Source of the DNA: Mytilus galloprovincialis
Lineage: Eukaryota > Mollusca > Bivalvia > Mytilida > Mytilidae
NCBI RefSeq assembly: GCF_965363235.1
Contig: NC_134849.1
Coordinates: 19,742,863-19,806,862, forward strand
Length of the DNA stretch: 64,000 bases
Reading direction: 5' to 3'
In this document: piece after piece, positions 1-64,000 of the stretch
Numbering within the stretch: the first letter of the stretch is position 1
How the letters are laid out: each line of letters starts with the position of its first letter
The notes under the pieces: generated by a model
Told to the model about the DNA's origin: nothing
The model's database searches: none
The model's input: only the letters and a program-made list of their open reading frames with translations
Program-made: the position numbers and the translations under genes

Positions 1-143
1 CCAAACCTGCACCCTTATCTGTAACAATAGTGTCACATCAAAACATGAAAAGACACTTTATAAAATATAAATTGGAATTAGTATAGATTTGTATTCTTTA
101 GACATTTAAATAACCATTTTGATTGATCTTTGTATATTTTCAG

Positions 144-225
144 TTGGACTCACGTGAGATGGCTAGATCCAAATTCATCTTATATGAGAATAGTAGCAAT
201 CTGTATAATAATTATATTCTGGCAG
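144..225 (+). CDS. PTDSS1: PTDSS1-like exon, phase 2 entry, first in window
   Basis: An acceptor TATATTTTCAG precedes and a GTATGT donor follows. The exon is 82 nt: its first base completes a codon, then 27 codons read WTHVRWLDPNSSYMRIVAIC and end in IFWQ. The WTxVRW(L/F)DP motif is typical of animal phosphatidylserine synthase 1. Confidence 0.85.
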
Positions 226-3200
226 GTATGTATGTTTAAGTTAATTTGTTAATTACTTCTTTCATTAACTTTATGGTATACAAATGTCCGGTGTCCGTCT
301 GTCCGGCGTAAACATGTTGCACCGTAACTTGAGAACGACTTATCCAAATTTCATGAAACTTAATATAGTTGTTTCTTATGATGGTCAAATGATCTGTATA
401 CTTTTTGGTGAAAATAAGATTTAAACTTTTTGAATTACGGCACTTAATAACTAAAACAGGGGTGTGTTTTTTTCACATGTCGCACTGTATCTCAAAAACG
501 ATTCTTGATTATGACTTAAAACTTTATAACACTTCTTAGTTATATTAATCTCAATATCTGTATACTTTTTGGTGATGATTCAAAATTTAATTTTTGAGTT
601 ATTGAGTATTTTGTAAAAAAGGGGAGGTTTTTTTTACATGTCGCGCCATATCTCAAAAACTATTTATGATTATTGCTTAAAACTTTACACATGTCTTTGA
701 TATATTATTCTCAATATCTGTATACTTTTTGGTGATGATTCAAAATTTCATTTTTGAGTATTAGTATTTTGTACTAAAGGGGGAGGGTTTTTTTTACATG
801 TTGTGCCGTATCTCAAAAACGATTTATGATTATTGCTTAAAACTTTACACACTTCTTTGTTCTATTAATCTAAAGATCTGTATTTTTTTTGGTGATTTTT
901 CAAAATTTTATTTTGGAGTTATTGAGTATTTTGTAAAACAGGGGAGGGTTTTTTACATGTCGCGCCGTATCTCAAAAATAAGTTATGATTATTGCTTAAA
1001 ACTTTACACACTTCTTTGATATATTAATCTAAAGATCTGTATACTTTTTGGTTTTGATTCAAAATTTTATTTTGGTAATATTTAGTTTTTGTAAAAAAAA
1101 AACAGGGTGGGGGGTTTCACATGTCCCGCCGTGTCTCTAAAACAATATATGGTTATTGCTTAAAACTTTCTCATAAACTATTTATGATTATTGCATAAGA
1201 CTTCCACATAAGACGTCGGGCGTATCATGCGCTCATGGCGCAGCTGTTTATTTTGTTATTTTTCGCCTTTTCTTAAATTTTCTTTAAAACATAAATTGTA
1301 AATTGCACTAAAGAAAATTTGTTTATTTTATTTTTAATGTGACAATTTTTTCAACCTATCAACCTACTGTGAAAGTACTTTTATTCGTGGGGAACCAATT
1401 TTTTGTGGTTAACATGGATGACTTTATCCACAAGTTTAAGTGTGCAACGAAATAAAACAACCTTTGTCCAAATCAAGACATGGAAAGATCCCCATGTAGG
1501 TTTAAATACTGATATATGATCTAGAGAATATATTGAATATCGCCACACCATAGAATACTATGATATTAGTCACAGGGCAAACTTTTTATGAACTACAACT
1601 GCAGGCAGGATTATACCCATTTAATCTTTAAAAACCAAACATGTACAACTTTTGATCATTTTATTCTCATAAAAAAATATTTTTGACAAATAAAAGTCAG
1701 ATTTCCAGTATTGATATGCTATTATAAAGTGTTCATTTTTATATATCCTAATAATTCTCGTATACATGTATAGGAAATAACAATTTTATGCTGGGCTTGC
1801 ATTTGATAAAAATTATTTTACAATTCAAGATACGTTTATAGCATTTGTTTATGCAACTGTTTTCTTTCGATGACATGTTTATAACATCTTTGATGGTTTT
1901 TAATCTGTTGATCACTCTAGCTTGGATTAATTAGTGTGATCACTACGATTTACACAGGTCAATGTTTACTTTGCAATTTCCTTCAATCAAGACAATTTGT
2001 AACCTTATTTTCTAGTGGCTTCAATTTTTCATTGTTTTTTTAGAAACTAAAATCCACTAATTTAAAAACTCACAAACATGTAAATGTTGCTCAAACTACG
2101 GAAATTAATACCCATGAATTAAAGTACTCTCACAGTATTACTTCAGTTTTGGAAGGGATAACCATATTTCTTTAAAGGCTTGCACTTATTAACTCTTGCA
2201 TCTGATTTTCCTTATCTGCATTTAATTTTGTTAGCTTGGCAATGCACCGTACACAGAATTCTCTTTAATTCAAGATCAGGGGTCATAGGATAATGTCGTG
2301 ATTTAATATAGTAGGATAAAGCTTGTAGGTACTGCAGGGCCCTAAAATTTCATTCATTCACATTAAAAAATAAAGCAATGTTTTTGGTTAGCAAGAGAGC
2401 TTAAATCTTGTTGAAATGTCAGAGGAAAAAGTTCAAGGTCATACAATCAGAAGATTTAAGCTTGTGGTCTGCTTATGATTCCAGTTTTGCATCCAACTCT
2501 AACTTCTAAAAATAAGGAAAATTGTCAATGTTCACCAGAGTTCAAATGAAGTAGATGTAAGCAATTATAGGCAACTGTATGACCTTCAACAATGAGAAAA
2601 ACCCAAACTGCATAGTTGGTATCTTTTCAAATTTGCATGAAGCTGATTTCAAAGAAGCAGCTTCAAATTATCTTTTGTTTGAGAATTTTAATGGTTTGCA
2701 CTCTCTTGGTCATTTCCATGAAAACTTTTGAAAAAAAAAGGAGTAGGTCCGGTAAGGACCGATTTTGGCCTCAAATTTCAGGTTCATCTGACAAAAGATT
2801 TTGACCACTTTTTAAACACTTAAGTGTCTATTTTATTTGAATTAATTAGTTTATGTGAAAGATTTTAACAGATTTAGTCATTAAAAACGATCCGATTCAA
2901 GCTCAAATATGAAAAATCTACCTAATATGCCGAAAAATGTCACTTTTCAGATGGATTTTGGTAAAAATGAAAGTGGCCGCATCCGTGTTCATCCTTAACC
3001 TTTATATATGTTATGTATTATCATAAAATACAACTTACATTTCAATATTAAGGATGAACACGAATGCGGCCACTTTCGTTTTACACGAAAACCGTCTAAA
3101 ATTTAACTTAAATGCTAGAATTATGAGGATTTCAGTAATTTGGCATGACTTAATGGTGCTAGTACCTGGATATGGGCATTGTATTGTCAAAAACAGCCCA

Positions 3201-6200
3201 TATTTATGTAGCAGAAGTATTCTACTGTCCAATAAATAACTAAAGGTTTACATTTTAACAATTTTGTAAAACTATATTTTGGGGCCAAAACAGGGTCTTG
3301 CTGAACCTACTCCTTTGTATATATGTTGTGTACATTTAAATTATGAAAACATTTTAGTATAACATACACATTTTTGAAAGGTTGTGAAAACAGCTGCTGT
3401 AACTGAGGTATTTCCTAACCTCCAAGCCCCTTCTCTGATATTTCATATAGATTTTTTTTCAGTACATTATTAGTCTATATATTTTTTTTCAGGTAGTAGA
3501 ATTGAATACGTTTTTCCTGAAACATATACTAGAAATACAAGAATCTCATCCTCTTAACTTATGGAGACTTACTCTTATCAGTCTTATATCTGCTCCAACT
3601 ATAAGGTATACATGTATTAATGTTTTGTTGAATTTAATGGGGAAAATGGTTATGAGGTATCAATCAATCACCCAAAATACTAGTACTGTCGGTGGAGTCA
3701 TTATTATTCACTGGATACAAATTTTCGTGGTTTTCGTTTGAACCACAAATTCACATATCCAACTAATTGCAAATTTTTTAAAGGAATTTAAATGTTTGTA
3801 TGAAAACATGTAAAAATCAGATATCGACGAAAATGCAAATTTTTCTCAATCCACGAAAATTGATACCATGAAATTAATGAATCCACAGTACTTGAAAATA
3901 TTTGTACCAACAACAAGATAAATAGACCTTGTGGAAACTTGATGGAAAATATTGAGTATACATTGTATCATTTCATGTCCTTAATTAATTTTGCTGTACA
4001 TTCTTTAAAAAAAACACCAAAGGAATAGTTCTTTGTGTATGTTCTAAATCTTGAGGTTACAGTGAGGCTTTCAGCATGGAGGAAAGCTATATCATTAAAA
4101 TTAAGAGTGGAAATGGTGAATATTTCATAGAGACTCTGTTGACTACTGAGACTACCAACTCATCATCAAGTTTGTACTTTGAAAAATGATTTCTATATTA
4201 CAGACAATGGTATGTTTATGTGACAGTCTCTATGAAATATTCACCATGATTTTAATGATAAAGGTTTTCTCCATGCTTAAAGAGTGGAAATGGTGAATAT
4301 TTCATACCTGATCAAAGAGCAGATAACAGCTGCATGTTCAAAACAATCATTAGCACCTGTTGGAGTGAAAATATTACTAATTGTCAATCACACCACAACT
4401 GTTTATTGAGGGATGTAACAGCTGTATAAATGTTAGCTGCAAGCATATTTCAACTTTTTTTTTAAAAGAAAGAAACAAAACTACAATGTTATTGTATACA
4501 GTATGAAATTATTGAACATATTTTAACTGTTGAATAAATGTCAGAAGGTCGTTCGTTGATTTAAAAATATATTTATATGAAATTTTCCCTGTTGACTACT
4601 GAGAATACCCACTCATCAAGAAGTTTGTACTTTGAAAAATGATTTATATTCCAGACAATGGTATGTTTACGTGACAGATGTACAGTGTAGGAGAGTTGGT
4701 GTTCAGTGTTGGATGTTTTGGTAAGACCACCATTTTTTATCATTATTGTTTGATTTTTTTTTTGATTTTTTTTTTTCATCTTCAGACAATTTTCCATCCT
4801 TTTAAAAGCTTTGAATTAAATCCTTGTTTCAAGCATTTTATATCAGTTACTGGAAGTTGTGTATTTTTAAGGGTGTTTACTTTTTCATTTGTAAGGATAA
4901 AAACCTAAAATCTATTGCCTTGGATTCAAATCAGAAAAAAAGGTTTTAGTGTAATGAGAATTTTATGCACAAATAATCTTTCTCTATAACACCATGCACA
5001 GTTTTTTTTATAAACCGCCATATAAAGTTGAGGTGGGTATACAGGAATAATTCCCTGTGTCTGTTTGTCAGTCCATGTGCCTTAAAGCATAACTCCTCCT
5101 AAACAATAGATGGTTATTTATGAAACTTTGTATAGTTCTGTACAACTACCTTGCATTTAGTTTGCATACAGATATGTTTTGGTATACATGTAATTTTTTT
5201 TTTTATTTCAGTGCAATAACCTTGACAGAAGCAATATTATGTTGTAAGCTTGGACTAGAGTTGTTTAAACAAACATCAGTTATATATTTATTATTGTGGT
5301 TAACTATACAGGTATGTATGCAGGAGTGCTCTATTTTACTCAACTTACTCAACAAAGTTGTCAAGGCCATATATTAAGTTTATCAGTCTTTCCGTCATAA
5401 CGTCATTCTGCAACAAACTTGTTTAGTTATAAGACTTTTAACACCTTCACATATTGAGCTGATTTTTATTATGTGAGTTTACTATGATGAGTTACAAGTA
5501 GAGTTTTGGTTTTATGAATCCACTCCATTGATTTTTGCTAAAGTAATAGGCTTTGGACTTTAAAAATTTCGTGATAATAAAAGTTATAGAAACTTTCATT
5601 TTCAAATTTCCTCTCCTAAAAATGCCTTTAAGCCTATTTTGTGAACAGGACACTTTGTGTTGCTCTGACACATCTAGTTTTATAATTTCATGATAGTCAA
5701 AGAGTGGACCATATATTTTCAGTTCTTCACTAGTCCTAATTTTATTGTGATACCAATAAGGAGATTTGGTATGAACACCAATGTGACTACAATCCATCAA
5801 AGTCCAAAGGATTTAGACCTGGATTTCACTTGTTGTCTCCTTTACATGCATGAAATATTTGGTCCTGAACATGCATGAAATATTTACCACTGGACGTTAA
5901 GCAACCAACAATCAATCAATCAATCACTTGTTGTCTCTGTTTTGGCTTCTATATATGAAAGCAAGAATACTTGTAACCAACATTCAATGACATTTCAAAA
6001 TGGGCCACAATTGATTCACCTTCTTATTACTCTAATAAAGGAATACACTTTTTCCCCCTTTCCATAGTTTAATTCTAAATATTGAAAATTAAAATGTTTA
6101 GGGCTGTTCCATAAAAACATACATGGGACCCAGGGAAGATACATTAATTTGCCACTATGGGTGGGTGTGAAATATTGTGTTTAATGGGCTTTAAATGTAT

Positions 6201-7686
6201 GCAGGTCTCTAAAATTGCTTTTATGGGTTGTCCCTGGGTACCATGTATGTTTTAATGGAACAGCCCTTAGCAAGCTTAATCTTTTAAATTACAAAATGAA
6301 GCAGAAGACACCAAAAGAACAATAAAAGAAACACCAGTTGAAAAAAAAGAACATGTCAAAAAAGGATTTTCAACAGTCTACAAAACACCTCAAGAGCTGC
6401 TTGAATAAAAAGTTTAAGTGCGGGTCTAAAGTTTTAAACCTAACTTTAAGTGTCCCCTCAAGTGATACAACAATATTTCTAAATGGAAATTTGTCCTGTT
6501 TATAGACTTTTTTTCAAGGAAAACCAATAAATAACTTACAATTACACAAGCTAGATCAGTACATTTACATTTCTAAATGATTTTTTTTTAAATATTTTCT
6601 TCAGAGAAAACGTCATTTTTTTAACCATTTACACCTGTTTATTACAGATAATTGGTAGTGGTTTGTGTGTTTATTTGTGTGCATTGTATGCTAAAACCTG
6701 GAGATGGAAGGTAGGTTTGATAGTATAGAAAAAATAGTCCTATATAAAGAAGGTGTGGAATGATTGCCAAATGAGACAACTCCAGGGCTTCCGAATATTT
6801 TTGAAAATGCACTTACCTACTGACAACTTATCTTAAAATTTTACTTTCCCTTATATCAGTTTTCACTTTTCTGTTCCTATTTTTTTTTAATCTGAAAAAA
6901 AGGAAAAAAAGCTTGATATATGAACAATTAAAAAACATAAACAACTTTATTTGTTAACATTGATTACATTACTGTATGGGAAGTACCATGTAAAGACGAT
7001 TTAATTTCCCGACAGGAAACTGGTACCTGGGTTTTCACTTACCTGATGAATTTTTTACTTTCCGTGGGAAACAGGAATTGGAATTCAGACATCCTGCAAC
7101 TCTCGACAAGAGACCAAATGACACAGAAATTAACATCTATAGATCAATATATGACCTTCAACAATGAGAAAAGCCCTGAAGTTTGCTTTAAAATGCCCAG
7201 AAATGCCTTATGAAGCACAAATTTCCCATAGCTATGTAAGCAAATTTTTGGAACAACCACAAATTCAAGTATCCAATCCACTAAAATGCAGTTTTTCTTC
7301 ATTCCAAGAAAATTGATATTTGATATGCTCCTACTCCTTTCACATAGGTACTGAAATCCAAGAAAACTGGTATCTAACCAATTATAATGAGTCCACAGTA
7401 CACAGAATGAAATCATGTTCTCCGGAAGGGTTACCAAATGATGTGTTGCTTTATAAATGCTGTAACTACCATGATATTTATAAATTTTCTTTTACAGACT
7501 CTCCATGAAGGTGTTTACTTGACACAGGCAGAGTTAGAGTCAGAAGCCAAAAATGGGTCATATCCAAACTCTCCTAAACGAACAATTACCAATATGAATG
7601 GCCAGAGTTTAATATCTAACACAAAAGACAAAGACGTGAAGTATAATTTACGGAAAAGAGAGATTCAACTTACTACTGGTCATTAA
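144..7686 (+). CDS. PTDSS1: Phosphatidylserine synthase 1-like, 3' half, six coding exons (5' end outside window)
   Basis: Joined exons 144-225, 3493-3605, 4655-4720, 5212-5311, 6648-6710 and 7498-7686 keep one reading frame with AG/GT borders at every junction. They encode the C-terminal part of a phosphatidylserine synthase, an ER multipass enzyme that exchanges the head group of phosphatidylcholine or phosphatidylethanolamine for serine. Diagnostic stretches are WTHVRWLDPNSS, ELNTFFLKHILEIQESHPL, QWYVYVTDVQCRRVGVQCW and LEAILCC-like residues, which follow the vertebrate PTDSS1 order as I remember it. Hydrophobic segments (VAICIIIIFW, TLISLISA, SVIYLLLWLTIQ, SGLCVYLCALYA) fit its last membrane helices. 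The tail of about 60 residues is hydrophilic and basic and ends LTTGH. The N-terminal half must lie left of base 1. PTDSS2 is the alternative; the ELNTFFLKH region and the length of the tail favour PTDSS1. Confidence 0.9.
270..1250 (+). repeat. Tandem repeat, ~160-bp unit, about five copies, in PTDSS1 intron
   Basis: ACATGTCGC-type landmarks recur at about 476, 637, 797, 956 and 1120, a period of 159-164 bp. Each unit has the same order: ATCTCAAAAACGATTTATGA, an ACTTTACACACTTCTT tract, CTGTATACTTTTTGGTGA, a T-rich stretch and GGGGAGGG. The block begins near a TGTCCGGTGTCCGTCTGTCC motif (about 283) and ends with GACGTCGGGCGTATCATG (about 1213). This is a layout I associate with a common bivalve interspersed repeat. 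Small ORFs inside it are by-products. Confidence 0.8.
1365..2137. mobile_element. Inverted-repeat DNA element, ~773 bp (MITE-like)
   Basis: The left end, starting TACTGTGAAAGTACTTTTAT, is the imperfect reverse complement of the right end, which finishes GAATTAAAGTACTCTCACAG followed by TA. The similarity runs about 45-50 bp inward. No coding capacity is seen. A shorter element with a related end lies at 3682-3892. Confidence 0.6.
2738..3316. mobile_element. Fold-back element, ~580 bp, outer and inner inverted repeats
   Basis: The outer ends AAAGGAGTAGGTCC (from about 2738) and GAACCTACTCCTTT (to 3316) are reverse complements, followed inward by TTTTGGCC-type matches. Near the centre, about 50-bp arms at 2940-2995 and 3045-3100 also pair: one carries AAAGTGGCCGCATCCGTGTT, the other its complement. 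Two small ORFs on opposite strands here are palindrome by-products. Confidence 0.65.
3493..3605 (+). CDS. PTDSS1: PTDSS1-like exon with ELNTFFLKH motif
   Basis: A 113-nt exon after a T-rich tract and CAG. It reads VVELNTFFLKHILEIQESHP and then a hydrophobic segment ending SAPTI. The last two bases (AG) combine with the A of the next exon to make Arg. The family hallmark ELNTFFLKH is complete. Confidence 0.9.
3682..3892. mobile_element. Short MITE-like element, ~210 bp
   Basis: Left end AGTACTGTCGGTGGAGTCAT and right end ATGAATCCACAGTACTT are imperfect inverted repeats. Inside, TTTTCGTGGTTTTCG and CGAAAATTTTCTC-type tracts also pair. Related degenerate sequence with GAGTCCACAGTAC lies at about 7230-7402. 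Confidence 0.55.
4073..4278. repeat. Palindrome holding a partial copy of PTDSS1 exon and its acceptor
   Basis: Arms at 4073-4138 and about 4224-4278 are inverted repeats (AGCATGGA ... TCCATGCT at the tips, GAATATTTCATAGAGACT inside). Between them, 4138-4226 duplicates 4591-4677: 66 bp of intron, an intact polypyrimidine/AG acceptor and the first 23 bases of the exon that starts at 4655, with one silent-type change. The copy lacks the rest of the exon and its donor. Confidence 0.75.
4655..4720 (+). CDS. PTDSS1: PTDSS1-like exon QWYVYVTDVQCRRVGVQCW
   Basis: A 66-nt exon with acceptor TATTCCAG and donor GTAAGA. It contains the tract QWYVYVTDVQCRRVGVQCW. The first 23 bases of this exon and its acceptor have a near-identical decoy copy at 4138-4226. 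Confidence 0.88.
4721..5211 (+). other. PTDSS1-like intron without recognisable features
   Basis: An AT-rich intron between the exons at 4655-4720 and 5212-5311. There is a short motif near 5040 (TTCCCTGTGTCTGTTTGTCA) of the kind seen at the start of bivalve repeats, but no clear element. Confidence 0.5.
5212..5311 (+). CDS. PTDSS1: PTDSS1-like exon with membrane segment
   Basis: A 100-nt exon after a long T tract and TTTCAG, with donor GTATGT. It encodes AITLTEAILCCKLGLELFKQ followed by the hydrophobic segment SVIYLLLWLTIQ. The pattern matches the penultimate membrane region of the enzyme. Confidence 0.87.
5858..5928 (+). repeat. Repeat fragment ending in (AATC)n
   Basis: Two copies of ATGCATGAAATATTTG/A (from about 5848 and 5872) are followed by CCACTGGACGTTAAGCAACC and four ATCA/CAATC repeats. 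The same CCACTGGACGTTAAGCAACC string occurs at about 51,533. This indicates a dispersed family with a simple-repeat tail. Confidence 0.6.
6101..6266. mobile_element. MITE, PIF/Harbinger-like, 166 bp with TTA target duplication
   Basis: A terminal inverted repeat of about 36 bp: GGGCTGTTCCATAAAAACAT at the left and the reverse complement of GTTTTAATGGAACAGCCC at the right, with two or three mismatches. Both ends are flanked by TTA (6098-6100 and 6267-6269). A G-rich TIR plus a 3-bp TTA duplication is the PIF/Harbinger signature. There is no ORF. Confidence 0.75.
6648..6710 (+). CDS. PTDSS1: PTDSS1-like exon, last membrane segment
   Basis: A 63-nt, 21-codon exon after TTATTACAG, with donor GTAGGT. 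It reads IIGSGLCVYLCALYAKTWRW and then K: a hydrophobic helix followed by basic and aromatic residues at the membrane border. Confidence 0.85.
6745..7180 (+). repeat. Family C (SINE-like) fragments split by unrelated sequence
   Basis: 6749-6783 has GAATGATTGCCAAATGAGAC and 7098-7178 has CGACAAGAGACCAAATGACA followed by TGACCTTCAACAATGAGAAA. Together they match the two halves of the family C copy at 20,078-20,190, interrupted by about 310 bp. A further tail fragment with GACCTTCAACAATGAGAAAA lies at about 2581-2601. Confidence 0.6.
7498..7686 (+). CDS. PTDSS1: PTDSS1-like terminal exon and stop
   Basis: Acceptor TTTTACAG, 62 codons, then TAA at 7684-7686. The encoded tail is polar and basic (KRTITNMNG, LRKREIQLTTGH), as expected for the divergent cytosolic C terminus. 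The final codons from about 7655 fall inside the first copy of a 166-bp tandem duplication. Confidence 0.85.
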   Translation, partial: TLHEGVYLTQAELESEAKNGSYPNSPKRTITNMNGQSLISNTKDKDVKYNLRKREIQLTTGH

Positions 7687-7999
7687 AACATATATTGGCA
7701 TAGTTTCAGAGGAAGTCAGTAGGAATTATGGGTAATTTGCAATGTGTTCATTGTTATACCTAATGAAGAATTCACTGCCTAAAATTACTCAGACTTAGTG
7801 TTCATATCAACATTTATGTGAAAGAGAGACTCAACTTACTACTGGTCATTGATTTATACATTTTGGCCATAGTTTCAGAGGATGTAATGGAGGAATTTTT
7901 CTCTTTTGGGTAATTTTGCAATATGTTCATTGTAGTTCTAAATGAATAGTTCACTGCATAAAATTACTCAGACTTAGTGTTCATATCAACATTTATGTA
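7655..7999 (+). repeat. Direct tandem duplication, 166-bp unit, spanning the PTDSS1 stop codon
   Basis: 7655-7820 and 7821-7999 align over their length with small indels. Both contain CAACTTACTACTGGTCATT, TAGTTTCAGAGGA and AAAATTACTCAGACTTAGTG. The first copy contributes the last nine or so codons and the stop of the PTDSS1-like gene. The second is entirely 3' UTR or flank. Confidence 0.8.
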
Positions 8000-8532
8000 A
8001 ACCCAGTGCTAGAAGATTGTGAAATTCATAATTGAATTGGAAACTTTCTTTGAATAGTCAGTCTACTTTTTACCATTTTAGGTGCAAGGATGACAAGGAT
8101 GATGTAGTAACCAACCAATTCTATCATTGGTCTTTTTTTACTGCCATGGAAAAAAAATTACATATTTTTACAGAATTATGTGTCAGATATAGTATCATGT
8201 TGTTGTATAGACCTATTCCATATTTGTCAGTCTTTACTAAACATCACAAAGGTTCCCCTTAAATTTGACCTCACAATAGAAAATGTCTGACGTCACAAAC
8301 AAAAGTTCAAAGGATGCAGATCTTCTGGGTCAAGTGTTGCAGATTTCAAAATAGCAATAAGGTTTATTTGGGCTATCCAAGAATTTAACACTTTTGGGAC
8401 ATGAAAGATACTTTTTTCAACACCTATTCTAAGAAAATGCAACCTTCAACAATTAACTACGTTTTTGTCTTCTAAGACCTACAATATGATTGATTTTGGA
8501 ATAGATTTTAACTGTTGGTTTTATGTTGTTAC

Positions 8533-8822
8533 TTATAAACTAATTGTTAAGAGATATCCTGTGTAGAATGCTGCACTTATTTCCATCAGAATTTGAAATT
8601 AATATAGAATAAGGGATGGCTACTGATAAAGAACCAAATGTTGGCATGATAAGTAACAAAGATTACTTTTGGTTATAAGTTGATATTTATAAACTAATTG
8701 TTAAGAGATATCCTTGGTAGAATGTATGTAATTATTTCCATCAGAATTTGAAATTAATATAGAATAAAAGATGGCTTCTGATAAAGAACCAAATGTTGGC
8801 TTGATGAGTAACAAAGATTACC
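8533..8822 (+). repeat. Direct duplication, 154-bp offset, in PTDSS1 3' flank
   Basis: 8533-8667 and 8687-8822 are near-identical: TTATAAACTAATTGTTAAGA, TTCCATCAGAATTTGAAATT and AAAGAACCAAATGTTGGC occur in both, with about a dozen differences. It probably lies in the 3' UTR of the PTDSS1-like gene. Confidence 0.8.
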
Positions 8823-11520
8823 CGGGATTATTTAAGTGAATTGTATATAAAGTGTTTATTAAATTATGAGATTATTTTTGTGAGATTTTAGGAGATTTTA
8901 GCATGTGTTCCTTTAAAGTGAACGCAAATTAATTGTTTGTTCTTCAAACTTTTTTATTCTTGGTACCAAACAGTTATATTAATTGTTAATAATTACATTA
9001 GATGTATGCTTCATTATAATGCGTTATTCTGTCAGATTGGGAAAATGCACATTATCACATGTTATTCCTTGAGAAATTGCACTTCATACAAAATTTACTT
9101 CGGTCAACGCTTTTACATCCCAATGAAGTTACAAAAAGAAGCATTCAATTCTTAAATGAATATTAAATTTTTACTGTCTCAGAATCCAACCACAATCTTT
9201 GCAAATTTAAAAAATTGAATGCATGTATGAAAGTTTGCTGTAAATTTTGCCCATTGATATTAAACAATTTCCCTTGGATTGAGGATGAGGAAAAGTTTAA
9301 ATTGATGTTTTATAACATGATGAAATATATAGTCCCATAATGTGCTCAATGTTCTGAAAAAGGGCTAGTGATGCCTTGTGGTAAATACAATAAAAACTAA
9401 CAAAGCAATTTTAAAAGAAAGGGAACATTTATTATCCATGGTTTTGATCTATCATGATAATTTCCCAGTAGGCAAATCCAGGGTTTCTGGTATTGGAACC
9501 TTCTCCTTTTTTTTATGATGATCAATGCTTTTGAGTGAGGACATAGGTTTGGAACCCCCCTTTTGCCTGGGTTGGTTTGTATTTATGCTTCAATGTCCAT
9601 GTTACTGTTCTTGTTTGTCTGCGCTGCCAAAAACTAGTCAAATATTTGTTTTTGTTTAGAAGAAATGATGCCACATATGGTTTGTTCGGCAGAAGTTTTG
9701 TTGAACTTGCAAATAAACCAGTCAAATCTACCAAATAAGAACCTGATAAATTTTTAATAGCAACTGCCAAACTAATCATGAATCAATTTTTGACACTTCA
9801 TGGAAACTGTTTTGATCCTAATTAGTTAGACATTTTAGTTTATTGTATCAATTGTATTCCCATATTGTTTTGTATTGTTTTATTTAGGATGATATTTTAT
9901 ATATTTTACTCAGTTTTTACAGTTTTAAAGTTATTTATACTTGTGTGTTGTCTGTATGTGAGATTAGTTAGGACAGATTGTTTGCTTTGAATATCCCTAT
10001 GTTGAAGTCAGCTATGGTTTATTTATCACCTTATTAGTTTTCAGTATGTGCTCATTGCCAGTAGTATATTGTTTGTAAATTTATTTACTAATAACATAGA
10101 TTTTATATCTAAAATTTTTAGTAGCAGTATTAATTTGCTCTGACACTGAAATCTATTAAGACATTTTTTTTTTTTTTTTTTTTTATTTATATTTGTTATC
10201 TTTGAACTTGTACTTAGTCTTTTTTTTTTTGCATGGACAAGAATTTTCTCCTTTTGATCATATTTCAATTAGTTAGCCAAACTGTTGCATATGCCTTTTG
10301 TTAAAATTAGCTTATTTGGTGCCAAAACTAAGATTAGAGGCATTTAACCATTTAACTAGAGTATTCATCAATGATTAATTAATAATTGTGTACTTAATGT
10401 CCAGTGGAAGATATTTCTAACATTTATTTTATTTCGTGCCTCAGTAAATGGTAGCCCTGGTTAACAAATTTTATATTTCAAGGTAACAAATATTGTAATG
10501 ATACCTTTTAATTTTAGTACAGACTAACCTATTGTTTTTAATTTGAAATAAATACATTTTCACTGATAAATAACACTATATAGCACAATGTTGTAGTTTA
10601 AGTTAAGAAAATACATGACAAAGGGAACAAGCTTTAAGTTTATACCATAAAATGTCAAAAAGATTCTCAAAAGTCTTATTTGAAAAGGGCAGAAGTTACC
10701 TATTTCCAATGATGAATTTGAGAAATTCATTTTATGAAGGATTTGCTTCAGATCTTAAACCAATACAGAGCTAAAAGATGAAATTTTAATTTTTGAAACA
10801 GTTTTACCTGTCAAGAATGAACAAAAAAAATATTTATGATGGATTAGCTTCGTAACTTAAACCAAAGCAGAGCCTTTGGCTGTTTGTTTTTATGCTTTCG
10901 TAGGGTTGTTGTCTCTTTGACACATTCCCCATTTCCATTCTCTATTTTAAGATTGAATTACCAGTTTTGTATCAATTTTATCTGTCAAAAATAAAATAGA
11001 AGTTTATCATGAAGGATTCACATAAACAGCATGTCAGCTTCATATTAGTGTATTGATATTGGTAAATGTCCAATCTTTGATCTGCTGAGACATGGTGAAA
11101 TGTTGTCTTACATTCAATATATTGTTTCTTGGACGTAGATATAAAAGAAGATGGCTTAAACTTATTGAGTACTTAAACCTTTTTTAAATACCTTTTTTAG
11201 TTTTATTTTTTTCTTGAATCTATGTAACAAGGTTAACTATGCATCGTTAACCCTCCTTTGTTAACCTAAGAAAATGTAAAATGGTATGAAAACTGATATG
11301 ATTTTTATCTTTCTATGAATGAAATGTATGATTTCATTCATAATACCATATGGATTTGTAATTAAAATATAAAGAAAGTTTAATATTTGATTTTTGTTGT
11401 AAAAATCAGAGGTTTTATATTGTATTGTATCAATATATGTGTTATACTATTATTAAGAAACCATTAGTCAGATATGCCAAAGTCAATGTGTGTCAAACAG
11501 TTTTATCTTCTCACTTAAAA
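8823..11520. other. Probable 3' UTR and intergenic stretch
   Basis: AT-rich, with no convincing coding sequence. Homopolymer T tracts lie at about 10,164-10,184 and 10,220. AATAAA-like signals (for example near 10,546) could end the PTDSS1-like transcript, but the true site cannot be told. A short dispersed-repeat fragment with GTTGTCTCTTTGACACATTC sits at about 10,908, and a similar one near 58,798. Confidence 0.5.
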
Positions 11521-11524
11521 TTGT

Positions 11525-12345
11525 AGTAGTTACATTTATAGTGGTCAGTTATGGTCTTAATGTTGTTGTTATGATAAACCATGATATGATATTTTGTGGG
11601 TACATTTTAAGTGGTCAGTTATGGTCTTAATGATGTGTTTATAAACCATGATACATAAGAAAGAAAAGAAACAATATTTTGTAGGTACATTTTAAGTGGT
11701 CAGTTATGGTCTTAATGTTGTGTTTATAAACCATGATACGTAAGAAAGAAAAAAAGCAATATTTAGTGGGTACAATTTAAGTGGTCAGCTATGGTCTTAA
11801 TGTTGTGTTTATAAACCATGATACATAAGAAAGAAAAGAAATAATATTTAGTGGGTACAATTTAAGTGGTCAGTTATTATGGTCTTAATGTTGTGTTTAT
11901 AAACCATGATATATTAAAAAGAAAAGAAATGATATTTTGTGGGTACAATTTAAGTGGTCAGTTATGGTCTTAATGTTGTTGTTATGATAAACCATGATAT
12001 ATCAAAAAGAAAAGAAATGATATTTTGTGGGTACATTTTATGTGGTCAGTTATGGTCTTAATGTTGTGTTTATAAACAATGATACATAAGTAAGAAAAGA
12101 AACAATATTTACTGGGTACAACTTTAGTGGTCAGTTATGGTCTTAATAATGTGTTTATAAACCATGAAACATAAGAAAGAAAAGAAACGATATTTAGTGG
12201 GTACATTTTAAGTGGTCAGTTATGGTCTTAATAATGTGTTTATAAACTATGAAACATAAGAAAGAAAAGAAACGATATTTAGTGGGTTCATTTTAAGTGG
12301 TCAATTATGGTCTTAATGATGTGTTTTAAACCATGATTCTGAAAA
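11525..12345 (+). repeat. Minisatellite, ~85-bp unit, ten copies
   Basis: GTGGTCAGTTATGGTCTTAA recurs at 11,541, 11,611, 11,696, 11,781, 11,866, 11,954, 12,042, 12,127, 12,212 and 12,297. The period is 85-88 bp except for the short first unit (70). Each unit continues with TGTTTATAAACCATGAT, AAGAAAGAAAAGAAAC and ATATTTAGTGGGTACA. Units differ by only a few substitutions, so the array is young or homogenised. Confidence 0.9.
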
Positions 12346-12361
12346 AAAAACCATTAAGAAA

Positions 12362-12854
12362 CAATGTATATGTTGTGTACAAGTTGTAATGTTGTACAAA
12401 TTATAATTTGTACAGAATTTTTGTACAAGTTATCAGTGTTTTGTGACCTGCTGAACAAAAATGGATGATGCAAGCACACAGTCTTATGCTCCGCATACTT
12501 CTGTCAATTTTTCACAACTTCATGATACAATCTAATACTGAGCATTGATACAAAAACATTATAAGACCTCACAAAAATTTTGTATAGATATGAATATGGT
12601 ATAAGGAAAAAAATAAAATTAGAATTTAAACCATTCAGGTATCCTCATTTCCAGTTTGAAGGCAATGATAATAGCACTAAATGTTAGGCTGATGCATATT
12701 TTTTTTAATTGAAAACATTACACTGGTACATTTTATAAGTTAAACCTGTATCACCTGTTGCAAGAAGGTAGGTGTCAAAAAACTTATAACTTGTACAAAA
12801 ACCCTGTACAAATTATAATTTGTACAAACTTACATCTTGTACACAACATATATG
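12362..12854. mobile_element. hAT-like MITE, 493 bp, 8-bp target duplication
   Basis: The ends are inverted repeats of about 75 bp, including TATATGTTGTGTACAAG and TACAAATTATAATTTGTACA on both sides. TTAAGAAA occurs immediately outside both ends (12,354-12,361 and 12,855-12,862). An 8-bp duplication and a left tip CAATG match hAT conventions. No transposase ORF is present. It abuts the end of the 85-bp minisatellite. Confidence 0.75.
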
Positions 12855-13065
12855 TTAAGAAATAATTCATATTGTTTATATTTCTATTTTGTGACTTTGC
12901 GTTGTCTGATTTATAAAATCACTTCACCATGTATTGAATATTCAAAGAAAAGATGTGAATGTAGCAACATATCGTTTTACTAAAAATTACTAGCCTGCCA
13001 AAGTACAGAACACACATTTGACTTTTAACACTTATCAGACTAACTCAGCATCTTTTTGATAAATA

Positions 13066-13242
13066 CAGTCAAAACTGCTAAAGAGACCACCTGTATTAAG
13101 CAAACACCAGAGTTATAAGACCATTAATTTTAGATCCCTCTGTAGTGCATTTTCAATAGATTGAACCTTTATTAAAAGACCACTTGTCTTATGAGACCTT
13201 TTTTGGTCTCCCTTGAGTGGTCTCTTAAAACAGGTTTCACTG
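13066..13242. mobile_element. MITE with TA target duplication, 177 bp
   Basis: The left end CAGTCAAAACTG...AAGAGACCAC pairs with the right end GTGGTCTCTTAAAACAGG...CACTG. TA flanks both ends (13,064-13,065 and 13,243-13,244). This fits a Tc1/mariner-mobilised element. A second internal pair (TAAAAGACCACTTGTCTTAT / TGAGACCTTTTTTGGTCTC) adds hairpin potential. Confidence 0.7.
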
Positions 13243-14814
13243 TATATTGATAAACTACCCTAGGGAGCTGAAAAGTAAAGTTTTATAAAAATAATGTAAA
13301 AAGGTGATTATTTTCGCATTGCTTTTGATGATAAACCTATACTAGAACACATCTATAAAATAATGAAATTTGAGTAAAAATGATTACCATGCATTCACAC
13401 TTGTCCCTTGAATGTTTTATAAATTACTTTCAACAAAACAGTTTTTCGTGACATCCTCTGTGCAAAATTAAGACAATTAATGTAAGCCAAATACTCTTCA
13501 TGACTTCCTTTGTGCTAAAATAAGACAAACACTGTAAACCCAAATAATTTTTGTGAAGTCCCATGTCTGTAAAAAAACAAGTCAAATTTTTATTATTGCT
13601 GATATCAATATTCCTAACTTAAATTTATCTGGAAAATGTGAAAATTGCAACAACAAAAGTAGACTGAAAGAGATTACAAAAGGCAAAATAAAGTATCCGC
13701 CAAAAACAAGTTGGTTTACAATCTAAATCTGCCCAATTAGTTCTTATTTAACTGAATGAACTGAAATGAAGAGTTGACATTTTATTTGCTCTTCAGTATA
13801 TCAGTTACATTTATTTATGTACGAAAGAGTTATCAACAACAAATATTTTATATAAAGTAAAACATAGAAAATGTCAAATTGTGAGAAATTACATTCTTAT
13901 ATAAGTACATGTTTAAATGTTGTGAATGAGTAGATATCTTGGTTATTGAGGAGGTCCGTTGTGTTTATGATCTGTGCATTTTACAGTATTATTTATATGT
14001 GTAATGATATTTTATCTGTTATATTTTCTATTTATTATAGTTAATGATAAGCACAAATTAAAATGGTCACAAACACAATTCTGTTGTTATTTACCCAGTA
14101 TATAAAGTCATATAGTAACTTGACAACATGCAGAAGTTATAACATTAATGGTACCAATTTTACTGATACATACAACATATCCACATTTCAACAATTAATG
14201 TCTCTTTAGTTAGCACAAATAGTTATGGTCACACACACACACATACACACACACACTTAAGATTGTTATATTCACAAGGTATATAAAATTACTAGTTGAA
14301 AAATAGTACTAGGTACTTGTAAGCAAACAGGTGCAATAACATTAACAGAACCTAATTTACTGCACTAGATCCACATAATGATAATTAATGTCTCTTCAGA
14401 GGGAATCAAGGCTGCAATTTTGTATAATCCAAAACCTAATACCAAGAGCTGATGCAATTGAAAAAGACTAAAGCAAGACAAAGAGGGACCAAAGATACCA
14501 ACGATATATTCAAACTCATAAGTTAAAAACAAATTGACAATTTCATGGCAAAAATAGTCCCATACAAGGAATCAATCCTCCATCACTGTAAAATAGTTTA
14601 CAATTTGTAGCATGTATAAGGATAGACTTGTACCTCAAATGTCATAAAACGATAAATTTAAGTATCATATTTAAAACCAAAGGTCAGATTAAATGTATAA
14701 CATTGGACACCTAGATATTGATAAGTGATTTTTATGGCGACTCACAGGTTGTGTTAATGTCACAGTCTTATACTTGGCATTGGTTTAAATGTTCTCAAGT
14801 TTTTGATGTACAAC
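13243..14814. other. Gene-free AT-rich stretch with minor repeats
   Basis: A degenerate ~52-bp tandem repeat occurs at about 13,440-13,565 (CGTGACATCCTCTGTGC and its variants three times). A CA microsatellite with one AT interruption lies at 14,231-14,256. At 14,478-14,560 a piece with GAGGGACCAAAGATACCAA resembles the reverse complement of the family D tail. Nothing coding was recognised. Confidence 0.5.
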
Positions 14815-15905
14815 TTTTGTTGAGCCTGCAACTTTTGTTGCAGAAAGGTCGACATAGGGATAGTGATCCGGCGGTGGCGTATATGGAAGCGGCTGCGGCG
14901 TTAGCTGACTTCTTAAAAGCTTTATATTTTAGAAGGTGGAAGACCTGGATGCTTCATAATTTGCATATATATGCCTCATGTTACGAAGTCTCCGTCAGTC
15001 ACATGTCCAATGACCTTGACCTCATTTGTATGGTTCAGTGACTACCTGAAAAAAAGTTAAGATTTTTTGTAATGTTAATTTCTCTTTTATCATATGTAAT
15101 AGGATAACTATATTTGGTATGTGCGTACCTTGCAAGGTCCCCATGCCCGTCGGACAGTTTTCATTTGACCTCGACCTCATTTCGTGGATCATTGAGCAAG
15201 GTTAAGTTTTGGTGGTCAAGTCCATATCACTGATACTATAAGCAATAGGTCTAGTAAACTCGGTGTATGAAAGGACTGTGAGGTGTACATGTCCAACTGT
15301 CAGGTGTCTTCTGACCTTGACCTCATTTTCATGGTTCAGTGGTCAAAGTTTTGTGTTTTGGTCTGTTTTTCTTATACTTTATGCAATAGGTCTTGTATGT
15401 TTGGTGTATGGAATGATTGTACATGTCCAACTGGCAGGTGTCATCTGACCTTGTCCTCATTTTCATGGTTCAGTGGTCAAAGTTAAGTTTTTTAGTTTTG
15501 GTCTTTTTTCTAATACTATATGCAATAGGTCAACTATATTTGGTGTATGGAAATATTTTATAATCCATATATCAGTCGTGCAGGTTTTATTCGATCTTGA
15601 CCTCATTTTCATGGTACATTGCTCAGTGTAAAGTTTTTGTGGTTTGGTCATTTTCTTAAACTTTAGGCAATAGGTCAACTATATTAATTTTGTTATATGG
15701 AAGAGTTGTTAGCTGTACATGTCTGTCTGGCATGGTTCATCTTACCTTGACCTCATTTTCATTGTTCATTGGTCATTGTTTAGTTTTCTCGGTTAATGTT
15801 AAGGATATGTGATAGTTGTAATAGAGCTTTATATTTAGGACTCAACATACTATCAATGATTAGTAAAGAAGGCAAGACATTTCAGTGTGCGTACTCTTGT
15901 ATCTT
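14815..15905 (+). mobile_element. 1.1-kb molluscan interspersed repeat with internal ~120-bp subrepeats
   Basis: It starts with a GAGCCTGC box and a short hairpin (GCAACTTTTGTTGC), then GTCGACATAGGGATAGTG. GACCTTGACCTCATTTTCAT or close variants recur at about 15,010, 15,170, 15,310, 15,445, 15,595 and 15,745, each followed by a GGTTCAGTGGTCAAAG-type string and ATAGGTC. The block ends near GGCAAGACATTTCAG (15,871). I recognise this layout as a very widespread bivalve element of unknown transposition mechanism. Four ORFs of 61-107 codons here are not genes. Confidence 0.75.
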
Positions 15906-16944
15906 TTGATGGTTATTAAAAGCCGTTAGTAAAACTTCCTAACATTTGGATGATTTCATTGATGCAGTATTGTGTTGTTCGTACCTGTCTTGTTTGTGAT
16001 CCAAATTAATGCTTCTCACCTTTGTACTATTCTTTTGGCTTACAAAATTTTAATTCTAGTATCCATGAAAAGTTCATTTACCCTTGTATACTATAAACGT
16101 TTAAGGTCACAAATATTTCCATGCCTGTACAAAGTGAAAATCACTATTGGTTCTTGTGTAGCATTGACCATCGATAAAGTGATATAGATGTGCCATTGTT
16201 TGACTGCGAAGGCAATGTCAACAACGTATTTGTTTTTGATAAGGTCAATTTCAGTTGAACCATTGGTGGTAAGTTGATGTTATTTGATACGCTCAAGATA
16301 AAATTCGAATATCACGGACCAGACAATGTGCAACAAATCTATGGCTTCCATGACTTATTGCTTAAACAATCTATGGCAGGTTAATATGCATGTATATTTA
16401 TTCTATCCCTTTTTGATGACGAATTAGTGTTTGGGATTTTGTTTTGTACCTTCACATCATTTTTTTTTCTATGTACTGCTTTGTGTGTAGTTATAATAGT
16501 TAGTGATGATTGTGGTTATCTATTCAGTTTGATAAAAAAACCTAAAAGGATCATGTGTTATTGTTCAATCTGATTTTGACAAAATAAAAGAACAGTGAAA
16601 ACCAAAAGTTGTAGAGGGTAGTAACACAAACAATTTCTCGCTCCTTATCTTTTGTACAAGCTATAAAGATATGGAAACATTTTGATTGATATTTGCTTGG
16701 TTATTTTTAGATAAATACATTTGAACAATCAGAACTTTCAGCGGGAAAAATATCTCTCGACATACATGTAATAGTCAACTGGTTATAATTTAGGAAAATA
16801 TTACCTGTTTTAAGGATTATATAGGCAATACAAATATACATCAAGGGACCTATTACAAACCTAGGTCACGCTTATTACTTCAAATGTATAAATACGTGAT
16901 AATGATTTACTATGATCAATTTCATTTGACATATTGCTGTTCAT
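15906..16944. other. Gene-free spacer
   Basis: AT-rich, with short ORFs only and no splice-consistent exon seen. TTTGTGTGTAGTTATAATAG near 16,480 and other tracts are unremarkable. Confidence 0.4.
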
Positions 16945-17245
16945 TCTCCGTAAACAAAATCTTCATAGATACCAGGATTAAAATTTTGAATTTACGGGCG
17001 ATTTGTCTACAAAAGATTTGCCAGTGACGCTCGATTATAACAAAGATTAAAAGGCCAATTAAGTACGAAGTTCAGGAGCTAATTAGGAACAAAAATTTGC
17101 TGAATGTTTCGCCAAATACAGCAATCTATTCCTGAGGTAGAAACACACAAGTGCTGACTACTGGGCTGGTGATACCCTCGGGAAATAAAAACTCCACCAG
17201 CAGTGACATCGATCCAGGGGTTGTGAATAATCTCATCATATATAG
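16945..17245 (+). repeat. Family A interspersed repeat
   Basis: It begins near CATAGATACCAGGATTAAAA and continues with GACGCTCG, AAAGGCCAATTAAGTACGAA, TTCCTGAGGTAGAAA, GTGCTGACTACTGGGCTGGT and CCACCAGCAGTGACATCGAT. The order is the same as the copy at 18,875-19,210, so this is a near full-length member. Confidence 0.7.
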
Positions 17246-17810
17246 CAGTAAAATTTTATTTGTTTCTTTATGAACAATAATACATAAAATTATTTTTACA
17301 AACTTCTTCGACTTATGGGGTTTATTGTTCATGTAGGATCTTCCGAATTATTTTTAATATTCCCGCTGCGGCGGAGGAGTCATTATGTGTTACCCTTAGC
17401 TGTCTGTACGTCCCTCATTACGTTCGTTCGTACATCCCTTGATTATATACCGTTCTCTAAATTAAGTATTCTCTAACCTAATGTTATGAAACTTATACAC
17501 AATACTTATAAATAAGTACCATACAACATAGACCAAGTTTGGCGTCACCTTTCTTGCTTAATGCACCTTTCCAAGTCATATACAAGCGGGGACACCATCT
17601 GTGTCACTTGTACATATTCTCCACTTTTGTTAACAGAAATGAGATTCTATTACTATCCATATCTTAATCGTATATAATTGTTCCATCATGCGAATCGGTG
17701 TTTTTTTAAACGAAATCGAAAGAATGTTGTGTAAACAGCCGTGATATAGATTACTAAGTAAGAGATATCTGTAATTCTATAATTATCTTAACTTTTACAT
17801 TATTGACAGA

Positions 17811-17873
17811 TATTGGACATTTTACTCTCGTCTTCGAATTCCGTTCCAAACATATACAAACATAGTTATCAGG
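17811..17873 (+). promoter_or_regulatory. P1a: non-coding first-exon/promoter block of the TRIM-like array
   Basis: ATTGGACATTTTACT at 17,812 and the donor AGG|GTAAG (GT at 17,874) match the blocks at 29.9 and 53.3 kb, and less well that at 60.2 kb. The downstream order is also shared: a CTACGAGTGATAAGAT-like tract, then a reversed family A piece. Its first gene downstream is the decayed B-box relic at 18,660. Exon start is not defined. Confidence 0.6.
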
Positions 17874-17974
17874 GTAAGAATTATTTAAACCTCTACCATT
17901 TAGACATATTGCATTTCTATTGTAAAACGTTTTGAAACTACGAGTGATAAGATAGAAATGAGTATCACATTTAT

Positions 17975-18070
17975 GTGATGTGTTTGAGCGTTTGGTTATG
18001 ACATTATTATGGACTTTCCGTTTTGAATTTTACTCAGTGCTCAGTATTTCTGTGATTTTACTTTTTATTT
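17975..18070 (+). repeat. Family B repeat fragment
   Basis: GATGTGTTTGAGCGTTTGGT, then GACTTTCCGTTTTGAATTTT and TTCTGTGATTTTACTTTTT. The same order is seen at 21,003, 27,733, 41,214 and 50,943. Confidence 0.6.
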
Positions 18071-18179
18071 AAAGTCGGGATTCAACCTTGAACAATGGTG
18101 CTGGTGAAATTTATAATTTTAATAACACCAACATTTGAAATATATCGATTTGGAACAGAGTGAATGTTTTAGGAATACT

Positions 18180-18290
18180 ACTGTTACAGTAGTCTTTGCG
18201 ATCCCGAGAATATAACACGCCCACAAGTCAGCACTTTTGTTTTGTCATACATTATCATATATTTATCAGAATAGACAAAATGAAAGAATT
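18180..18290 (-). repeat. Family A fragment, reverse orientation, 3' of P1a
   Basis: GATCCCGAGAATATAACACG and CAAGTCAGCACTTTTGTTTT are the complement of the CTGACTACTGGGCTGGTGAT part of family A. Equivalent fragments sit about 300 bp after P1b (30,180) and P1d (60,525), so the insertion predates unit duplication. Confidence 0.55.
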
Positions 18291-18659
18291 GGTCAAGTTT
18301 GTTCCATTAAAAAGAAATTGCAAGCGTAGATACAAGTCTTGGCTTGGGGGGATAAATTGTACTTTGTACAAAATACACACTCCAGGTTCCTACAGAAAAA
18401 TCGCGGAAAATTTTATTTCGAAGATACTTTACTTCTTGGGATGACAACGTTTATGTAACGCTTGGTGAAACAATTGGCCTAGTCATGGAAACCTTCTTTT
18501 TTTTACACTATATAGATGATGTTCTCCCACTATATTACTTTCGTGACTTTTTTTACATTTTAAATGTAATACTTGGTTATTACAAAATGTATAAAATAAG
18601 CAGACATTAGTCGGTCGTTAATATATCGGAAATTTCTATATCAAATGCTATGTAATGAT

Positions 18660-18870
18660 TTGTGTACTCTTTGTAAGGAAGAAATGTCATAAGTGATGCA
18701 GTCATATGGTTTGCATAATGTGAGATATTTCTTTGTATGGACTGCAAATCCCAATCGTTTTGGAAAAATGAAGAATTACCGTCATTTTTCCAAGTGATGA
18801 GTAATTGGTTGATAACCAATGGTAGACAGTTTGAACTGTACGGTTCTTTCAATGCTTTTGTACACCAACG
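18660..18870 (+). pseudogene. Decayed B-box fragment of a TRIM-like paralogue
   Basis: The DNA aligns with codons 10-86 of the gene at 22,276: CTTTGTAAGGAAGAAATGTC, GTGATGCAGTCATATGG, TCTTTGTATGGACTG, then GAATTACCGTCATTTTTCCA, and finally GACAGTTTGAACTGTACGGT and TCTTTC. Several deletions, frameshifts and stops destroy the frame. There is no coiled coil or propeller after it; a family A repeat starts at once. The minus-strand ORF of 95 codons over this stretch (18,607-18,894) is a shadow. This is the oldest recognisable member of the local array. Confidence 0.75.
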
Positions 18871-18874
18871 TGCG

Positions 18875-19210
18875 TCTCCAAAAAAGCTCATCAATGACGC
18901 TCGAATCCAAAAAAGTTAAAAAGGCTATATAAAATACGAAGTTGAAGAGCATTGAGGACCAAAATTCCTAAACGTTTTGCCAAAGACAATCTTTTCCTGA
19001 GGTAGAAAAGCCTTTGTTTTTCAAAAAGTATAAAGTTTTATTAACAGTTAATTTATAAATTTCACCATATCAATGATAATTCCTGTCAGCACAGAAGGGC
19101 TGACTACTGGGCTCGTGATACATCGGGAGGAAACTCCACCAGCAGTGGCATCGACCCAGTGGTTGTAAATAAACTCATCATAGATACCAGGATTAAATTT
19201 TATATATACG
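18875..19210 (+). repeat. Family A interspersed repeat
   Basis: GACGCTCGAATCCAAAAAAG, AAATACGAAGTTGAAGAGCA, TTTTCCTGAGGTAGAAAAGC, GTCAGCACAGAAGGGCTGAC, CTCCACCAGCAGTGGCATCG, then ACTCATCATAGATACCAGGA again at the right edge. The sequence is near full length and appears permuted or tandem. Confidence 0.7.
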
Positions 19211-19397
19211 CCGACGAGCGTCAAAATAAGAGTTATCCTTATAGCAATATAAATCAAATCCCATTATTCGCGTAAATATATACAATACAACCTCACAATA
19301 CTTGATAAAAGTATAGTAATCAGATGCGACCGGCTAGGTTTTAAAACACGCTACAACTTATCTTGTTTACTTAAGCTTTTCAGATCAGTTTTCCAGA

Positions 19398-19457
19398 ACT
19401 TGGACATTTTATTCCCTGTATATCATTTTCTCTTTGTTCACACAACAAACTGTTAGG
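19398..19457 (+). promoter_or_regulatory. P2a: second-subtype first-exon/promoter block, upstream of TRIM-like gene 1
   Basis: GATCAG...CTTGGACATTTTATTCCCT and a GTTAGG|GTAAAA donor (GT at 19,458) align with the block at 39,519. Colinear intron sequence follows in both: a CAGAAAGTGAATACTCATTT-like tract (about 19,618 versus 40,878), GACTTTGACC, then a TGCGTGCTGA / GGCGTGCTGA tract. With the acceptor at 22,260 it would give gene 1 a 2.8-kb 5' UTR intron. Confidence 0.6.
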
Positions 19458-20077
19458 GTAAAATTACATATCAACTTCAGTTGTGTTAGGTAAAAATTCA
19501 CCATATACTTCTAAACGATAAAATAAAATATACTTCATTCAAAATTAAGGGGCGAACAAGTGGGAAATGCCAATATAATTATAATAGACATACATTTGTT
19601 AATTTGTCTGTTGAAACAGAAAGTGAATACTCATTTCCGGAAGATTTGATACACAACAAATTATGACTTTGACCTTACAGCGGATGTGTAACTACACCAG
19701 TTGTTTGTTGAACGATATATTAACTGTCATGTTTTTTTAATAAAATTTGCAGCTGTCTTAGATGGGGTTAACAAAATAGAAAATAATATAAAAAGAAAAG
19801 TTGCGTGCTGAAATATAGAATAGAGTACAGTTCATAATTTGCTAACGAAATCAAAAATAAAGATACAATGCCTAAAAATGGGGAATACAGAAATGAATAA
19901 AAGACAATCCCTCTCTAGACCGCCATGTATTTAATTATATATGAATTGGGTGCTCTCCCTTTGTAGTTTCCGATGATTGTTTTCGTAAGTAAATGTTTGT
20001 TTATGTTTAATTTCATCCAGACAAACTAATATACAAAGTAGCATTAGTTTAATAATTTGTAAATTATAAAAGTGTAT

Positions 20078-20190
20078 AAAAAAGAAGATGTGGTATGATT
20101 GTCAATGAGACAACTGTCCACAAGAGACCACAATGACACAGACATTAACAACTATAGGTCATCGTACGGCCAACAATGAGCAAAGCCTGT
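20078..20190 (+). mobile_element. Family C, SINE-like repeat
   Basis: AAGATGTGGTATGATTGTCA, ATGAGACAACTGTCCACAAG, AGACCACAATGACACAGACA, TTAACAACTATAGGTCATCG and ACAATGAGCAAAGCC appear in order. A well-matching reverse copy lies at 61,185-61,320 and degraded ones at 6,745-7,180 and 59,420-59,535. The size (about 115 bp) and dispersal suit a SINE core, but no tRNA-like A/B boxes were confirmed. Confidence 0.7.
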
Positions 20191-20279
20191 TTTATGTTAC
20201 TTTGTTTATTTGATAAATATTCAATTACTCAATATCTCTTCAACACCACATCTTTTGATATATTCTTGAAAGTGACAAG

Positions 20280-20480
20280 TTTCTTTTTATCACTTAATCA
20301 TGAGTTGCTCCTGCGTGTAGAATGTCACTCTTGTTACCGAAAGGTGAAGAATAGGCCTGATTCTGGTTTCCCTTATCACGCTGAGGGAGAAGAGTGGCAT
20401 AATGCGAATTTTCCAGGGGCGAGGGGTTGAATCGATGGATATTGGAGACAGGCAGTGTAACAGTAACATCAATTAATTCC
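20280..20480 (+). other. Less AT-rich patch, unidentified
   Basis: The stretch from GAGTTGCTCCTGCGTGTAGA to CAGGCAGTGTAACAG is noticeably richer in G and C than its neighbours. Overlapping short ORFs occur on both strands, but no family was recognised. It may be a piece of a mobile element. Confidence 0.3.
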
Positions 20481-20789
20481 ACTCGAGTTAGTCAAAAACA
20501 AAGACACTGACATTATTTTGATACGGTAATTGCTAAAATACGCGCAGTATATGCATTCAATTACAGTTACTTTTCAAGCTTAATCTTTGGAATTACTATT
20601 TAAATTTATTTTATTTGACATGAACATCTTTTCCTTTTGATTTTATTTAGTACCGTTTCGTTTTTTAAATTTACTTTTGTATTATTATTTTTTTTTAAAT
20701 TTTATTTGACTGTTTATTTTTTTCTTTCGTTTTTGTTCATGTGGTTTGTCTATATTCCTTTTTGTTTCTCTTTGTCGGCATATTTGTTT

Positions 20790-21130
20790 GTTTTATAGTG
20801 ATTAGGACTATGATACAATGTGGAAAACTGTACCACTATTTGTGAAATTTTTACCTATTATGTCTTTGATTTGTTCACCAATCGTTGTCAATATAATGGC
20901 ATGTTATGCGGCTGTCATTCGAGTGTGATGTTTAGCTAGCTATAAAACCAGGTTTAATCTACTTTTTTCTATTGAAGACAGGAATATGACATTATTCATT
21001 TGATGTGCTTGAGCTTTTAATTTTCCATTTGCTTAGGGATTTCCGTTTAGAGTTTTCCTCGGAGGTCGGTATTTTTGTTATTGTACTTCATTGTTGTATT
21101 ATTGTCTATAAATTAATGAGTTCTTTTTTT
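20790..21130 (+). repeat. Family B repeat, longest copy
   Basis: GTGATGTTTAGCTAGCTATA, AAAACCAGGTTTAATC, AAGACAGGAATATGACA, then TTTGATGTGCTTGAGCTTTT, CATTTGCTTAGGGATTTCCG and CCTCGGAGGTCGGTATTTTT. Shorter copies elsewhere keep the second half only. I associate this family with mussel genomes. Confidence 0.65.
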
Positions 21131-21244
21131 TTCAGCCTACTTCTTATATCAGATATCCTGATAATACTATATGAACAAAGAACTAGACAAACACGTAACA
21201 GAAGGTGTCGACACCTATCCCCTTCTGTTACAGATATATTTGCT

Positions 21245-21380
21245 ACTGTTCAACCTAGACATGTTTTGTGAGATCTCAACCCTCATCTTATACCTCTAGC
21301 CAATGTAAATAAACATACACACAGTAATAGGCACAGACAAACTCAGTTTAAAAGAAGTCTAAGTCCGATGTCAGAATAGG
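21245..21380 (+). repeat. Dispersed repeat fragment (TGAGATCTCAACCCTC family)
   Basis: TTTTGTGAGATCTCAACCCT, ATACCTCTAGCCAATGTAAA and AACTCAGTTTAAAAGAAGTC match the end of the insertion at 43,515-43,890, where the same strings appear as TTTGTGAGATCTCAACCCTC and ATACCTCTAGCCAATGTAG. Confidence 0.6.
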
Positions 21381-21486
21381 TAACAACAAAAATAAAACTA
21401 AGCAAAATGACAATGATACATGAATTAATAAGATACTACCAGCTTTTTTTTTATTCAACAATACATTGCATGCTGTTAATAATTCA

Positions 21487-21692
21487 CTTCACTAGTCCAG
21501 CATTCTAGTGAAGGGTCTCTTTATTTTTACAAGAAATCTACGGTTTCTCTCTGTTTATCAATAACACATTACAATTCATTTAAACTTTATTAAAAATATT
21601 TCATTTTTAATCGTAAATAAGTAAGTATATATGAAATTCTTATTTATCGATATGTATTATCAGAGACATATAATATATGTCTCTGGTATTAT
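21487..21692. repeat. Two short palindromes
   Basis: CTTCACTAG...CTAGTGAAG pairs at about 21,489-21,515, and CAGAGACATATA / TATATGTCTCTG pairs at about 21,661-21,688. They could form hairpins; no gene is associated. Confidence 0.55.
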
Positions 21693-22261
21693 CTAGCTTG
21701 TTTGAAAAGAACAAGTTTCCGGATATAGTTCACACTTTCCGTTATCAATTTACTATTATTGTACTAATATCTCTTCCTAGTTTGGAAATTACCAGATCAA
21801 ATAATGATTTAAATACGAATAATATACGCTATTCACAGGTACAATGAGGTATGTATGAATACAAAATTCGATATATTTGTTCCGATTCTGTAATAAATTA
21901 GTATGTAAATATTTTCTTCTTTTTTTAACGATAAAAAAAACGGAGATACTACTTTCAGTTACTGACATGCCAGCTCCAGATCTCAATTATACTTATTGAA
22001 ATATTATGTCTGCATCATATGAATATCAAGCACAGTCCCGCCTTTTAGGTGTTTAGTGTCATACCATCATAAAATATATTAGAAGACTAGAATGCTTGGT
22101 TCTACTTTGTGAAAAAAATTTACATTGTAAAATAGAGATATATGCTAAAGATATTTCGTTTTGTTTTACTTATATACCTCATCTGTTCTGTCTTGTGAGT
22201 TTCTTAATACCAAGTTTTGAATAGTTATTGGAAAATATGTCAGTATTCCCTATATTTTCAG

Positions 22262-23970
22262 GAAAAATACATACAATGGCGTCGCCAAATAAGGACTTCT
22301 GTATTCTTTGTAAAGAGGATAACGTCACAAATGATGCAGTCACGTGGTGTACAGAATGCGAGGTCTTCCTTTGTGTGGACTGTGAGAAATATCATAACAG
22401 GTCTAGAGTTTCTAAAGACCATAAGACAATATCGACTGAGAATTATCATGAATTGCCTTCATTTATAAAAGAGACGAGCAATCTGTGTACAGTGCATGAC
22501 AGAAAGTTTGAACTGTACTGTTCTTTCCACGCATGCGCCTGTTGTGTCCATTGTGTCACCGATCAACATCAAACATGTCAGACCATGAAACAATTTTCCG
22601 AAATTCTTAAACAAGTCAAATCATCAGCTGCTGTTCCTCTCCTTGAAAAGGATCTGAATGATCTGAAAGAAAATATTGATGAGATAGTCGAATATTTGAG
22701 AAACAGAATAAGTACAAACACAAAGCAGAAAACCGAGGTAATTCAGACTATTCAATCCATGCGTCAATCCATCGATAATAATCTAAACCAACTAGAACAG
22801 CAACTTCTCCAAGATCTAGAAATTCAACATTCAAAATTGAAATCTGAAATGGAGACGCTATTGCACGAAGTGGATAAACGAGCCATAAAAATAAGGAAAT
22901 TGCAAAACGAATTTTCAAATATGACTAAAAATGCAACAGAACTTCAAACCTATGTAGGTCTGAAAGAAATTGAGAAAATGACAACAATAGAGGCGAACTA
23001 CATAGAAGATTTAAAGCGTGGCTCTGATTTAAACGAACGTAACTTGCTTGTGATAACTTCACCCATTCTTGCATCCATTCTTCATGATGTCAAATCATTT
23101 GGAGAGATCACAGTTGACACCCGTCCTTGTAATGTTAAGGCAAATACCAGAAGGAAAGATCAAGCTCAGTATTTAATTCCTGTTCCAACGATAGATCAAA
23201 TAAAGCCATCGTTCTCAAAAATTCTATCAGTACCTACAGGAAAAAGATTTCGTTTTGTTGATTGTTGCATTCTACCTAATGGTAATATAATAGCTCTTGG
23301 TATAGCTGATGACAAGGGCCATTCATATAATCTAGAGGTGCTTACAAATGATGGAACATTTATTCAAATTGTGTCATTTCAAGAGGAACCTGACAGTGTT
23401 TGTTTTGTTAAAAATGGTACAGTGGCCGTTTCCTTTTATAAGTCGTCTGCAATGGCCCTGGTGGATATAGACCAAAGAAAGGTTATCAGAAATTTTAAAT
23501 TTTCTCATCCATGTGGTGACGTTTCAAGTGATGGTCAAGTGATGGTCATAGCAAAGCCTACAACACAAAATGTCATTGTCATGAACCTTCAAGACTATTC
23601 AAAGAAAAAATTGAGAGGAATCAATCTTCACAATATTTCATTGGTCATGGGAAATATCTACGGCACCAACGTTATAAATAACACAGTAAGCTGCTACAAA
23701 TTGAGTGGAGAAATGCTATGGACATTTGAACTCAAGGACCTTGAGGCACCATTAGGAATTGCATTAGATAAAAACGGATTTATTTTTGTTGCTTGCAGGG
23801 ATAGTAATAAAATAGTTGTAGTTTCGCCTGATGGCATATCAAATAGGACAATATTAAATCACGATAATGGAATCGAAGCTCCTTCCACGGTAGAAATTGA
23901 TATGAAATCTGGAATAATGTTAGTTACAAGTCGAGCCGCTGGTAAGGATGCTTTACTATTTAAACTCTGA
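22262..23970 (+). CDS. TRIM-like gene 1: tandem B-box, coiled coil, NHL-type propeller; CDS 22,276-23,970 (564 aa)
   Basis: The terminal exon starts after TATATTTTCAG (AG at 22,260-22,261), with ATG at 22,276. An in-frame ATG at 22,228 lies in the intron, and both paralogues begin MASPSKDFC, so it was not used. B-box 1: C9, C12, C25, C28, C33, C36, H40, H49. B-box 2: C71, H74, C82, H85, C90, C93, H98, C101. A long heptad-rich coiled coil spans about 115-245, and an NHL-like six-bladed propeller about 300-564 (blade phrases such as DSVCFVKNGTVAVSF and APLGIALDKNGFIFVACRDS). There is no RING domain, so ubiquitin ligase activity is not implied. Such RING-less B-box/NHL proteins are greatly expanded in bivalves; roles in cytosolic scaffolding or immunity are inference. 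The stop is followed within 70 bp by a 24-bp minisatellite. Confidence 0.9.
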
Positions 23971-24034
23971 ATCCCAAGATTTAAATTCATTCCATATATG
24001 GAGCAACCGTAACATTATTATAGGAATATATTGT

Positions 24035-25075
24035 TCATTGCCCTGTAGCTAGTGTACATTGAATCATTACATATATTGTGAATTGTACCATTACCTATAT
24101 TGTGAATTGTACCATTTCCTATAGTGTTAATTGTTCCATTACCTAAAGTGCATATAATGTCATTGCCCATTGTGTATATTGAGTCATTACGTATAGTTAA
24201 TATTACTCATTACCTCTAGTTTTAACTCATTACCCTATAGTGTATAGTGTACCATACCCTGCATTATAAATTGTCAATAACCTATATTGTAAATTGTACG
24301 ATACCCTATATTGTATATTGAACCATCATCTATAGTGTTCGGTGCACCATTATCTATATTGCATATTCTGCCATTGCCTATATAGCTATTGTGTATAAAG
24401 AGTCATTATTTAAGTTAATATTACTCATTACACTATAGTGTATATTGTGTCATTACCTTTAATGTTTATTGTACCATTACATATAGAGTATATTCTGTCA
24501 TTGCCTATAGCTTATATTGTTCCATTGCGTATAGCTTATATTGTTCCATTGCGTTTAGTTTATAGTGTTCCATTGCCTAGACTGTATATTAAGTCATTAC
24601 ATAGAGTGTATATTGAGTCATTACCTTGAGTATATACAATGTATTGTACCATTACTTAGAGTGTATTTTGTACCATTACCTATAGTGAATATTGTACCAT
24701 TACCTATAATGTATATTGTACCATTACATAGAGAGTATATTCTGTCATTGCCTATAGCTTATATTGTTCCATTGTGTATAGTTTATAGTGGTCCATTGCC
24801 TGAGGTGTATTTTCTGCCATTGTCTTTTGTGTATATAGTCATTACCTTTAGTGTATATTCTGTCATTGCCTATTGTGTATATAGAGTCATTACGTATAGT
24901 TAAAATTACTCACTACCCTTTATTTTGTATTGCACCATTACCGATATTATCTATTTTAACAGTACATATAGAGTATATTCTGACATTAGCTTATATTGTT
25001 CCATTGCGTATGGTTTATATTGTTCCATTGCCTATATATCATATTGTTTCATTGCCTATTGTTTATGTTGAAGAT
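24035..25075 (+). repeat. 24-bp minisatellite array 1, 3' of TRIM-like gene 1
   Basis: Degenerate units of the form CATTACCTATAGTGTATATTGTAC or CATTGCCTATAGTTTATATT plus GTTC run for about 1 kb, with a few 2-3 bp shifts. Because 24 is divisible by three, frames stay open and produce artefact ORFs reading variants of VYIVPLPI. It probably lies in the 3' UTR or just downstream. Confidence 0.9.
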
Positions 25076-25107
25076 AAGGCCTATTTCAAAGATTTCAGAT
25101 ACGAGAG

Positions 25108-25178
25108 GTGTCAGAATTTATCAAATGAAAGACCGACCGTATGAAAGTCTTTTTTGGGCAATCTTGACACCCCGAGTG
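25108..25178. repeat. Inverted repeat closing minisatellite 1
   Basis: GAGGTGTCAGAATTTATC pairs with GGGCAATCTTGACACCCC across about 35 bp. The equivalent hairpin follows array 2 at 44,505-44,585 (GGGGTGTCAGGATTG with GGGCAATCCTGACAATCC). Confidence 0.65.
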
Positions 25179-25179
25179 T

Positions 25180-26904
25180 AAAAATGTACAAATCACTTTG
25201 TACGTAATTTATTGTACCAACTTAGTCTATGGAAGGGGTGCTATTGCGTTGTTTTTGTAATGACATGTATATTTGACCAATTTGAGCAAAACTATCACAT
25301 TTTTAAAACATATGTTTTATAAAAATTCACAGTGGCATGTTCGCATGTTCTACAAGTATTATTCAACCTCTGAAAAGATCAAATACTATGTACATTGTAC
25401 TGACTAGAAAAATGTTATTTTTTCATTACAATTAACATGGGTTAAGATTCAATGTGAGCAAAATCTGAACTGGAAAACTGTTTTCAGAATCCTTTTTGCT
25501 GTTAAAAAAAAGATTATAGTGGTTGCGATTCAGATTAAACATTGCAACAAATCAGTATCTAGATAAAATAAGTTTTACTGATGATTCTTTTTTATTTAAA
25601 CAGAAAACGAGTCTACAGAAAATCTCTTTTAGAATTTCTTCACTGTACAAAGATTTCTACAGAATATTGATAACTGTTTTTTTTTTCATGTGGAATAATT
25701 TTAAGATTGAATTAAACTTTCTTTTTGGAGAAGACTTTTCCAAGGCATTCCCTAATCCACACAATATGATTGTCTTTATATGAAATATATGTTTAATTCT
25801 CAATGCTAAAAACGAATATCTCATTGCAAGCAATGAAAATATAGCTTAAGGATGTGTATAGATTAGGGAATATGATAGCTGTATGAAAATTGAAAAATAA
25901 CTGAATTTAACTATGTGTGTGACGCTTTAAAAAAATGCTATTTATAAAAAAAAATTATGACTATTAACCAAACATTTATTTTAGAGACTATATAATTAAT
26001 TCTCGTATTTTCTTCTTGATCTGTATTGTCAATTGTTCAGAAATAAATATATTGTTAATTTTTATGATAAAATCCTCCTTAAAATGTAACATTTAAAGAT
26101 TAAAACAATATGAAGATAGGAATATAACAGGAACATTTCTTATTTTTTTCATTTTCTTCATCATTTTTCACTCCTATACTATCTGTTACCTATTATTATT
26201 TATAAACTTAACTTTTTATTTTCATTACTTTTTTCTTTTGATCTGTTTTATGAAAAATATCAACAATATCAACAATCATAATGTATTTATTATAATGGTA
26301 TTGTATATATTTTACATGTGTATGTGTGTCATGTTTATATGCTTTAATTGATAAAAACATAATAAAATATTTATAAAATCTATGATCCTGAAATGATTTG
26401 ATTTATATGCACAGAATGACAAAGCAACAACTCTATACTCAGAAAATTATACCAGATAACACAGGTCCTTAGGGAAAAGGTAATTTCCTGAATAAATCAA
26501 AAATATACTATGTGAAAAAAACTATCTATCAAGCTTCTATTTTTCAAAAATATTTTTGGTAATTCCATTCAAGATTTTTCATTAATGCAAACATAAGAAA
26601 TGATAAATACTGTCTTATGCATCAAGTAAATGGATTGAATCTTACAATCTCAATAATTTGAATTCTTTCAAAAGAATTCGATATTTGCTTCAGCTATAAA
26701 CATTTCATACATATGCATAGAACAATAGATGCATGACTACCTTAAATTTTGTGGTCATTAAAAAAGATAAACTCGTAACTCAAACAATCACAGACAAATG
26801 GTTTCTTAAATTAATGCAATGCATTTATAGATTAAAGAGAAACTTGAATCTACAATCAGTAAGGTGATTATTGTTAAAACATAAGATTCTACGAAAATAT
26901 TTAT
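25180..26904. other. Segmental spacer, unit 1 (homologous to 46.4-47.8 kb)
   Basis: No gene was seen. Colinear matches to unit 2 include ATATATGTTTAATTCT (25,786 versus 47,164), GGGAATATGATAGCTGTA-type (25,868 versus 47,238) and CTTGAATCTACAATCAGTAA (26,843 versus about 47,690). This is paralogous spacer, not shared mobile elements. Confidence 0.6.
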
Positions 26905-27305
26905 AGCACATGTAAAAGAGGGACGAAAGATACTAGAGGGATAGTCAAACTCATAAATCGAAAATAAAGTGACAACGCCATGGCTAAAAATGAAAAGGAC
27001 AAACAGACAAACAATAACACACATGACACAACATAGAAAACTAAAGAATAAACAACACGAACCACACAAACAACTAGGGATTATCTCAGGTGCTCCGGAA
27101 GGGTAAGCAGATCCTGATCCACATGTGGCCCACGTCGTGTTGCTTATATAATAACAAATGCGGTAAATAGTTTAATTTGGTAGTTCACATTCATGAAAGG
27201 GAAGGGGATTGTAGTTAAGACGTAACGAACATATCTGATATCATTTGTGAAACGGTTATTCCATAACTGTCAACCAACTCGTGATGACGTCCATAAAATT
27301 AAGCC
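26905..27305 (-). mobile_element. Family D retroelement 3' end, reverse orientation
   Basis: Read on the minus strand, it has the last part of the RT-element coding region (ACGTCATCACGAGTTGGTTG, then ACCGTTTCACAAATGATATC), the AAGCAACACGACGTGGGCC tract, TTCCGGAGCACCTGAGATAA and a non-coding tail with GCCATGGCGTTGTCACTTT. It matches the 3' third of the element at 39,705-40,846. The homologous position in unit 2 (about 47,765) lacks it. The 87-codon minus ORF over it is not a gene. Confidence 0.75.
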
Positions 27306-29690
27306 TGAAAATATGTTGTAAGAATTTTACTAATTTTTTTTAAGAGACTTTCGTTTCCAAAAAGATACGAGAGTCTGTCTTTTTCTAAATATTTTGTAAG
27401 CCTGATTTTAACTAGCTATTTCATGAGACTGTCTGAATTTTTCTATATTCTACAAGACCCTGAATTCATTTTACTATTTAATGAGCCTAATTTTTTAAAT
27501 ATTTGGTGAGCCTGACATTTTCGAAATAATTTGTAACTCCTTACAAGGTCATATTTTTTTCCTGATCCTAAAATGTTGCTGCCTCTTTTCTCCTTATCAT
27601 TTAATCTGAAATGTTGTACTAATCAGTTTTCATACATATTTCTCATGCATTTTGAATTTTTATCGATCACATTCTAACATTTTCTACATACGGTAATACC
27701 TATTCACAATTTTGACAGTTGTTTTCCATTCGTTTGATATGTTTGATGTTTTGGTTTTGCCATGTGATAAAGGACCTTTAGATTTTCCTAGGTTTTTTGT
27801 TTTTATGTTTTTTACTTTTTATTCTATGCCTATTAACCAATCTATCAGGGACCATATTTCCTGGACGGGAATACAATCATCAACATCATGCTTGACAACC
27901 ATTTTGTAAACAGAAACATCTTATTGATTTTTTAAAAGCAGTGGTTGAACGTTTCATATTTGATATTCATTCTTTGGAATTAATTTACAGTATATACTAT
28001 TCCACTTTTCGCTTAGAGAATATTAATCCAAATTCACTAAAAAGCTTTTCAAGAGAAAATCAATATAAATATTAACTTCGGACATTACCGCAATGGTGTA
28101 TTTTTTAAAAGCCCTAAAGGCTAGCTATAGTTTATTTGTCCGTCATTTTTACCCTAAAGGTAGATGTCACAAGACTTATTTGAGTAAGTTACATTTTATT
28201 CAAATGAGATCAATGTTCCCTTGATATCTCAACTTTCATTTCAATTTTTTTGTGTATCCCATACACAATTACTGTCATGTAATAATTTCTCACTTTTCTG
28301 GTTTATCCTACACACAGTAACACATGAAATGTTCATTGGTACTTGTATTTGAAGGTCATTCATTCTAAAACGAAATGTATGTGGACGCCTTGCCTATAAA
28401 ACGAAAATGCAAATTTCGTTTCAAAATTTTGAATAAACAGAGTTTTAGCTGCTAGCTTTAGCTTAAAAATTAAAGAGTGTTTTGGTCAGGATTTCTTAGA
28501 TATTGTTTTGAACACAATCTTGGAACATAGATATTGATATAGGTCAAAATTTAATTTAACCTTCATTCCATGTAGGGATCTACACAAATTATTTGAAGAA
28601 AATAGATTCCAGAACCAAATAATGATAAAATACGATGGCTTACAAATGTCAGCAGTCATTGAAACTAATGGAGGGAGATAAAGGCAAATAGAAATCATCT
28701 GATTCACATGTTTGCGAAAATCGAACAAATAAAGGAACAGTCATACTTGTCTTACGATGTATATACAATCTATATCATCGTTCCACTAAAGGCCCAACAA
28801 AAGGGTAAGAAGGAAAAAAAGACTATTGTCAAATGTTGTTAACTTCCAGCATTATGAAATCCTCAAAGTCCTATTATTTATGGTATTTAAGAGAATTAGT
28901 TAGTCTACTTGCACACAAGAGGACTCAGTTAAATGTCAATCTTGCTGATATAGAGCAGTTCTGTGATTCACTGTGTTTTGGTAAAAATTACAACCTTCAA
29001 TATTTTTGTCATTGTATATCTAGAGAGTAATATGTCCTGCTAACTATCAGTATTTATCTTCAAAAATATGTTTTTTGATCCAGATATTGATAGAGTTGGT
29101 TAATATTCAATGAGAAAACCGCTTGTCATACACACTTTCGAAATATGAAAAAGCAGGGCGTTACAGACTTTGTTTTTAGAAAAAAAACCTACAATACAAA
29201 TTATACTTTCTAATTCAAAATAATTATCTGCCCTTGATTTCAAAATATTTGTTACAAAAGATTAGATACAACCAACGACGTGAAATTAATTGATAGTTTA
29301 ATCATTAAGTTATACATGTTATAACTTTTATAGGTTTCTGTTGTCAAATAGTTGTACATGACAGAAATGAAAGACAGACCTTAATCCCACCTCAAAACCA
29401 AGACTTCATATTTACTTTTGGTTTCACTTTAGTCATCAGGGTTCTGGATACGCTCTACATAGTTTTGGTCATCAATGACTATTATTTTAAACCTTATAAC
29501 TTGCAATATGCAGATATACAAGGTGATCAACACAGAACCTGGCCATCTCTCATTAGTTAACAATGATCAATTTTAAACATTCAAAATCAGAGTTTCGTAA
29601 TAAATAATTATTGTTAAAACTGTATTTTTATGCTTACTAATAGATATTATATTTTCGAATTATGACTTTGTTGTCCTTTGATATCGATCG
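27306..29690. other. Segmental spacer, unit 1 (homologous to 48.6-53.1 kb)
   Basis: Matches to unit 2 run in order: TTTCGTTTCCAAAAAGAT (27,350 / 48,667), GAGAGTCTGTCTTTTTCT, ACATACGGTAATACCT (27,685 / 50,740), a family B fragment (27,733 / 50,943), GGTGTATTTTTTAAAAGCCC (28,095 / 51,330) and AATGGAGGGAGATAAAGGCA-type (28,669 / 52,380). No intact gene is seen. Confidence 0.6.
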
Positions 29691-29867
29691 CTTTCTTCCA
29701 CACTTGAAATACTATTTATATATTTACAATAGATAGTATTGTCTAATAGCGCGACTCTGTGTATTTAAAAGAACGTGAATGTAGGGCTTCAGACTTTTAT
29801 TGAAGTTAAATAGCTGCAATGGTTATCTAAATTTTATATATTATAAATAGTATGGGAAATGACACAG

Positions 29868-29941
29868 ATATTGGACATTTTACTTCCTTTTACGCCATTT
29901 TGTAATCAAACCATACGAGCTCAGTTACTACATGTACTAGG
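29868..29941 (+). promoter_or_regulatory. P1b: first-exon/promoter block, unit 2
   Basis: ATTGGACATTTTACTTCCTT at 29,870, donor TAGG|GTAAG (GT at 29,942). TTATAAATAGTA lies about 30 bp upstream at 29,841, a plausible TATA element. The preceding 150 bp (GTGTATTTAAAAGAACGTGA, TTTATTGAAGTTAAATAG) is conserved at 53.1 and 60.1 kb. The first gene downstream is TRIM-like gene 2, about 11.8 kb away because of later insertions. Confidence 0.65.
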
Positions 29942-30179
29942 GTAAGCATTACTTGCAAATAGTATTACTTTTGACATGTTGGACTGTTTGTGTAAATCTA
30001 TTTGTAACTACGACTGTTAAGATAGCATTTTCATATGATTTTTATTAGGAAATGTGTCATATTACATAGTCAATGTCAACATTCACCCTTGAACAAAAGG
30101 GATAATACATTTATGATACAATTCAACCTACTGAGTTCTTTTTAAAATGATATCAATATTTTACAAAATAAATTTAACT

Positions 30180-30265
30180 GCTGGTAGACGTTTCGTACCC
30201 GAGAGTATCAGCATCCCAGCAGTCAGTCCTGTTTGTGTTGACATTAGTTATCATTGACACATTCC
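30180..30265 (-). repeat. Family A fragment, reverse orientation, 3' of P1b
   Basis: CTGGTAGACGTTTCGTACCC, GAGAGTATCAGCATCCCAGC and AGTCAGTCCTGTTTGTGTTG are complementary to family A. The position relative to P1 is shared with 18,180 and 60,525. Confidence 0.65.
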
Positions 30266-30824
30266 TTTTCTGTACATGTTCTTTATGTTTTATTGTCGGA
30301 AAATCCAACTTTTAGGTGTCAAATATCTAGTATATATACATGATATAGTCTGCTGCTGCAACATGAATAAATTGGTTGCATATGTAACTACACAAATGAT
30401 CACTTATTAATACAATATCTATAAAACTCCTTAAATAGTTTACTGTCATTTAATGATTTTTTAAATAAAATTATCTCAAAAGTATGGTCTAAAGGTAAAA
30501 ACAGTTAAACGCTAAACAAAAATCATGGTGCAGGACAGCACTCATGAAAAATTGATCTTATCAGCAATATAATCAAATCATCTTATTTAAAAAAAAAATA
30601 TCAGATTTTCGAATTGTGTTTTTTTTTTTTGTTATTCTATTTTCATTGTACCCTTAGAAGGAGATTTTGAATATTATTACACTCAATTAACTCAGCCATA
30701 TTTTAAATATGTATGTCGCAAGTCAGAAGCCTGTAATAATTTCAGCTGTTCTCTTCTGTTCCCTTTTCTATTTTGTTGTATTTTTCATAAATTGTTTTTG
30801 TATTATAACTACACCTTATACACG
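30266..30824. other. Segmental spacer after P1b
   Basis: GTACCCTTAGAAGGAGATTT, CAGCCATATTTTAAATATGT and TCTTCTGTTCCCTTTTCTAT match 60,905-61,015 in order. The similarity stops at about 30,805 (TGTATTA) and resumes at about 37,000, defining a 6.2-kb insertion. Confidence 0.6.
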
Positions 30825-31172
30825 TTATATATAAGGTGCTATATTTTTATTGGATCGTAGCCAATGTATATTTCGCATATTCTTTTTATTTCCAAGGAAT
30901 TTGTATGTTTTCACCCCTTTCGGTGAATATGTATCAAATTCCTCTCTTTGCCTTATATTTGCTATATCATCATGTTCTGAATAGGAACCATCAGACTCAA
31001 AGGTAACAACCACTCCGTCATCATCGCTAAGATTTTCACTTAAGGAACTTTCTATTTGGGCAAAATACAATTCGTCGACTTGTATGTCTGTTATTTCCGA
31101 TGGAATACTTGAGCAAAACGATACAAAACAAGCTTGAATCATGACGCATGTACGATGACATTTCACTTCCAC
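30825..31172 (-). CDS. Unrecognised 115-codon ORF, minus strand
   Basis: The predicted protein has an acidic middle (SLSENLSDDDGVVVTFESDG) and a basic end (KTYKFLGNKKNMRNIHWLRS). Composition looks coding-like and no stop interrupts it. A decayed relative of its 3' end lies at about 48,770-48,880, readable on the minus strand as NMRKIHRLPTNQN. This could be an exon of a mobile-element gene or of a small gene carried on the 6.2-kb insertion. No family was recognised. Confidence 0.35.
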   Translation of the reverse strand: MEVKCHRTCVMIQACFVSFCSSIPSEITDIQVDELYFAQIESSLSENLSDDDGVVVTFESDGSYSEHDDIANIRQREEFDTYSPKGVKTYKFLGNKKNMRNIHWLRSNKNIAPYI

Positions 31173-31259
31173 TTTCGATTTCGGAAAGGGAAGTAATTAT
31201 TTTGGATAAGGATAAAATACGGAATCAGGTTAAAAATGTATATTGCGGACTTTAATTTA

Positions 31260-31632
31260 AATATACTAGAGCACACCCGCGAAATCGAGGGCATAAACAG
31301 CTTGTAAACTGTTGTAGGATGAATTTTTGTAAAAGATATTATGACTGGAGAATTTCATATAAGGTATCAAAAGCCCTCTCCCTTTTTTCCAAAGTCCGTT
31401 ATGTGTTTTCTTTCTGTCAAATTCAATTATTTTTCGTGTGTCTGGCCTTATATCACAATTATTCTTCCCCTTTGCTACAATGCATTTTTTGGTAAAAGTC
31501 AAATTTAATGAAAAATTTGCACCGCTTCAAACATGAAATAAATGAAACTGCTTATAGACCATCATTATTGTAATAAAATGTGCTTCTAGGACAATCCATC
31601 AGTGCTTTTCCTTTTGAGAGCCCGATTAATAT
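31260..31632. other. Flank of the LTR element, no recognised gene
   Basis: A 78-codon minus ORF (31,266-31,502) has no recognisable motif. The region belongs to the 6.2-kb insertion into unit 2. Confidence 0.35.
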
Positions 31633-32236
31633 TGTTACGGCCAGAAATCGCCTTTAAATTGTAGCCAACAAAAGACACAAATCAATAGTAAAATTTAACA
31701 ATATTTAATATACAAAAGTTTACAAAAGGTATTACACAAATATTACTGTTAACTTAACTGTCAAAATATGAGTCCAATCTGTTATCTTTATCTGTATCCG
31801 GAAATCTTTCGGAATCCAATTTGAATATTACGTTCACTACTAATGTCACAATCCAGTATGATGTTGTTTGTAGAATAAAAGTGTCAATCCAAATGCTGTG
31901 AATACTAATGTCTATCAATGTCTATGTCCAAGTTTAATTATGAGAGTTTAACTTTAGTGTCTGTATATATAGTGTTTTCATGGAAAATTCTAGAACACTC
32001 TATAATGGAACATTGTGGAAAATCCTGGAAAGTTACAACGGAAGTTTCTGGAATAACGTAGAAGTTTAAATTACGCATCTTTTATAAGGATCATTCTAGA
32101 AAATTCCAATCATTCTGTGATTGTTCCAGTGATTCCTAAACTGCACAATTATAAGATTATTTGGTAAACAACTATCAGGCCATACAACACAAATTAGGCC
32201 AACATAAATAAACATAATAATTACAATATCATAACA
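31633..32236 (-). repeat. 3' LTR (604 bp)
   Basis: In + orientation it begins TGTTACGGCCAGAAATCGCC and ends ACAATATCATAACA, giving 5'-TG...CA-3' termini in either orientation. It contains ATATATAGTGTTTTCATGG and several GGAAAATTCTAGAACACTC-type short repeats. Confidence 0.92.
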
Positions 32237-32247
32237 CCTCCCCCCTT
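32237..32247 (-). promoter_or_regulatory. Polypurine tract
   Basis: Minus-strand AAGGGGGGAGG immediately adjoins the 3' LTR, the expected plus-strand primer position. Confidence 0.8.
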
Positions 32248-32320
32248 AACAGAAGTTTTAGTGTAACAAAACCTTATCATGAATAATATGAACAAAAATA
32301 CATAATATATACAAAGTGAT

Positions 32321-33073
32321 TTAATAAGCTCTAGATAAAGCATCAGCTATTACATTATCTTTACCCTTAATATGTTTTACAATTACATCATATTCCTGTA
32401 ACAATAAACTACACCTAGTCAACCTCTGATTCTTGTTTCTCATTTTATGCATGAAGGTGAGAGGATTATGATCAGTATAAACAAGAATAGGATATACAGT
32501 GGGATTCAAATATACATCAAAATGTTGAAGTGCTGACAACATTGCAAAACACTCTTTTTCAATAGTTGAATAATTTTTCTGATGTTTATCTAATTTCTTA
32601 GAAAAATATGATATAGGTTTCTCAACATTATCATCTGTCTCTTGGTATAAAACAGCTCCAATTCCTACATCGCTTGCATCAACGGCAAGTTTAAATTGTT
32701 TTTCAAAGTCTGGAGTAATCAGAACTGGACTATTAATTAAAAGTGATTTGCTATTTTCAAAAGCGTTTTGACAATTTTCACTCCAGATAAATTTAGAATC
32801 TTTTCGTAAAAGATGAGTCAGTGGTTGAACCACAGTAGTAAAATTTGAACAAAATTTTCTGTAAAATCCAATCATGCCTAAATATCTCATAAGTTGTTTT
32901 CTATTTGTAGGAGGAGGAAATTTGGAAATAGTTTCCACTTTAGCCATAATAGGTTTCACTTGACCTTGGCCAACTGTATGCCCCAAATAATCAACAGTGG
33001 CCTGACAAAGTTCACTTTTACCAAGATTAACAGTCAAATTTGATTGTGACAATCTATCAAAAGTATCATACAA
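32321..33073 (-). CDS. pol part 2: end of reverse transcriptase, connection and RNase H (250 aa)
   Basis: Thumb/connection motifs include LGHTVGQGQVKP, RYLGMIGFYRKFCSNF and PLTHLLRKDSKFIWSENCQ. The RNase H motifs of Ty3/gypsy elements are all visible: KLAVDASDVGIGAVL, ISYFSKKL, EKECFAML, VYTDHNPLTF and a terminal KGKDNVIADALSRAY before the stop. The frame differs from the upstream ORF because of a single-base shift near 33,080. No integrase follows. The ORF has no start codon of its own (it opens at a TTG). Confidence 0.88.
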   Translation of the reverse strand: MYDTFDRLSQSNLTVNLGKSELCQATVDYLGHTVGQGQVKPIMAKVETISKFPPPTNRKQLMRYLGMIGFYRKFCSNFTTVVQPLTHLLRKDSKFIWSENCQNAFENSKSLLINSPVLITPDFEKQFKLAVDASDVGIGAVLYQETDDNVEKPISYFSKKLDKHQKNYSTIEKECFAMLSALQHFDVYLNPTVYPILVYTDHNPLTFMHKMRNKNQRLTRCSLLLQEYDVIVKHIKGKDNVIADALSRAY

Positions 33074-33078
33074 ATGTG

Positions 33079-34512
33079 TTAATGCTGTTCCCAGCTATCA
33101 CTACATACAATTAGATCATCAATATAAGCATAACAACAGTTTAAATCTTTTATAACATTATTGATCATTCTTTGAAATGTAGCTGGTGCACTTTTCATGC
33201 CAAACGGCATTACAGTATATTGAAATAAGCCATCTGGTGTAACAAAAGCTGATATTTCACGAGCTCTCTGTGTCAATGGAACTTGCCAATAACCTTTCAA
33301 CAAATCAAATTTGCTCACAAATTTTGCTTGACCAATGTTATCAATACAATCGTCTATCCTTGGAATTGGATAGGAATCAGATTTTGAGATTGAATTTACT
33401 TTTCTGAAATCAGTCACGAAACGAAAGGTTTTATCTGGTTTTGGCACAAGGAGACAAGGAGAGCTCCATTCACTGTTACTCGGCTCAATAATATCATTGT
33501 CAAGCATATATTTAATTTCTTTTCTCATAACTTCAAGTTTGAGTGGATTGAGCCGGTAAGGATGTTGCTTAATTGGAGAAGCATCTCCTACATCAACATC
33601 ATGACAAACAGCAGTAGTTTTGTTTGGCACATCTGGAAAAAGATTTTTAAAAGAAAATACCAAAGTTTTTATTTCTTCTCTACGATCAAAAGACAGATGT
33701 GCAAGTTTTGAGTCTAAATTTGACAAAATTTCTGAATTTTTCAATCTAACTGTCTCTTCGATAGTTTTAGAACTAAAAGGTGGTTGAATTACATCTGGTT
33801 TGTCATGATTGTTCTCAAATTTAACCATGCCTAAAGTGGCAACTGGTTTACTCTCACATTCATTAGTACGCTCAGTGCTTTGGTTTTTGTAATTTCCACT
33901 TGAAGTATTAACATTTTGACCCTTGAAACTTCTTTTATGTGAAAGGGTATAATTATCTGAAATTACAGCTGCATCATGTATTGTCCCAACAGTTTTGTCG
34001 TCTAAATGTGTTTTTAAGTCAAAATGAACACATTGTTTGAACTCTTCTAATAACATCAATTGTCTTAGGTTATCAAAATTGTTATCTGTTTTCTTTGAAG
34101 TGAGCCATTTATCAAATAGATCTTCTTTTTCCCGAGCAAATTCCACATAGGTTTGCGAATCAAACTTTTTATAAGATCTAAATTTCTGTCTATATGCTTC
34201 TGGTACTAGCTCATAAGCTTTCAAAACTTCCTGTTTTACCATATCATAATCAGAACTTTTTTCTGATGGAAGTGCGGAATAAATGTCAGCGGCATTACCC
34301 TCAAAAACACTTTGCAGCATCGTAGTCCAATATGGTTTCGGCCATTTCAAATTATTTGCAATTTTTTCAAACTGTGGAAAATATTTATCGACTGTTTTTT
34401 CACAAAATCTGGGAACCAAACGTATATTTTTTGCTGCATCAAAATAATCTGATTTTGACTGGACTTTAGTGTTGCTTTCTTCTTTGACCATTTCAATTTT
34501 CAGTTTTTCCAT
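33079..34512 (-). CDS. gag part 2 plus reverse transcriptase palm (477 aa)
   Basis: Residues ~1-200 are gag-like: a SCAN-like helical region with FPQFEKIANNLKWP, LQSVFEGNAADIYSALP and EAYRQKFRSYKKFDSQTYVE. From about residue 300 comes a Ty3/gypsy reverse transcriptase: SPCLLVPKPD, FRFVTDFRKVN, SKFDLLKGYWQVPL, VMPFGMKSAPATFQRMI and the catalytic YIDDLIV. The ~100 residues between, where a zinc knuckle and an aspartic protease would be expected, hold neither. ATG at 34,512 directly follows the amber stop of the preceding ORF in the same frame. The ORF ends with TAA at 33,079-33,081, just past YIDDLIVCSDSWEQH. Confidence 0.88.
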   Translation of the reverse strand: MEKLKIEMVKEESNTKVQSKSDYFDAAKNIRLVPRFCEKTVDKYFPQFEKIANNLKWPKPYWTTMLQSVFEGNAADIYSALPSEKSSDYDMVKQEVLKAYELVPEAYRQKFRSYKKFDSQTYVEFAREKEDLFDKWLTSKKTDNNFDNLRQLMLLEEFKQCVHFDLKTHLDDKTVGTIHDAAVISDNYTLSHKRSFKGQNVNTSSGNYKNQSTERTNECESKPVATLGMVKFENNHDKPDVIQPPFSSKTIEETVRLKNSEILSNLDSKLAHLSFDRREEIKTLVFSFKNLFPDVPNKTTAVCHDVDVGDASPIKQHPYRLNPLKLEVMRKEIKYMLDNDIIEPSNSEWSSPCLLVPKPDKTFRFVTDFRKVNSISKSDSYPIPRIDDCIDNIGQAKFVSKFDLLKGYWQVPLTQRAREISAFVTPDGLFQYTVMPFGMKSAPATFQRMINNVIKDLNCCYAYIDDLIVCSDSWEQH

Positions 34513-34983
34513 CTATAGCCTTTCTCTCATTTCAAGTTCTTTTAATTTTAATTCATCTTCTTTTATTTTCTCCCTCTCCTTCATTTCCAGTTCTTTTAAT
34601 TTAAATTCATCTTCTTTTTCTTTTCTCTCTATTTCCAACCTTTCCTTCATTTCCAGTTCTGCTTGTTTTAATTTAAATTCATCTTCTTTTCTTTTCTCCA
34701 TCTCCTTCATTTCCAATTCTTTTAGTTTGAGTTCATGTTCTAATTCAAGCTGTTTTAATTTAAAGGCGTCAATATTTTCGACCTTAAGTTCAAGAGCCTC
34801 TTCACCTAAAATTTCTGCGTCAACTAATTTGTCTATAACCAAATTTTTGATAATTTGTTTTCTCATAGATACTTTAAAATCTAATTTCAGATGTTTAGCA
34901 AGCAACACTAATTCCTCTTTCTTTAAATTATCAAAACTCTCCAGGTCTGGCGTTTTCAAATATTTACCAGCATCAAATGCCAT
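34513..34983 (-). CDS. gag part 1: SAP-like head and charged repeats (156 aa)
   Basis: MAFDAGKYLKTPDLESFDNL is followed by KKEELVLLAKHLKLDFKVSM, a SAP-like helix pair, then about 80 residues of Glu/Lys-rich tandem repeats with the core LKELEMKE. The repeats predict a long charged coil. The ORF ends in a TAG (34,513-34,515) that is in frame with the next ORF. The 173-codon ORF on the opposite strand is a shadow of the repeats. Confidence 0.8.
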   Translation of the reverse strand: MAFDAGKYLKTPDLESFDNLKKEELVLLAKHLKLDFKVSMRKQIIKNLVIDKLVDAEILGEEALELKVENIDAFKLKQLELEHELKLKELEMKEMEKRKEDEFKLKQAELEMKERLEIERKEKEDEFKLKELEMKEREKIKEDELKLKELEMRERL

Positions 34984-35052
34984 TTTGTAGAATTTTGTTG
35001 GCTAGTTATAATAAAAATACTAAACAAATTTTGAATAAAATATTTTTAAGAT

Positions 35053-35070
35053 CTCCCGGACGAGCCCCCA
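35053..35070 (-). promoter_or_regulatory. Primer binding site, tRNA-Pro type
   Basis: The minus strand reads TGGGGGCTCGTCCGGGAG, five bases inside the 5' LTR. The first 17 bases match the complement of the 3' end of animal tRNA-Pro (the primer used by murine-leukaemia-type retroviruses), from memory. Confidence 0.75.
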
Positions 35071-35075
35071 ATTTC

Positions 35076-35678
35076 TGTTACGGCCAGAAATCGCCTTTAA
35101 ATTGTAGCCAACAAAAGACACAAATCAATAGTAAAATTAACAATATTTAATATACAAAAGTTTACAAAAGGTATTACACAAATATTACTGTTAACTTAAC
35201 TGTCAAAATATGAGTCCAATCTGTTATCTTTATCTGTATCCGGAAATCTTTCGGAATCCAATTTGAATATTACGTTCACTACTAATGTCACAATCCAGTA
35301 TGATGTTGTTTGTAGAATAAAAGTGTCAATCCAAATGCTGTGAATACTAATGTCTATCAATGTATATGTCCAAGTTTAATTATGAGAGTTTAACTTTAGT
35401 GTCTGTATATATAGTGTTTTCATGGAAAATTCTAGAACACTCTATAATGGAACATTGTGGAAAATCCTGGAAAGTTACAACGGAAGTTTCTGGAATAACG
35501 TAGAAGTTTAAATTACGCATCTTTTATAAGGATCATTCTAGAAAATTCCAATCATTCTGTGATTGTTCCAGTGATTCCTAAACTGCACAATTATAAGATT
35601 ATTTGGTAAACAACTATCAGGCCATACAACACAAATTAGGCCAACATAAATAAACATAATAATTACAATATCATAACA
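35076..35678 (-). repeat. 5' LTR (603 bp)
   Basis: It is identical to the other LTR apart from AAAATTAAC for AAAATTTAAC and TGTATATGTCC for TGTCTATGTCC. On the transcribed strand it starts TGTTATGATATTGTAATTAT. Confidence 0.92.
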
Positions 35679-35719
35679 ATATGCCAATGGTAGGATTTGA
35701 ATCTCGTATAAATGACTAA

Positions 35720-35945
35720 GGCTCATTTGAGGGGTGGTCTGAGGGGCCCTGATCCCGAAATCCCGGGCTTAAAAACATGAAATCCCGAGTTGCGTATTTT
35801 AACGAAATTCATATCCCGACATCCCCAAATTAAAAAAAAATATTCCCGCATCCCGTAAAGATTAATCCCGTGCTTAAAAAGACCCAATCACGACGTCCCG
35901 AATAAGTCTTGTCTCCCTTTAATCTCTACCCTACTTTCATTTTGA
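35720..35945 (+). repeat. Interspersed repeat rich in ATCCCG
   Basis: GGTGGTCTGAGGGGCCCTGA, then repeated ATCCCGAAATCCCGGG, ATATCCCGACATCCC and GTGCTTAAAAAGACCC, ending in TACTTTCATTTTGACCAAAT. I recognise it as a common mussel repeat. It is not coding. Confidence 0.65.
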
Positions 35946-35974
35946 CCAAATCACTACTTTCACGTTCAAAAATA

Positions 35975-36250
35975 AATGTTTATGCCCCGTTTATGGGAAT
36001 TATGTTTTCTAGTCTGTTCGTTCGTTCGTTCGTCCGTCCGTCTGTCCCGCTTTAGATGAAAGTATTTGTCGAGGTAGTTTCTGATGAAGTTGAAGTCCAA
36101 CCAAATCGAAACTTAGTAAATATGTTCCCTTTGATATGATCTTTCTAATTTAAATGCCAAATTAGAGATTTTACCCAATTTCACGGTCCACTAAACATAG
36201 TAAATGATAGTGCCGATGTGGCATCCGTATACTATGGACACATTCTTGTT
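35975..36250 (+). repeat. Interspersed repeat with GTTCGTTCGTCCGTCC start
   Basis: TATGCCCCGTTTATGGGAAT, then GTTCGTTCGTTCGTTCGTCC, CGAGGTAGTTTCTGATGAAG, CACGGTCCACTAAACATAG and TATACTATGGACACATTCTT. This is a common bivalve module. Confidence 0.65.
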
Positions 36251-36999
36251 TCCACATGTTTTACTTATTTCAATATATATGCAACTTGTATGACCCCTTA
36301 TATAGTAAATATTTCAGAAAAAGGTAGACAGAATACAGAGTCTCTGTATATTATAGTAGTATAATCGTAGTTTACAGGTGGATAAACGCGAAAACATATT
36401 TGTCTCCAAGGATGTATAATAGTTGTGGTTCTTGCGATCTAAAAACCAAGATATGGAGAACGTTCTGATTGGCTTATTTATTTTTCATTTTTGTAATGTA
36501 ACATACGATTGGTTGTTCTTGTGCATGTTTAAAACCGGAAGTCTTATCTATGACTAAAATTCAGTCTAATAACGAAAACAATATCTGGAAACCTATTTTG
36601 TCGTTTTTCTCCCAAAATAACTTAATTTGAATAACCATAAGAATGGATGTCAAATGCGACTATCCATGTTACCTAAAGATCATAGAGACATGATGACTAA
36701 TTTATTGTGGAAGGAAGAGAAGCGACACACAAAATGAGGTCATCTCGTTTAATAGTATGGATAATAACAATTAGCGCACACGTGGTAGGCATCTATCACG
36801 ATATAATTAGTAGAGTTACATAGTTTTTAGTCAATAATAAATAAATTTGCAAATGCTTAAAGACGTTAACTTTGCAACGTCATAGCCAAAATTACGTTTT
36901 ACCGCATCTCGGCCCATTTTGTCAGACGTCGTCACATATATCATGGTATGGATGGGTATTTTCGCTAATACCCCTCTATAACCGAATATATCTGTTCAA
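36251..36999. other. Rest of the 6.2-kb insertion, unidentified
   Basis: No ORF above 60 codons and no recognised repeat. It ends where homology to 61,020 resumes at TGTATTAG (about 37,000). Confidence 0.4.
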
Positions 37000-39515
37000 T
37001 GTATTAGTTTGTTTTCTTATTTGATTGATTTCATTTTATTTATGTCGAAACCTGTAAGTGGGGACTTTAATGTATAGGTTTTGTATTCATGGTTAAATCA
37101 TCTTAAGATACATCAAATTGCTTATTTCTTCGTCATGTGAACTATGAAGGATAGTTGCAATACAACCACAAGTCTTTTTTTTAATTTTGCTTTCCTACAT
37201 AATCTTATTATTCGATTACTCTCCTTTTATTCTTACATCTTATCATTTTGAAGAAGTATCATGCACTTCTTTGACAATCATGGTAATTTATACTATTAAC
37301 TATCACTATCATTGTTAACTGCCAAAATAACTTGATAAGTACAAAATTGAACCAAGCGTAGACAGTTTGTTAGATTCTGTTAAACGAAATTGCAGTTTAA
37401 CTGTTGCAAAAAGTTCTTATGCGGTGAAAATCAATCTATTTATTATAAGAGTGAATAACACCCATAAAGTCCAAGTGAGATTAATTATACAAGTTAAATA
37501 AAATGATTTAATGCAACATTTTGACAAGAATAACCATTTATTCTTAAATCATGATAGTTCATTAACTCCATACGAGTTTTTTTCTTGTTTAAGAAATTAC
37601 CTCTTACAATGTCTGACAAAAACTATCATTTAGAGTATTATGTTTTTCCTTTTATATTTATACTGCCAAAACTTTACAAAAACACTACTCTGTAAAAGTT
37701 GATTACAAATGTTTCCAATTAATGTAAGATTAAAGCTTCATTAGACATATGATATGTAAGAAGACCTCTCAATATTTTTTATGATTACATGGTATTCTTC
37801 ATAATCATGCATTATTATGCAATTTGTGAATTCTCAGACACACACTGTTTCTGGGTCATTGATGACACTATTCTAAGCAGGTAGCCCAAATACATAACGT
37901 AATGAGCTATCACTATATTCCAAGATTAAATTCTGAGAGTCCAAAGATCTTATGTATGTAAGCAAATACCTTTTCCAGCTATCACACTTTTAAGACAACC
38001 AACAGAGTATTTAAGACAATTTCTATTGTGATGATGAAAACAGGTCGATGAATATACAAATGTAACTTGATTGACTCACTGACAATTTAATTACATTTTT
38101 GTTGGGTATCATTGCAGTCTAATTATAGAATGTAATGACAATGGCGGATAAAGGGGAAAAGTGGCGTATACCCAATCGATTAGATAACATACCATTTTAT
38201 GCATAAAATCGTCGTAAAATATTTTGACTCTCTACGGTTGGTGACTTTCAACAGTTTTAGGGATTTGTTCTCCCTTTCCCTTTTCAAAATCCTAGATCAT
38301 CATTGAACTTCATGACGATATACATGTACTTACACATATATTTTCAATCAATCACAAATTTCTTTAGTTTATAATCAAAGTTTTTTTTCAGTAATGATTG
38401 CATCTGACAGTAAAAATTTACAGCCTATGACAGAAACGATGACACAATCGGTAAAGTCAATACGTATGAATCTGTTCACTATACAATCTGATAAATAAAA
38501 TATGAAAGAAAATATTCGTTAATAAAAGTAATGGTGTGTTGAGCCGTTATCATGTCTTGCTTGAATAAGACGTGAAAACGGGGAATGGACACGTATGGAG
38601 GGGTTTAAAATCATATTTTTTCCAGCTAGATATAAAAAAGGACTGGGCACGAGTAGTCGTAATGGGTGTTTTTTCAGAATATTTCTATTCCTTATATTTA
38701 TTGGTAGAACTTTCATTAAGGATTTGTAATAAAGAAGACATTTGATAGGAGAGGTTGTTAAACTGAATATATATATATCAGTAATATGACATTAGGATAT
38801 CAATTGTGAACGTTAATGATAACAATCTTAAGTTTGACAAAAACTTTGCTAAAGGTTAACATATGGTTGGCCTATGGATCAATTTGCTGTTAAGATGTAT
38901 TTTGCTCCAGTACTCATCAAAAGCAATCTTTTTAATTTAGCAGACCGTTAAAATGTATTTCAAAACCAAATTTACTAAAAACTGGTAAAATATACTCTTC
39001 AAGATATCAACAATGTAACTCTCACTGGATTCTAAAGTTTAAAGACTCACAACTCCATTAAAAAAGTCAAATTAAAACATATCTTCTTCATATGCTATTT
39101 TCCCTTATTAAAAACAAAAATACTTCAAATCATTTCTTTTTAACTTAATTACAAATAATACGATAAAACGCACTTTTGTCTATTTTGAATTAAGATTCAC
39201 GGGCAGATGTCAAATATGCTAAATGGTACAATTAAAAAAAGTATAAGACCAATTATACAATCATTACACAATCATTCCCAAATACAGAAGATTATTCATG
39301 TGTGACGTAAAATTCCGTGCTCAGTATATTTGATACAATTAGAGAATCCGAGCAAGGCGAAACGAAAGATAAAGAGGGGGAATTAAAAATGGATATAGTC
39401 ATTGAAGCATGTATCTTATCCCGTGAGTGTGAAATGATAAAAAGAGATGTTCTATCGACAAGCTTTTCAACAAACTACACATTTTGATCTTATTTACTAT
39501 TCGGATCAGTGTCCC
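37000..39515. other. Segmental spacer between the insertion and P2b
   Basis: TGTATTAGTTTGTTTTCTTA, TTATGTCGAAACCTGTAA and TTCATGGTTAAATC match 61,028-61,125. AACTGCCAAAATAACTTGAT matches about 62,930, and the AACACCCATAAAGTCCAAGT region matches about 63,085. So 60.9-63.4 kb is the paralogue of this stretch. No gene was found. Confidence 0.6.
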
Positions 39516-39518
39516 AGT

Positions 39519-39592
39519 TATTGGACATTCTACTTCCTCGTTATACGTACGGTCTTTTTTTATGCCCAAACCAACAATTAAGGTAAGAATTT
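39519..39592 (+). promoter_or_regulatory. P2b: first-exon/promoter block of TRIM-like gene 2
   Basis: GGATCAGTGTCCCAGTTATT, then GGACATTCTACTTCCTCG, with donor AAGG|GTAAGA-type sequence (GT at 39,593). It pairs with P2a at 19.4 kb. Together with the acceptor at 41,727-41,728 it gives a 2.1-kb 5' UTR intron, of which 1.1 kb is an inserted family D element. Confidence 0.6.
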
Positions 39593-39704
39593 CAAATCAA
39601 TTTCAATAGCGTTCGGTGAAAATAACTGAAATTTCTTTACGGTCGATAAGAATACACTTCATTCCAAATGAATTGTCCTACAAGGGGAAATGTCAATCTA
39701 ACTA

Positions 39705-40846
39705 TACACATTCCAAACTAAAAGACAAATTCAAAGAGCTGGTATTACTTTGATTCATAAAAAAGAATGGCCAACGAAAATACAAGTATCTTGTCTTAGT
39801 GAGGGATAAATCCTACTTTGTAAAGGATCCCTCTGATTCAAACAAAAAAACTGATATTATCAAGATGGTTGATTTCTTGGTTGACAGCATATTTGTTACG
39901 TTCGGAGGACGCGTTTTTCAACAGACTGTCGGTATTCCAATGGAAACAAAGTATGCCCTATTCTTGCCGACTTGTTTCTTTATTATTATGAGGCTGACTT
40001 CATGCAGGAACTTCTTAGGAAGAAAGATAAGACGTTACCAAAATCCTTTAACTCCTCTTTCCGCTATATAGATGATGTTCTTTTACTAAATAATTCAAAA
40101 TTTGGTGACTATGTGGAACGCATCTATCCCATCGAACTAGAGATAAAGGATACTACAGATACAGTTAAGTCGGCCTCATATCTTGACTTACATCTAGAAA
40201 TTGACAATGAGGGTCGGTTGAAATCATAACTTTACGACAAAAGAGATGATTTCAGCTTTCAAATTGTGGACTTTCCATTTCTAAGTAGCAACATTTCAGC
40301 AGCACCTGCATACGGGGTATATATCTCCCAATTGATACGATATTCCCGTGCTTGCATATCCTATCATGTTTTTCTTGATAGAGGGTTGCTGCTCACAAGG
40401 AAGCTATTAAACCAAGAGTTCCAAATGGTGAAGTTGAAATCATCCCTTCGTAAATTTTACGGACGCCATCACGAGTTGGTTGACTGTTATGGAATAACCG
40501 TTTCACAAATGATATCGAATAGGTTCCTTACGTCGTAACTACAATCCCCTTCCCTTTCATGAATGTAACCTACCGAATTAGACTATTTACCGGATTTGTT
40601 ATCACATAAGCAACACTACGGGTGCCACATGTGGGGCAGGATCTGCTTACCCTTCCGGAGCACCTGAGATCAACCCTAGTTTTTGGTGGGGTTCGTGTTG
40701 TTTCTTCTTTAGTTTTCTATGTTGTGTCATGTGTACTATTGTTTGTCTGTTTGTCTTTTTCATTTTTAGCCATGGCGTTGTCAGTTTGTTTTAGATTAAT
40801 GAGGTTGACTGTCCCTTTAGTATAGTTCGTCCTTCTTTTATAACAG
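39705..40846 (+). mobile_element. Family D retroelement fragment with reverse transcriptase domain, broken
   Basis: Coding remnants in two frames read VDSIFVTFGGRVFQQTVGIP, then FRYIDDVLLLNNSKFGDYVE (YIDD active-site motif at about 40,064-40,078), SASYLDLHLEIDNEGRLKS, APAYGVYISQLIRYSRACIS and LRKFYGRHHELVDCYGI. A frameshift near 39,965 and an in-frame TAA at 40,227 break it. A non-coding 3' tail (TTCCGGAGCACCTGAGATCA, GCCATGGCGTTGTCAGTTTG) ends about 40,846. Tail-only copies are at 26,905-27,305 and 50,135-50,315. The family may be Penelope-like or LINE-like; I could not decide. The insertion splits the P2 intron, whose unit 1 counterpart is uninterrupted. Confidence 0.75.
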
Positions 40847-41154
40847 AAGTGCATTTGTTAATTTTTCTGTTCAAATAGAAAGTGGATACCCATTTCCCAT
40901 TTTTCCAGAAGATTTGTTAAAAACTAGAATATGACTTTGACCAAAAGGCAGGTTTATAATTACAGGAGTTAATGGGTGATATATAAGATTTGTCCTTGAT
41001 TAAATTTGTAACTATAACAAAAAAAAGTGGCGTGCTGAGAACAATTCATAATTTGACAAATTAAAAATAAGGAAATATAACTTAAAACAAAGAATAACGA
41101 AGAAATGGATGAGAGGCACCCCCTCTCCAGAATACTGTGCAGGTATTTAGAACA

Positions 41155-41310
41155 GTTTTAACTACAAAACATATAAGAAAATGCCTGTACCCAGTCAGAA
41201 AAATGACGTTAGATGTTTGATGTGTTTTAGTTTTTAATCTTGCAATTTGAGTAGGAATTTTCAATTTTGAATATACCTCAGAGTTCGGTATTTTTTTGTT
41301 TTACTTTTAA
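41155..41310 (+). repeat. Family B repeat fragment in TRIM-like gene 2 intron
   Basis: AAAATGCCTGTACCCAGTCA, GATGTTTGATGTGTTTTAGT and TACCTCAGAGTTCGGTATTT keep the family order. Confidence 0.55.
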
Positions 41311-41728
41311 CTACAAATGACTTTTACAAAAAAAAATAATCTGAGTTAAAATACTTACGGATCAGACTATTTGCTAAAATGTTTTAATATGGAATATAAT
41401 GAATAAAAAGATTATTTTTATCAAGCAAAGGAAATTTTGCAATTAACTGTTTCGCTTTTACATTGAGTTTTGTCATCTATAGGTATACAGTTTGGAAATT
41501 TTGAGCCATCACAATTTTTTTTTGTTCTAGCGCCTAGTTAATACAACACTGTTATCGTTGAGCTGTTCTGGTTGTGAATAATATTTGCTGTATAAACAAG
41601 ATATGTATGAAGAATGTCTTGTTTTCAATTACTTTTATATTTAATCTAGCATGTCTTGTGATTTTCTGACTACATATCAAGTGTTATGTGACTGATTTCA
41701 CAAATGTCAGTATTAATTATATTTTCAG

Positions 41729-43423
41729 AACTGATTATATAAAATGGCATCACCAAGTAAGGACTTCTGTTCTCTTTGTAAAGAGGATGACGTCACAAGT
41801 GATGCAGTTATATGGTGTACAGAATGCGAGGTCTTCCTGTGTGTAGAATGTGAGAAGCATCATAAAAGGTCGAGATCATCTAAAGACCATAACACAATAT
41901 CAGCTGAGAATTATCATGAATTGCCTTCATTTATAAAAGCGACGAGCAATTTGTGTAAAGTCCATAACAGAAAGTTCGAACTATACTGTTCTTTCCACGC
42001 TTGCGCCTGCTGCGTACATTGTACCACAGATAAACATCAATCATGTCAGACCATGAAACCATTACCAGACATTCTTAAACAAGTCAAATCATCAGCTGCG
42101 GTTCCTCTTCTTGATAAAGATTTGAAGGATTTGAAAGAAAATTTTGATGAGATTGGGGAATACTTGAGAAACAGAATAAGCACAAATACAAAGCAGAAAA
42201 CCGAGGCAATTCAGAATATACATGCCATGCGTAAATCCATCGATGATTACCTAAACAAACTACAACATCAACTTCTTAAAGATCTAGAAACTGAACATTT
42301 AAAATTAAAATCTAAAATTGAGAGACTCTTGCACGAAGTAGATAAACGAGCAAAACAGATTAGGAAATTGCAAAACGAATTTTCAAATATGACAAAATAT
42401 GCAACTGAACTTCAAACATACGTTGGTCTAACAGAAATCGAAAAAATCACATCAAAAGAGGCGAACTACATGGAAGATTTAAAGCGTGGTCCTGATTTAA
42501 ACGAACGTAACTTGCATGTGACAACTTCACCTGATTTTGATTCCATTCTACTTGATGTCAAATCATTTGGAGAAATTACAGTTGACACACGTCCTTGTAA
42601 TATTCTAGCAAATGCGGGAAGGAAAGATCAAGCTCAGCATTTAGTTCCTATTTCAACGATAGATCAAATAAAACCATCGTTTTCAAAGACTCTCAAAGTG
42701 CCAAAAGGAATGTGTTTTGTCGATAGTTGCATACTACCTGATTGCAATTTTTTAACTCTTGATGGTGTTCACAGGGGTTTGTTGATGTTTAGAAATGACG
42801 GGACATTTATCCGATCTATTGTGTCATTTGAACAGGTACCTGACAGTGTTTGTTTTGTTAAAGATGGCACAGTAGCTGTTTCCTTTTATGCTGCATGTGA
42901 AGTGGCCCTTGTTGATATAGGCAGAAGTCAGGTTGACAGATATTTCAAGACTCCTAAAGAGTGTTGTTCTGGAGTCGCAAGTGATGGTCAAGTTCTGGTC
43001 ATATCAATGCCTTCTGTCCAAAATGTCGTTGTCATGAACCTTCTAGACGAATCAAAACAAACCTTGAATGGAATTCAAGTACATTGCATTTCATTGGTCA
43101 AGAAAAATATCTACGGCACTAGCTTTTTGAAAAGCACAGTTACCTGCTACAAATTGAGTGGGGAAATACTTTGGACATTTAAACACCAGGACATTAAGGC
43201 ACCACTCGGAATTGCATTAGATAAAAACGAGTTTATTTATGTTGCTTGCAGGAAAAGTAATAACATAGTCGTTGTTGCACCTGATGGCAAATCATGCAGG
43301 GCAGTATTAAATCAGGATAATGGAATTATGAATCCTCGATCAATAGCTATTGATATTAAATCTGGAATAATGTTAGTTACAAGTCAAACCAATGGTGTGG
43401 ATTCGTTACTTTTTAAACTCTGA
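41729..43423 (+). CDS. TRIM-like gene 2: tandem B-box, coiled coil, NHL-type propeller; CDS 41,744-43,423 (559 aa)
   Basis: The exon follows TATATTTTCAG (AG 41,727-41,728); the ATG is 15 bases later. All sixteen zinc ligands of the two B-boxes are kept at the same residue numbers as in gene 1 (C9...H49 and C71...C101; for example CSFHACACCVHCTTDKHQSC). A coiled coil runs from about residue 115 to 245. Propeller phrases include MCFVDSCILPD, DSVCFVKDGTVAVSF, ISLVKKNIYGTS and APLGIALDKNEFIYVACRKS, with the same final LLFKL. Compared with gene 1, one propeller strand is a few residues shorter. There is no RING. The frame is open and ligands are conserved, so it is probably functional. Function beyond scaffold or immune-type inference is unknown. 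Confidence 0.9.
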
Positions 43424-43512
43424 ATCCCTAGAATTAATTTCATTCCATATATGGAGCAACAGTAACATTACGTCAGCATATTTTGTTCATTATCCTATAG
43501 TGTACATTGAAT

Positions 43513-43890
43513 CAATAAAATTGAGAATGGAAATGGGGAATGTGCCAAAGAGACAACAACCCGACCATAGAAAAAACAACAGCAGAAGGTCACCAACAGG
43601 TCTTCAATGTAGCGAGAAATTCCCGCACCCGGAGGCGTCCTGCAGCTGGCCCCTAAACAAATATATACTAGTTCAGTGATAATGAACGCCATAATAATTT
43701 CCAAATTGTACACAAGAAACCAAAATTAAAATAATACAAGATTAACAAAGGCCAGAGGCTCCTGACTTGGGACAGGCGCAAAAATGCTGCGGGGTTAAAC
43801 ATGTTTGTGAGATCTCAACCCTCCCCCTATACCTCTAGCCAATGTAGAAAAGTAAACGCATAACAATACGCACATTAAAATTCAGTTCAA
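43513..43890 (+). mobile_element. Interspersed repeat inserted into minisatellite 2
   Basis: The first minisatellite unit (about 43,488-43,512) is cut by AAAATTGAGAATGGAAATGG, AATGTGCCAAAGAGACAACA, GGTCTTCAATGTAGCGAGAA, GGAGGCGTCCTGCAGCTGGC, AGAGGCTCCTGACTTGGGAC and TTTGTGAGATCTCAACCCTC. The array resumes at about 43,890. This is a familiar bivalve repeat; the 95-codon ORF over it is not a gene. An AATAAA at 43,514-43,519 could act as a poly(A) signal for gene 2. Confidence 0.7.
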
Positions 43891-44475
43891 TAATACCTAT
43901 ATTGTAAATTGTACCAGTACCTAAAGTGCATATTCTGTCATTGGCTATTGCGTATATTGAGTCAATACCTAGAGTGTATACTGTACCATTACCTATAGAG
44001 TATATTCTGTCAATGCCTATAGTGTATATTGTGTCATTACCTATAATGAATGTTACTCATTACCCTATAGTTTATATTGTGTCATTACCTAAGTGTATTG
44101 TCTTCATTTGCCTAAAGTGCATATTTGCCATTGCCTATAGAGTATATTGTACCATTACCTATAGAGTATATTCTGCCATTGCCTATTGTGTATATTCTGC
44201 CATTGCCTATTGTGTATATTGAGTCATTACCGTTAGTTAATATTACTAATTACAATATAGTTTATGTTGAACCTTTACCTAGAGTGTATATTGTACCTCT
44301 ACCTAGAGTGTATATTGTACCTTTACCTAGAGTGTATATTGTACCATTACCTAGAGAGTGTATTGTACCATTACCTATAGAGTATATTCTGTCATTGCCT
44401 ATAGTTTATATTGTTTCATTGCCTGAATCGTTTATTCATTGCCTATATATAGTTTATGTTATAGATGATGTATAG
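43890..44475 (+). repeat. 24-bp minisatellite array 2a, 3' of TRIM-like gene 2
   Basis: Units such as ACCTAGAGTGTATATTGTAC and CATTGCCTATAGAGTATATT share the consensus of array 1. Three adjacent near-identical ACCTAGAGTGTATATTGTAC units lie at 44,277-44,350. It ends at the same hairpin type as array 1. Confidence 0.88.
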
Positions 44476-44504
44476 TTTAAGATTGTTCATGTCGTTGAAC
44501 ACAC

Positions 44505-44585
44505 ATGGGGTGTCAGGATTGATAAAAACAAGACTGGCCGTTAAGAATTCCTATCTTTCTTCGGGCAATCCTGACAATCCGAGTT
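44505..44585. repeat. Inverted repeat closing minisatellite 2a
   Basis: GGGGTGTCAGGATTG pairs with GGGCAATCCTGACAATCC. It is the paralogue of 25,108-25,178. Confidence 0.6.
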
Positions 44586-44954
44586 GTTCTACGACAAGAA
44601 AAACCTTAAAATATGCATTATCTGATTGATATACCGTCAAATAAACATAATTTTCAACAAAGATTTGCAGAATTAGCATCCAATTTCACCGACCTACTTG
44701 TAATGACATTTTTATTACGGAAAATTGCGATTTTTTTGGTTAAACCTATCAATATGAACTTTAAAAAAAAATTCTCTAATTATCAAACGAATTAAATGAT
44801 GAGGTTAATAATACTTTTTATTTTTAACAATGAAAATTAGGATCTTATTTTATGCCTTGGAGCATATTTCATTGAAACATGGTATTGTCTTAGAGATTTT
44901 TCATAAGAATGACCTATCGTTCTGAAAGAAAATATCTCCATATAGGTATATAAA

Positions 44955-45225
44955 TTGTTGCATTGCCTTCCTTTTCTATTGTTCCATTGTCTACAGGTTA
45001 TCGTTCTATCGTTAACGTTGCCATATCTTATTTTATTTCATTGCCTATAGTTTTTATTGTTCCATTGCTTATGGTTTATATAATTTCGTTACCTATAGAT
45101 TATATTGTTCCATTACCTAAAGTGAATATTGTTCCATTACCAATAGCGAATATTGTGCCATAGCCTATGGTGTATAGTGTTCCATTGCCTATAGTTTATA
45201 TTTGACACAAAACCTTTAGATTATT
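44955..45225 (+). repeat. 24-bp minisatellite array 2b
   Basis: About ten degenerate units of the TTCCATTGCCTATAGTTTAT type lie beyond about 370 bp of unrelated spacer. Unit 1 has no counterpart here, so this is unit-2-specific expansion. Confidence 0.85.
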
Positions 45226-45399
45226 GTCTAATCATCTAAAGTATATCACTGATTATTTAACAAAAATGTGAGAGGGATTTTCATTGACTCATGATTACAT
45301 TAGTTTGGACAACACAGAGTTTAATTGTAGGAGAAAGAGTGACTTTGGCAACAACCATAGACACAGTGGGTTTCCTTTGTGAGGATATTGTAAAACATC

Positions 45400-46420
45400 A
45401 GTAGTTTATGTTGATCCAATGCGTAAACTTATATTGTTTCGTTCCCTATATTTTATATTATTCCATAGCGCATAGTTTTTGTTGTTCATTTGACAATAGT
45501 CTATGTTGAATCATTGCCTATAGTTTATTGTTATATTGACTATCGATTATAATATTCTATGGCGTATTGTTTCACTACCTTTATTTTATATTGTTCCATT
45601 GCGTATAGTTTATACTGTATCGTTGCCTATAATCTATATTGTTTCATTGCCTATAGCATATCTTGTTCCATAGCGTATAGTGTATTTTTTCCATTGCCTA
45701 TAGTTGATATTGTTCCATTGCCTATAGTTTATATTTTTCCATTACCAATAATGTAAATTGTTACATTGCCTATAGTTTATGCTGTTCCATTACATATAGT
45801 GTATATTGTCACATTGCCTAAAGTTTATATTGTTCCATTGTCTATATTTTATATTGTTCCATTACCTATAGTTTATATTGTTCCATTACCAATAGTGTAT
45901 AGTGTAACATTGCCTATAATCTATATTATTCCATTGCCTATAGTGTATATTGTTCCATTACCTATAGTTTATATTTTTCCATTACCAATAGTGTATATTG
46001 TTACATTGCCTATAGTTTATATTGTTCCATTGCTTATAGTGTATATTGTTACATTGCCTATAGTTTATGTTGTTCCATTGCCTATAGTGTATATTGTCAC
46101 ATTGCCTATAGTTTATATTGTTCCGTTGCCTATAGTTTATATTGTTCCATTACCTATAGTTTATATTGTTTCATTACCAATAGTGTATATTGTTACATTG
46201 CCTATATTTTATATTGTTCCATTACCTATAATTTATATTGTAACATTACCTATAGATTATATTGTTCAATTGCATATTGTTTCGTTGTATATATTTCATA
46301 TTATAGTTTATGTTGACTCATTGGCTATATAATGCATATAATGTATATTGTTCATTGTCTATTTTTCATATTGTTCCATTGCCTAAGTGTATGTTGTTTC
46401 ATTACCTATTTATATTTGAT
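45400..46420 (+). repeat. 24-bp minisatellite array 2c, most homogeneous block
   Basis: Around forty units of ATTGTTCCATTGCCTATAGT plus TTAT run for 1 kb. From about 45,766 to 46,332 they keep perfect phase, giving a 188-codon ORF of PLPIVYIV-like octads that is an artefact of the period (24 = 8 codons). Alternation of TTCCATTGCC and TTACATTGCC units suggests a higher-order 48-bp repeat in part of it. Confidence 0.9.
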
Positions 46421-48750
46421 TAATTTTTCAACTTTGCCATATAAGGGGAGATAACTCAGATATAAGGGGAAGATTACTCAGATAAAAAGACTTTCATAAT
46501 AAAGTTTTATAAATTTTCCTATTCTACTATGTAGTTAATTTATGATATTTAGTTAGCATACAAATATAACCGTTTACATTTTTACACGTGCAATACCATA
46601 AACAAGTAACAGATTTTACATGAAACACATTCCATACAATGTACAGGCAATGTATTTTTTTTTCAATTTCATAAAGAATCTGTTATTATTTTACTGTTGT
46701 TATTATCATTGGTTTTTTTATTATAAGGCTTTTCCATTTTTCTGTGGGAAAACCTATTGATTTTGTTCTGATAATTTGTTTTTTCTTCTTCCGCAATATT
46801 TTTGTCTTGCGGTGTATATTGATGACGTAAGATGTCATTTAGATTTTGCATATGAATTCGAACAGTTATTGCGCTTTTGAAACTGACCCTGTTAAATCGA
46901 ACAATTTTTATTGTAAATGTTATCTCCCAAAACACTGTATTTTCTTGTGTGAGCATCTCCTTCGCAACTGAAAAGGATTATAACAAAAATATTTACGCAA
47001 TTTGATCGTTATATCCTCAGGATCTTAAGGATAGTTTTTATCAAAGCAGTCCGGAGACTACACATGAGATTTTTTCTCAATTGTAACTGGTAACCCATAA
47101 GGGATAGATATTTTAAAGTGAGGTCCTTGCTCCACCAAAAAGTAAGTGGGGACATATCAAACAATATATGTTTAATTCTAGATGCTTAAAATGGAATCTC
47201 TAATAGCATGCAAGTAAAAATATTTTTGAAATTAGAGAATATGATACTGTAGCTGTAAAGAAATAAATAAAAATAATTGAATTTTACAAGGTATGAACAT
47301 TTTGTAGAACTCTGTAATTTAGATGCATGCTTATGACCATTTTGTTATTTTTATTCTGAGTATTTACCAATGATTTATTTCAGAAAATATATATTAAACA
47401 TATTTATTTATAGTGTCTTTGGAAAACTAGTTTTAAAAACTAAGATTAATCCATTTCCACTTTGCTGGTGCGATTGCTGAATTTAGGCGGCATTTGCCCG
47501 CTTTTTTAAGAAATCTACAATGGTGTCTTATGTACAGACAAGAGATATTGATCCCTTTAAACACGAGTCCCTTTCAGATGGATTATCATCCTTTCTCTAG
47601 ACCATACTCGCAAATGGTGTCAAGGGAGAGCCGGAAATTCAGTTACTCGCATTCTCAAATTAATACAATGCATTTCTAGGGTAAAGGGAAACTTGAATGT
47701 ACAATCAGTAAGGTGATTAATGTTCAAACATCAGATTCTACACAAAGATTAATATCACATGTAACTATTCTAAAAGACCTAAATTGTGCCATCATGTTTA
47801 TGAAGCTATAGGAATCATACTGCTTTTTTTCAACAAACAATATTGCTCTTTCATCCTATAACTGTCTAAAAGTTCTAAATCTACCAAGTACTTTAAGATA
47901 CATTTTTTTTAGTTGGTCCAAGGGTAAGACTATGTATTGTGCTATAAATATGTTCAAATATACTGCAGCTATACATGTACTGTATAGACAGTCTTCCAGA
48001 CTGTTTTAGGACAGTAAATATTTCTTCCATGCAAAAACGTTTTTGAGTCATTGATTGATACGAGATCTTGCTATTCCATCTGCAAATGGAGATCTGAATT
48101 ACAAATGTCTGCTTCTTAAACAAATTCTATTTAATTTGTTTGTTATTATACTATTTTTTTTTTAAATATTCATCACCTCAAAGTTTTAGATTTTGAATAT
48201 GAAAAAAAGGGAAAGAAAAAAATTACTGAACTCCGAGTAATTGCTTTGATATCTAGCAACTACTTACAAGTTTTAAATTGTTGCCATGCTACCAATGATG
48301 GCATTTGTCACAACAGTTTCTGATTTTTACTGTCCAACAACACTGTTTAACTTTTTTAAACATTTTTTGTTATTAAAACTTGCTAGATATATCTTTTAAT
48401 TTTGTTTTTTCCATGTCTTTTTTCAGTTTCATGTTTTATATGTGACTGGTGTATTTTTTAATTATTTATTTACTTGCTCTTATGTGTTTTATACTATGCA
48501 TATTATTAAGATAAACTTTTTTTTATTAATACTTGATGTTGAAACTTCAAGATATCCAGATGAAAAAATGAGTAATTGAGTATTAAGTTGAATATAAGTA
48601 TATTCCCTTCTCAGGTTTAAAAAGGTTTAAATATTTTGTGAGCCAGAATTTTTCTAACTATTATATTTCGTTTCCAAAAAGATTTGAGAGTCTGTCTTTT
48701 TCTTAATGTTTTGTGAATCTGGATTTTAATAACCATTTCACGACCCTTAC
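46421..48750. other. Segmental spacer, unit 2 (homologous to 25.2-27.4 kb)
   Basis: No gene was recognised. The 95-codon minus ORF at 46,669-46,956 has low-complexity Asn/Lys composition and sits beside GGGAGATAACTCAGATATAA repeats. Unit 1 lacks family-D-tail-free spacing; unit 2 shows the empty site near 47,765. Confidence 0.55.
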
Positions 48751-48754
48751 TATT

Positions 48755-50380
48755 TTTTTCTTAATTACACCTTATATAAAAATGCCAGATTTTGATTGGT
48801 TGGTAGCCTGTGTATTTTTCGCATATTCTAACATTTTCATCATTTCAAACGAATTTGCCTTTTTTAACCACTATCGGTGAATATGCCTCAAGTACCATGG
48901 TATTTTTCATTTTGGATATACTTTTTTTTATCTAGCGAGCATCTTCCCGCCGCATTTTTCGGAGATGACGTTACACAAAGAAAGCGAACTGACGCGTATC
49001 AGTACATTTATAATTCCCGCGGTTCTATGATAACATCCACCTATCCTCAACATTATTCATAAACATAATTACAGCTTACAAGTAAAAAAAAAAAGATTTA
49101 TCTGCACCTTTACCATGTTTACAGAGAGTAAGATACAAATCTTTCGGTGTAATTAAACAGATATATAATGTTTAGGAGGGGTTGCTTGCAAAAAAAAACG
49201 AGTCTTGGGACAGGGAAATTTCACAGTCCCTTTCAAGTTGGATGTAGAAAATGCATAACCTCCGATTTTTAAAACTTTTTTTACCACGGACGTAAAACAT
49301 ATCAATATATAAGTTCATTAATTTTCGTGTCTGCCCTTCCATTATAGGACTCAAGAAAAAAATCCAAAAATGGGTAACAATGTTATCGACAAGAGAAAAT
49401 CGAGTGCACCTTTTTATGTAAGGGCGTGTTTGAGTTGAATATTTTGTCTTGATATCGTGCAAAGCAAGAATATTTCATACATTGTCTCGCTTCAGATTCT
49501 ATCATTTTTATGTATCAAAGCTACAGGTTGACTTTATAACATAAAAAAATCACAGTACTAAAAGATGAAATATATGGGTCAAGTGAAATACCTATCTAAT
49601 GATTCACAAAAACAGAGTAGGTGTGTTCGAATAGCTATTTTTTTACTGAAAGTATTGGACGACAGTCTTTTAAGTTGGATGATGAAAATGCATATCTTCG
49701 AAAAATTACATTTTTTGTGTGTGTGATAACTAGGGTTTATAGTCTTCAACCACTCAAAAAATCGCGTCATCCCTACAATGGCTTCCATTTCTACGATTGT
49801 GAAAATGAACTGGCGTAATTGGGAGATAATTTTGACGAAGTAGAATTCTGTCTGTCATATGACATGTCCTGAAATAAAAAAAAAAATAAAATACATTCTA
49901 TGTTTTTACTGCTGTTGTCTTAATAACAGGTACTATATTTAAAATGTTGTATGAGTGCCAATGAGACAACTCTGCATCCAACTCACAATTTGTAAAAGTA
50001 AACCATTTTTTATCGCTATAAATTTCATACTAGTCATGTATTTCTACTATTAAAAAAAGAGATGAACAATTGTGTAGACGTTGATTTTTTTGTCACAATG
50101 ACAACACCCTCAAACGTTTGCACAGTTTATAACATGAACAACACATGTGAAGCAGGGTCTGCTTACACTTCCGGAGCACCTGAGATCACCCAAACTTTTT
50201 GGTGGGGTTCGTGTTGCTAAGTCTTCAGTTTTCTATGTAGTGTCTTGTGTACTATTATTTGTCTGTTTGTATTTTTTTTTAGCCAGGGCGTTGTCAGTTT
50301 ATTTTCAATATACGTCTCTCTTTCGTTGTCTCTGTTTCACTGAGGAAAGTTACATTTGTCTAAATGTCTAGTCCTTGTAC
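48755..50380. other. Composite insertion in the unit 2 spacer
   Basis: Homology to unit 1 breaks near 48,755 and resumes near 50,395. Inside are a decayed relative of the 30,825-31,172 ORF (about 48,770-48,880), two related minus-strand ORF pieces (49,172-49,462 and 49,579-49,788) sharing a (R/K)xCIFxIQLxR core, a family C fragment at 49,945-50,000 (GAGTGCCAATGAGACAACTC) and a family D tail at 50,135-50,315. No intact gene. Confidence 0.5.
50135..50315 (+). mobile_element. Family D 3' tail fragment
   Basis: GGGTCTGCTTACACTTCCGG, AGCACCTGAGATCACCC, TTGGTGGGGTTCGTGTTG and CCAGGGCGTTGTCAGTTTAT are colinear with 40,640-40,800. Confidence 0.7.
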
Positions 50381-50699
50381 TGAAGGTGAATTATCTCATT
50401 GTTCCTTAAAAAAACGAATTATCCTTTTGCCTGATCATAAAATTTGGCTGCTTATTTTTTCTTCTTATTTAATATGAACTGTTGTACAGTATTATTCAGT
50501 TTCCATACACATTTCTCTTATATTTTACATTATTTTGTAGGTGATTAAGATTTATACACAAATACAAATACATATAATATAATTATAAAACTTCAGTCTC
50601 AAAACTTAATTTTGTTTCAATTATTTAAATCACATAAATAGATCAGGAATGAGATGTCAAATTGACATCAAACTGGGTTTTGGTATTTTAAACGGCCAG

Positions 50700-51050
50700 T
50701 TCGTGCTTTTTTTTAAATCTGTCATATTCTACCAATGTCCACATACGGTAATACCTGTACTAAGTCACGAATATGACAAATGATTTCCATAGTTTGATAT
50801 ATAGGTATCAGAGATACCAGGATTATAATTTAGTACGCCAGACTCGCGTTTCGTCTACATAAGGCTTATCAGTGACACTCATATCAAAATATTTATAAAG
50901 CCAAACAAGTACAAAGTTGAAGCGCGTTGAGGATTCAAAAGATATGCTTGAGCTTTTAATTTTGCCATTTGATAAAGGACTACCTGATTTGCATTTTTCT
51001 TGGAGTTCGGTACATTTGTTGTTTTACTTTTAATTCCATGCACATTTACC
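50700..51050 (+). repeat. Family B copy interrupted by family A
   Basis: ATACCTGTACTAAGTCACGA and ATTTCCATAGTTTGATAT, then the insertion, then GATATGCTTGAGCTTTTAAT, GGAGTTCGGTACATTTGTTG. The unit 1 counterpart at 27,690-27,830 is uninterrupted. Confidence 0.7.
50801..50940 (+). mobile_element. Family A insertion, 140 bp, with GATAT target duplication
   Basis: GATAT at 50,796-50,800 and 50,941-50,945 flanks a short family A member: AGAGATACCAGGATTATAAT, CGCGTTTCGTCTACATAAGG, AAGTTGAAGCGCGTTGAGGA, ATTCAAAA. Unit 1 has the empty site (CGTTTGATATGTTTGA at about 27,731). Confidence 0.75.
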
Positions 51051-51589
51051 TATTTATCATAGACCATAACTCTCGAACAAAACAAACACAAATCATTATG
51101 ACCATCATTTTGTCAACAGTAACATCTTATCAATTTTTTAAAAATATTGGTTGAACGTTAAATATTTGTTATTGCTTCTTTGGAATTTTTTTTTACAGAA
51201 TTCTATGTATAGCTCAGAGAATATAAAACCCAACAAATGTACTATTATGATGTAAGTCTACTATTCAGACCTGTAAAGTTTTTCAATAAATCATCACTAT
51301 GTAATATTAACTTCGGACACTACTGTAATGGTGTATTTATTAAAAGCCCTATAGGCTATATGTCGTCATTTGACACTGAACGTAGATCTAACCATACTTT
51401 TCTGCATATTTCACCTTTCATTTAAACGAGGTCAATGTACTTCATTGATATTTCAACTTTCATTTTAAAATTTTCGTGTATCCCTTTGCATCATTACTTT
51501 CTTGTGCATCTACTATATCTACATGCAATATGCCACTGGACGTTAAGCAACCAACAATCAATACTTCTACATGAAATAATTTCCAACTT

Positions 51590-51990
51590 TTTAGCTCGAC
51601 TGGCCAAAAGGGCCAAGTGAACTTTTCTCATCAATTGGCGTCTGTCGTCTGGCGTCCGTCATCCGTCGTCGTCCATCGTCGTTAACTTTACAAAAATCTT
51701 CTCCTCTGAAACTTCTGGCCCAAATTTAACCAAACTTGGCCACAATCACCATTGGGGTTAACTAGTTCAAAAATATGTCCGGTGACCCGGCCAACCAACC
51801 AAGAAGGCCGCCGTGGCTAAAAGTAGAACATAGGGGGAAATGCAGTTTTTGGCTTATAACTGAAAAACCAAAGCATTTAGAGCAAATATGAGATAAAATT
51901 GTTTATGAGGTCAAGATCTATCTGCCCTGAAATTTTCAGATGAATCGAACAACCCGTTGTTAGGTTTCTGTTGTTAGGTTGCTCTTTAAA
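51590..51990 (+). mobile_element. ~400-bp interspersed repeat (AGCTCGACTGGCCAAAAGGG type)
   Basis: It starts with a GGCCAAAAGGGCC hairpin, then GTCTGTCGTCTGGCGTCCGT, AAAATCTTCTCCTCTGAAAC, CAAACTTGGCCACAATCACC, AGAAGGCCGCCGTGGCTAAA and GGAAATGCAGTTTTTGGCTT, ending near TTGCTCTTTAAAGCCTC. Unit 1 (about 28,310) lacks it. Familiar bivalve repeat. Confidence 0.7.
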
Positions 51991-53080
51991 GCCTCTAATT
52001 TTATGTCCTAGACACAGTTACACATGCCATGTTCATTAGTACTTGTATTTGGTCTACATTTTTCTGCAAAAAGAATTTCTGTGGACACCTTTCGTGAATG
52101 AAAATGCAAATTTGGTTTCAATATGTGTATAAACGGAGTTTTAGATGCTAGCTATAGCTAAAGGGGGTTCAGAATTATAGAGTGTTTTTGTCAGGAATTC
52201 TAAAAGTTGTTTTGAACACTATGTCGAAATTAATATATGTCTATATGTCTAGATTAAATCTGAACTCTATTGAGACTATTCTATGTCGGGATTTACATAA
52301 ATTAGTTTTGTCAAAAAACATCCTTAAACAAGTACTCGTAACACAACATGTGTAACAAATATCAGTGATCATTTAAAATAATGGAGGGAGATGATGGCAA
52401 GGGGAAATTATCTGATTCACGTGTACTTTGAAAATCGAACAAATAACAGCCATGCCTGTCGTATTGTGTGTCTACAATCTATATTATTTTTACAACAAAG
52501 GTTAAAAGAGTAAAACGGAAAAAGGAATTTGGTCAAATATTGTTAACTTTCAGCATAATGTAAAACTCAAAGTTCTATCATCAATGGTATTTATAAGATT
52601 TAGTAAATCTACGTACACACAAGAACCATCAGTGAAATATCGCTCAAGATGATGTAGAGTAGTTCTGTGATTCGGGATGTTTTAGTAAAAATGACACCCT
52701 TCAAAATGTTTGTTATCGTATAAATAGAGAGTAAAATGTACTGTTAAATCACGAATAATCATCAGTCTTTATATTAGAAAATATGTTTCTGATCCAGTCA
52801 TAAAAAAGAAACAGCTTTTCATAAACACTTCCGAAGTATAAAATAAAAGAGTGTCGTTACAGGCTTGAAATGCTTTGTAATGTTAAACATCATAACTTTC
52901 ATATATACCAAGTGATCAATGAGAAATCATGTAATTATTTTACCAGGATCAACTTCATTAAAAATATTTTTGTACATCAAAAAATATATCCGTAATTATT
53001 TGCTTTAATAACATATTATTGAAACTAAAATTTCTTTATTCATGTTATTATAACATCCTCGAATTCTGAGTTTTCTAGTC
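51991..53080. other. Segmental spacer, unit 2 (homologous to 28.3-29.7 kb)
   Basis: CACAGTTACACATGCCATGT, TAATGGAGGGAGATGATGGC and GTGATTCGGGATGTTTTAGT have unit 1 counterparts at 28,315, 28,668 and 28,966. No gene. Confidence 0.6.
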
Positions 53081-53267
53081 TCTTTGGTTTCGATCGCTAT
53101 TTTTCAAACATTATGTATATGTTTGCAATAAATAATTGTTTATTGGTACAATTCAATGCACTTAAAACGAAATCAGTGTGGGGTTCATAAAATTTTATTG
53201 AAGTTAAAAGGCAGCCGCTGTTATCATTTAAATTAAAGATGTTATTTATAGTAAGGCAAATGACACA

Positions 53268-53328
53268 GATATGGGACATTTCACTTCCCTTTACGCAGTT
53301 TGTTATGACTACGAGCTGAGTTATTAGG
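53268..53328 (+). promoter_or_regulatory. P1c: first-exon/promoter block of TRIM-like gene 3
   Basis: GACACAGATATGGGACATTT, CACTTCCCTTTACGC and donor TTAGG|GTAAG (GT at 53,329). GTTATTTATAGTA lies about 30 bp upstream. It is the only first-exon block seen before gene 3; no P2 copy was found between 53.5 and 55.9 kb. Confidence 0.62.
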
Positions 53329-53558
53329 GTAAGCATTACTTCCGACATTATAACATTTTAACCAATTACCCTGTCATTGTGAATTATTTGTTTAATTACT
53401 TTTTATTTGTTTTTTATTAGGACATATGTCACATTACTTAGTCAATGTCAAAATGACTCTTGAACAATAATGCTAATGCATTTATAATTTAAACATGAAC
53501 TACATTTGTAGATTTTTTTTCACCAAAGAATATCAATATTTTACCCCCCAAAAATAAG

Positions 53559-53846
53559 TTAACGATATTTTGGCCTATCGACTGCTTTCGGGTTGAATGG
53601 GCATATATTCCTCAGATATTGGTTAGATCCACAACCATAGTTAGTTCCTTGGTGAAACTTAGACTGACTTCCGCTCGTGCTGGGCATACTAGAATATAAC
53701 TTGAAACCGGCATACCAACCGGGATGAGGTTCGCGAAAGGGCTGCTGTTGGAATTTTAATTGTTGTTTAACAGCTCTGAATATGTCCTGTTGTGAAACAT
53801 CAGGAGAATCCTCTAGTAATGTTGGAGAAACTGGGTCCATTGTCAA
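53559..53846 (-). CDS. Unrecognised 95-codon ORF, minus strand
   Basis: MTMDPVSPTLLEDSPDVSQQ, then a Gln-rich DIFRAVKQQLKFQQQPFRE and HPGWYAGFKLYSSMPSTSGS. It looks coding-like (low Leu/Ile/Asn simple sequence, less AT-rich than the flanks) and ends PKYR. It starts exactly where homology to the other P1 introns stops (about 53,555), so it arrived as an insertion or replacement. It could be an exon or the start of a mobile-element protein; no family was recognised. Confidence 0.35.
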   Translation of the reverse strand: MTMDPVSPTLLEDSPDVSQQDIFRAVKQQLKFQQQPFREPHPGWYAGFKLYSSMPSTSGSQSKFHQGTNYGCGSNQYLRNICPFNPKAVDRPKYR

Positions 53847-54299
53847 ATTAAAGAAAGGTAGCGTACCTAGAAAATTTGACTGCTCAGATTGACGATGTCA
53901 TGCTGAATGATTACATAGGCAATAAAATACCGCTAAAATAATTTTGAAGCGGGAAAACCTAACGCCCTCTATGCTACATATGATGAAAATATCCAGGAGA
54001 AATTAAATTCATTCTAATGCACTGCCCGTTTAAACGAATGAAATAAAAATACTTTTTGTTGGACAATTAAAAAACAAATGGTTTCAAATATCTAAGACAT
54101 TTCGTATTCTGTTCTAGAAAACTATGAAAGTAAGAAGGAATCTGTAATTAGCTAAATTTATCATCAAGAGACGATAAAAAAAGGATTAACACTGCCGAAA
54201 TTGGCTGCCAACTCCTACTATGAGTGCCTGATGTTATTCTTGTTAATGTATAGATAATTGATTTTGTAATGAATAATATTATTTGATTAAGGGTGACCA

Positions 54300-54580
54300 T
54301 ATTGGTGAACATAAACTCATCATAAATACCAGGATCAAAATTATCTATTTGCGCTAGACGCGCGTTTCATCTGCAAAAGATTATCAGTGACACTCGAATA
54401 AAAAAGTTAAAAAGTTCAAAGAAAGTTCAAAGTTGAAGAGCATTAAGGACTACAAAACCCTTAACGTTTTGCCAAACACAGCTAAGTTAATTTATTTTTA
54501 GGGTAGAAAAACCTTAGTATTTCAAAACTTTAAAGTTTTGTGAACAGTTAATTTATAATTCTGACGATATCAAGAGCACA
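54300..54580 (+). repeat. Family A interspersed repeat
   Basis: AACTCATCATAAATACCAGG, CTAGACGCGCGTTTCATCTG, GTGACACTCGAATAAAAAAG, AAGTTGAAGAGCATTAAGGA, AACAGTTAATTTATAATTCT. A 5' portion of the family. Confidence 0.7.
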
Positions 54581-54989
54581 ATCCTGGTACTTATGATATG
54601 AAGATACACATTGATCCAGGTTAGCGCAACGGGCTCTTTTAGAAAATTATATCATATTTGATAGATAGGAATGAACTATAACCAAACAAATTGATAACCC
54701 TTACAAAATCTACAAAAATGTTGAGTGATCAAAACAGTTGGATGACCTATTTTGGAGTTAGCGGCCTGAAATGACGAGAGTTTTGCCAATTATCTTGAAA
54801 AAAGTATTATTGATATTTTTTGAAAATGTAACCAGCAAAGACGATCACTTATAAAATATCTACCAAAATGTTAAACTACTGAATCTATTGGAGACTCTTA
54901 GAAATAAACTGTTATCAAAGAGATATGTCTCGCTTTTTTGTAATTTTGATTATGCAAATGTTGATTAACAATAACTAACGTGTTAAATA

Positions 54990-55800
54990 AGTTAGACAAA
55001 TATTCAAAGTCAATGAATCATGACTGAGGTACATGGCTGAACAATTTCCATGTAAATGAGATGCTCCAATGCTAATACAACTGTAAACCAAATATCATTA
55101 ACTTATTATAAGTCTATGAACCATGAAGAGAGGATTGAGCTATATAATCTTCACTGAAACAATGCTTACAAATGCCATTTCTCTTGCATACCAAATATCA
55201 TTAACATAATACTAGTAGTAATTCTTAAACTGATCTAATTGAAAACTTATACATGCAAACTAAGCAAAAGTTTTAAAGTCATAAGACCATGGCTGAGGGG
55301 ACTGGGCTAAGTATTCTTAATGAAAACTAGATGTGCAAATGCTTATACAACTGAATACTAATTAACATTGGCCTACCACTAATGGTTCTCCTAGAACTGA
55401 TCTAATCACAAACTTATACATGTCAACTAAGCAAAATTTTCAAAGTCAATAGACCATGACTAAGAGGGAGTCTCCATTGAAATGAAATATGCAAATGCTT
55501 ATTCAACCTACCACTACTAGTGGTTCCCAATAAACTAGATCGACCTTAATCACGAACTAATACATGTAAAATAAGCAAAAGTTTCAAATTCAATACACCA
55601 TGACTGAGGAGGGGGAAACGCCAAATACTATCCTTGGAAATTAGACATACCAATACTAATACAACTGCATACCAAATATGATTGACCTACAACTTGTGAT
55701 TAACCACAAACTAGACCTAATCACAAACTAATACATTGTTGACGCCGTAAACAACATACCTTTGTCCCGCTTTTTGACTCTGTCAAGCGAGACAAAAACT
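54990..55800 (+). repeat. Tandem repeat, ~145-170-bp unit, in TRIM-like gene 3 intron
   Basis: AAAGTCAATGAATCATGACT-type landmarks recur at about 55,007, 55,276, 55,442 and 55,586, with shared AATGCTAATACAACTG and CACAAACTAATACAT strings. The block closes with GACGCCGTAAACAACATACC and CAAGCGAGACAAAAACTACT. Non-coding. It occupies the place where a P2 block would be expected. Confidence 0.7.
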
Positions 55801-55877
55801 ACTGCTATTATTTCACGATTTTTTAAAAATATTATTATCTCAAAAGTATGATCTATAAAAAGAAACTTTTATTTCAG

Positions 55878-57272
55878 AAATGATGATATAAAATGGCATC
55901 GCCAAGTAAGGATTTCTGTACTCTTTGCAAAGAGGATAATGTCACTAGTTATGCAGACACATGGTGTACTGAATGCGAGGTCTTCCTGTGTGTAGAATGC
56001 GAGAAGCATCATACAAGGTCTCGAACATCTAAAAACCATAAAACAATATCGGCTGAGAATTATTATGATTTACCTTCATTTATAAAAGGGACGAGCAATA
56101 TGTGTAAAGTCCATGAAAGAAATTTTGAATTGTACTGTTCTTTTCCTGCATGTGCTTGCTGTGTACATTGCACCACAGATAATCATCAATTATGTCAGAC
56201 CATGAAACCCCTATCCGACGTTTTAAAGCAAGTCAAATCATCCGCTGCGGTTCCTCTCCTTGAAAAAGATTTGGAGGATCTTAAGGAAAACTTTGAGCAA
56301 ATAACAGAATATTTAAGAAACAGGATAAGTACAAATACAAAGCAGAAAACAGAGGCTATTCAGAATATCCGATCCATGCGTAAATCCATCGATGATCACA
56401 TAAACCAACTAGAACAGCAACTTCTTAAAGATCTAGAAATTCAATATTCAAAATTGAGAACTGAAATGGAGACATTCTTGTACGATGTAAATTCACGCGT
56501 AAAAAAGATCAGGAAATTGCAAAGCGAATTTTCAAATATGACTAAATATGCAACTGAACTTCAAACTTATGTAGGTCTAAAAGAAATTGAAAAAATCACA
56601 TCACAAGAAGGAAATTATATAGAGGATTTAAAGCGTGGTTTTGAATTAAACGGTTATTTACTTGTGACAATGACACCTGCTGTTGTTGCCATTCTATATG
56701 ATGTCAAATCATTTGGAGTAATTACAGTTAACACCCGTCCTTGTAACGTTCAGGCAAATGCAGGAAGAACAGATCAAGCTCAGTATTTAGTTCCTGTTCC
56801 TACAACAGACCAAATAAAGCCATCGTTCTCAAACACTCTTAAAGTGCCCAAAAGAAGAAGATTTCGTTTTGTTGACTGCTGCATACTACCTGATGATAAA
56901 CTTATAATTCTTGGTAGAGATGACAGCAACAGATGCTTAAACTGTCTGTTAATTTTTAGAAATGATGGAACATTTATCAGGTCTATTATATCATTTAAAG
57001 AGATCCCTGACAGTGTCTGTTTTGTTAAAGATGGTATAGTTGCTGTTTCTTTCTATTATGCACATGAAGTAGCCCTTATTGATATAGACCAAAGTAAGAT
57101 TATCAGAAAATTCCAATTTACTTATGCATGTGCTGGTGTTTCGAGTGATGGTCAAGTTCTGATCATAGCAATGCCTACTGAAAAAAATGTCATTGTCATG
57201 AACCTTGAAAACGTAGAAGAAATCTATGAACACAGTATTTCATTGTCAAGGGGAAACAGTCTTTCAAAGTAG
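55878..57272 (+). CDS. TRIM-like gene 3: truncated paralogue, CDS 55,893-57,272 (459 aa), probable pseudogene
   Basis: An acceptor TTTATTTCAG (AG 55,876-55,877) and MASPSKDFC start match genes 1 and 2. B-box 1 ligands are intact. In B-box 2, H85 is replaced by proline (CSFPACACCVHC), removing one zinc ligand. The coiled coil (about 115-245) is complete. The propeller keeps its first blades (RFVDCCILPDD, DSVCFVKDGIVAVSF, VSSDGQVLIIA) but ends at residue 459, about 100 short of its sisters, with a novel ISLSRGNSLSK tail. Downstream DNA holds the rest in broken form. It is still open for 459 codons, so a shortened protein is possible, but the lost ligand and half-propeller suggest decay. Confidence 0.8.
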
Positions 57273-57890
57273 CTATGAATTAAATGAGGAAATGCTTTAG
57301 ACCTTTGAACACCAGGACATTGAAATGTCATCAGGAATTACAATAGATAAAAACTAATCGTTTGCTAATGTTCTGTGTATATATACATTTCAGGTATAAG
57401 TCATCCTTAAAATTAAAGATATTAACTTAGGAAGATGTTGACTCTCATTTATGACGGATATAGTACCCGTCTACGTTCTTCACTAATTAAACTCATCATA
57501 GATACCAGGACTAAATTTTGTATCTACGCCAGACGCGCGTTTCGTCTTCAAAAGACTCATCAGTGACGCTGAAATAAATCCAAAAAAGTTCAAAAGGCCA
57601 AATAAAGTACGAAGTTGAAGAGCATTGAGGATCAAAATTTCTAAAAGTTTTGCCAAATCCCGCTAAGGTAATAAGCCACAATATCTGGTCAACATTTATA
57701 ACTCAGACTCAACAGAACATTCCTGAAGATTTACTTTCTTATAGACTTGACTTTATTTGCGAAAGTTTTTTTCGTATCCTGAGATAACTAATCATTTACT
57801 AATGTACTGTGTGTGAAATATGAAATCTCGACTTATGTTAGTTTCAAGTCAAACAGAGGGTATGGACTCGATATCATTTAAACTCTGAGT
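57273..57890 (+). pseudogene. Relic 3' end of TRIM-like gene 3, split by a family A repeat
   Basis: 57,275-57,355 matches the propeller segment around CYKLSGE..LWTF..APLGIALDKN of its sisters, but with a frameshift, TGG changed to TAG and another stop. After about 120 bp of unrelated DNA and the family A insertion (57,485-57,690), 57,830-57,890 matches the very end: GTCAAACAGAGGGTATGGAC, then TCATTTAAACTCTGA, equal to the ...LLFKL stop. No 24-bp minisatellite follows. Confidence 0.78.
57485..57690 (+). mobile_element. Family A repeat inside the gene 3 relic
   Basis: AACTCATCATAGATACCAGG, CGCCAGACGCGCGTTTCGTC, GTGACGCTGAAATAAATCCA, AAGTTGAAGAGCATTGAGGA and TTTTGCCAAATCCCGCTAAG. Less diverged than most copies in the window. 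Confidence 0.72.
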
Positions 57891-59259
57891 CTCATAATTT
57901 AATATTAATCTGTATATGGGGCAACAATAAGTATTTTTTATTCACATATTGTTCAATAAGCTTTTGTTAAGTGATCTTTAGTTTTAAATTGTTCTTGACA
58001 CTATGTGAAAGGTATTCTTATAGTAAGGCAACCAACTGTGATGGCCCTTTAGATTTCAGAACCAAAAAGTATAAATCGACAAAAAGACAAGCTTCTGATA
58101 TTCATATATAAATAAGCATAAGACACTGGTCTGTCGGGCTTCACTTTTAATGTCTTTTATCAAAATTTTCCACACAAATAAGTATAAACAAACAGTCAAA
58201 ATATCATAATTTGGAGATCTTGTCATTAATATTTAGATATGTGCAACAGCTATGCCCAATACGATATATTATGTGGTGGATTAATCAAAATATGTTTCTT
58301 TTTTGGTAGATTTTGCACGTATATTTTAACTGAAACCTTCTTTACATTGTCATTTGTGGTCAAGTATATTCATATATTTCACATCACAAGTGAATTGTTT
58401 GCCTTAAGTGTCTACGACATATTAACCTGTTTATCAATGAAATTGCATAATTTTGAGAGGCTTGAATACGTTAACTATCTTTGCTATTTCAGAAGCCATT
58501 GTAGGTTTCATTTGGCAAGTTCATCAACACTTTCTAAATTAGATAAAGAGAGTTGATATTAATCAATATCCACTACTCACTATCCTCTAATTGTAAATAT
58601 CGTATAATCCTCTGGTCTTTGTTAGTCTTGCATGTTTTTTTATCTATTTATGTTTTAGTAGTTTCGATTAACGTCCATTTTCACTGAGCTAAAACACATT
58701 TTTGTTTTCTTCAAACTCGCCTCCGGTTACGGGATGTTCTCACTGTGTCGAAGACCAATTTGTGGCCTTGTGCTGTTTGTCTGCTCTTTGATCGGTTTGT
58801 TGTCTCTATGATATATTTCCTATTCCCATTCTCAATTTTGTTACTGTTTTAAATAAATAAAAATCTGAAAATACCATGATGATGATATGTACATATTCAT
58901 GAACAAACTATAGCATCAGACATTTTCAAACTTGATGTATACTTCAATGTGATATAAAATATAAGATTTGCACGTTAAAAGTTTTAGTGCAGTTAAGATA
59001 TCAATAAACGCATCATTGGTACACCAAATGTACAAAGATGAAAGCAGTTTACGCCAAACGCGCGCTTTGTCTCATAAATAAGGTGATGCTTGAATCAAAC
59101 AAAAGCACCAAACAATTTACTCAAGCTTTTCCGAATACGACTTAGATAAAACTAAAACTAAGGAAAACGCATCAAATATAAGAGGAGAACAGCGACACAA
59201 TAGAAACACTAAAATGCAATACACACAGAAACGAACTATAATATAACAATTGTTATTTT
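57891..59259. other. Spacer after gene 3
   Basis: The first 60 bp resemble the sequence after the stops of genes 1 and 2 (TATATGGGGCAACAATAAG), but the minisatellite is missing. A 105-codon ORF at 58,239-58,556 has no recognised motif. A family A scrap (GTTTACGCCAAACGCGCGCT) lies at about 59,048. Confidence 0.5.
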
Positions 59260-59535
59260 CTTAACTTGGTACAGGACATTTTAAGAAAAAAAGGTGTGTT
59301 GAACCTGGTTTTGTGGCTAGCCCGTTATTACGATGTAGAAAACTTAAGCCCAAAAAGTATGTTTGCAACATGCATATAAGGGAAAACTTAAGAACGACAC
59401 CTGATCTACATGAAATATTAAAAAGAAGATGTAGTATAACTGCCAATGAGACAAATCTTCGCAAAATACCAACTGACACCGAAATAAACAACTATAGGTC
59501 CCCGATCGGCCTTCACCCAAGAACAAATACCGCAT
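59260..59535. repeat. Two adjacent repeat fragments, family C and a reversed CCTGTACCAAG piece
   Basis: 59,262-59,325 (TTGGTACAGGACATTTTAAG, GAACCTGGTTTTGTGGCTAG) is the complement of the start of the nested element at 61,890. 59,420-59,535 (AAGATGTAGTATAACTGCCA, GAAATAAACAACTATAGGTC) is a degraded family C copy. Confidence 0.6.
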
Positions 59536-60231
59536 AGTCAGCTATACAAAGCCTAGAAATGATAAACCTCAAACAATCCAATCGAGAAAAATAACTGCCT
59601 AATTTATGTACAAAAATGAACGAAAAAACAGCCTTTAAAAACACTATTAAAAAAATACATAACATTAATGAAACCCTGACTGTAATCTCCCTTACACAAC
59701 CCAGATTCGCGTCTATTCATATCTGACTAACTCTTTATTTTTGGTTTCAGAGTTCCCGTCCAGTCATAAGGGTTCAGGATCCGCCTAACATATTTGCTGG
59801 TCATCAATCACTTACAAGTTTAACCTTATAACTTGCAACAAGCAGATATACCAGGTGATCAATAAGGAACCATGACATTTTTCATTATGATACCAACATC
59901 ACTTTCAGTTAAGATATGTATGTTCATTCCAAAAACGTATCCTAAATTAAAGTTTTTAAATATGATTTTTTTTAAGTATTATAAAAAAAAAATCGTGAAC
60001 GACTTATGAGATTTATTGTCCTTTATTAATCTATCGATTATTATTTGCAATTGAAAAACTAGTCATATGTAGTAAACAGTTTATATAATTCCCCAATTGT
60101 GCAACTCTGTGTATTTAAAACCAAATTAATATATCGTAAACAAACTTTTGTTGAAGTTAAAAGGTGATCACATTTCAATTACATTTATCATTTAAATCTT
60201 AAAAATTTATTGTAAGGTAAATTACACATAT

Positions 60232-60292
60232 ATTTACCATTTTACTTCCCTCTGAAAGTTGGTTTCCATGCACCCATAAGCTTAGTTATTTT
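60232..60292 (+). promoter_or_regulatory. P1d: first-exon/promoter block with mutated splice donor
   Basis: TTTACCATTTTACTTCCCTC and AGCTTAGTTATT align with P1b and P1c, and the 200 bp upstream (GTGTATTTAAAACCAAATTA, TTTTGTTGAAGTTAAAAGGT) is conserved. At the donor position TTATTAGGGTAAG has become TTATTTTAAG, so the GT is gone. It implies a further gene unit to the right. Confidence 0.55.
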
Positions 60293-60524
60293 AAGTATTA
60301 CTTACAAAAGTTAAAAAAAAATCACCTATCAGATTGTTTAACCTTTTTGTGACTCCGACTGTTAAAATATCAGTTATTTGTTTTTTTGGGGGGAGCTGAG
60401 TCACATTTAGTCAATGTTATGATTCACCATTGGTGATAATGCATTTCTAAATTAAACACAAACTTCATTTCTGGATTTCTTTTAAAAAGCATATGAACAT
60501 TTTACAATTTTTATTTTAAAGATA

Positions 60525-60612
60525 CCACTGTTAGTGGACTTTTCGTCCCACAGAGTCTCACCAACCCAGCAGTCAGCCCTTTTTTGTTGACATGAATTAT
60601 CATCGATACGTT
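60525..60612 (-). repeat. Family A fragment, reverse orientation, 3' of P1d
   Basis: GTTAGTGGACTTTTCGTCCC, ACAGAGTCTCACCAACCCAG and CAGTCAGCCCTTTTTTGTTG. Orthologous by position to 18,180 and 30,180. Confidence 0.6.
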
Positions 60613-61184
60613 TGTGTTCTATAAACATACTATGTACTTAAAATTATGATCGAAAGGTAAAAACTGTTACAAGCAAAACATATATCAAAGTGTTGGAGTG
60701 CACCAGGAAAAAGTTTTCAACCGTAGTTGTGTGTATTATTTCAAATATTATTTAAATCATAGTTTTAATCTATGTAACTTAAAAATAGTTGTCCTATCAG
60801 CTATCTAATTAAACCACCTTATTCCGTTTATTTTTATTTTCATCTTAATTTCAAACTGTGTTGGTTTTTGGGTTTGTTTTTTTTTTTTTTGGTTTTTTTA
60901 TTGAACCCTTACAGGAAATTGCGAATATCCATACACTCAATGAACCCAGCCATATTTTGTATATGTCTGTCGCAAGTTTGTTATTCAGCAGTTGTCTTCT
61001 GTTCCCTTTTTTATTTTTTCTATAATCGTATTAGTTTGTTTTCTTATATAAATGGGTTCACATTATTCATGTCGAAACCTGTAATGGCGGACTATACTGT
61101 ATATGTTTAGTATTTATGGTTAAATCCTGAATAGAGACCTATAATAACTTATTTTGAATTGTTTTACATTGTCATACGGGGCCT
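60613..61184. other. Segmental spacer after P1d
   Basis: ACCCTTACAGGAAATTGCGA, CCCAGCCATATTTTGTATAT and TTATGTCGAAACC-like sequence match 30.65-30.80 kb and then 37.00-37.11 kb without a break. This is the uninterrupted version of the site where unit 2 gained 6.2 kb. Confidence 0.6.
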
Positions 61185-61320
61185 TTTATAGCTGACTATG
61201 TGGTAGGGGCTTTGCTCATTGTTGAAGGCCGTACGGTGACCGACAGTTGTTAATGTCTGTGTCATTTTGGTCTCTTGTGGACAGTTGTCTCATTGGCAAC
61301 CATACCACATCTTCTTTTTT
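61185..61320 (-). mobile_element. Family C, SINE-like repeat, reverse orientation
   Basis: GGGGCTTTGCTCATTGTTGA, AGGCCGTACGGTGACC, GTCTGTGTCATTTTGGTCTC and CAGTTGTCTCATTGGCAACC are the complement of 20,078-20,190, better preserved. Confidence 0.72.
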
Positions 61321-61397
61321 ATATATTTAGCGTCGTCATTTGAAAACTGAAGGATAATTGTCTGATTGGCAATACTATCGCAACTCTTTGTTTTTGT

Positions 61398-62785
61398 CCA
61401 GCCCTCGACTTTAGTCGAAAAGGCGAAACATAACGATCCTACATTCCATCGTCGTCGTTGGCGTCGTCGTCGGCGGTGGCGTCCACAAATATTCACTCTG
61501 TTGTTAAATTTTTTGAAATTTTAATAACTTTCTTAAACAATCCTGAATTTCTACCAAACTTGGACAGAAGCTTGTGTACGATCATGAGATAGTATCCAGA
61601 AGTAAATTTTGTAAAAATAAAATTCCATTTTTTTCCGTATTTTACTTATAAATGAACTTAGTTTTTCTGCTGGGGAACATAACATTCACTCAGTGGTTAA
61701 AGTTTTTAAAATCTTTATAACTTTCTTAAACTATCCTGGGTCTGTACTAAACTTGGACAGAAGCTTGTTTATGATCATGATATAGTATTCAGAAGTAAAT
61801 TTTGTAAAAAAAAAAATCTATTTTTTCCTTATTTTACTTTTAATTGGACTTATATGTTATATTTCATATGGCTATAAAAGGGGAGATTTGGCATGCCACA
61901 AAACCAGGTTCAACCCGCCATGTTTTTCTTTAAAAATGTCCTGTACCAAGTCAGGAATATGGCCTTTGTTATATTATAGTTCGTTTCTGTGTGTGTTGCA
62001 TTTTGGCGTTGCGTCGTTTGTTTTCTCTTAATTTTGAGTGTAAATTCGCATTGCGATAAGACGTGCCACGGTACTTGTCTATCCCACGTTCATGTATATG
62101 GTTTTGATGTTGTATTTGCTTTTCTCGTGGGATTTTGTCTGATGCTTGGTCCGTTTCTGTGTGTGTTACATTGTAGTGTTGTGTCGTTGTTCTCCTCTTA
62201 TATTTAATGCATTTCGCTCAGTTTTAGTTTGTTAACCCGATTTTTTTTTTGTCCATGGATTTATAAGTTTGAACAGCGGTATACTACTGTTGCCTTTATT
62301 TATATTTTCTCCCTTTGTGGTTAAAGCTTTTAAAATCTTAATTACTTTCTTATAATATTTTGGATTTGTACTAAACTTGATCAGAAGCTTGTTAATGATC
62401 AAAAGCTAGTATCTGGAAGGAAATGTTTTAAACAAATGAATCCAGTTTTTTCGTATTTTACTTTTAAATGGACTCATCTTTTCAACCAGAAAACAACACA
62501 TTCACTCTGTGGTTAAACTTTTTAAAATTTTAATAACTTTCTTATACTATTTTGTTTTCCTTCAGTTAGCATTACACTCAGTCTGCAGTTAAAGTTTTTC
62601 AACAATAATTAGATTCATAAACTATCCTGGATTTTTACCAAACTTGGACAGAAGCTTCTTTCAATCAAAAGATAGTATCAAGAGGAATATTTCTATTGAT
62701 TTATTTCCTCATTTTTGTTGAGCCTGCGATTAACAGAAAAAGTAGGCGAGACACTGGGTTCCGTGGAACCCTCAAGAATTTTTAA
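61398..62785 (+). mobile_element. Molluscan repeat with ~190-bp subrepeats and a nested insertion
   Basis: It starts with a TCGACTTTAGTCGA hairpin and GTCGTCGTTGGCGTCGTCGT. Subunits contain ATTCACTCTGTGGTTAAA, ACTAAACTTGGACAGAAGCT and TCCATTTTTTCCGTATTTTA, four or five times. It ends GAGCCTGCGATTAACAGAAA, AGTAGGCGAGACACTGGG, TTCCGTGGAACCC. The 68-codon Arg-rich minus ORF at 61,290-61,496 is an artefact of the (CGTCGT) tract. Confidence 0.7.
61855..62305 (+). mobile_element. ~450-bp element nested in the repeat at 61,398-62,785
   Basis: GCATGCCACAAAACCAGGTT, CCTGTACCAAGTCAGGAATA, TCGTTTCTGTGTGTGTTGCA, GCGATAAGACGTGCCACGG and CAGCGGTATACTACTGTTGC are in order. The outer repeat's subunit resumes at CTTTGTGGTTAAAGC. 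A 72-codon ORF here is not a gene. Confidence 0.65.
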
Positions 62786-64000
62786 TTTTGGAATTTCAAC
62801 ACACATTTAATATTTTGATTTACAGAAACTGCTTATGTTCTTACATTTTATCATTTTTCAGTTATATCAAACTCTTCGTGTACAATTGTAAAAGATTGAC
62901 TAATTCTCTCATTATGTTTTTAACAGCCAAGATAACTGTATTAATACAAAATTAGACCAAGTTTAAATAATTTGTGGATTCTATTATTTGAAATAGCTGT
63001 TGAACTGTTATAAATAGTGTATATTTCATAAAGTGCTGATGCGTTTTAAAGCGTTCACCAATAAATCTTTTTTACGAGTAAAACAGCACCCATGAAGCAA
63101 TAGGGAGAGAAGAAATTATACGAAAGAATTCAATGGCAATATTTAGACAAAAATAACCATGTACACATAATTTATGATAGTTCATTTACTTTATATGAAT
63201 TGTCTTCTTATATTAAAAAACCCAACAATGTCAGATAAAAATGATCAACTAAAGTATTACATTCCTGATAGCCAAAAAAGCACCACTCTCAAATTAGTTC
63301 TTATGTAAAAGTTCAGTATAAATGTTTCCAAGTATATAAAGCTTTAAGCTATCTGAGAATTATGTTAGCAAAACAACTTATTAAGCTACATTAATCATTA
63401 CATAGTAATCTTTATAATCAAATACACTAAGTCTAACCGTATCAGAGTCATTGATTCTGTGTATTATATTTTAAGAAGTTAATTCAAACACATAATGTTC
63501 AGATTTTTTTAAGAGTATATTTGCATGCACATATCTGGGACTGATACTTTCATTTATAGGTAATAAATGTATTGATATAATTTCGTTGATGATATAATGT
63601 AAGAATTGTATTTGATATATCTTTTAGAGTATATATTTTTATACAAAGTAATCTTCGATAGGCGGCTTGTCACAGTCAGTGGACAATATTTCAGATCGCA
63701 GCTTGTCATCGATAAATACATTTTAGGCCGGGACTGTCACACGAAACAAGTGGCTCCCAACATCCCGACTACTTTAAATAGGAGAACTGCAGCGATCTTG
63801 GAAATTCTGTTCAAAATGTTATCGATGTTTACCTTTAATTGAATAAAAGTTAAATATACTCCAAACACTTCCATTCTCAATTTAACCTTGGTATTTTCTA
63901 GAACTATTATGTGAGTTATTTGTATTTTGTAGTATTAATGTGTTTAACTGAACAAACGTGTTTCGTTGAGTGGTTAAAAATAGAAATGAACAATGATGAA
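62786..64000. other. Segmental spacer at the right edge
   Basis: ACAGCCAAGATAACTGTATT, AAACAGCACCCATGAAGCAA and ACAAAAATAACCATGTACAC match 37.3-37.55 kb in order. A 78-codon ORF at 63,606-63,842 has a less AT-rich second half (GRDCHTKQVAPNIPTTLNRR) but no recognised family. By analogy with unit 2, a P2 block and a TRIM-like gene may follow outside the window. Confidence 0.5.

Follow-up and report, generated by a model that had tools for sequence, protein, structure and literature searches.

Upstream of the tandemly arrayed B-box genes in this part of the Mytilus galloprovincialis genome, a short sequence block recurs, and the question is what this block is and why it has been kept. Within the window, the whole stretch of 64,000 nucleotides that was analysed, the first-pass annotation had noted a motif followed by a splice donor at six places, and had read these blocks as non-coding first exons inherited by duplication within a RING-less B-box/NHL gene family. 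Our analysis makes it likely that the block is a promoter element, situated close to the transcription start where a non-coding first exon has its 5′ edge, and that it was duplicated together with the genes.

Allowing up to three mismatches, TTGGACATTTTACTTCC matched the plus strand of the window six times (17813, 19400, 29871, 39521, 53272 and 60233), against 0.54 expected matches, and none of 100 shuffled windows reached six, which confirms the six motif-bearing blocks. The exact 17-mer, though, is found in P1b alone, with one mismatch in P2b, two each in P1a, P2a and P1c, and three in P1d. All blocks lie on the plus strand. The homologous stretch of P1a (17806..17955) has its motif at 17813-17829, a donor GT at 17874 and a PWM score of 18.0, compared with a null maximum of -2.3. 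P2a (19322..19583; PWM 6.7) has its motif at 19400-19416 and a weak donor with its GT at 19458, and P1b (TATAAATAG, 29765..30082) carries the exact motif at 29871-29887 and a donor GT at 29942. They are followed by P2b (39445..39706; motif 39521-39537; donor GT 39583; PWM 33.8), P1c (53157..53431; motif 53272-53288; donor GT 53329), and the decayed P1d (60110..60417; motif 60233-60249).

The GGGTAAG donor, previously assigned to all six blocks, is present in P1a, P1b and P1c, but not in the other three. P2a has the weaker GGGTAAA, P2b has AAGGTAAG, and in P1d neither GTAAG nor GTAAA occurs within the 101 bases read. P1d thus appears dead, as its donor is absent; the next coding sequence (CDS) after it belongs to gene 4, outside the window. 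The P2b junction had been placed at 39592, yet the actual donor GT is at 39583, so that the P2b exon would end at 39582. The division into P1 and P2 subtypes is real, with long alignments within a type and short ones between types. Among the P1 copies, including P1e upstream of gene 5, nine of ten pairs align over 123-324 bp (for P1b-P1e no alignment was reported at E 0.05), and P2a and P2b align over 269 bp with 68% identity, whereas P1 and P2 align over just 29-52 bp around the motif.

As the first-pass annotation had stated, the coding sequences start 14-15 nt past TTTCAG acceptors. Gene 1 (22256..23970, plus strand) has a TTTTCAG acceptor ending at 22261 and its ATG at 22276; in gene 2 (41723..43423, plus strand; 559 aa) the acceptor ends at 41728 and the ATG is at 41744; and in gene 3 (55872..57272, plus strand; 459 aa) these positions are 55877 and 55893. 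Genes 1 and 2 have single-exon B-box/NHL coding sequences, as proposed, but the gene 3 copy is truncated and its frame broken, with extra CDS pieces at 57268-57378 and 57817-57885.

Domain scans, together with the recurring block layout, support the proposed RING-less B-box/NHL family with inherited non-coding first exons. No RING domain was matched in genes 1-3, nor in the 14 family members scanned, and both zf-B_box and an ANCHR-like B-box were found in all 14 (E 0.01). For gene 3, zf-B_box was just below the cut-off and the ANCHR-like B-box above it. The family profile matches the NHL domains of TRIM2, TRIM3 and TRIM71; single-sequence Pfam NHL matches are weak, reaching E 0.01 in 7 of 14 members, and were obtained for genes 1 and 2, not for the truncated gene 3. 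A coiled coil may lie past the B-boxes, where the profile overlaps the TRIM28 and TRIM3 chains and, in gene 3, PML_CC. The mussel proteins resemble TRIM-NHL proteins (TRIM2, TRIM3, TRIM71) in having a B-box, an NHL-type propeller and perhaps a coiled coil, but differ from them by the lack of a RING in the 14 members scanned, by the large size of the family and by the single-exon CDS. Large TRIM sets diversified through duplication are also described for the FinTRIM of teleost fish (PMC2657112). FinTRIM represents a different clade, and the available part of its record makes no mention of a common first-exon promoter word (PMC2657112).

In the one mussel genome searched, the exact 17-base motif has 19 copies (reversed control, 0), all in sense orientation and at most 12 kb upstream of a B-box or cGLR CDS. 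Seventeen precede B-box/NHL genes, on six contigs, and two precede Mab-21/cGAS-like (cGLR) genes. A 21-letter pattern, GTCCN6TTGGACATTTTACTTCC with up to 2 mismatches, gave 32 matches, of which 31 were sense and within 20 kb upstream of a family CDS, compared with 0.02 expected and 0 antisense; these matches are duplicates of each other and therefore not 31 independent events. By this pattern, 30 of the 79 listed B-box coding sequences and 5 of the 11 in the cGLR cluster were assigned a block. The element was not found in about 1 kb upstream of each of 19 distant B-box genes. It is within one B-box/NHL clade that the upstream element is retained far above chance, with diverged flanks. At exactly 3 mismatches, 29 of 36 matches had no assigned gene, and such weak copies are indistinguishable from noise, because the reversed control yields 27 matches at up to 3 mismatches. 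A match at C4:83.74 Mb (L058) was dismissed as chance (PWM 2.0, no family CDS in 4.4 kb). Four further matches (C3:79.46, C7:11.47, C14:66.91 and C12:71.09 Mb) had no B-box or cGLR CDS in the roughly 4 kb downstream; the one on C7 scores 8.8, comparable to the weakest cGLR copies (1.3-9.6). A scan of viral_contigs for the extended motif gave 0 matches, and a literature text search with parts of the motif matched, in a mussel paper, a primer for another gene.

The layout seen in the window is repeated across the genome: the block is followed by a donor and an intron, and the acceptor lies 12-18 nt upstream of a single-exon CDS. Of 30 B-box blocks from outside the window cluster, 29 have a GTAAG or GTAAA donor 46-67 nt past TATTGG, and a regular expression found an acceptor immediately before the start codon at 28 of 30 CDS loci. 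Block subtype tracks the CDS tree (9 changes, compared with 18.6 when shuffled). The presence of the motif on many contigs could also suggest copies of a dispersed repeat with no tie to the genes. The chance of this is practically negligible, given that flank identity between groups is near chance and that there are no orphans among the 19 exact copies. A genome-wide repeat had been named beforehand as a case that would undo the promoter interpretation; instead, P1b DNA finds itself and P1c, and P2b DNA itself alone, and these searches, matching this array only, together with the flanks, rule the repeat out.

What the groups share is a core of about 29 bp, with the consensus GTGTMCCAGWTATTGGACATTTTACTTCC. 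Between groups, core identity is 0.61-0.90 and reaches at least 0.70 in 18 of 21 comparisons (the exceptions are P1-P2, P1-cGLR and P2-cGLR), whereas identity from -100 to -45 and in the intron is 0.25-0.37, with 0.29 expected by chance. A strong TATA box (score of at least 9) is present in six of nine group A blocks, four of five in group B, two of five P1 and all five cGLR blocks, and in none of the group C (0/13), D (0/3) and P2 (0/2) blocks. Since the spacing from TATA box to motif varies, and C, D and P2 have no TATA box, the motif does not hold a fixed position relative to a TATA-set start. The sequence ATTGG corresponds to an inverted CCAAT box. It was considered as the shared part and rejected as unlikely, because the two strongest cGLR copies have lost it and read GTTGG and TTTGG. 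ACTTCC/TTTTACTTCC might be read as ETS- or ETS/IRF-like.

Two other interpretations of the core were weighed. The blocks might be internal non-coding exons, with a CCAG or CTAG acceptor before the motif and a promoter further upstream, as the CAG or TAG before the motif in many copies and the missing TATA box in groups C, D and P2 would allow. We consider this very unlikely, because the AG is not kept: three D-group blocks and one cGLR block read CTG, three other cGLR blocks have no AG, and a strong TATA box lies 22-41 nt upstream in 17 of the 42 blocks scored. Somewhat less improbable, but still doubtful, is that the core acts in RNA rather than DNA, as a 5′-UTR element for translation or stability or as a small-RNA target. 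It does lie at or near the start of the presumed transcribed exon, and TGTCC-N8-GGACA can fold as a short hairpin in some copies. However, of 42 blocks, 13 keep all five pairs and 21 keep the fourth pair, and the right arm is steadier than the left. This poor retention rules out a conserved hairpin, and the core also extends upstream to about -10, adjoining the TATA box in part of the copies.

The promoter element is thus our preferred explanation. The core would lie at or near the presumed site of transcription initiation, which in some copies is at the above distance past a TATA box, and would be recognised by a single shared transcription factor, by a small set of them, or by the initiation machinery. 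Exon 1 would then be spliced to exon 2, which carries the entire CDS. Exon 1, intron and CDS appear to have been copied as one unit within one B-box/NHL clade, on at least seven contigs, and for this reason the members would retain the same switch even though identity between their proteins has fallen to about 50%.

Genes 1 and 2 each have two blocks, P1 then P2 in identical order, and could use them as alternative promoters derived from a duplicated P1-P2-CDS unit. GTAAG donors are retained in P1a, P1b and P2b. Moreover, the P2-bearing genes 1 and 2 do not pair in the CDS tree, where gene 2 joins gene 5 (DNA 87/92, protein 99/95), which fits an older P1+P2 unit with P2 lost in other copies. 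Yet a clade of genes 1 and 2 is not rejected (p-AU 0.118), and the 11.9 kb that separate P1b from gene 2 contain a young LTR element. Furthermore, a frameshifted B-box CDS relic (18657..18856, plus strand; residues about 7-86) separates P1a from P2a, with one piece at 18683-18856 (tblastn E 3e-10) and a second, short one at 18657-18683. Genome-wide, two of the four two-block genes have a CDS relic between their blocks, the one at C3:94.96 Mb being weak, and the proximal block at C11:37.12 Mb lacks a donor. On account of both relics and this donor loss, use of P1 and P2 by genes 1 and 2 as inherited alternative promoters seems unlikely, and the other option raised by the first-pass annotation, that P1a was once owned by the relic at 18.66 kb, is the better one. 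Most two-block genes look like collapsed tandem units, in which the CDS between two units would have been lost; the spare block may remain as an alternative start.

The second gene set preceded by the core encodes putative enzymes. The gene at C12:56.09 Mb has Mab-21 nucleotidyltransferase and C-terminal domains (PF03281, 25.1 bits; PF20266, 63.7 bits; cut-off 24.1 for both), and also matches cGAS/cGLR1 chains. It is thus predicted to be a Mab-21 family nucleotidyltransferase like the cGLRs, of which some bivalves have more than 200 (PMC9980059). The word ‘promoter’ is absent from the main text of that paper (PMC9980059). All five cGLR blocks have a TATA box 22 nt upstream of the motif and a GTAAGT donor 125-135 nt further on, and the three cluster genes read have a CTAG acceptor 11-13 nt upstream of the ATG. 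A cGLR-type pattern gave seven matches, every one in the cGLR cluster (control, 0); 12 further cGLR upstream regions (1.5 kb each, one of them within the cluster) did not contain the element. As they have this core in common and resemble each other in layout, both gene sets would share control. At the level of sequence, this suggests that one promoter switch may govern two sets of probable immune genes, TRIM-like and cGLR.

A known parallel is offered by the clustered protocadherins, whose variable-exon promoters carry a conserved sequence element. Like the mussel core, this is a promoter word (about 20 bp) kept across a tandem family with diverging flanks. In the mussel, however, every gene retains a CDS and an acceptor of its own, the family is spread over several contigs, and the core is common to an unrelated protein family. 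To our knowledge, the coordinated expression of large, fast-changing immune-type families in bivalves has been little explored. Tentatively, and short of calling it probable, we propose that this start-proximal word of some 29 bp marks a mussel regulon joining two families that are unrelated to each other, both lineage-expanded and both probable sensors of nucleic acids or pathogens, the RING-less TRIM-NHL-like proteins and the cGLR cluster, through promoter capture or convergence on one factor, which new copies would join by bringing their first exon along. From the core, the first exon and start site of many copies can be predicted, loss of the core or of the donor would mark dead copies, and the core could serve as bait for the controlling factor. 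As it precedes TRIM-like and cGAS-like genes alike, the two are predicted to be co-expressed, and the array illustrates a route to stacked promoters, in which the coding unit that lies between two promoter exons decays.

The window maps to C12:19742863-19806862 of the species' own genome (1.385 Gb, 331 contigs, numbered with C). The motif of its six blocks, the presumed non-coding first exons, recurs within the window beyond chance: 0.54 places were expected, and six were reached in none of 100 shuffles. Their division into two subtypes was borne out as well. P1a to P1d, together with P1e, a fifth P1 copy upstream of gene 5 (in L011), are homologous past the motif in nine of ten pairs, P2a is homologous to P2b, and P1 and P2 share little outside the motif. 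The acceptors of the three single-exon CDSs (genes 1-3) sit at the positions given in the first-pass annotation; the GGGTAAG donor it assigned to all blocks holds for P1a, P1b and P1c, whereas P2a has GTAAA and P1d no donor. Neither subtype is a genome-wide repeat, the case named as refuting: P1b DNA found itself and P1c, and P2b DNA only itself, in searches of limited reach, since they missed P1a, P1d and P2a. Gene 3 (window 55893-57885) is a broken copy, with CDS pieces in differing frames after residue 455; its P1c block retains a donor and a core, the ~29 bp around the motif, with two mismatches.

The genes behind these blocks belong to a large family. A protein search found at least 78 B-box relatives in the own genome (78 of 2616 candidates scored), and the gene 2 protein has uncharacterised B-box matches in several mussels: Mytilus galloprovincialis at 85%, M. 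edulis at 81%, M. californianus at 80% and M. coruscus at 78%. Domain scans matched a B-box in genes 1-3, weakly also NHL in genes 1 and 2, and no RING; among 14 family members scanned, zf-B_box matched in all and RING in none. A profile of 14 relatives matches NHL domains of known structure from TRIM2, TRIM3 and TRIM71, as well as a MID1 B-box chain and TRIM3 and TRIM28 chains.

Genome-wide, the exact 17-mer occurs 19 times (reversed pattern, 0), and GTCCN6TTGGACATTTTACTTCC with up to three mismatches 68 times (reversed control, 27). Placement used 79 B-box CDSs, one placed by hand, and 11 CDSs of Mab-21/cGAS-like (cGLR) genes. Among the 32 matches with at most two mismatches, 29 lie in sense within 20 kb upstream of a B-box CDS, spread over C2, C3, C6, C8, C11, C12 and C14, two are sense-upstream of a cGLR CDS, and one (C3:79458378) has no listed CDS. 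Sense-upstream placement thus reaches 31 of 32 against 0.02 expected, an excess that means association, not 31 independent gains, since the matches are related by duplication; none lies upstream of an antisense CDS. Weaker copies are mostly noise, as 29 of the 36 matches with exactly three mismatches were not upstream of a listed CDS and seven were. The element is real, gene-tied and conserved, presumably a promoter exon, and more widespread than first thought.

Information in 20 non-redundant blocks is concentrated between about -10 and +35, counted from TATTGG, and rises less strongly at the donor. Core identity between groups is 61-90%; the only comparisons under 70% are P1-P2, P1-cGLR and P2-cGLR. 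Over the following 18 bases, identity is 66-86% among groups A-D, further subtypes before B-box genes, and 23-50% for P1, P2 and cGLR; the intron and the -100 to -45 stretch are at 25-37% (chance 29%). Thirty B-box blocks lie outside the window cluster, and a position matrix built from 20 of them separates blocks from its reversed-sequence null (maximum -2.3 over 629824 positions). It scored nine B-box blocks at 56-73, a pair at C11:37.12 Mb at 38 and 42, the window's six at 6.7-33.8, P1e at 9.8, two cGLR blocks at 29.6 and 31.9, three weaker ones at 1.3-9.6, and a place without an assigned CDS (C7:11.47 Mb) at 8.8; since other B-box blocks went into the matrix, independent scores are limited to the window, C11:37 and cGLR. 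A donor lies 46-67 nt downstream in 29 of those 30 blocks, and a YYNYAG acceptor within the final 30 nt before the matched start at 28 of 30 CDS loci; L021 no longer has one, and the expression used did not count L018. Strong TATA boxes (score at least 9), 22-41 nt before TTGG, precede 6/9 group A, 4/5 group B, 2/5 P1 and 5/5 cGLR blocks, and none of 13 C, three D and two P2 blocks. Transcription starts about 30 nt past a TATA box; on that spacing, the start site would fall within the core or close beside it.

Subtype labels, assigned by eye from the half-site preceding the core, change nine times on a 30-gene CDS tree (shuffled mean 18.6; 0/200 as low), although near-copies inflate this test and some labels come from blocks several kb upstream. 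The pattern is consistent with joint inheritance of exon 1 and CDS.

Two blocks are known at four genes: gene 1, gene 2, C3:94961254 and C11:37122433. The first-pass annotation read P1 and P2 as apparent alternative promoters of genes 1 and 2, or P1a as having belonged to a relic. Our preferred reading is that tandem units collapsed and left promoter exons behind. Gene 1 has a CDS relic between its blocks (18657-18856), and C3:94.96 Mb a weak one (E 3e-4, residues 203-243); none was found between the blocks at C11:37.12 Mb or between P1b and P2b. Of the C11:37.12 Mb blocks, which are not among the 30 B-box blocks above, the distal one has a donor and the proximal one lacks it. Alternative promoters are the less likely reading. 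The CDS tree, grouping gene 2 with gene 5 rather than gene 1, counts against collapse; however, it does not reject a clade of genes 1 and 2 (p 0.118), and such trees can be blurred by gene conversion in arrays. Between P1b and P2b lies an LTR retroelement (31633-35678, minus strand) with 604-bp LTRs 99.7% identical. Its ORFs carry SCAN-like, RT and RNase H domains, and none of three scanned matched integrase; with its short internal part, it is probably young and non-autonomous. A minisatellite of 24-bp period follows both gene 1 (24027-25070) and gene 2 (43894-46420), a downstream landmark common to both units.

No core was found upstream of 12 other cGLRs (1.5 kb each, one inside the cluster described below) or 19 distant B-box genes (~1 kb each), weak evidence of absence because introns are long. 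Many of these upstreams have, by eye, an acceptor-like AG directly before the start, so the layout with a non-coding first exon is probably wider than the core. Two of the distant B-box genes, L083 (C6:52449730-52450760) and L084 (C6:52878500-52879530), have upstream a core-like stretch with 6-7 mismatches, which could be a diverged core or a chance match; the reversed control reaches 6 too. L036 (C3:95575283-95576941), near-identical twin of the C3:95580671 gene, has no block within 1.5 kb upstream; its promoter exon may have been left behind in duplication.

In the second family, the core is carried by a cluster at C12:55869369-56252575. Downstream of C12:56092963, at 1.5 kb, lies a gene with matches to the Mab-21 nucleotidyltransferase and C-terminal domains and to chains of cGAS and cGAS-like receptor 1. 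In each of the five blocks read in the cluster, TATA lies at 22 nt, the core is present, and a GTAAGT donor follows the TATTGG position by 125-135 nt. At the three cluster gene starts read, the ATG comes 11-13 nt after a CTAG acceptor; the layout therefore resembles the one before B-box genes but has a longer first exon. Genome-wide, a pattern of cGLR type matched seven times, always in this cluster (control 0); it missed the block at C12:56105708, with which eight are known there. The gene of the block at C12:55946579 is unsure, since the next listed CDS is 17 kb away with another block between. Some bivalves are described as having more than 200 cGLRs (PMC9980059). Searches among the best-matching open-access papers turned up none on a promoter word common to TRIM-like or cGLR genes of bivalves. 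At least 11 cGLR CDSs lie in the C12 cluster, with internal stops in six of the 11 listed, and it is a place for comparing live and dead promoters. The surprising part is that, judged from sequence, one core would link two probable immune families.
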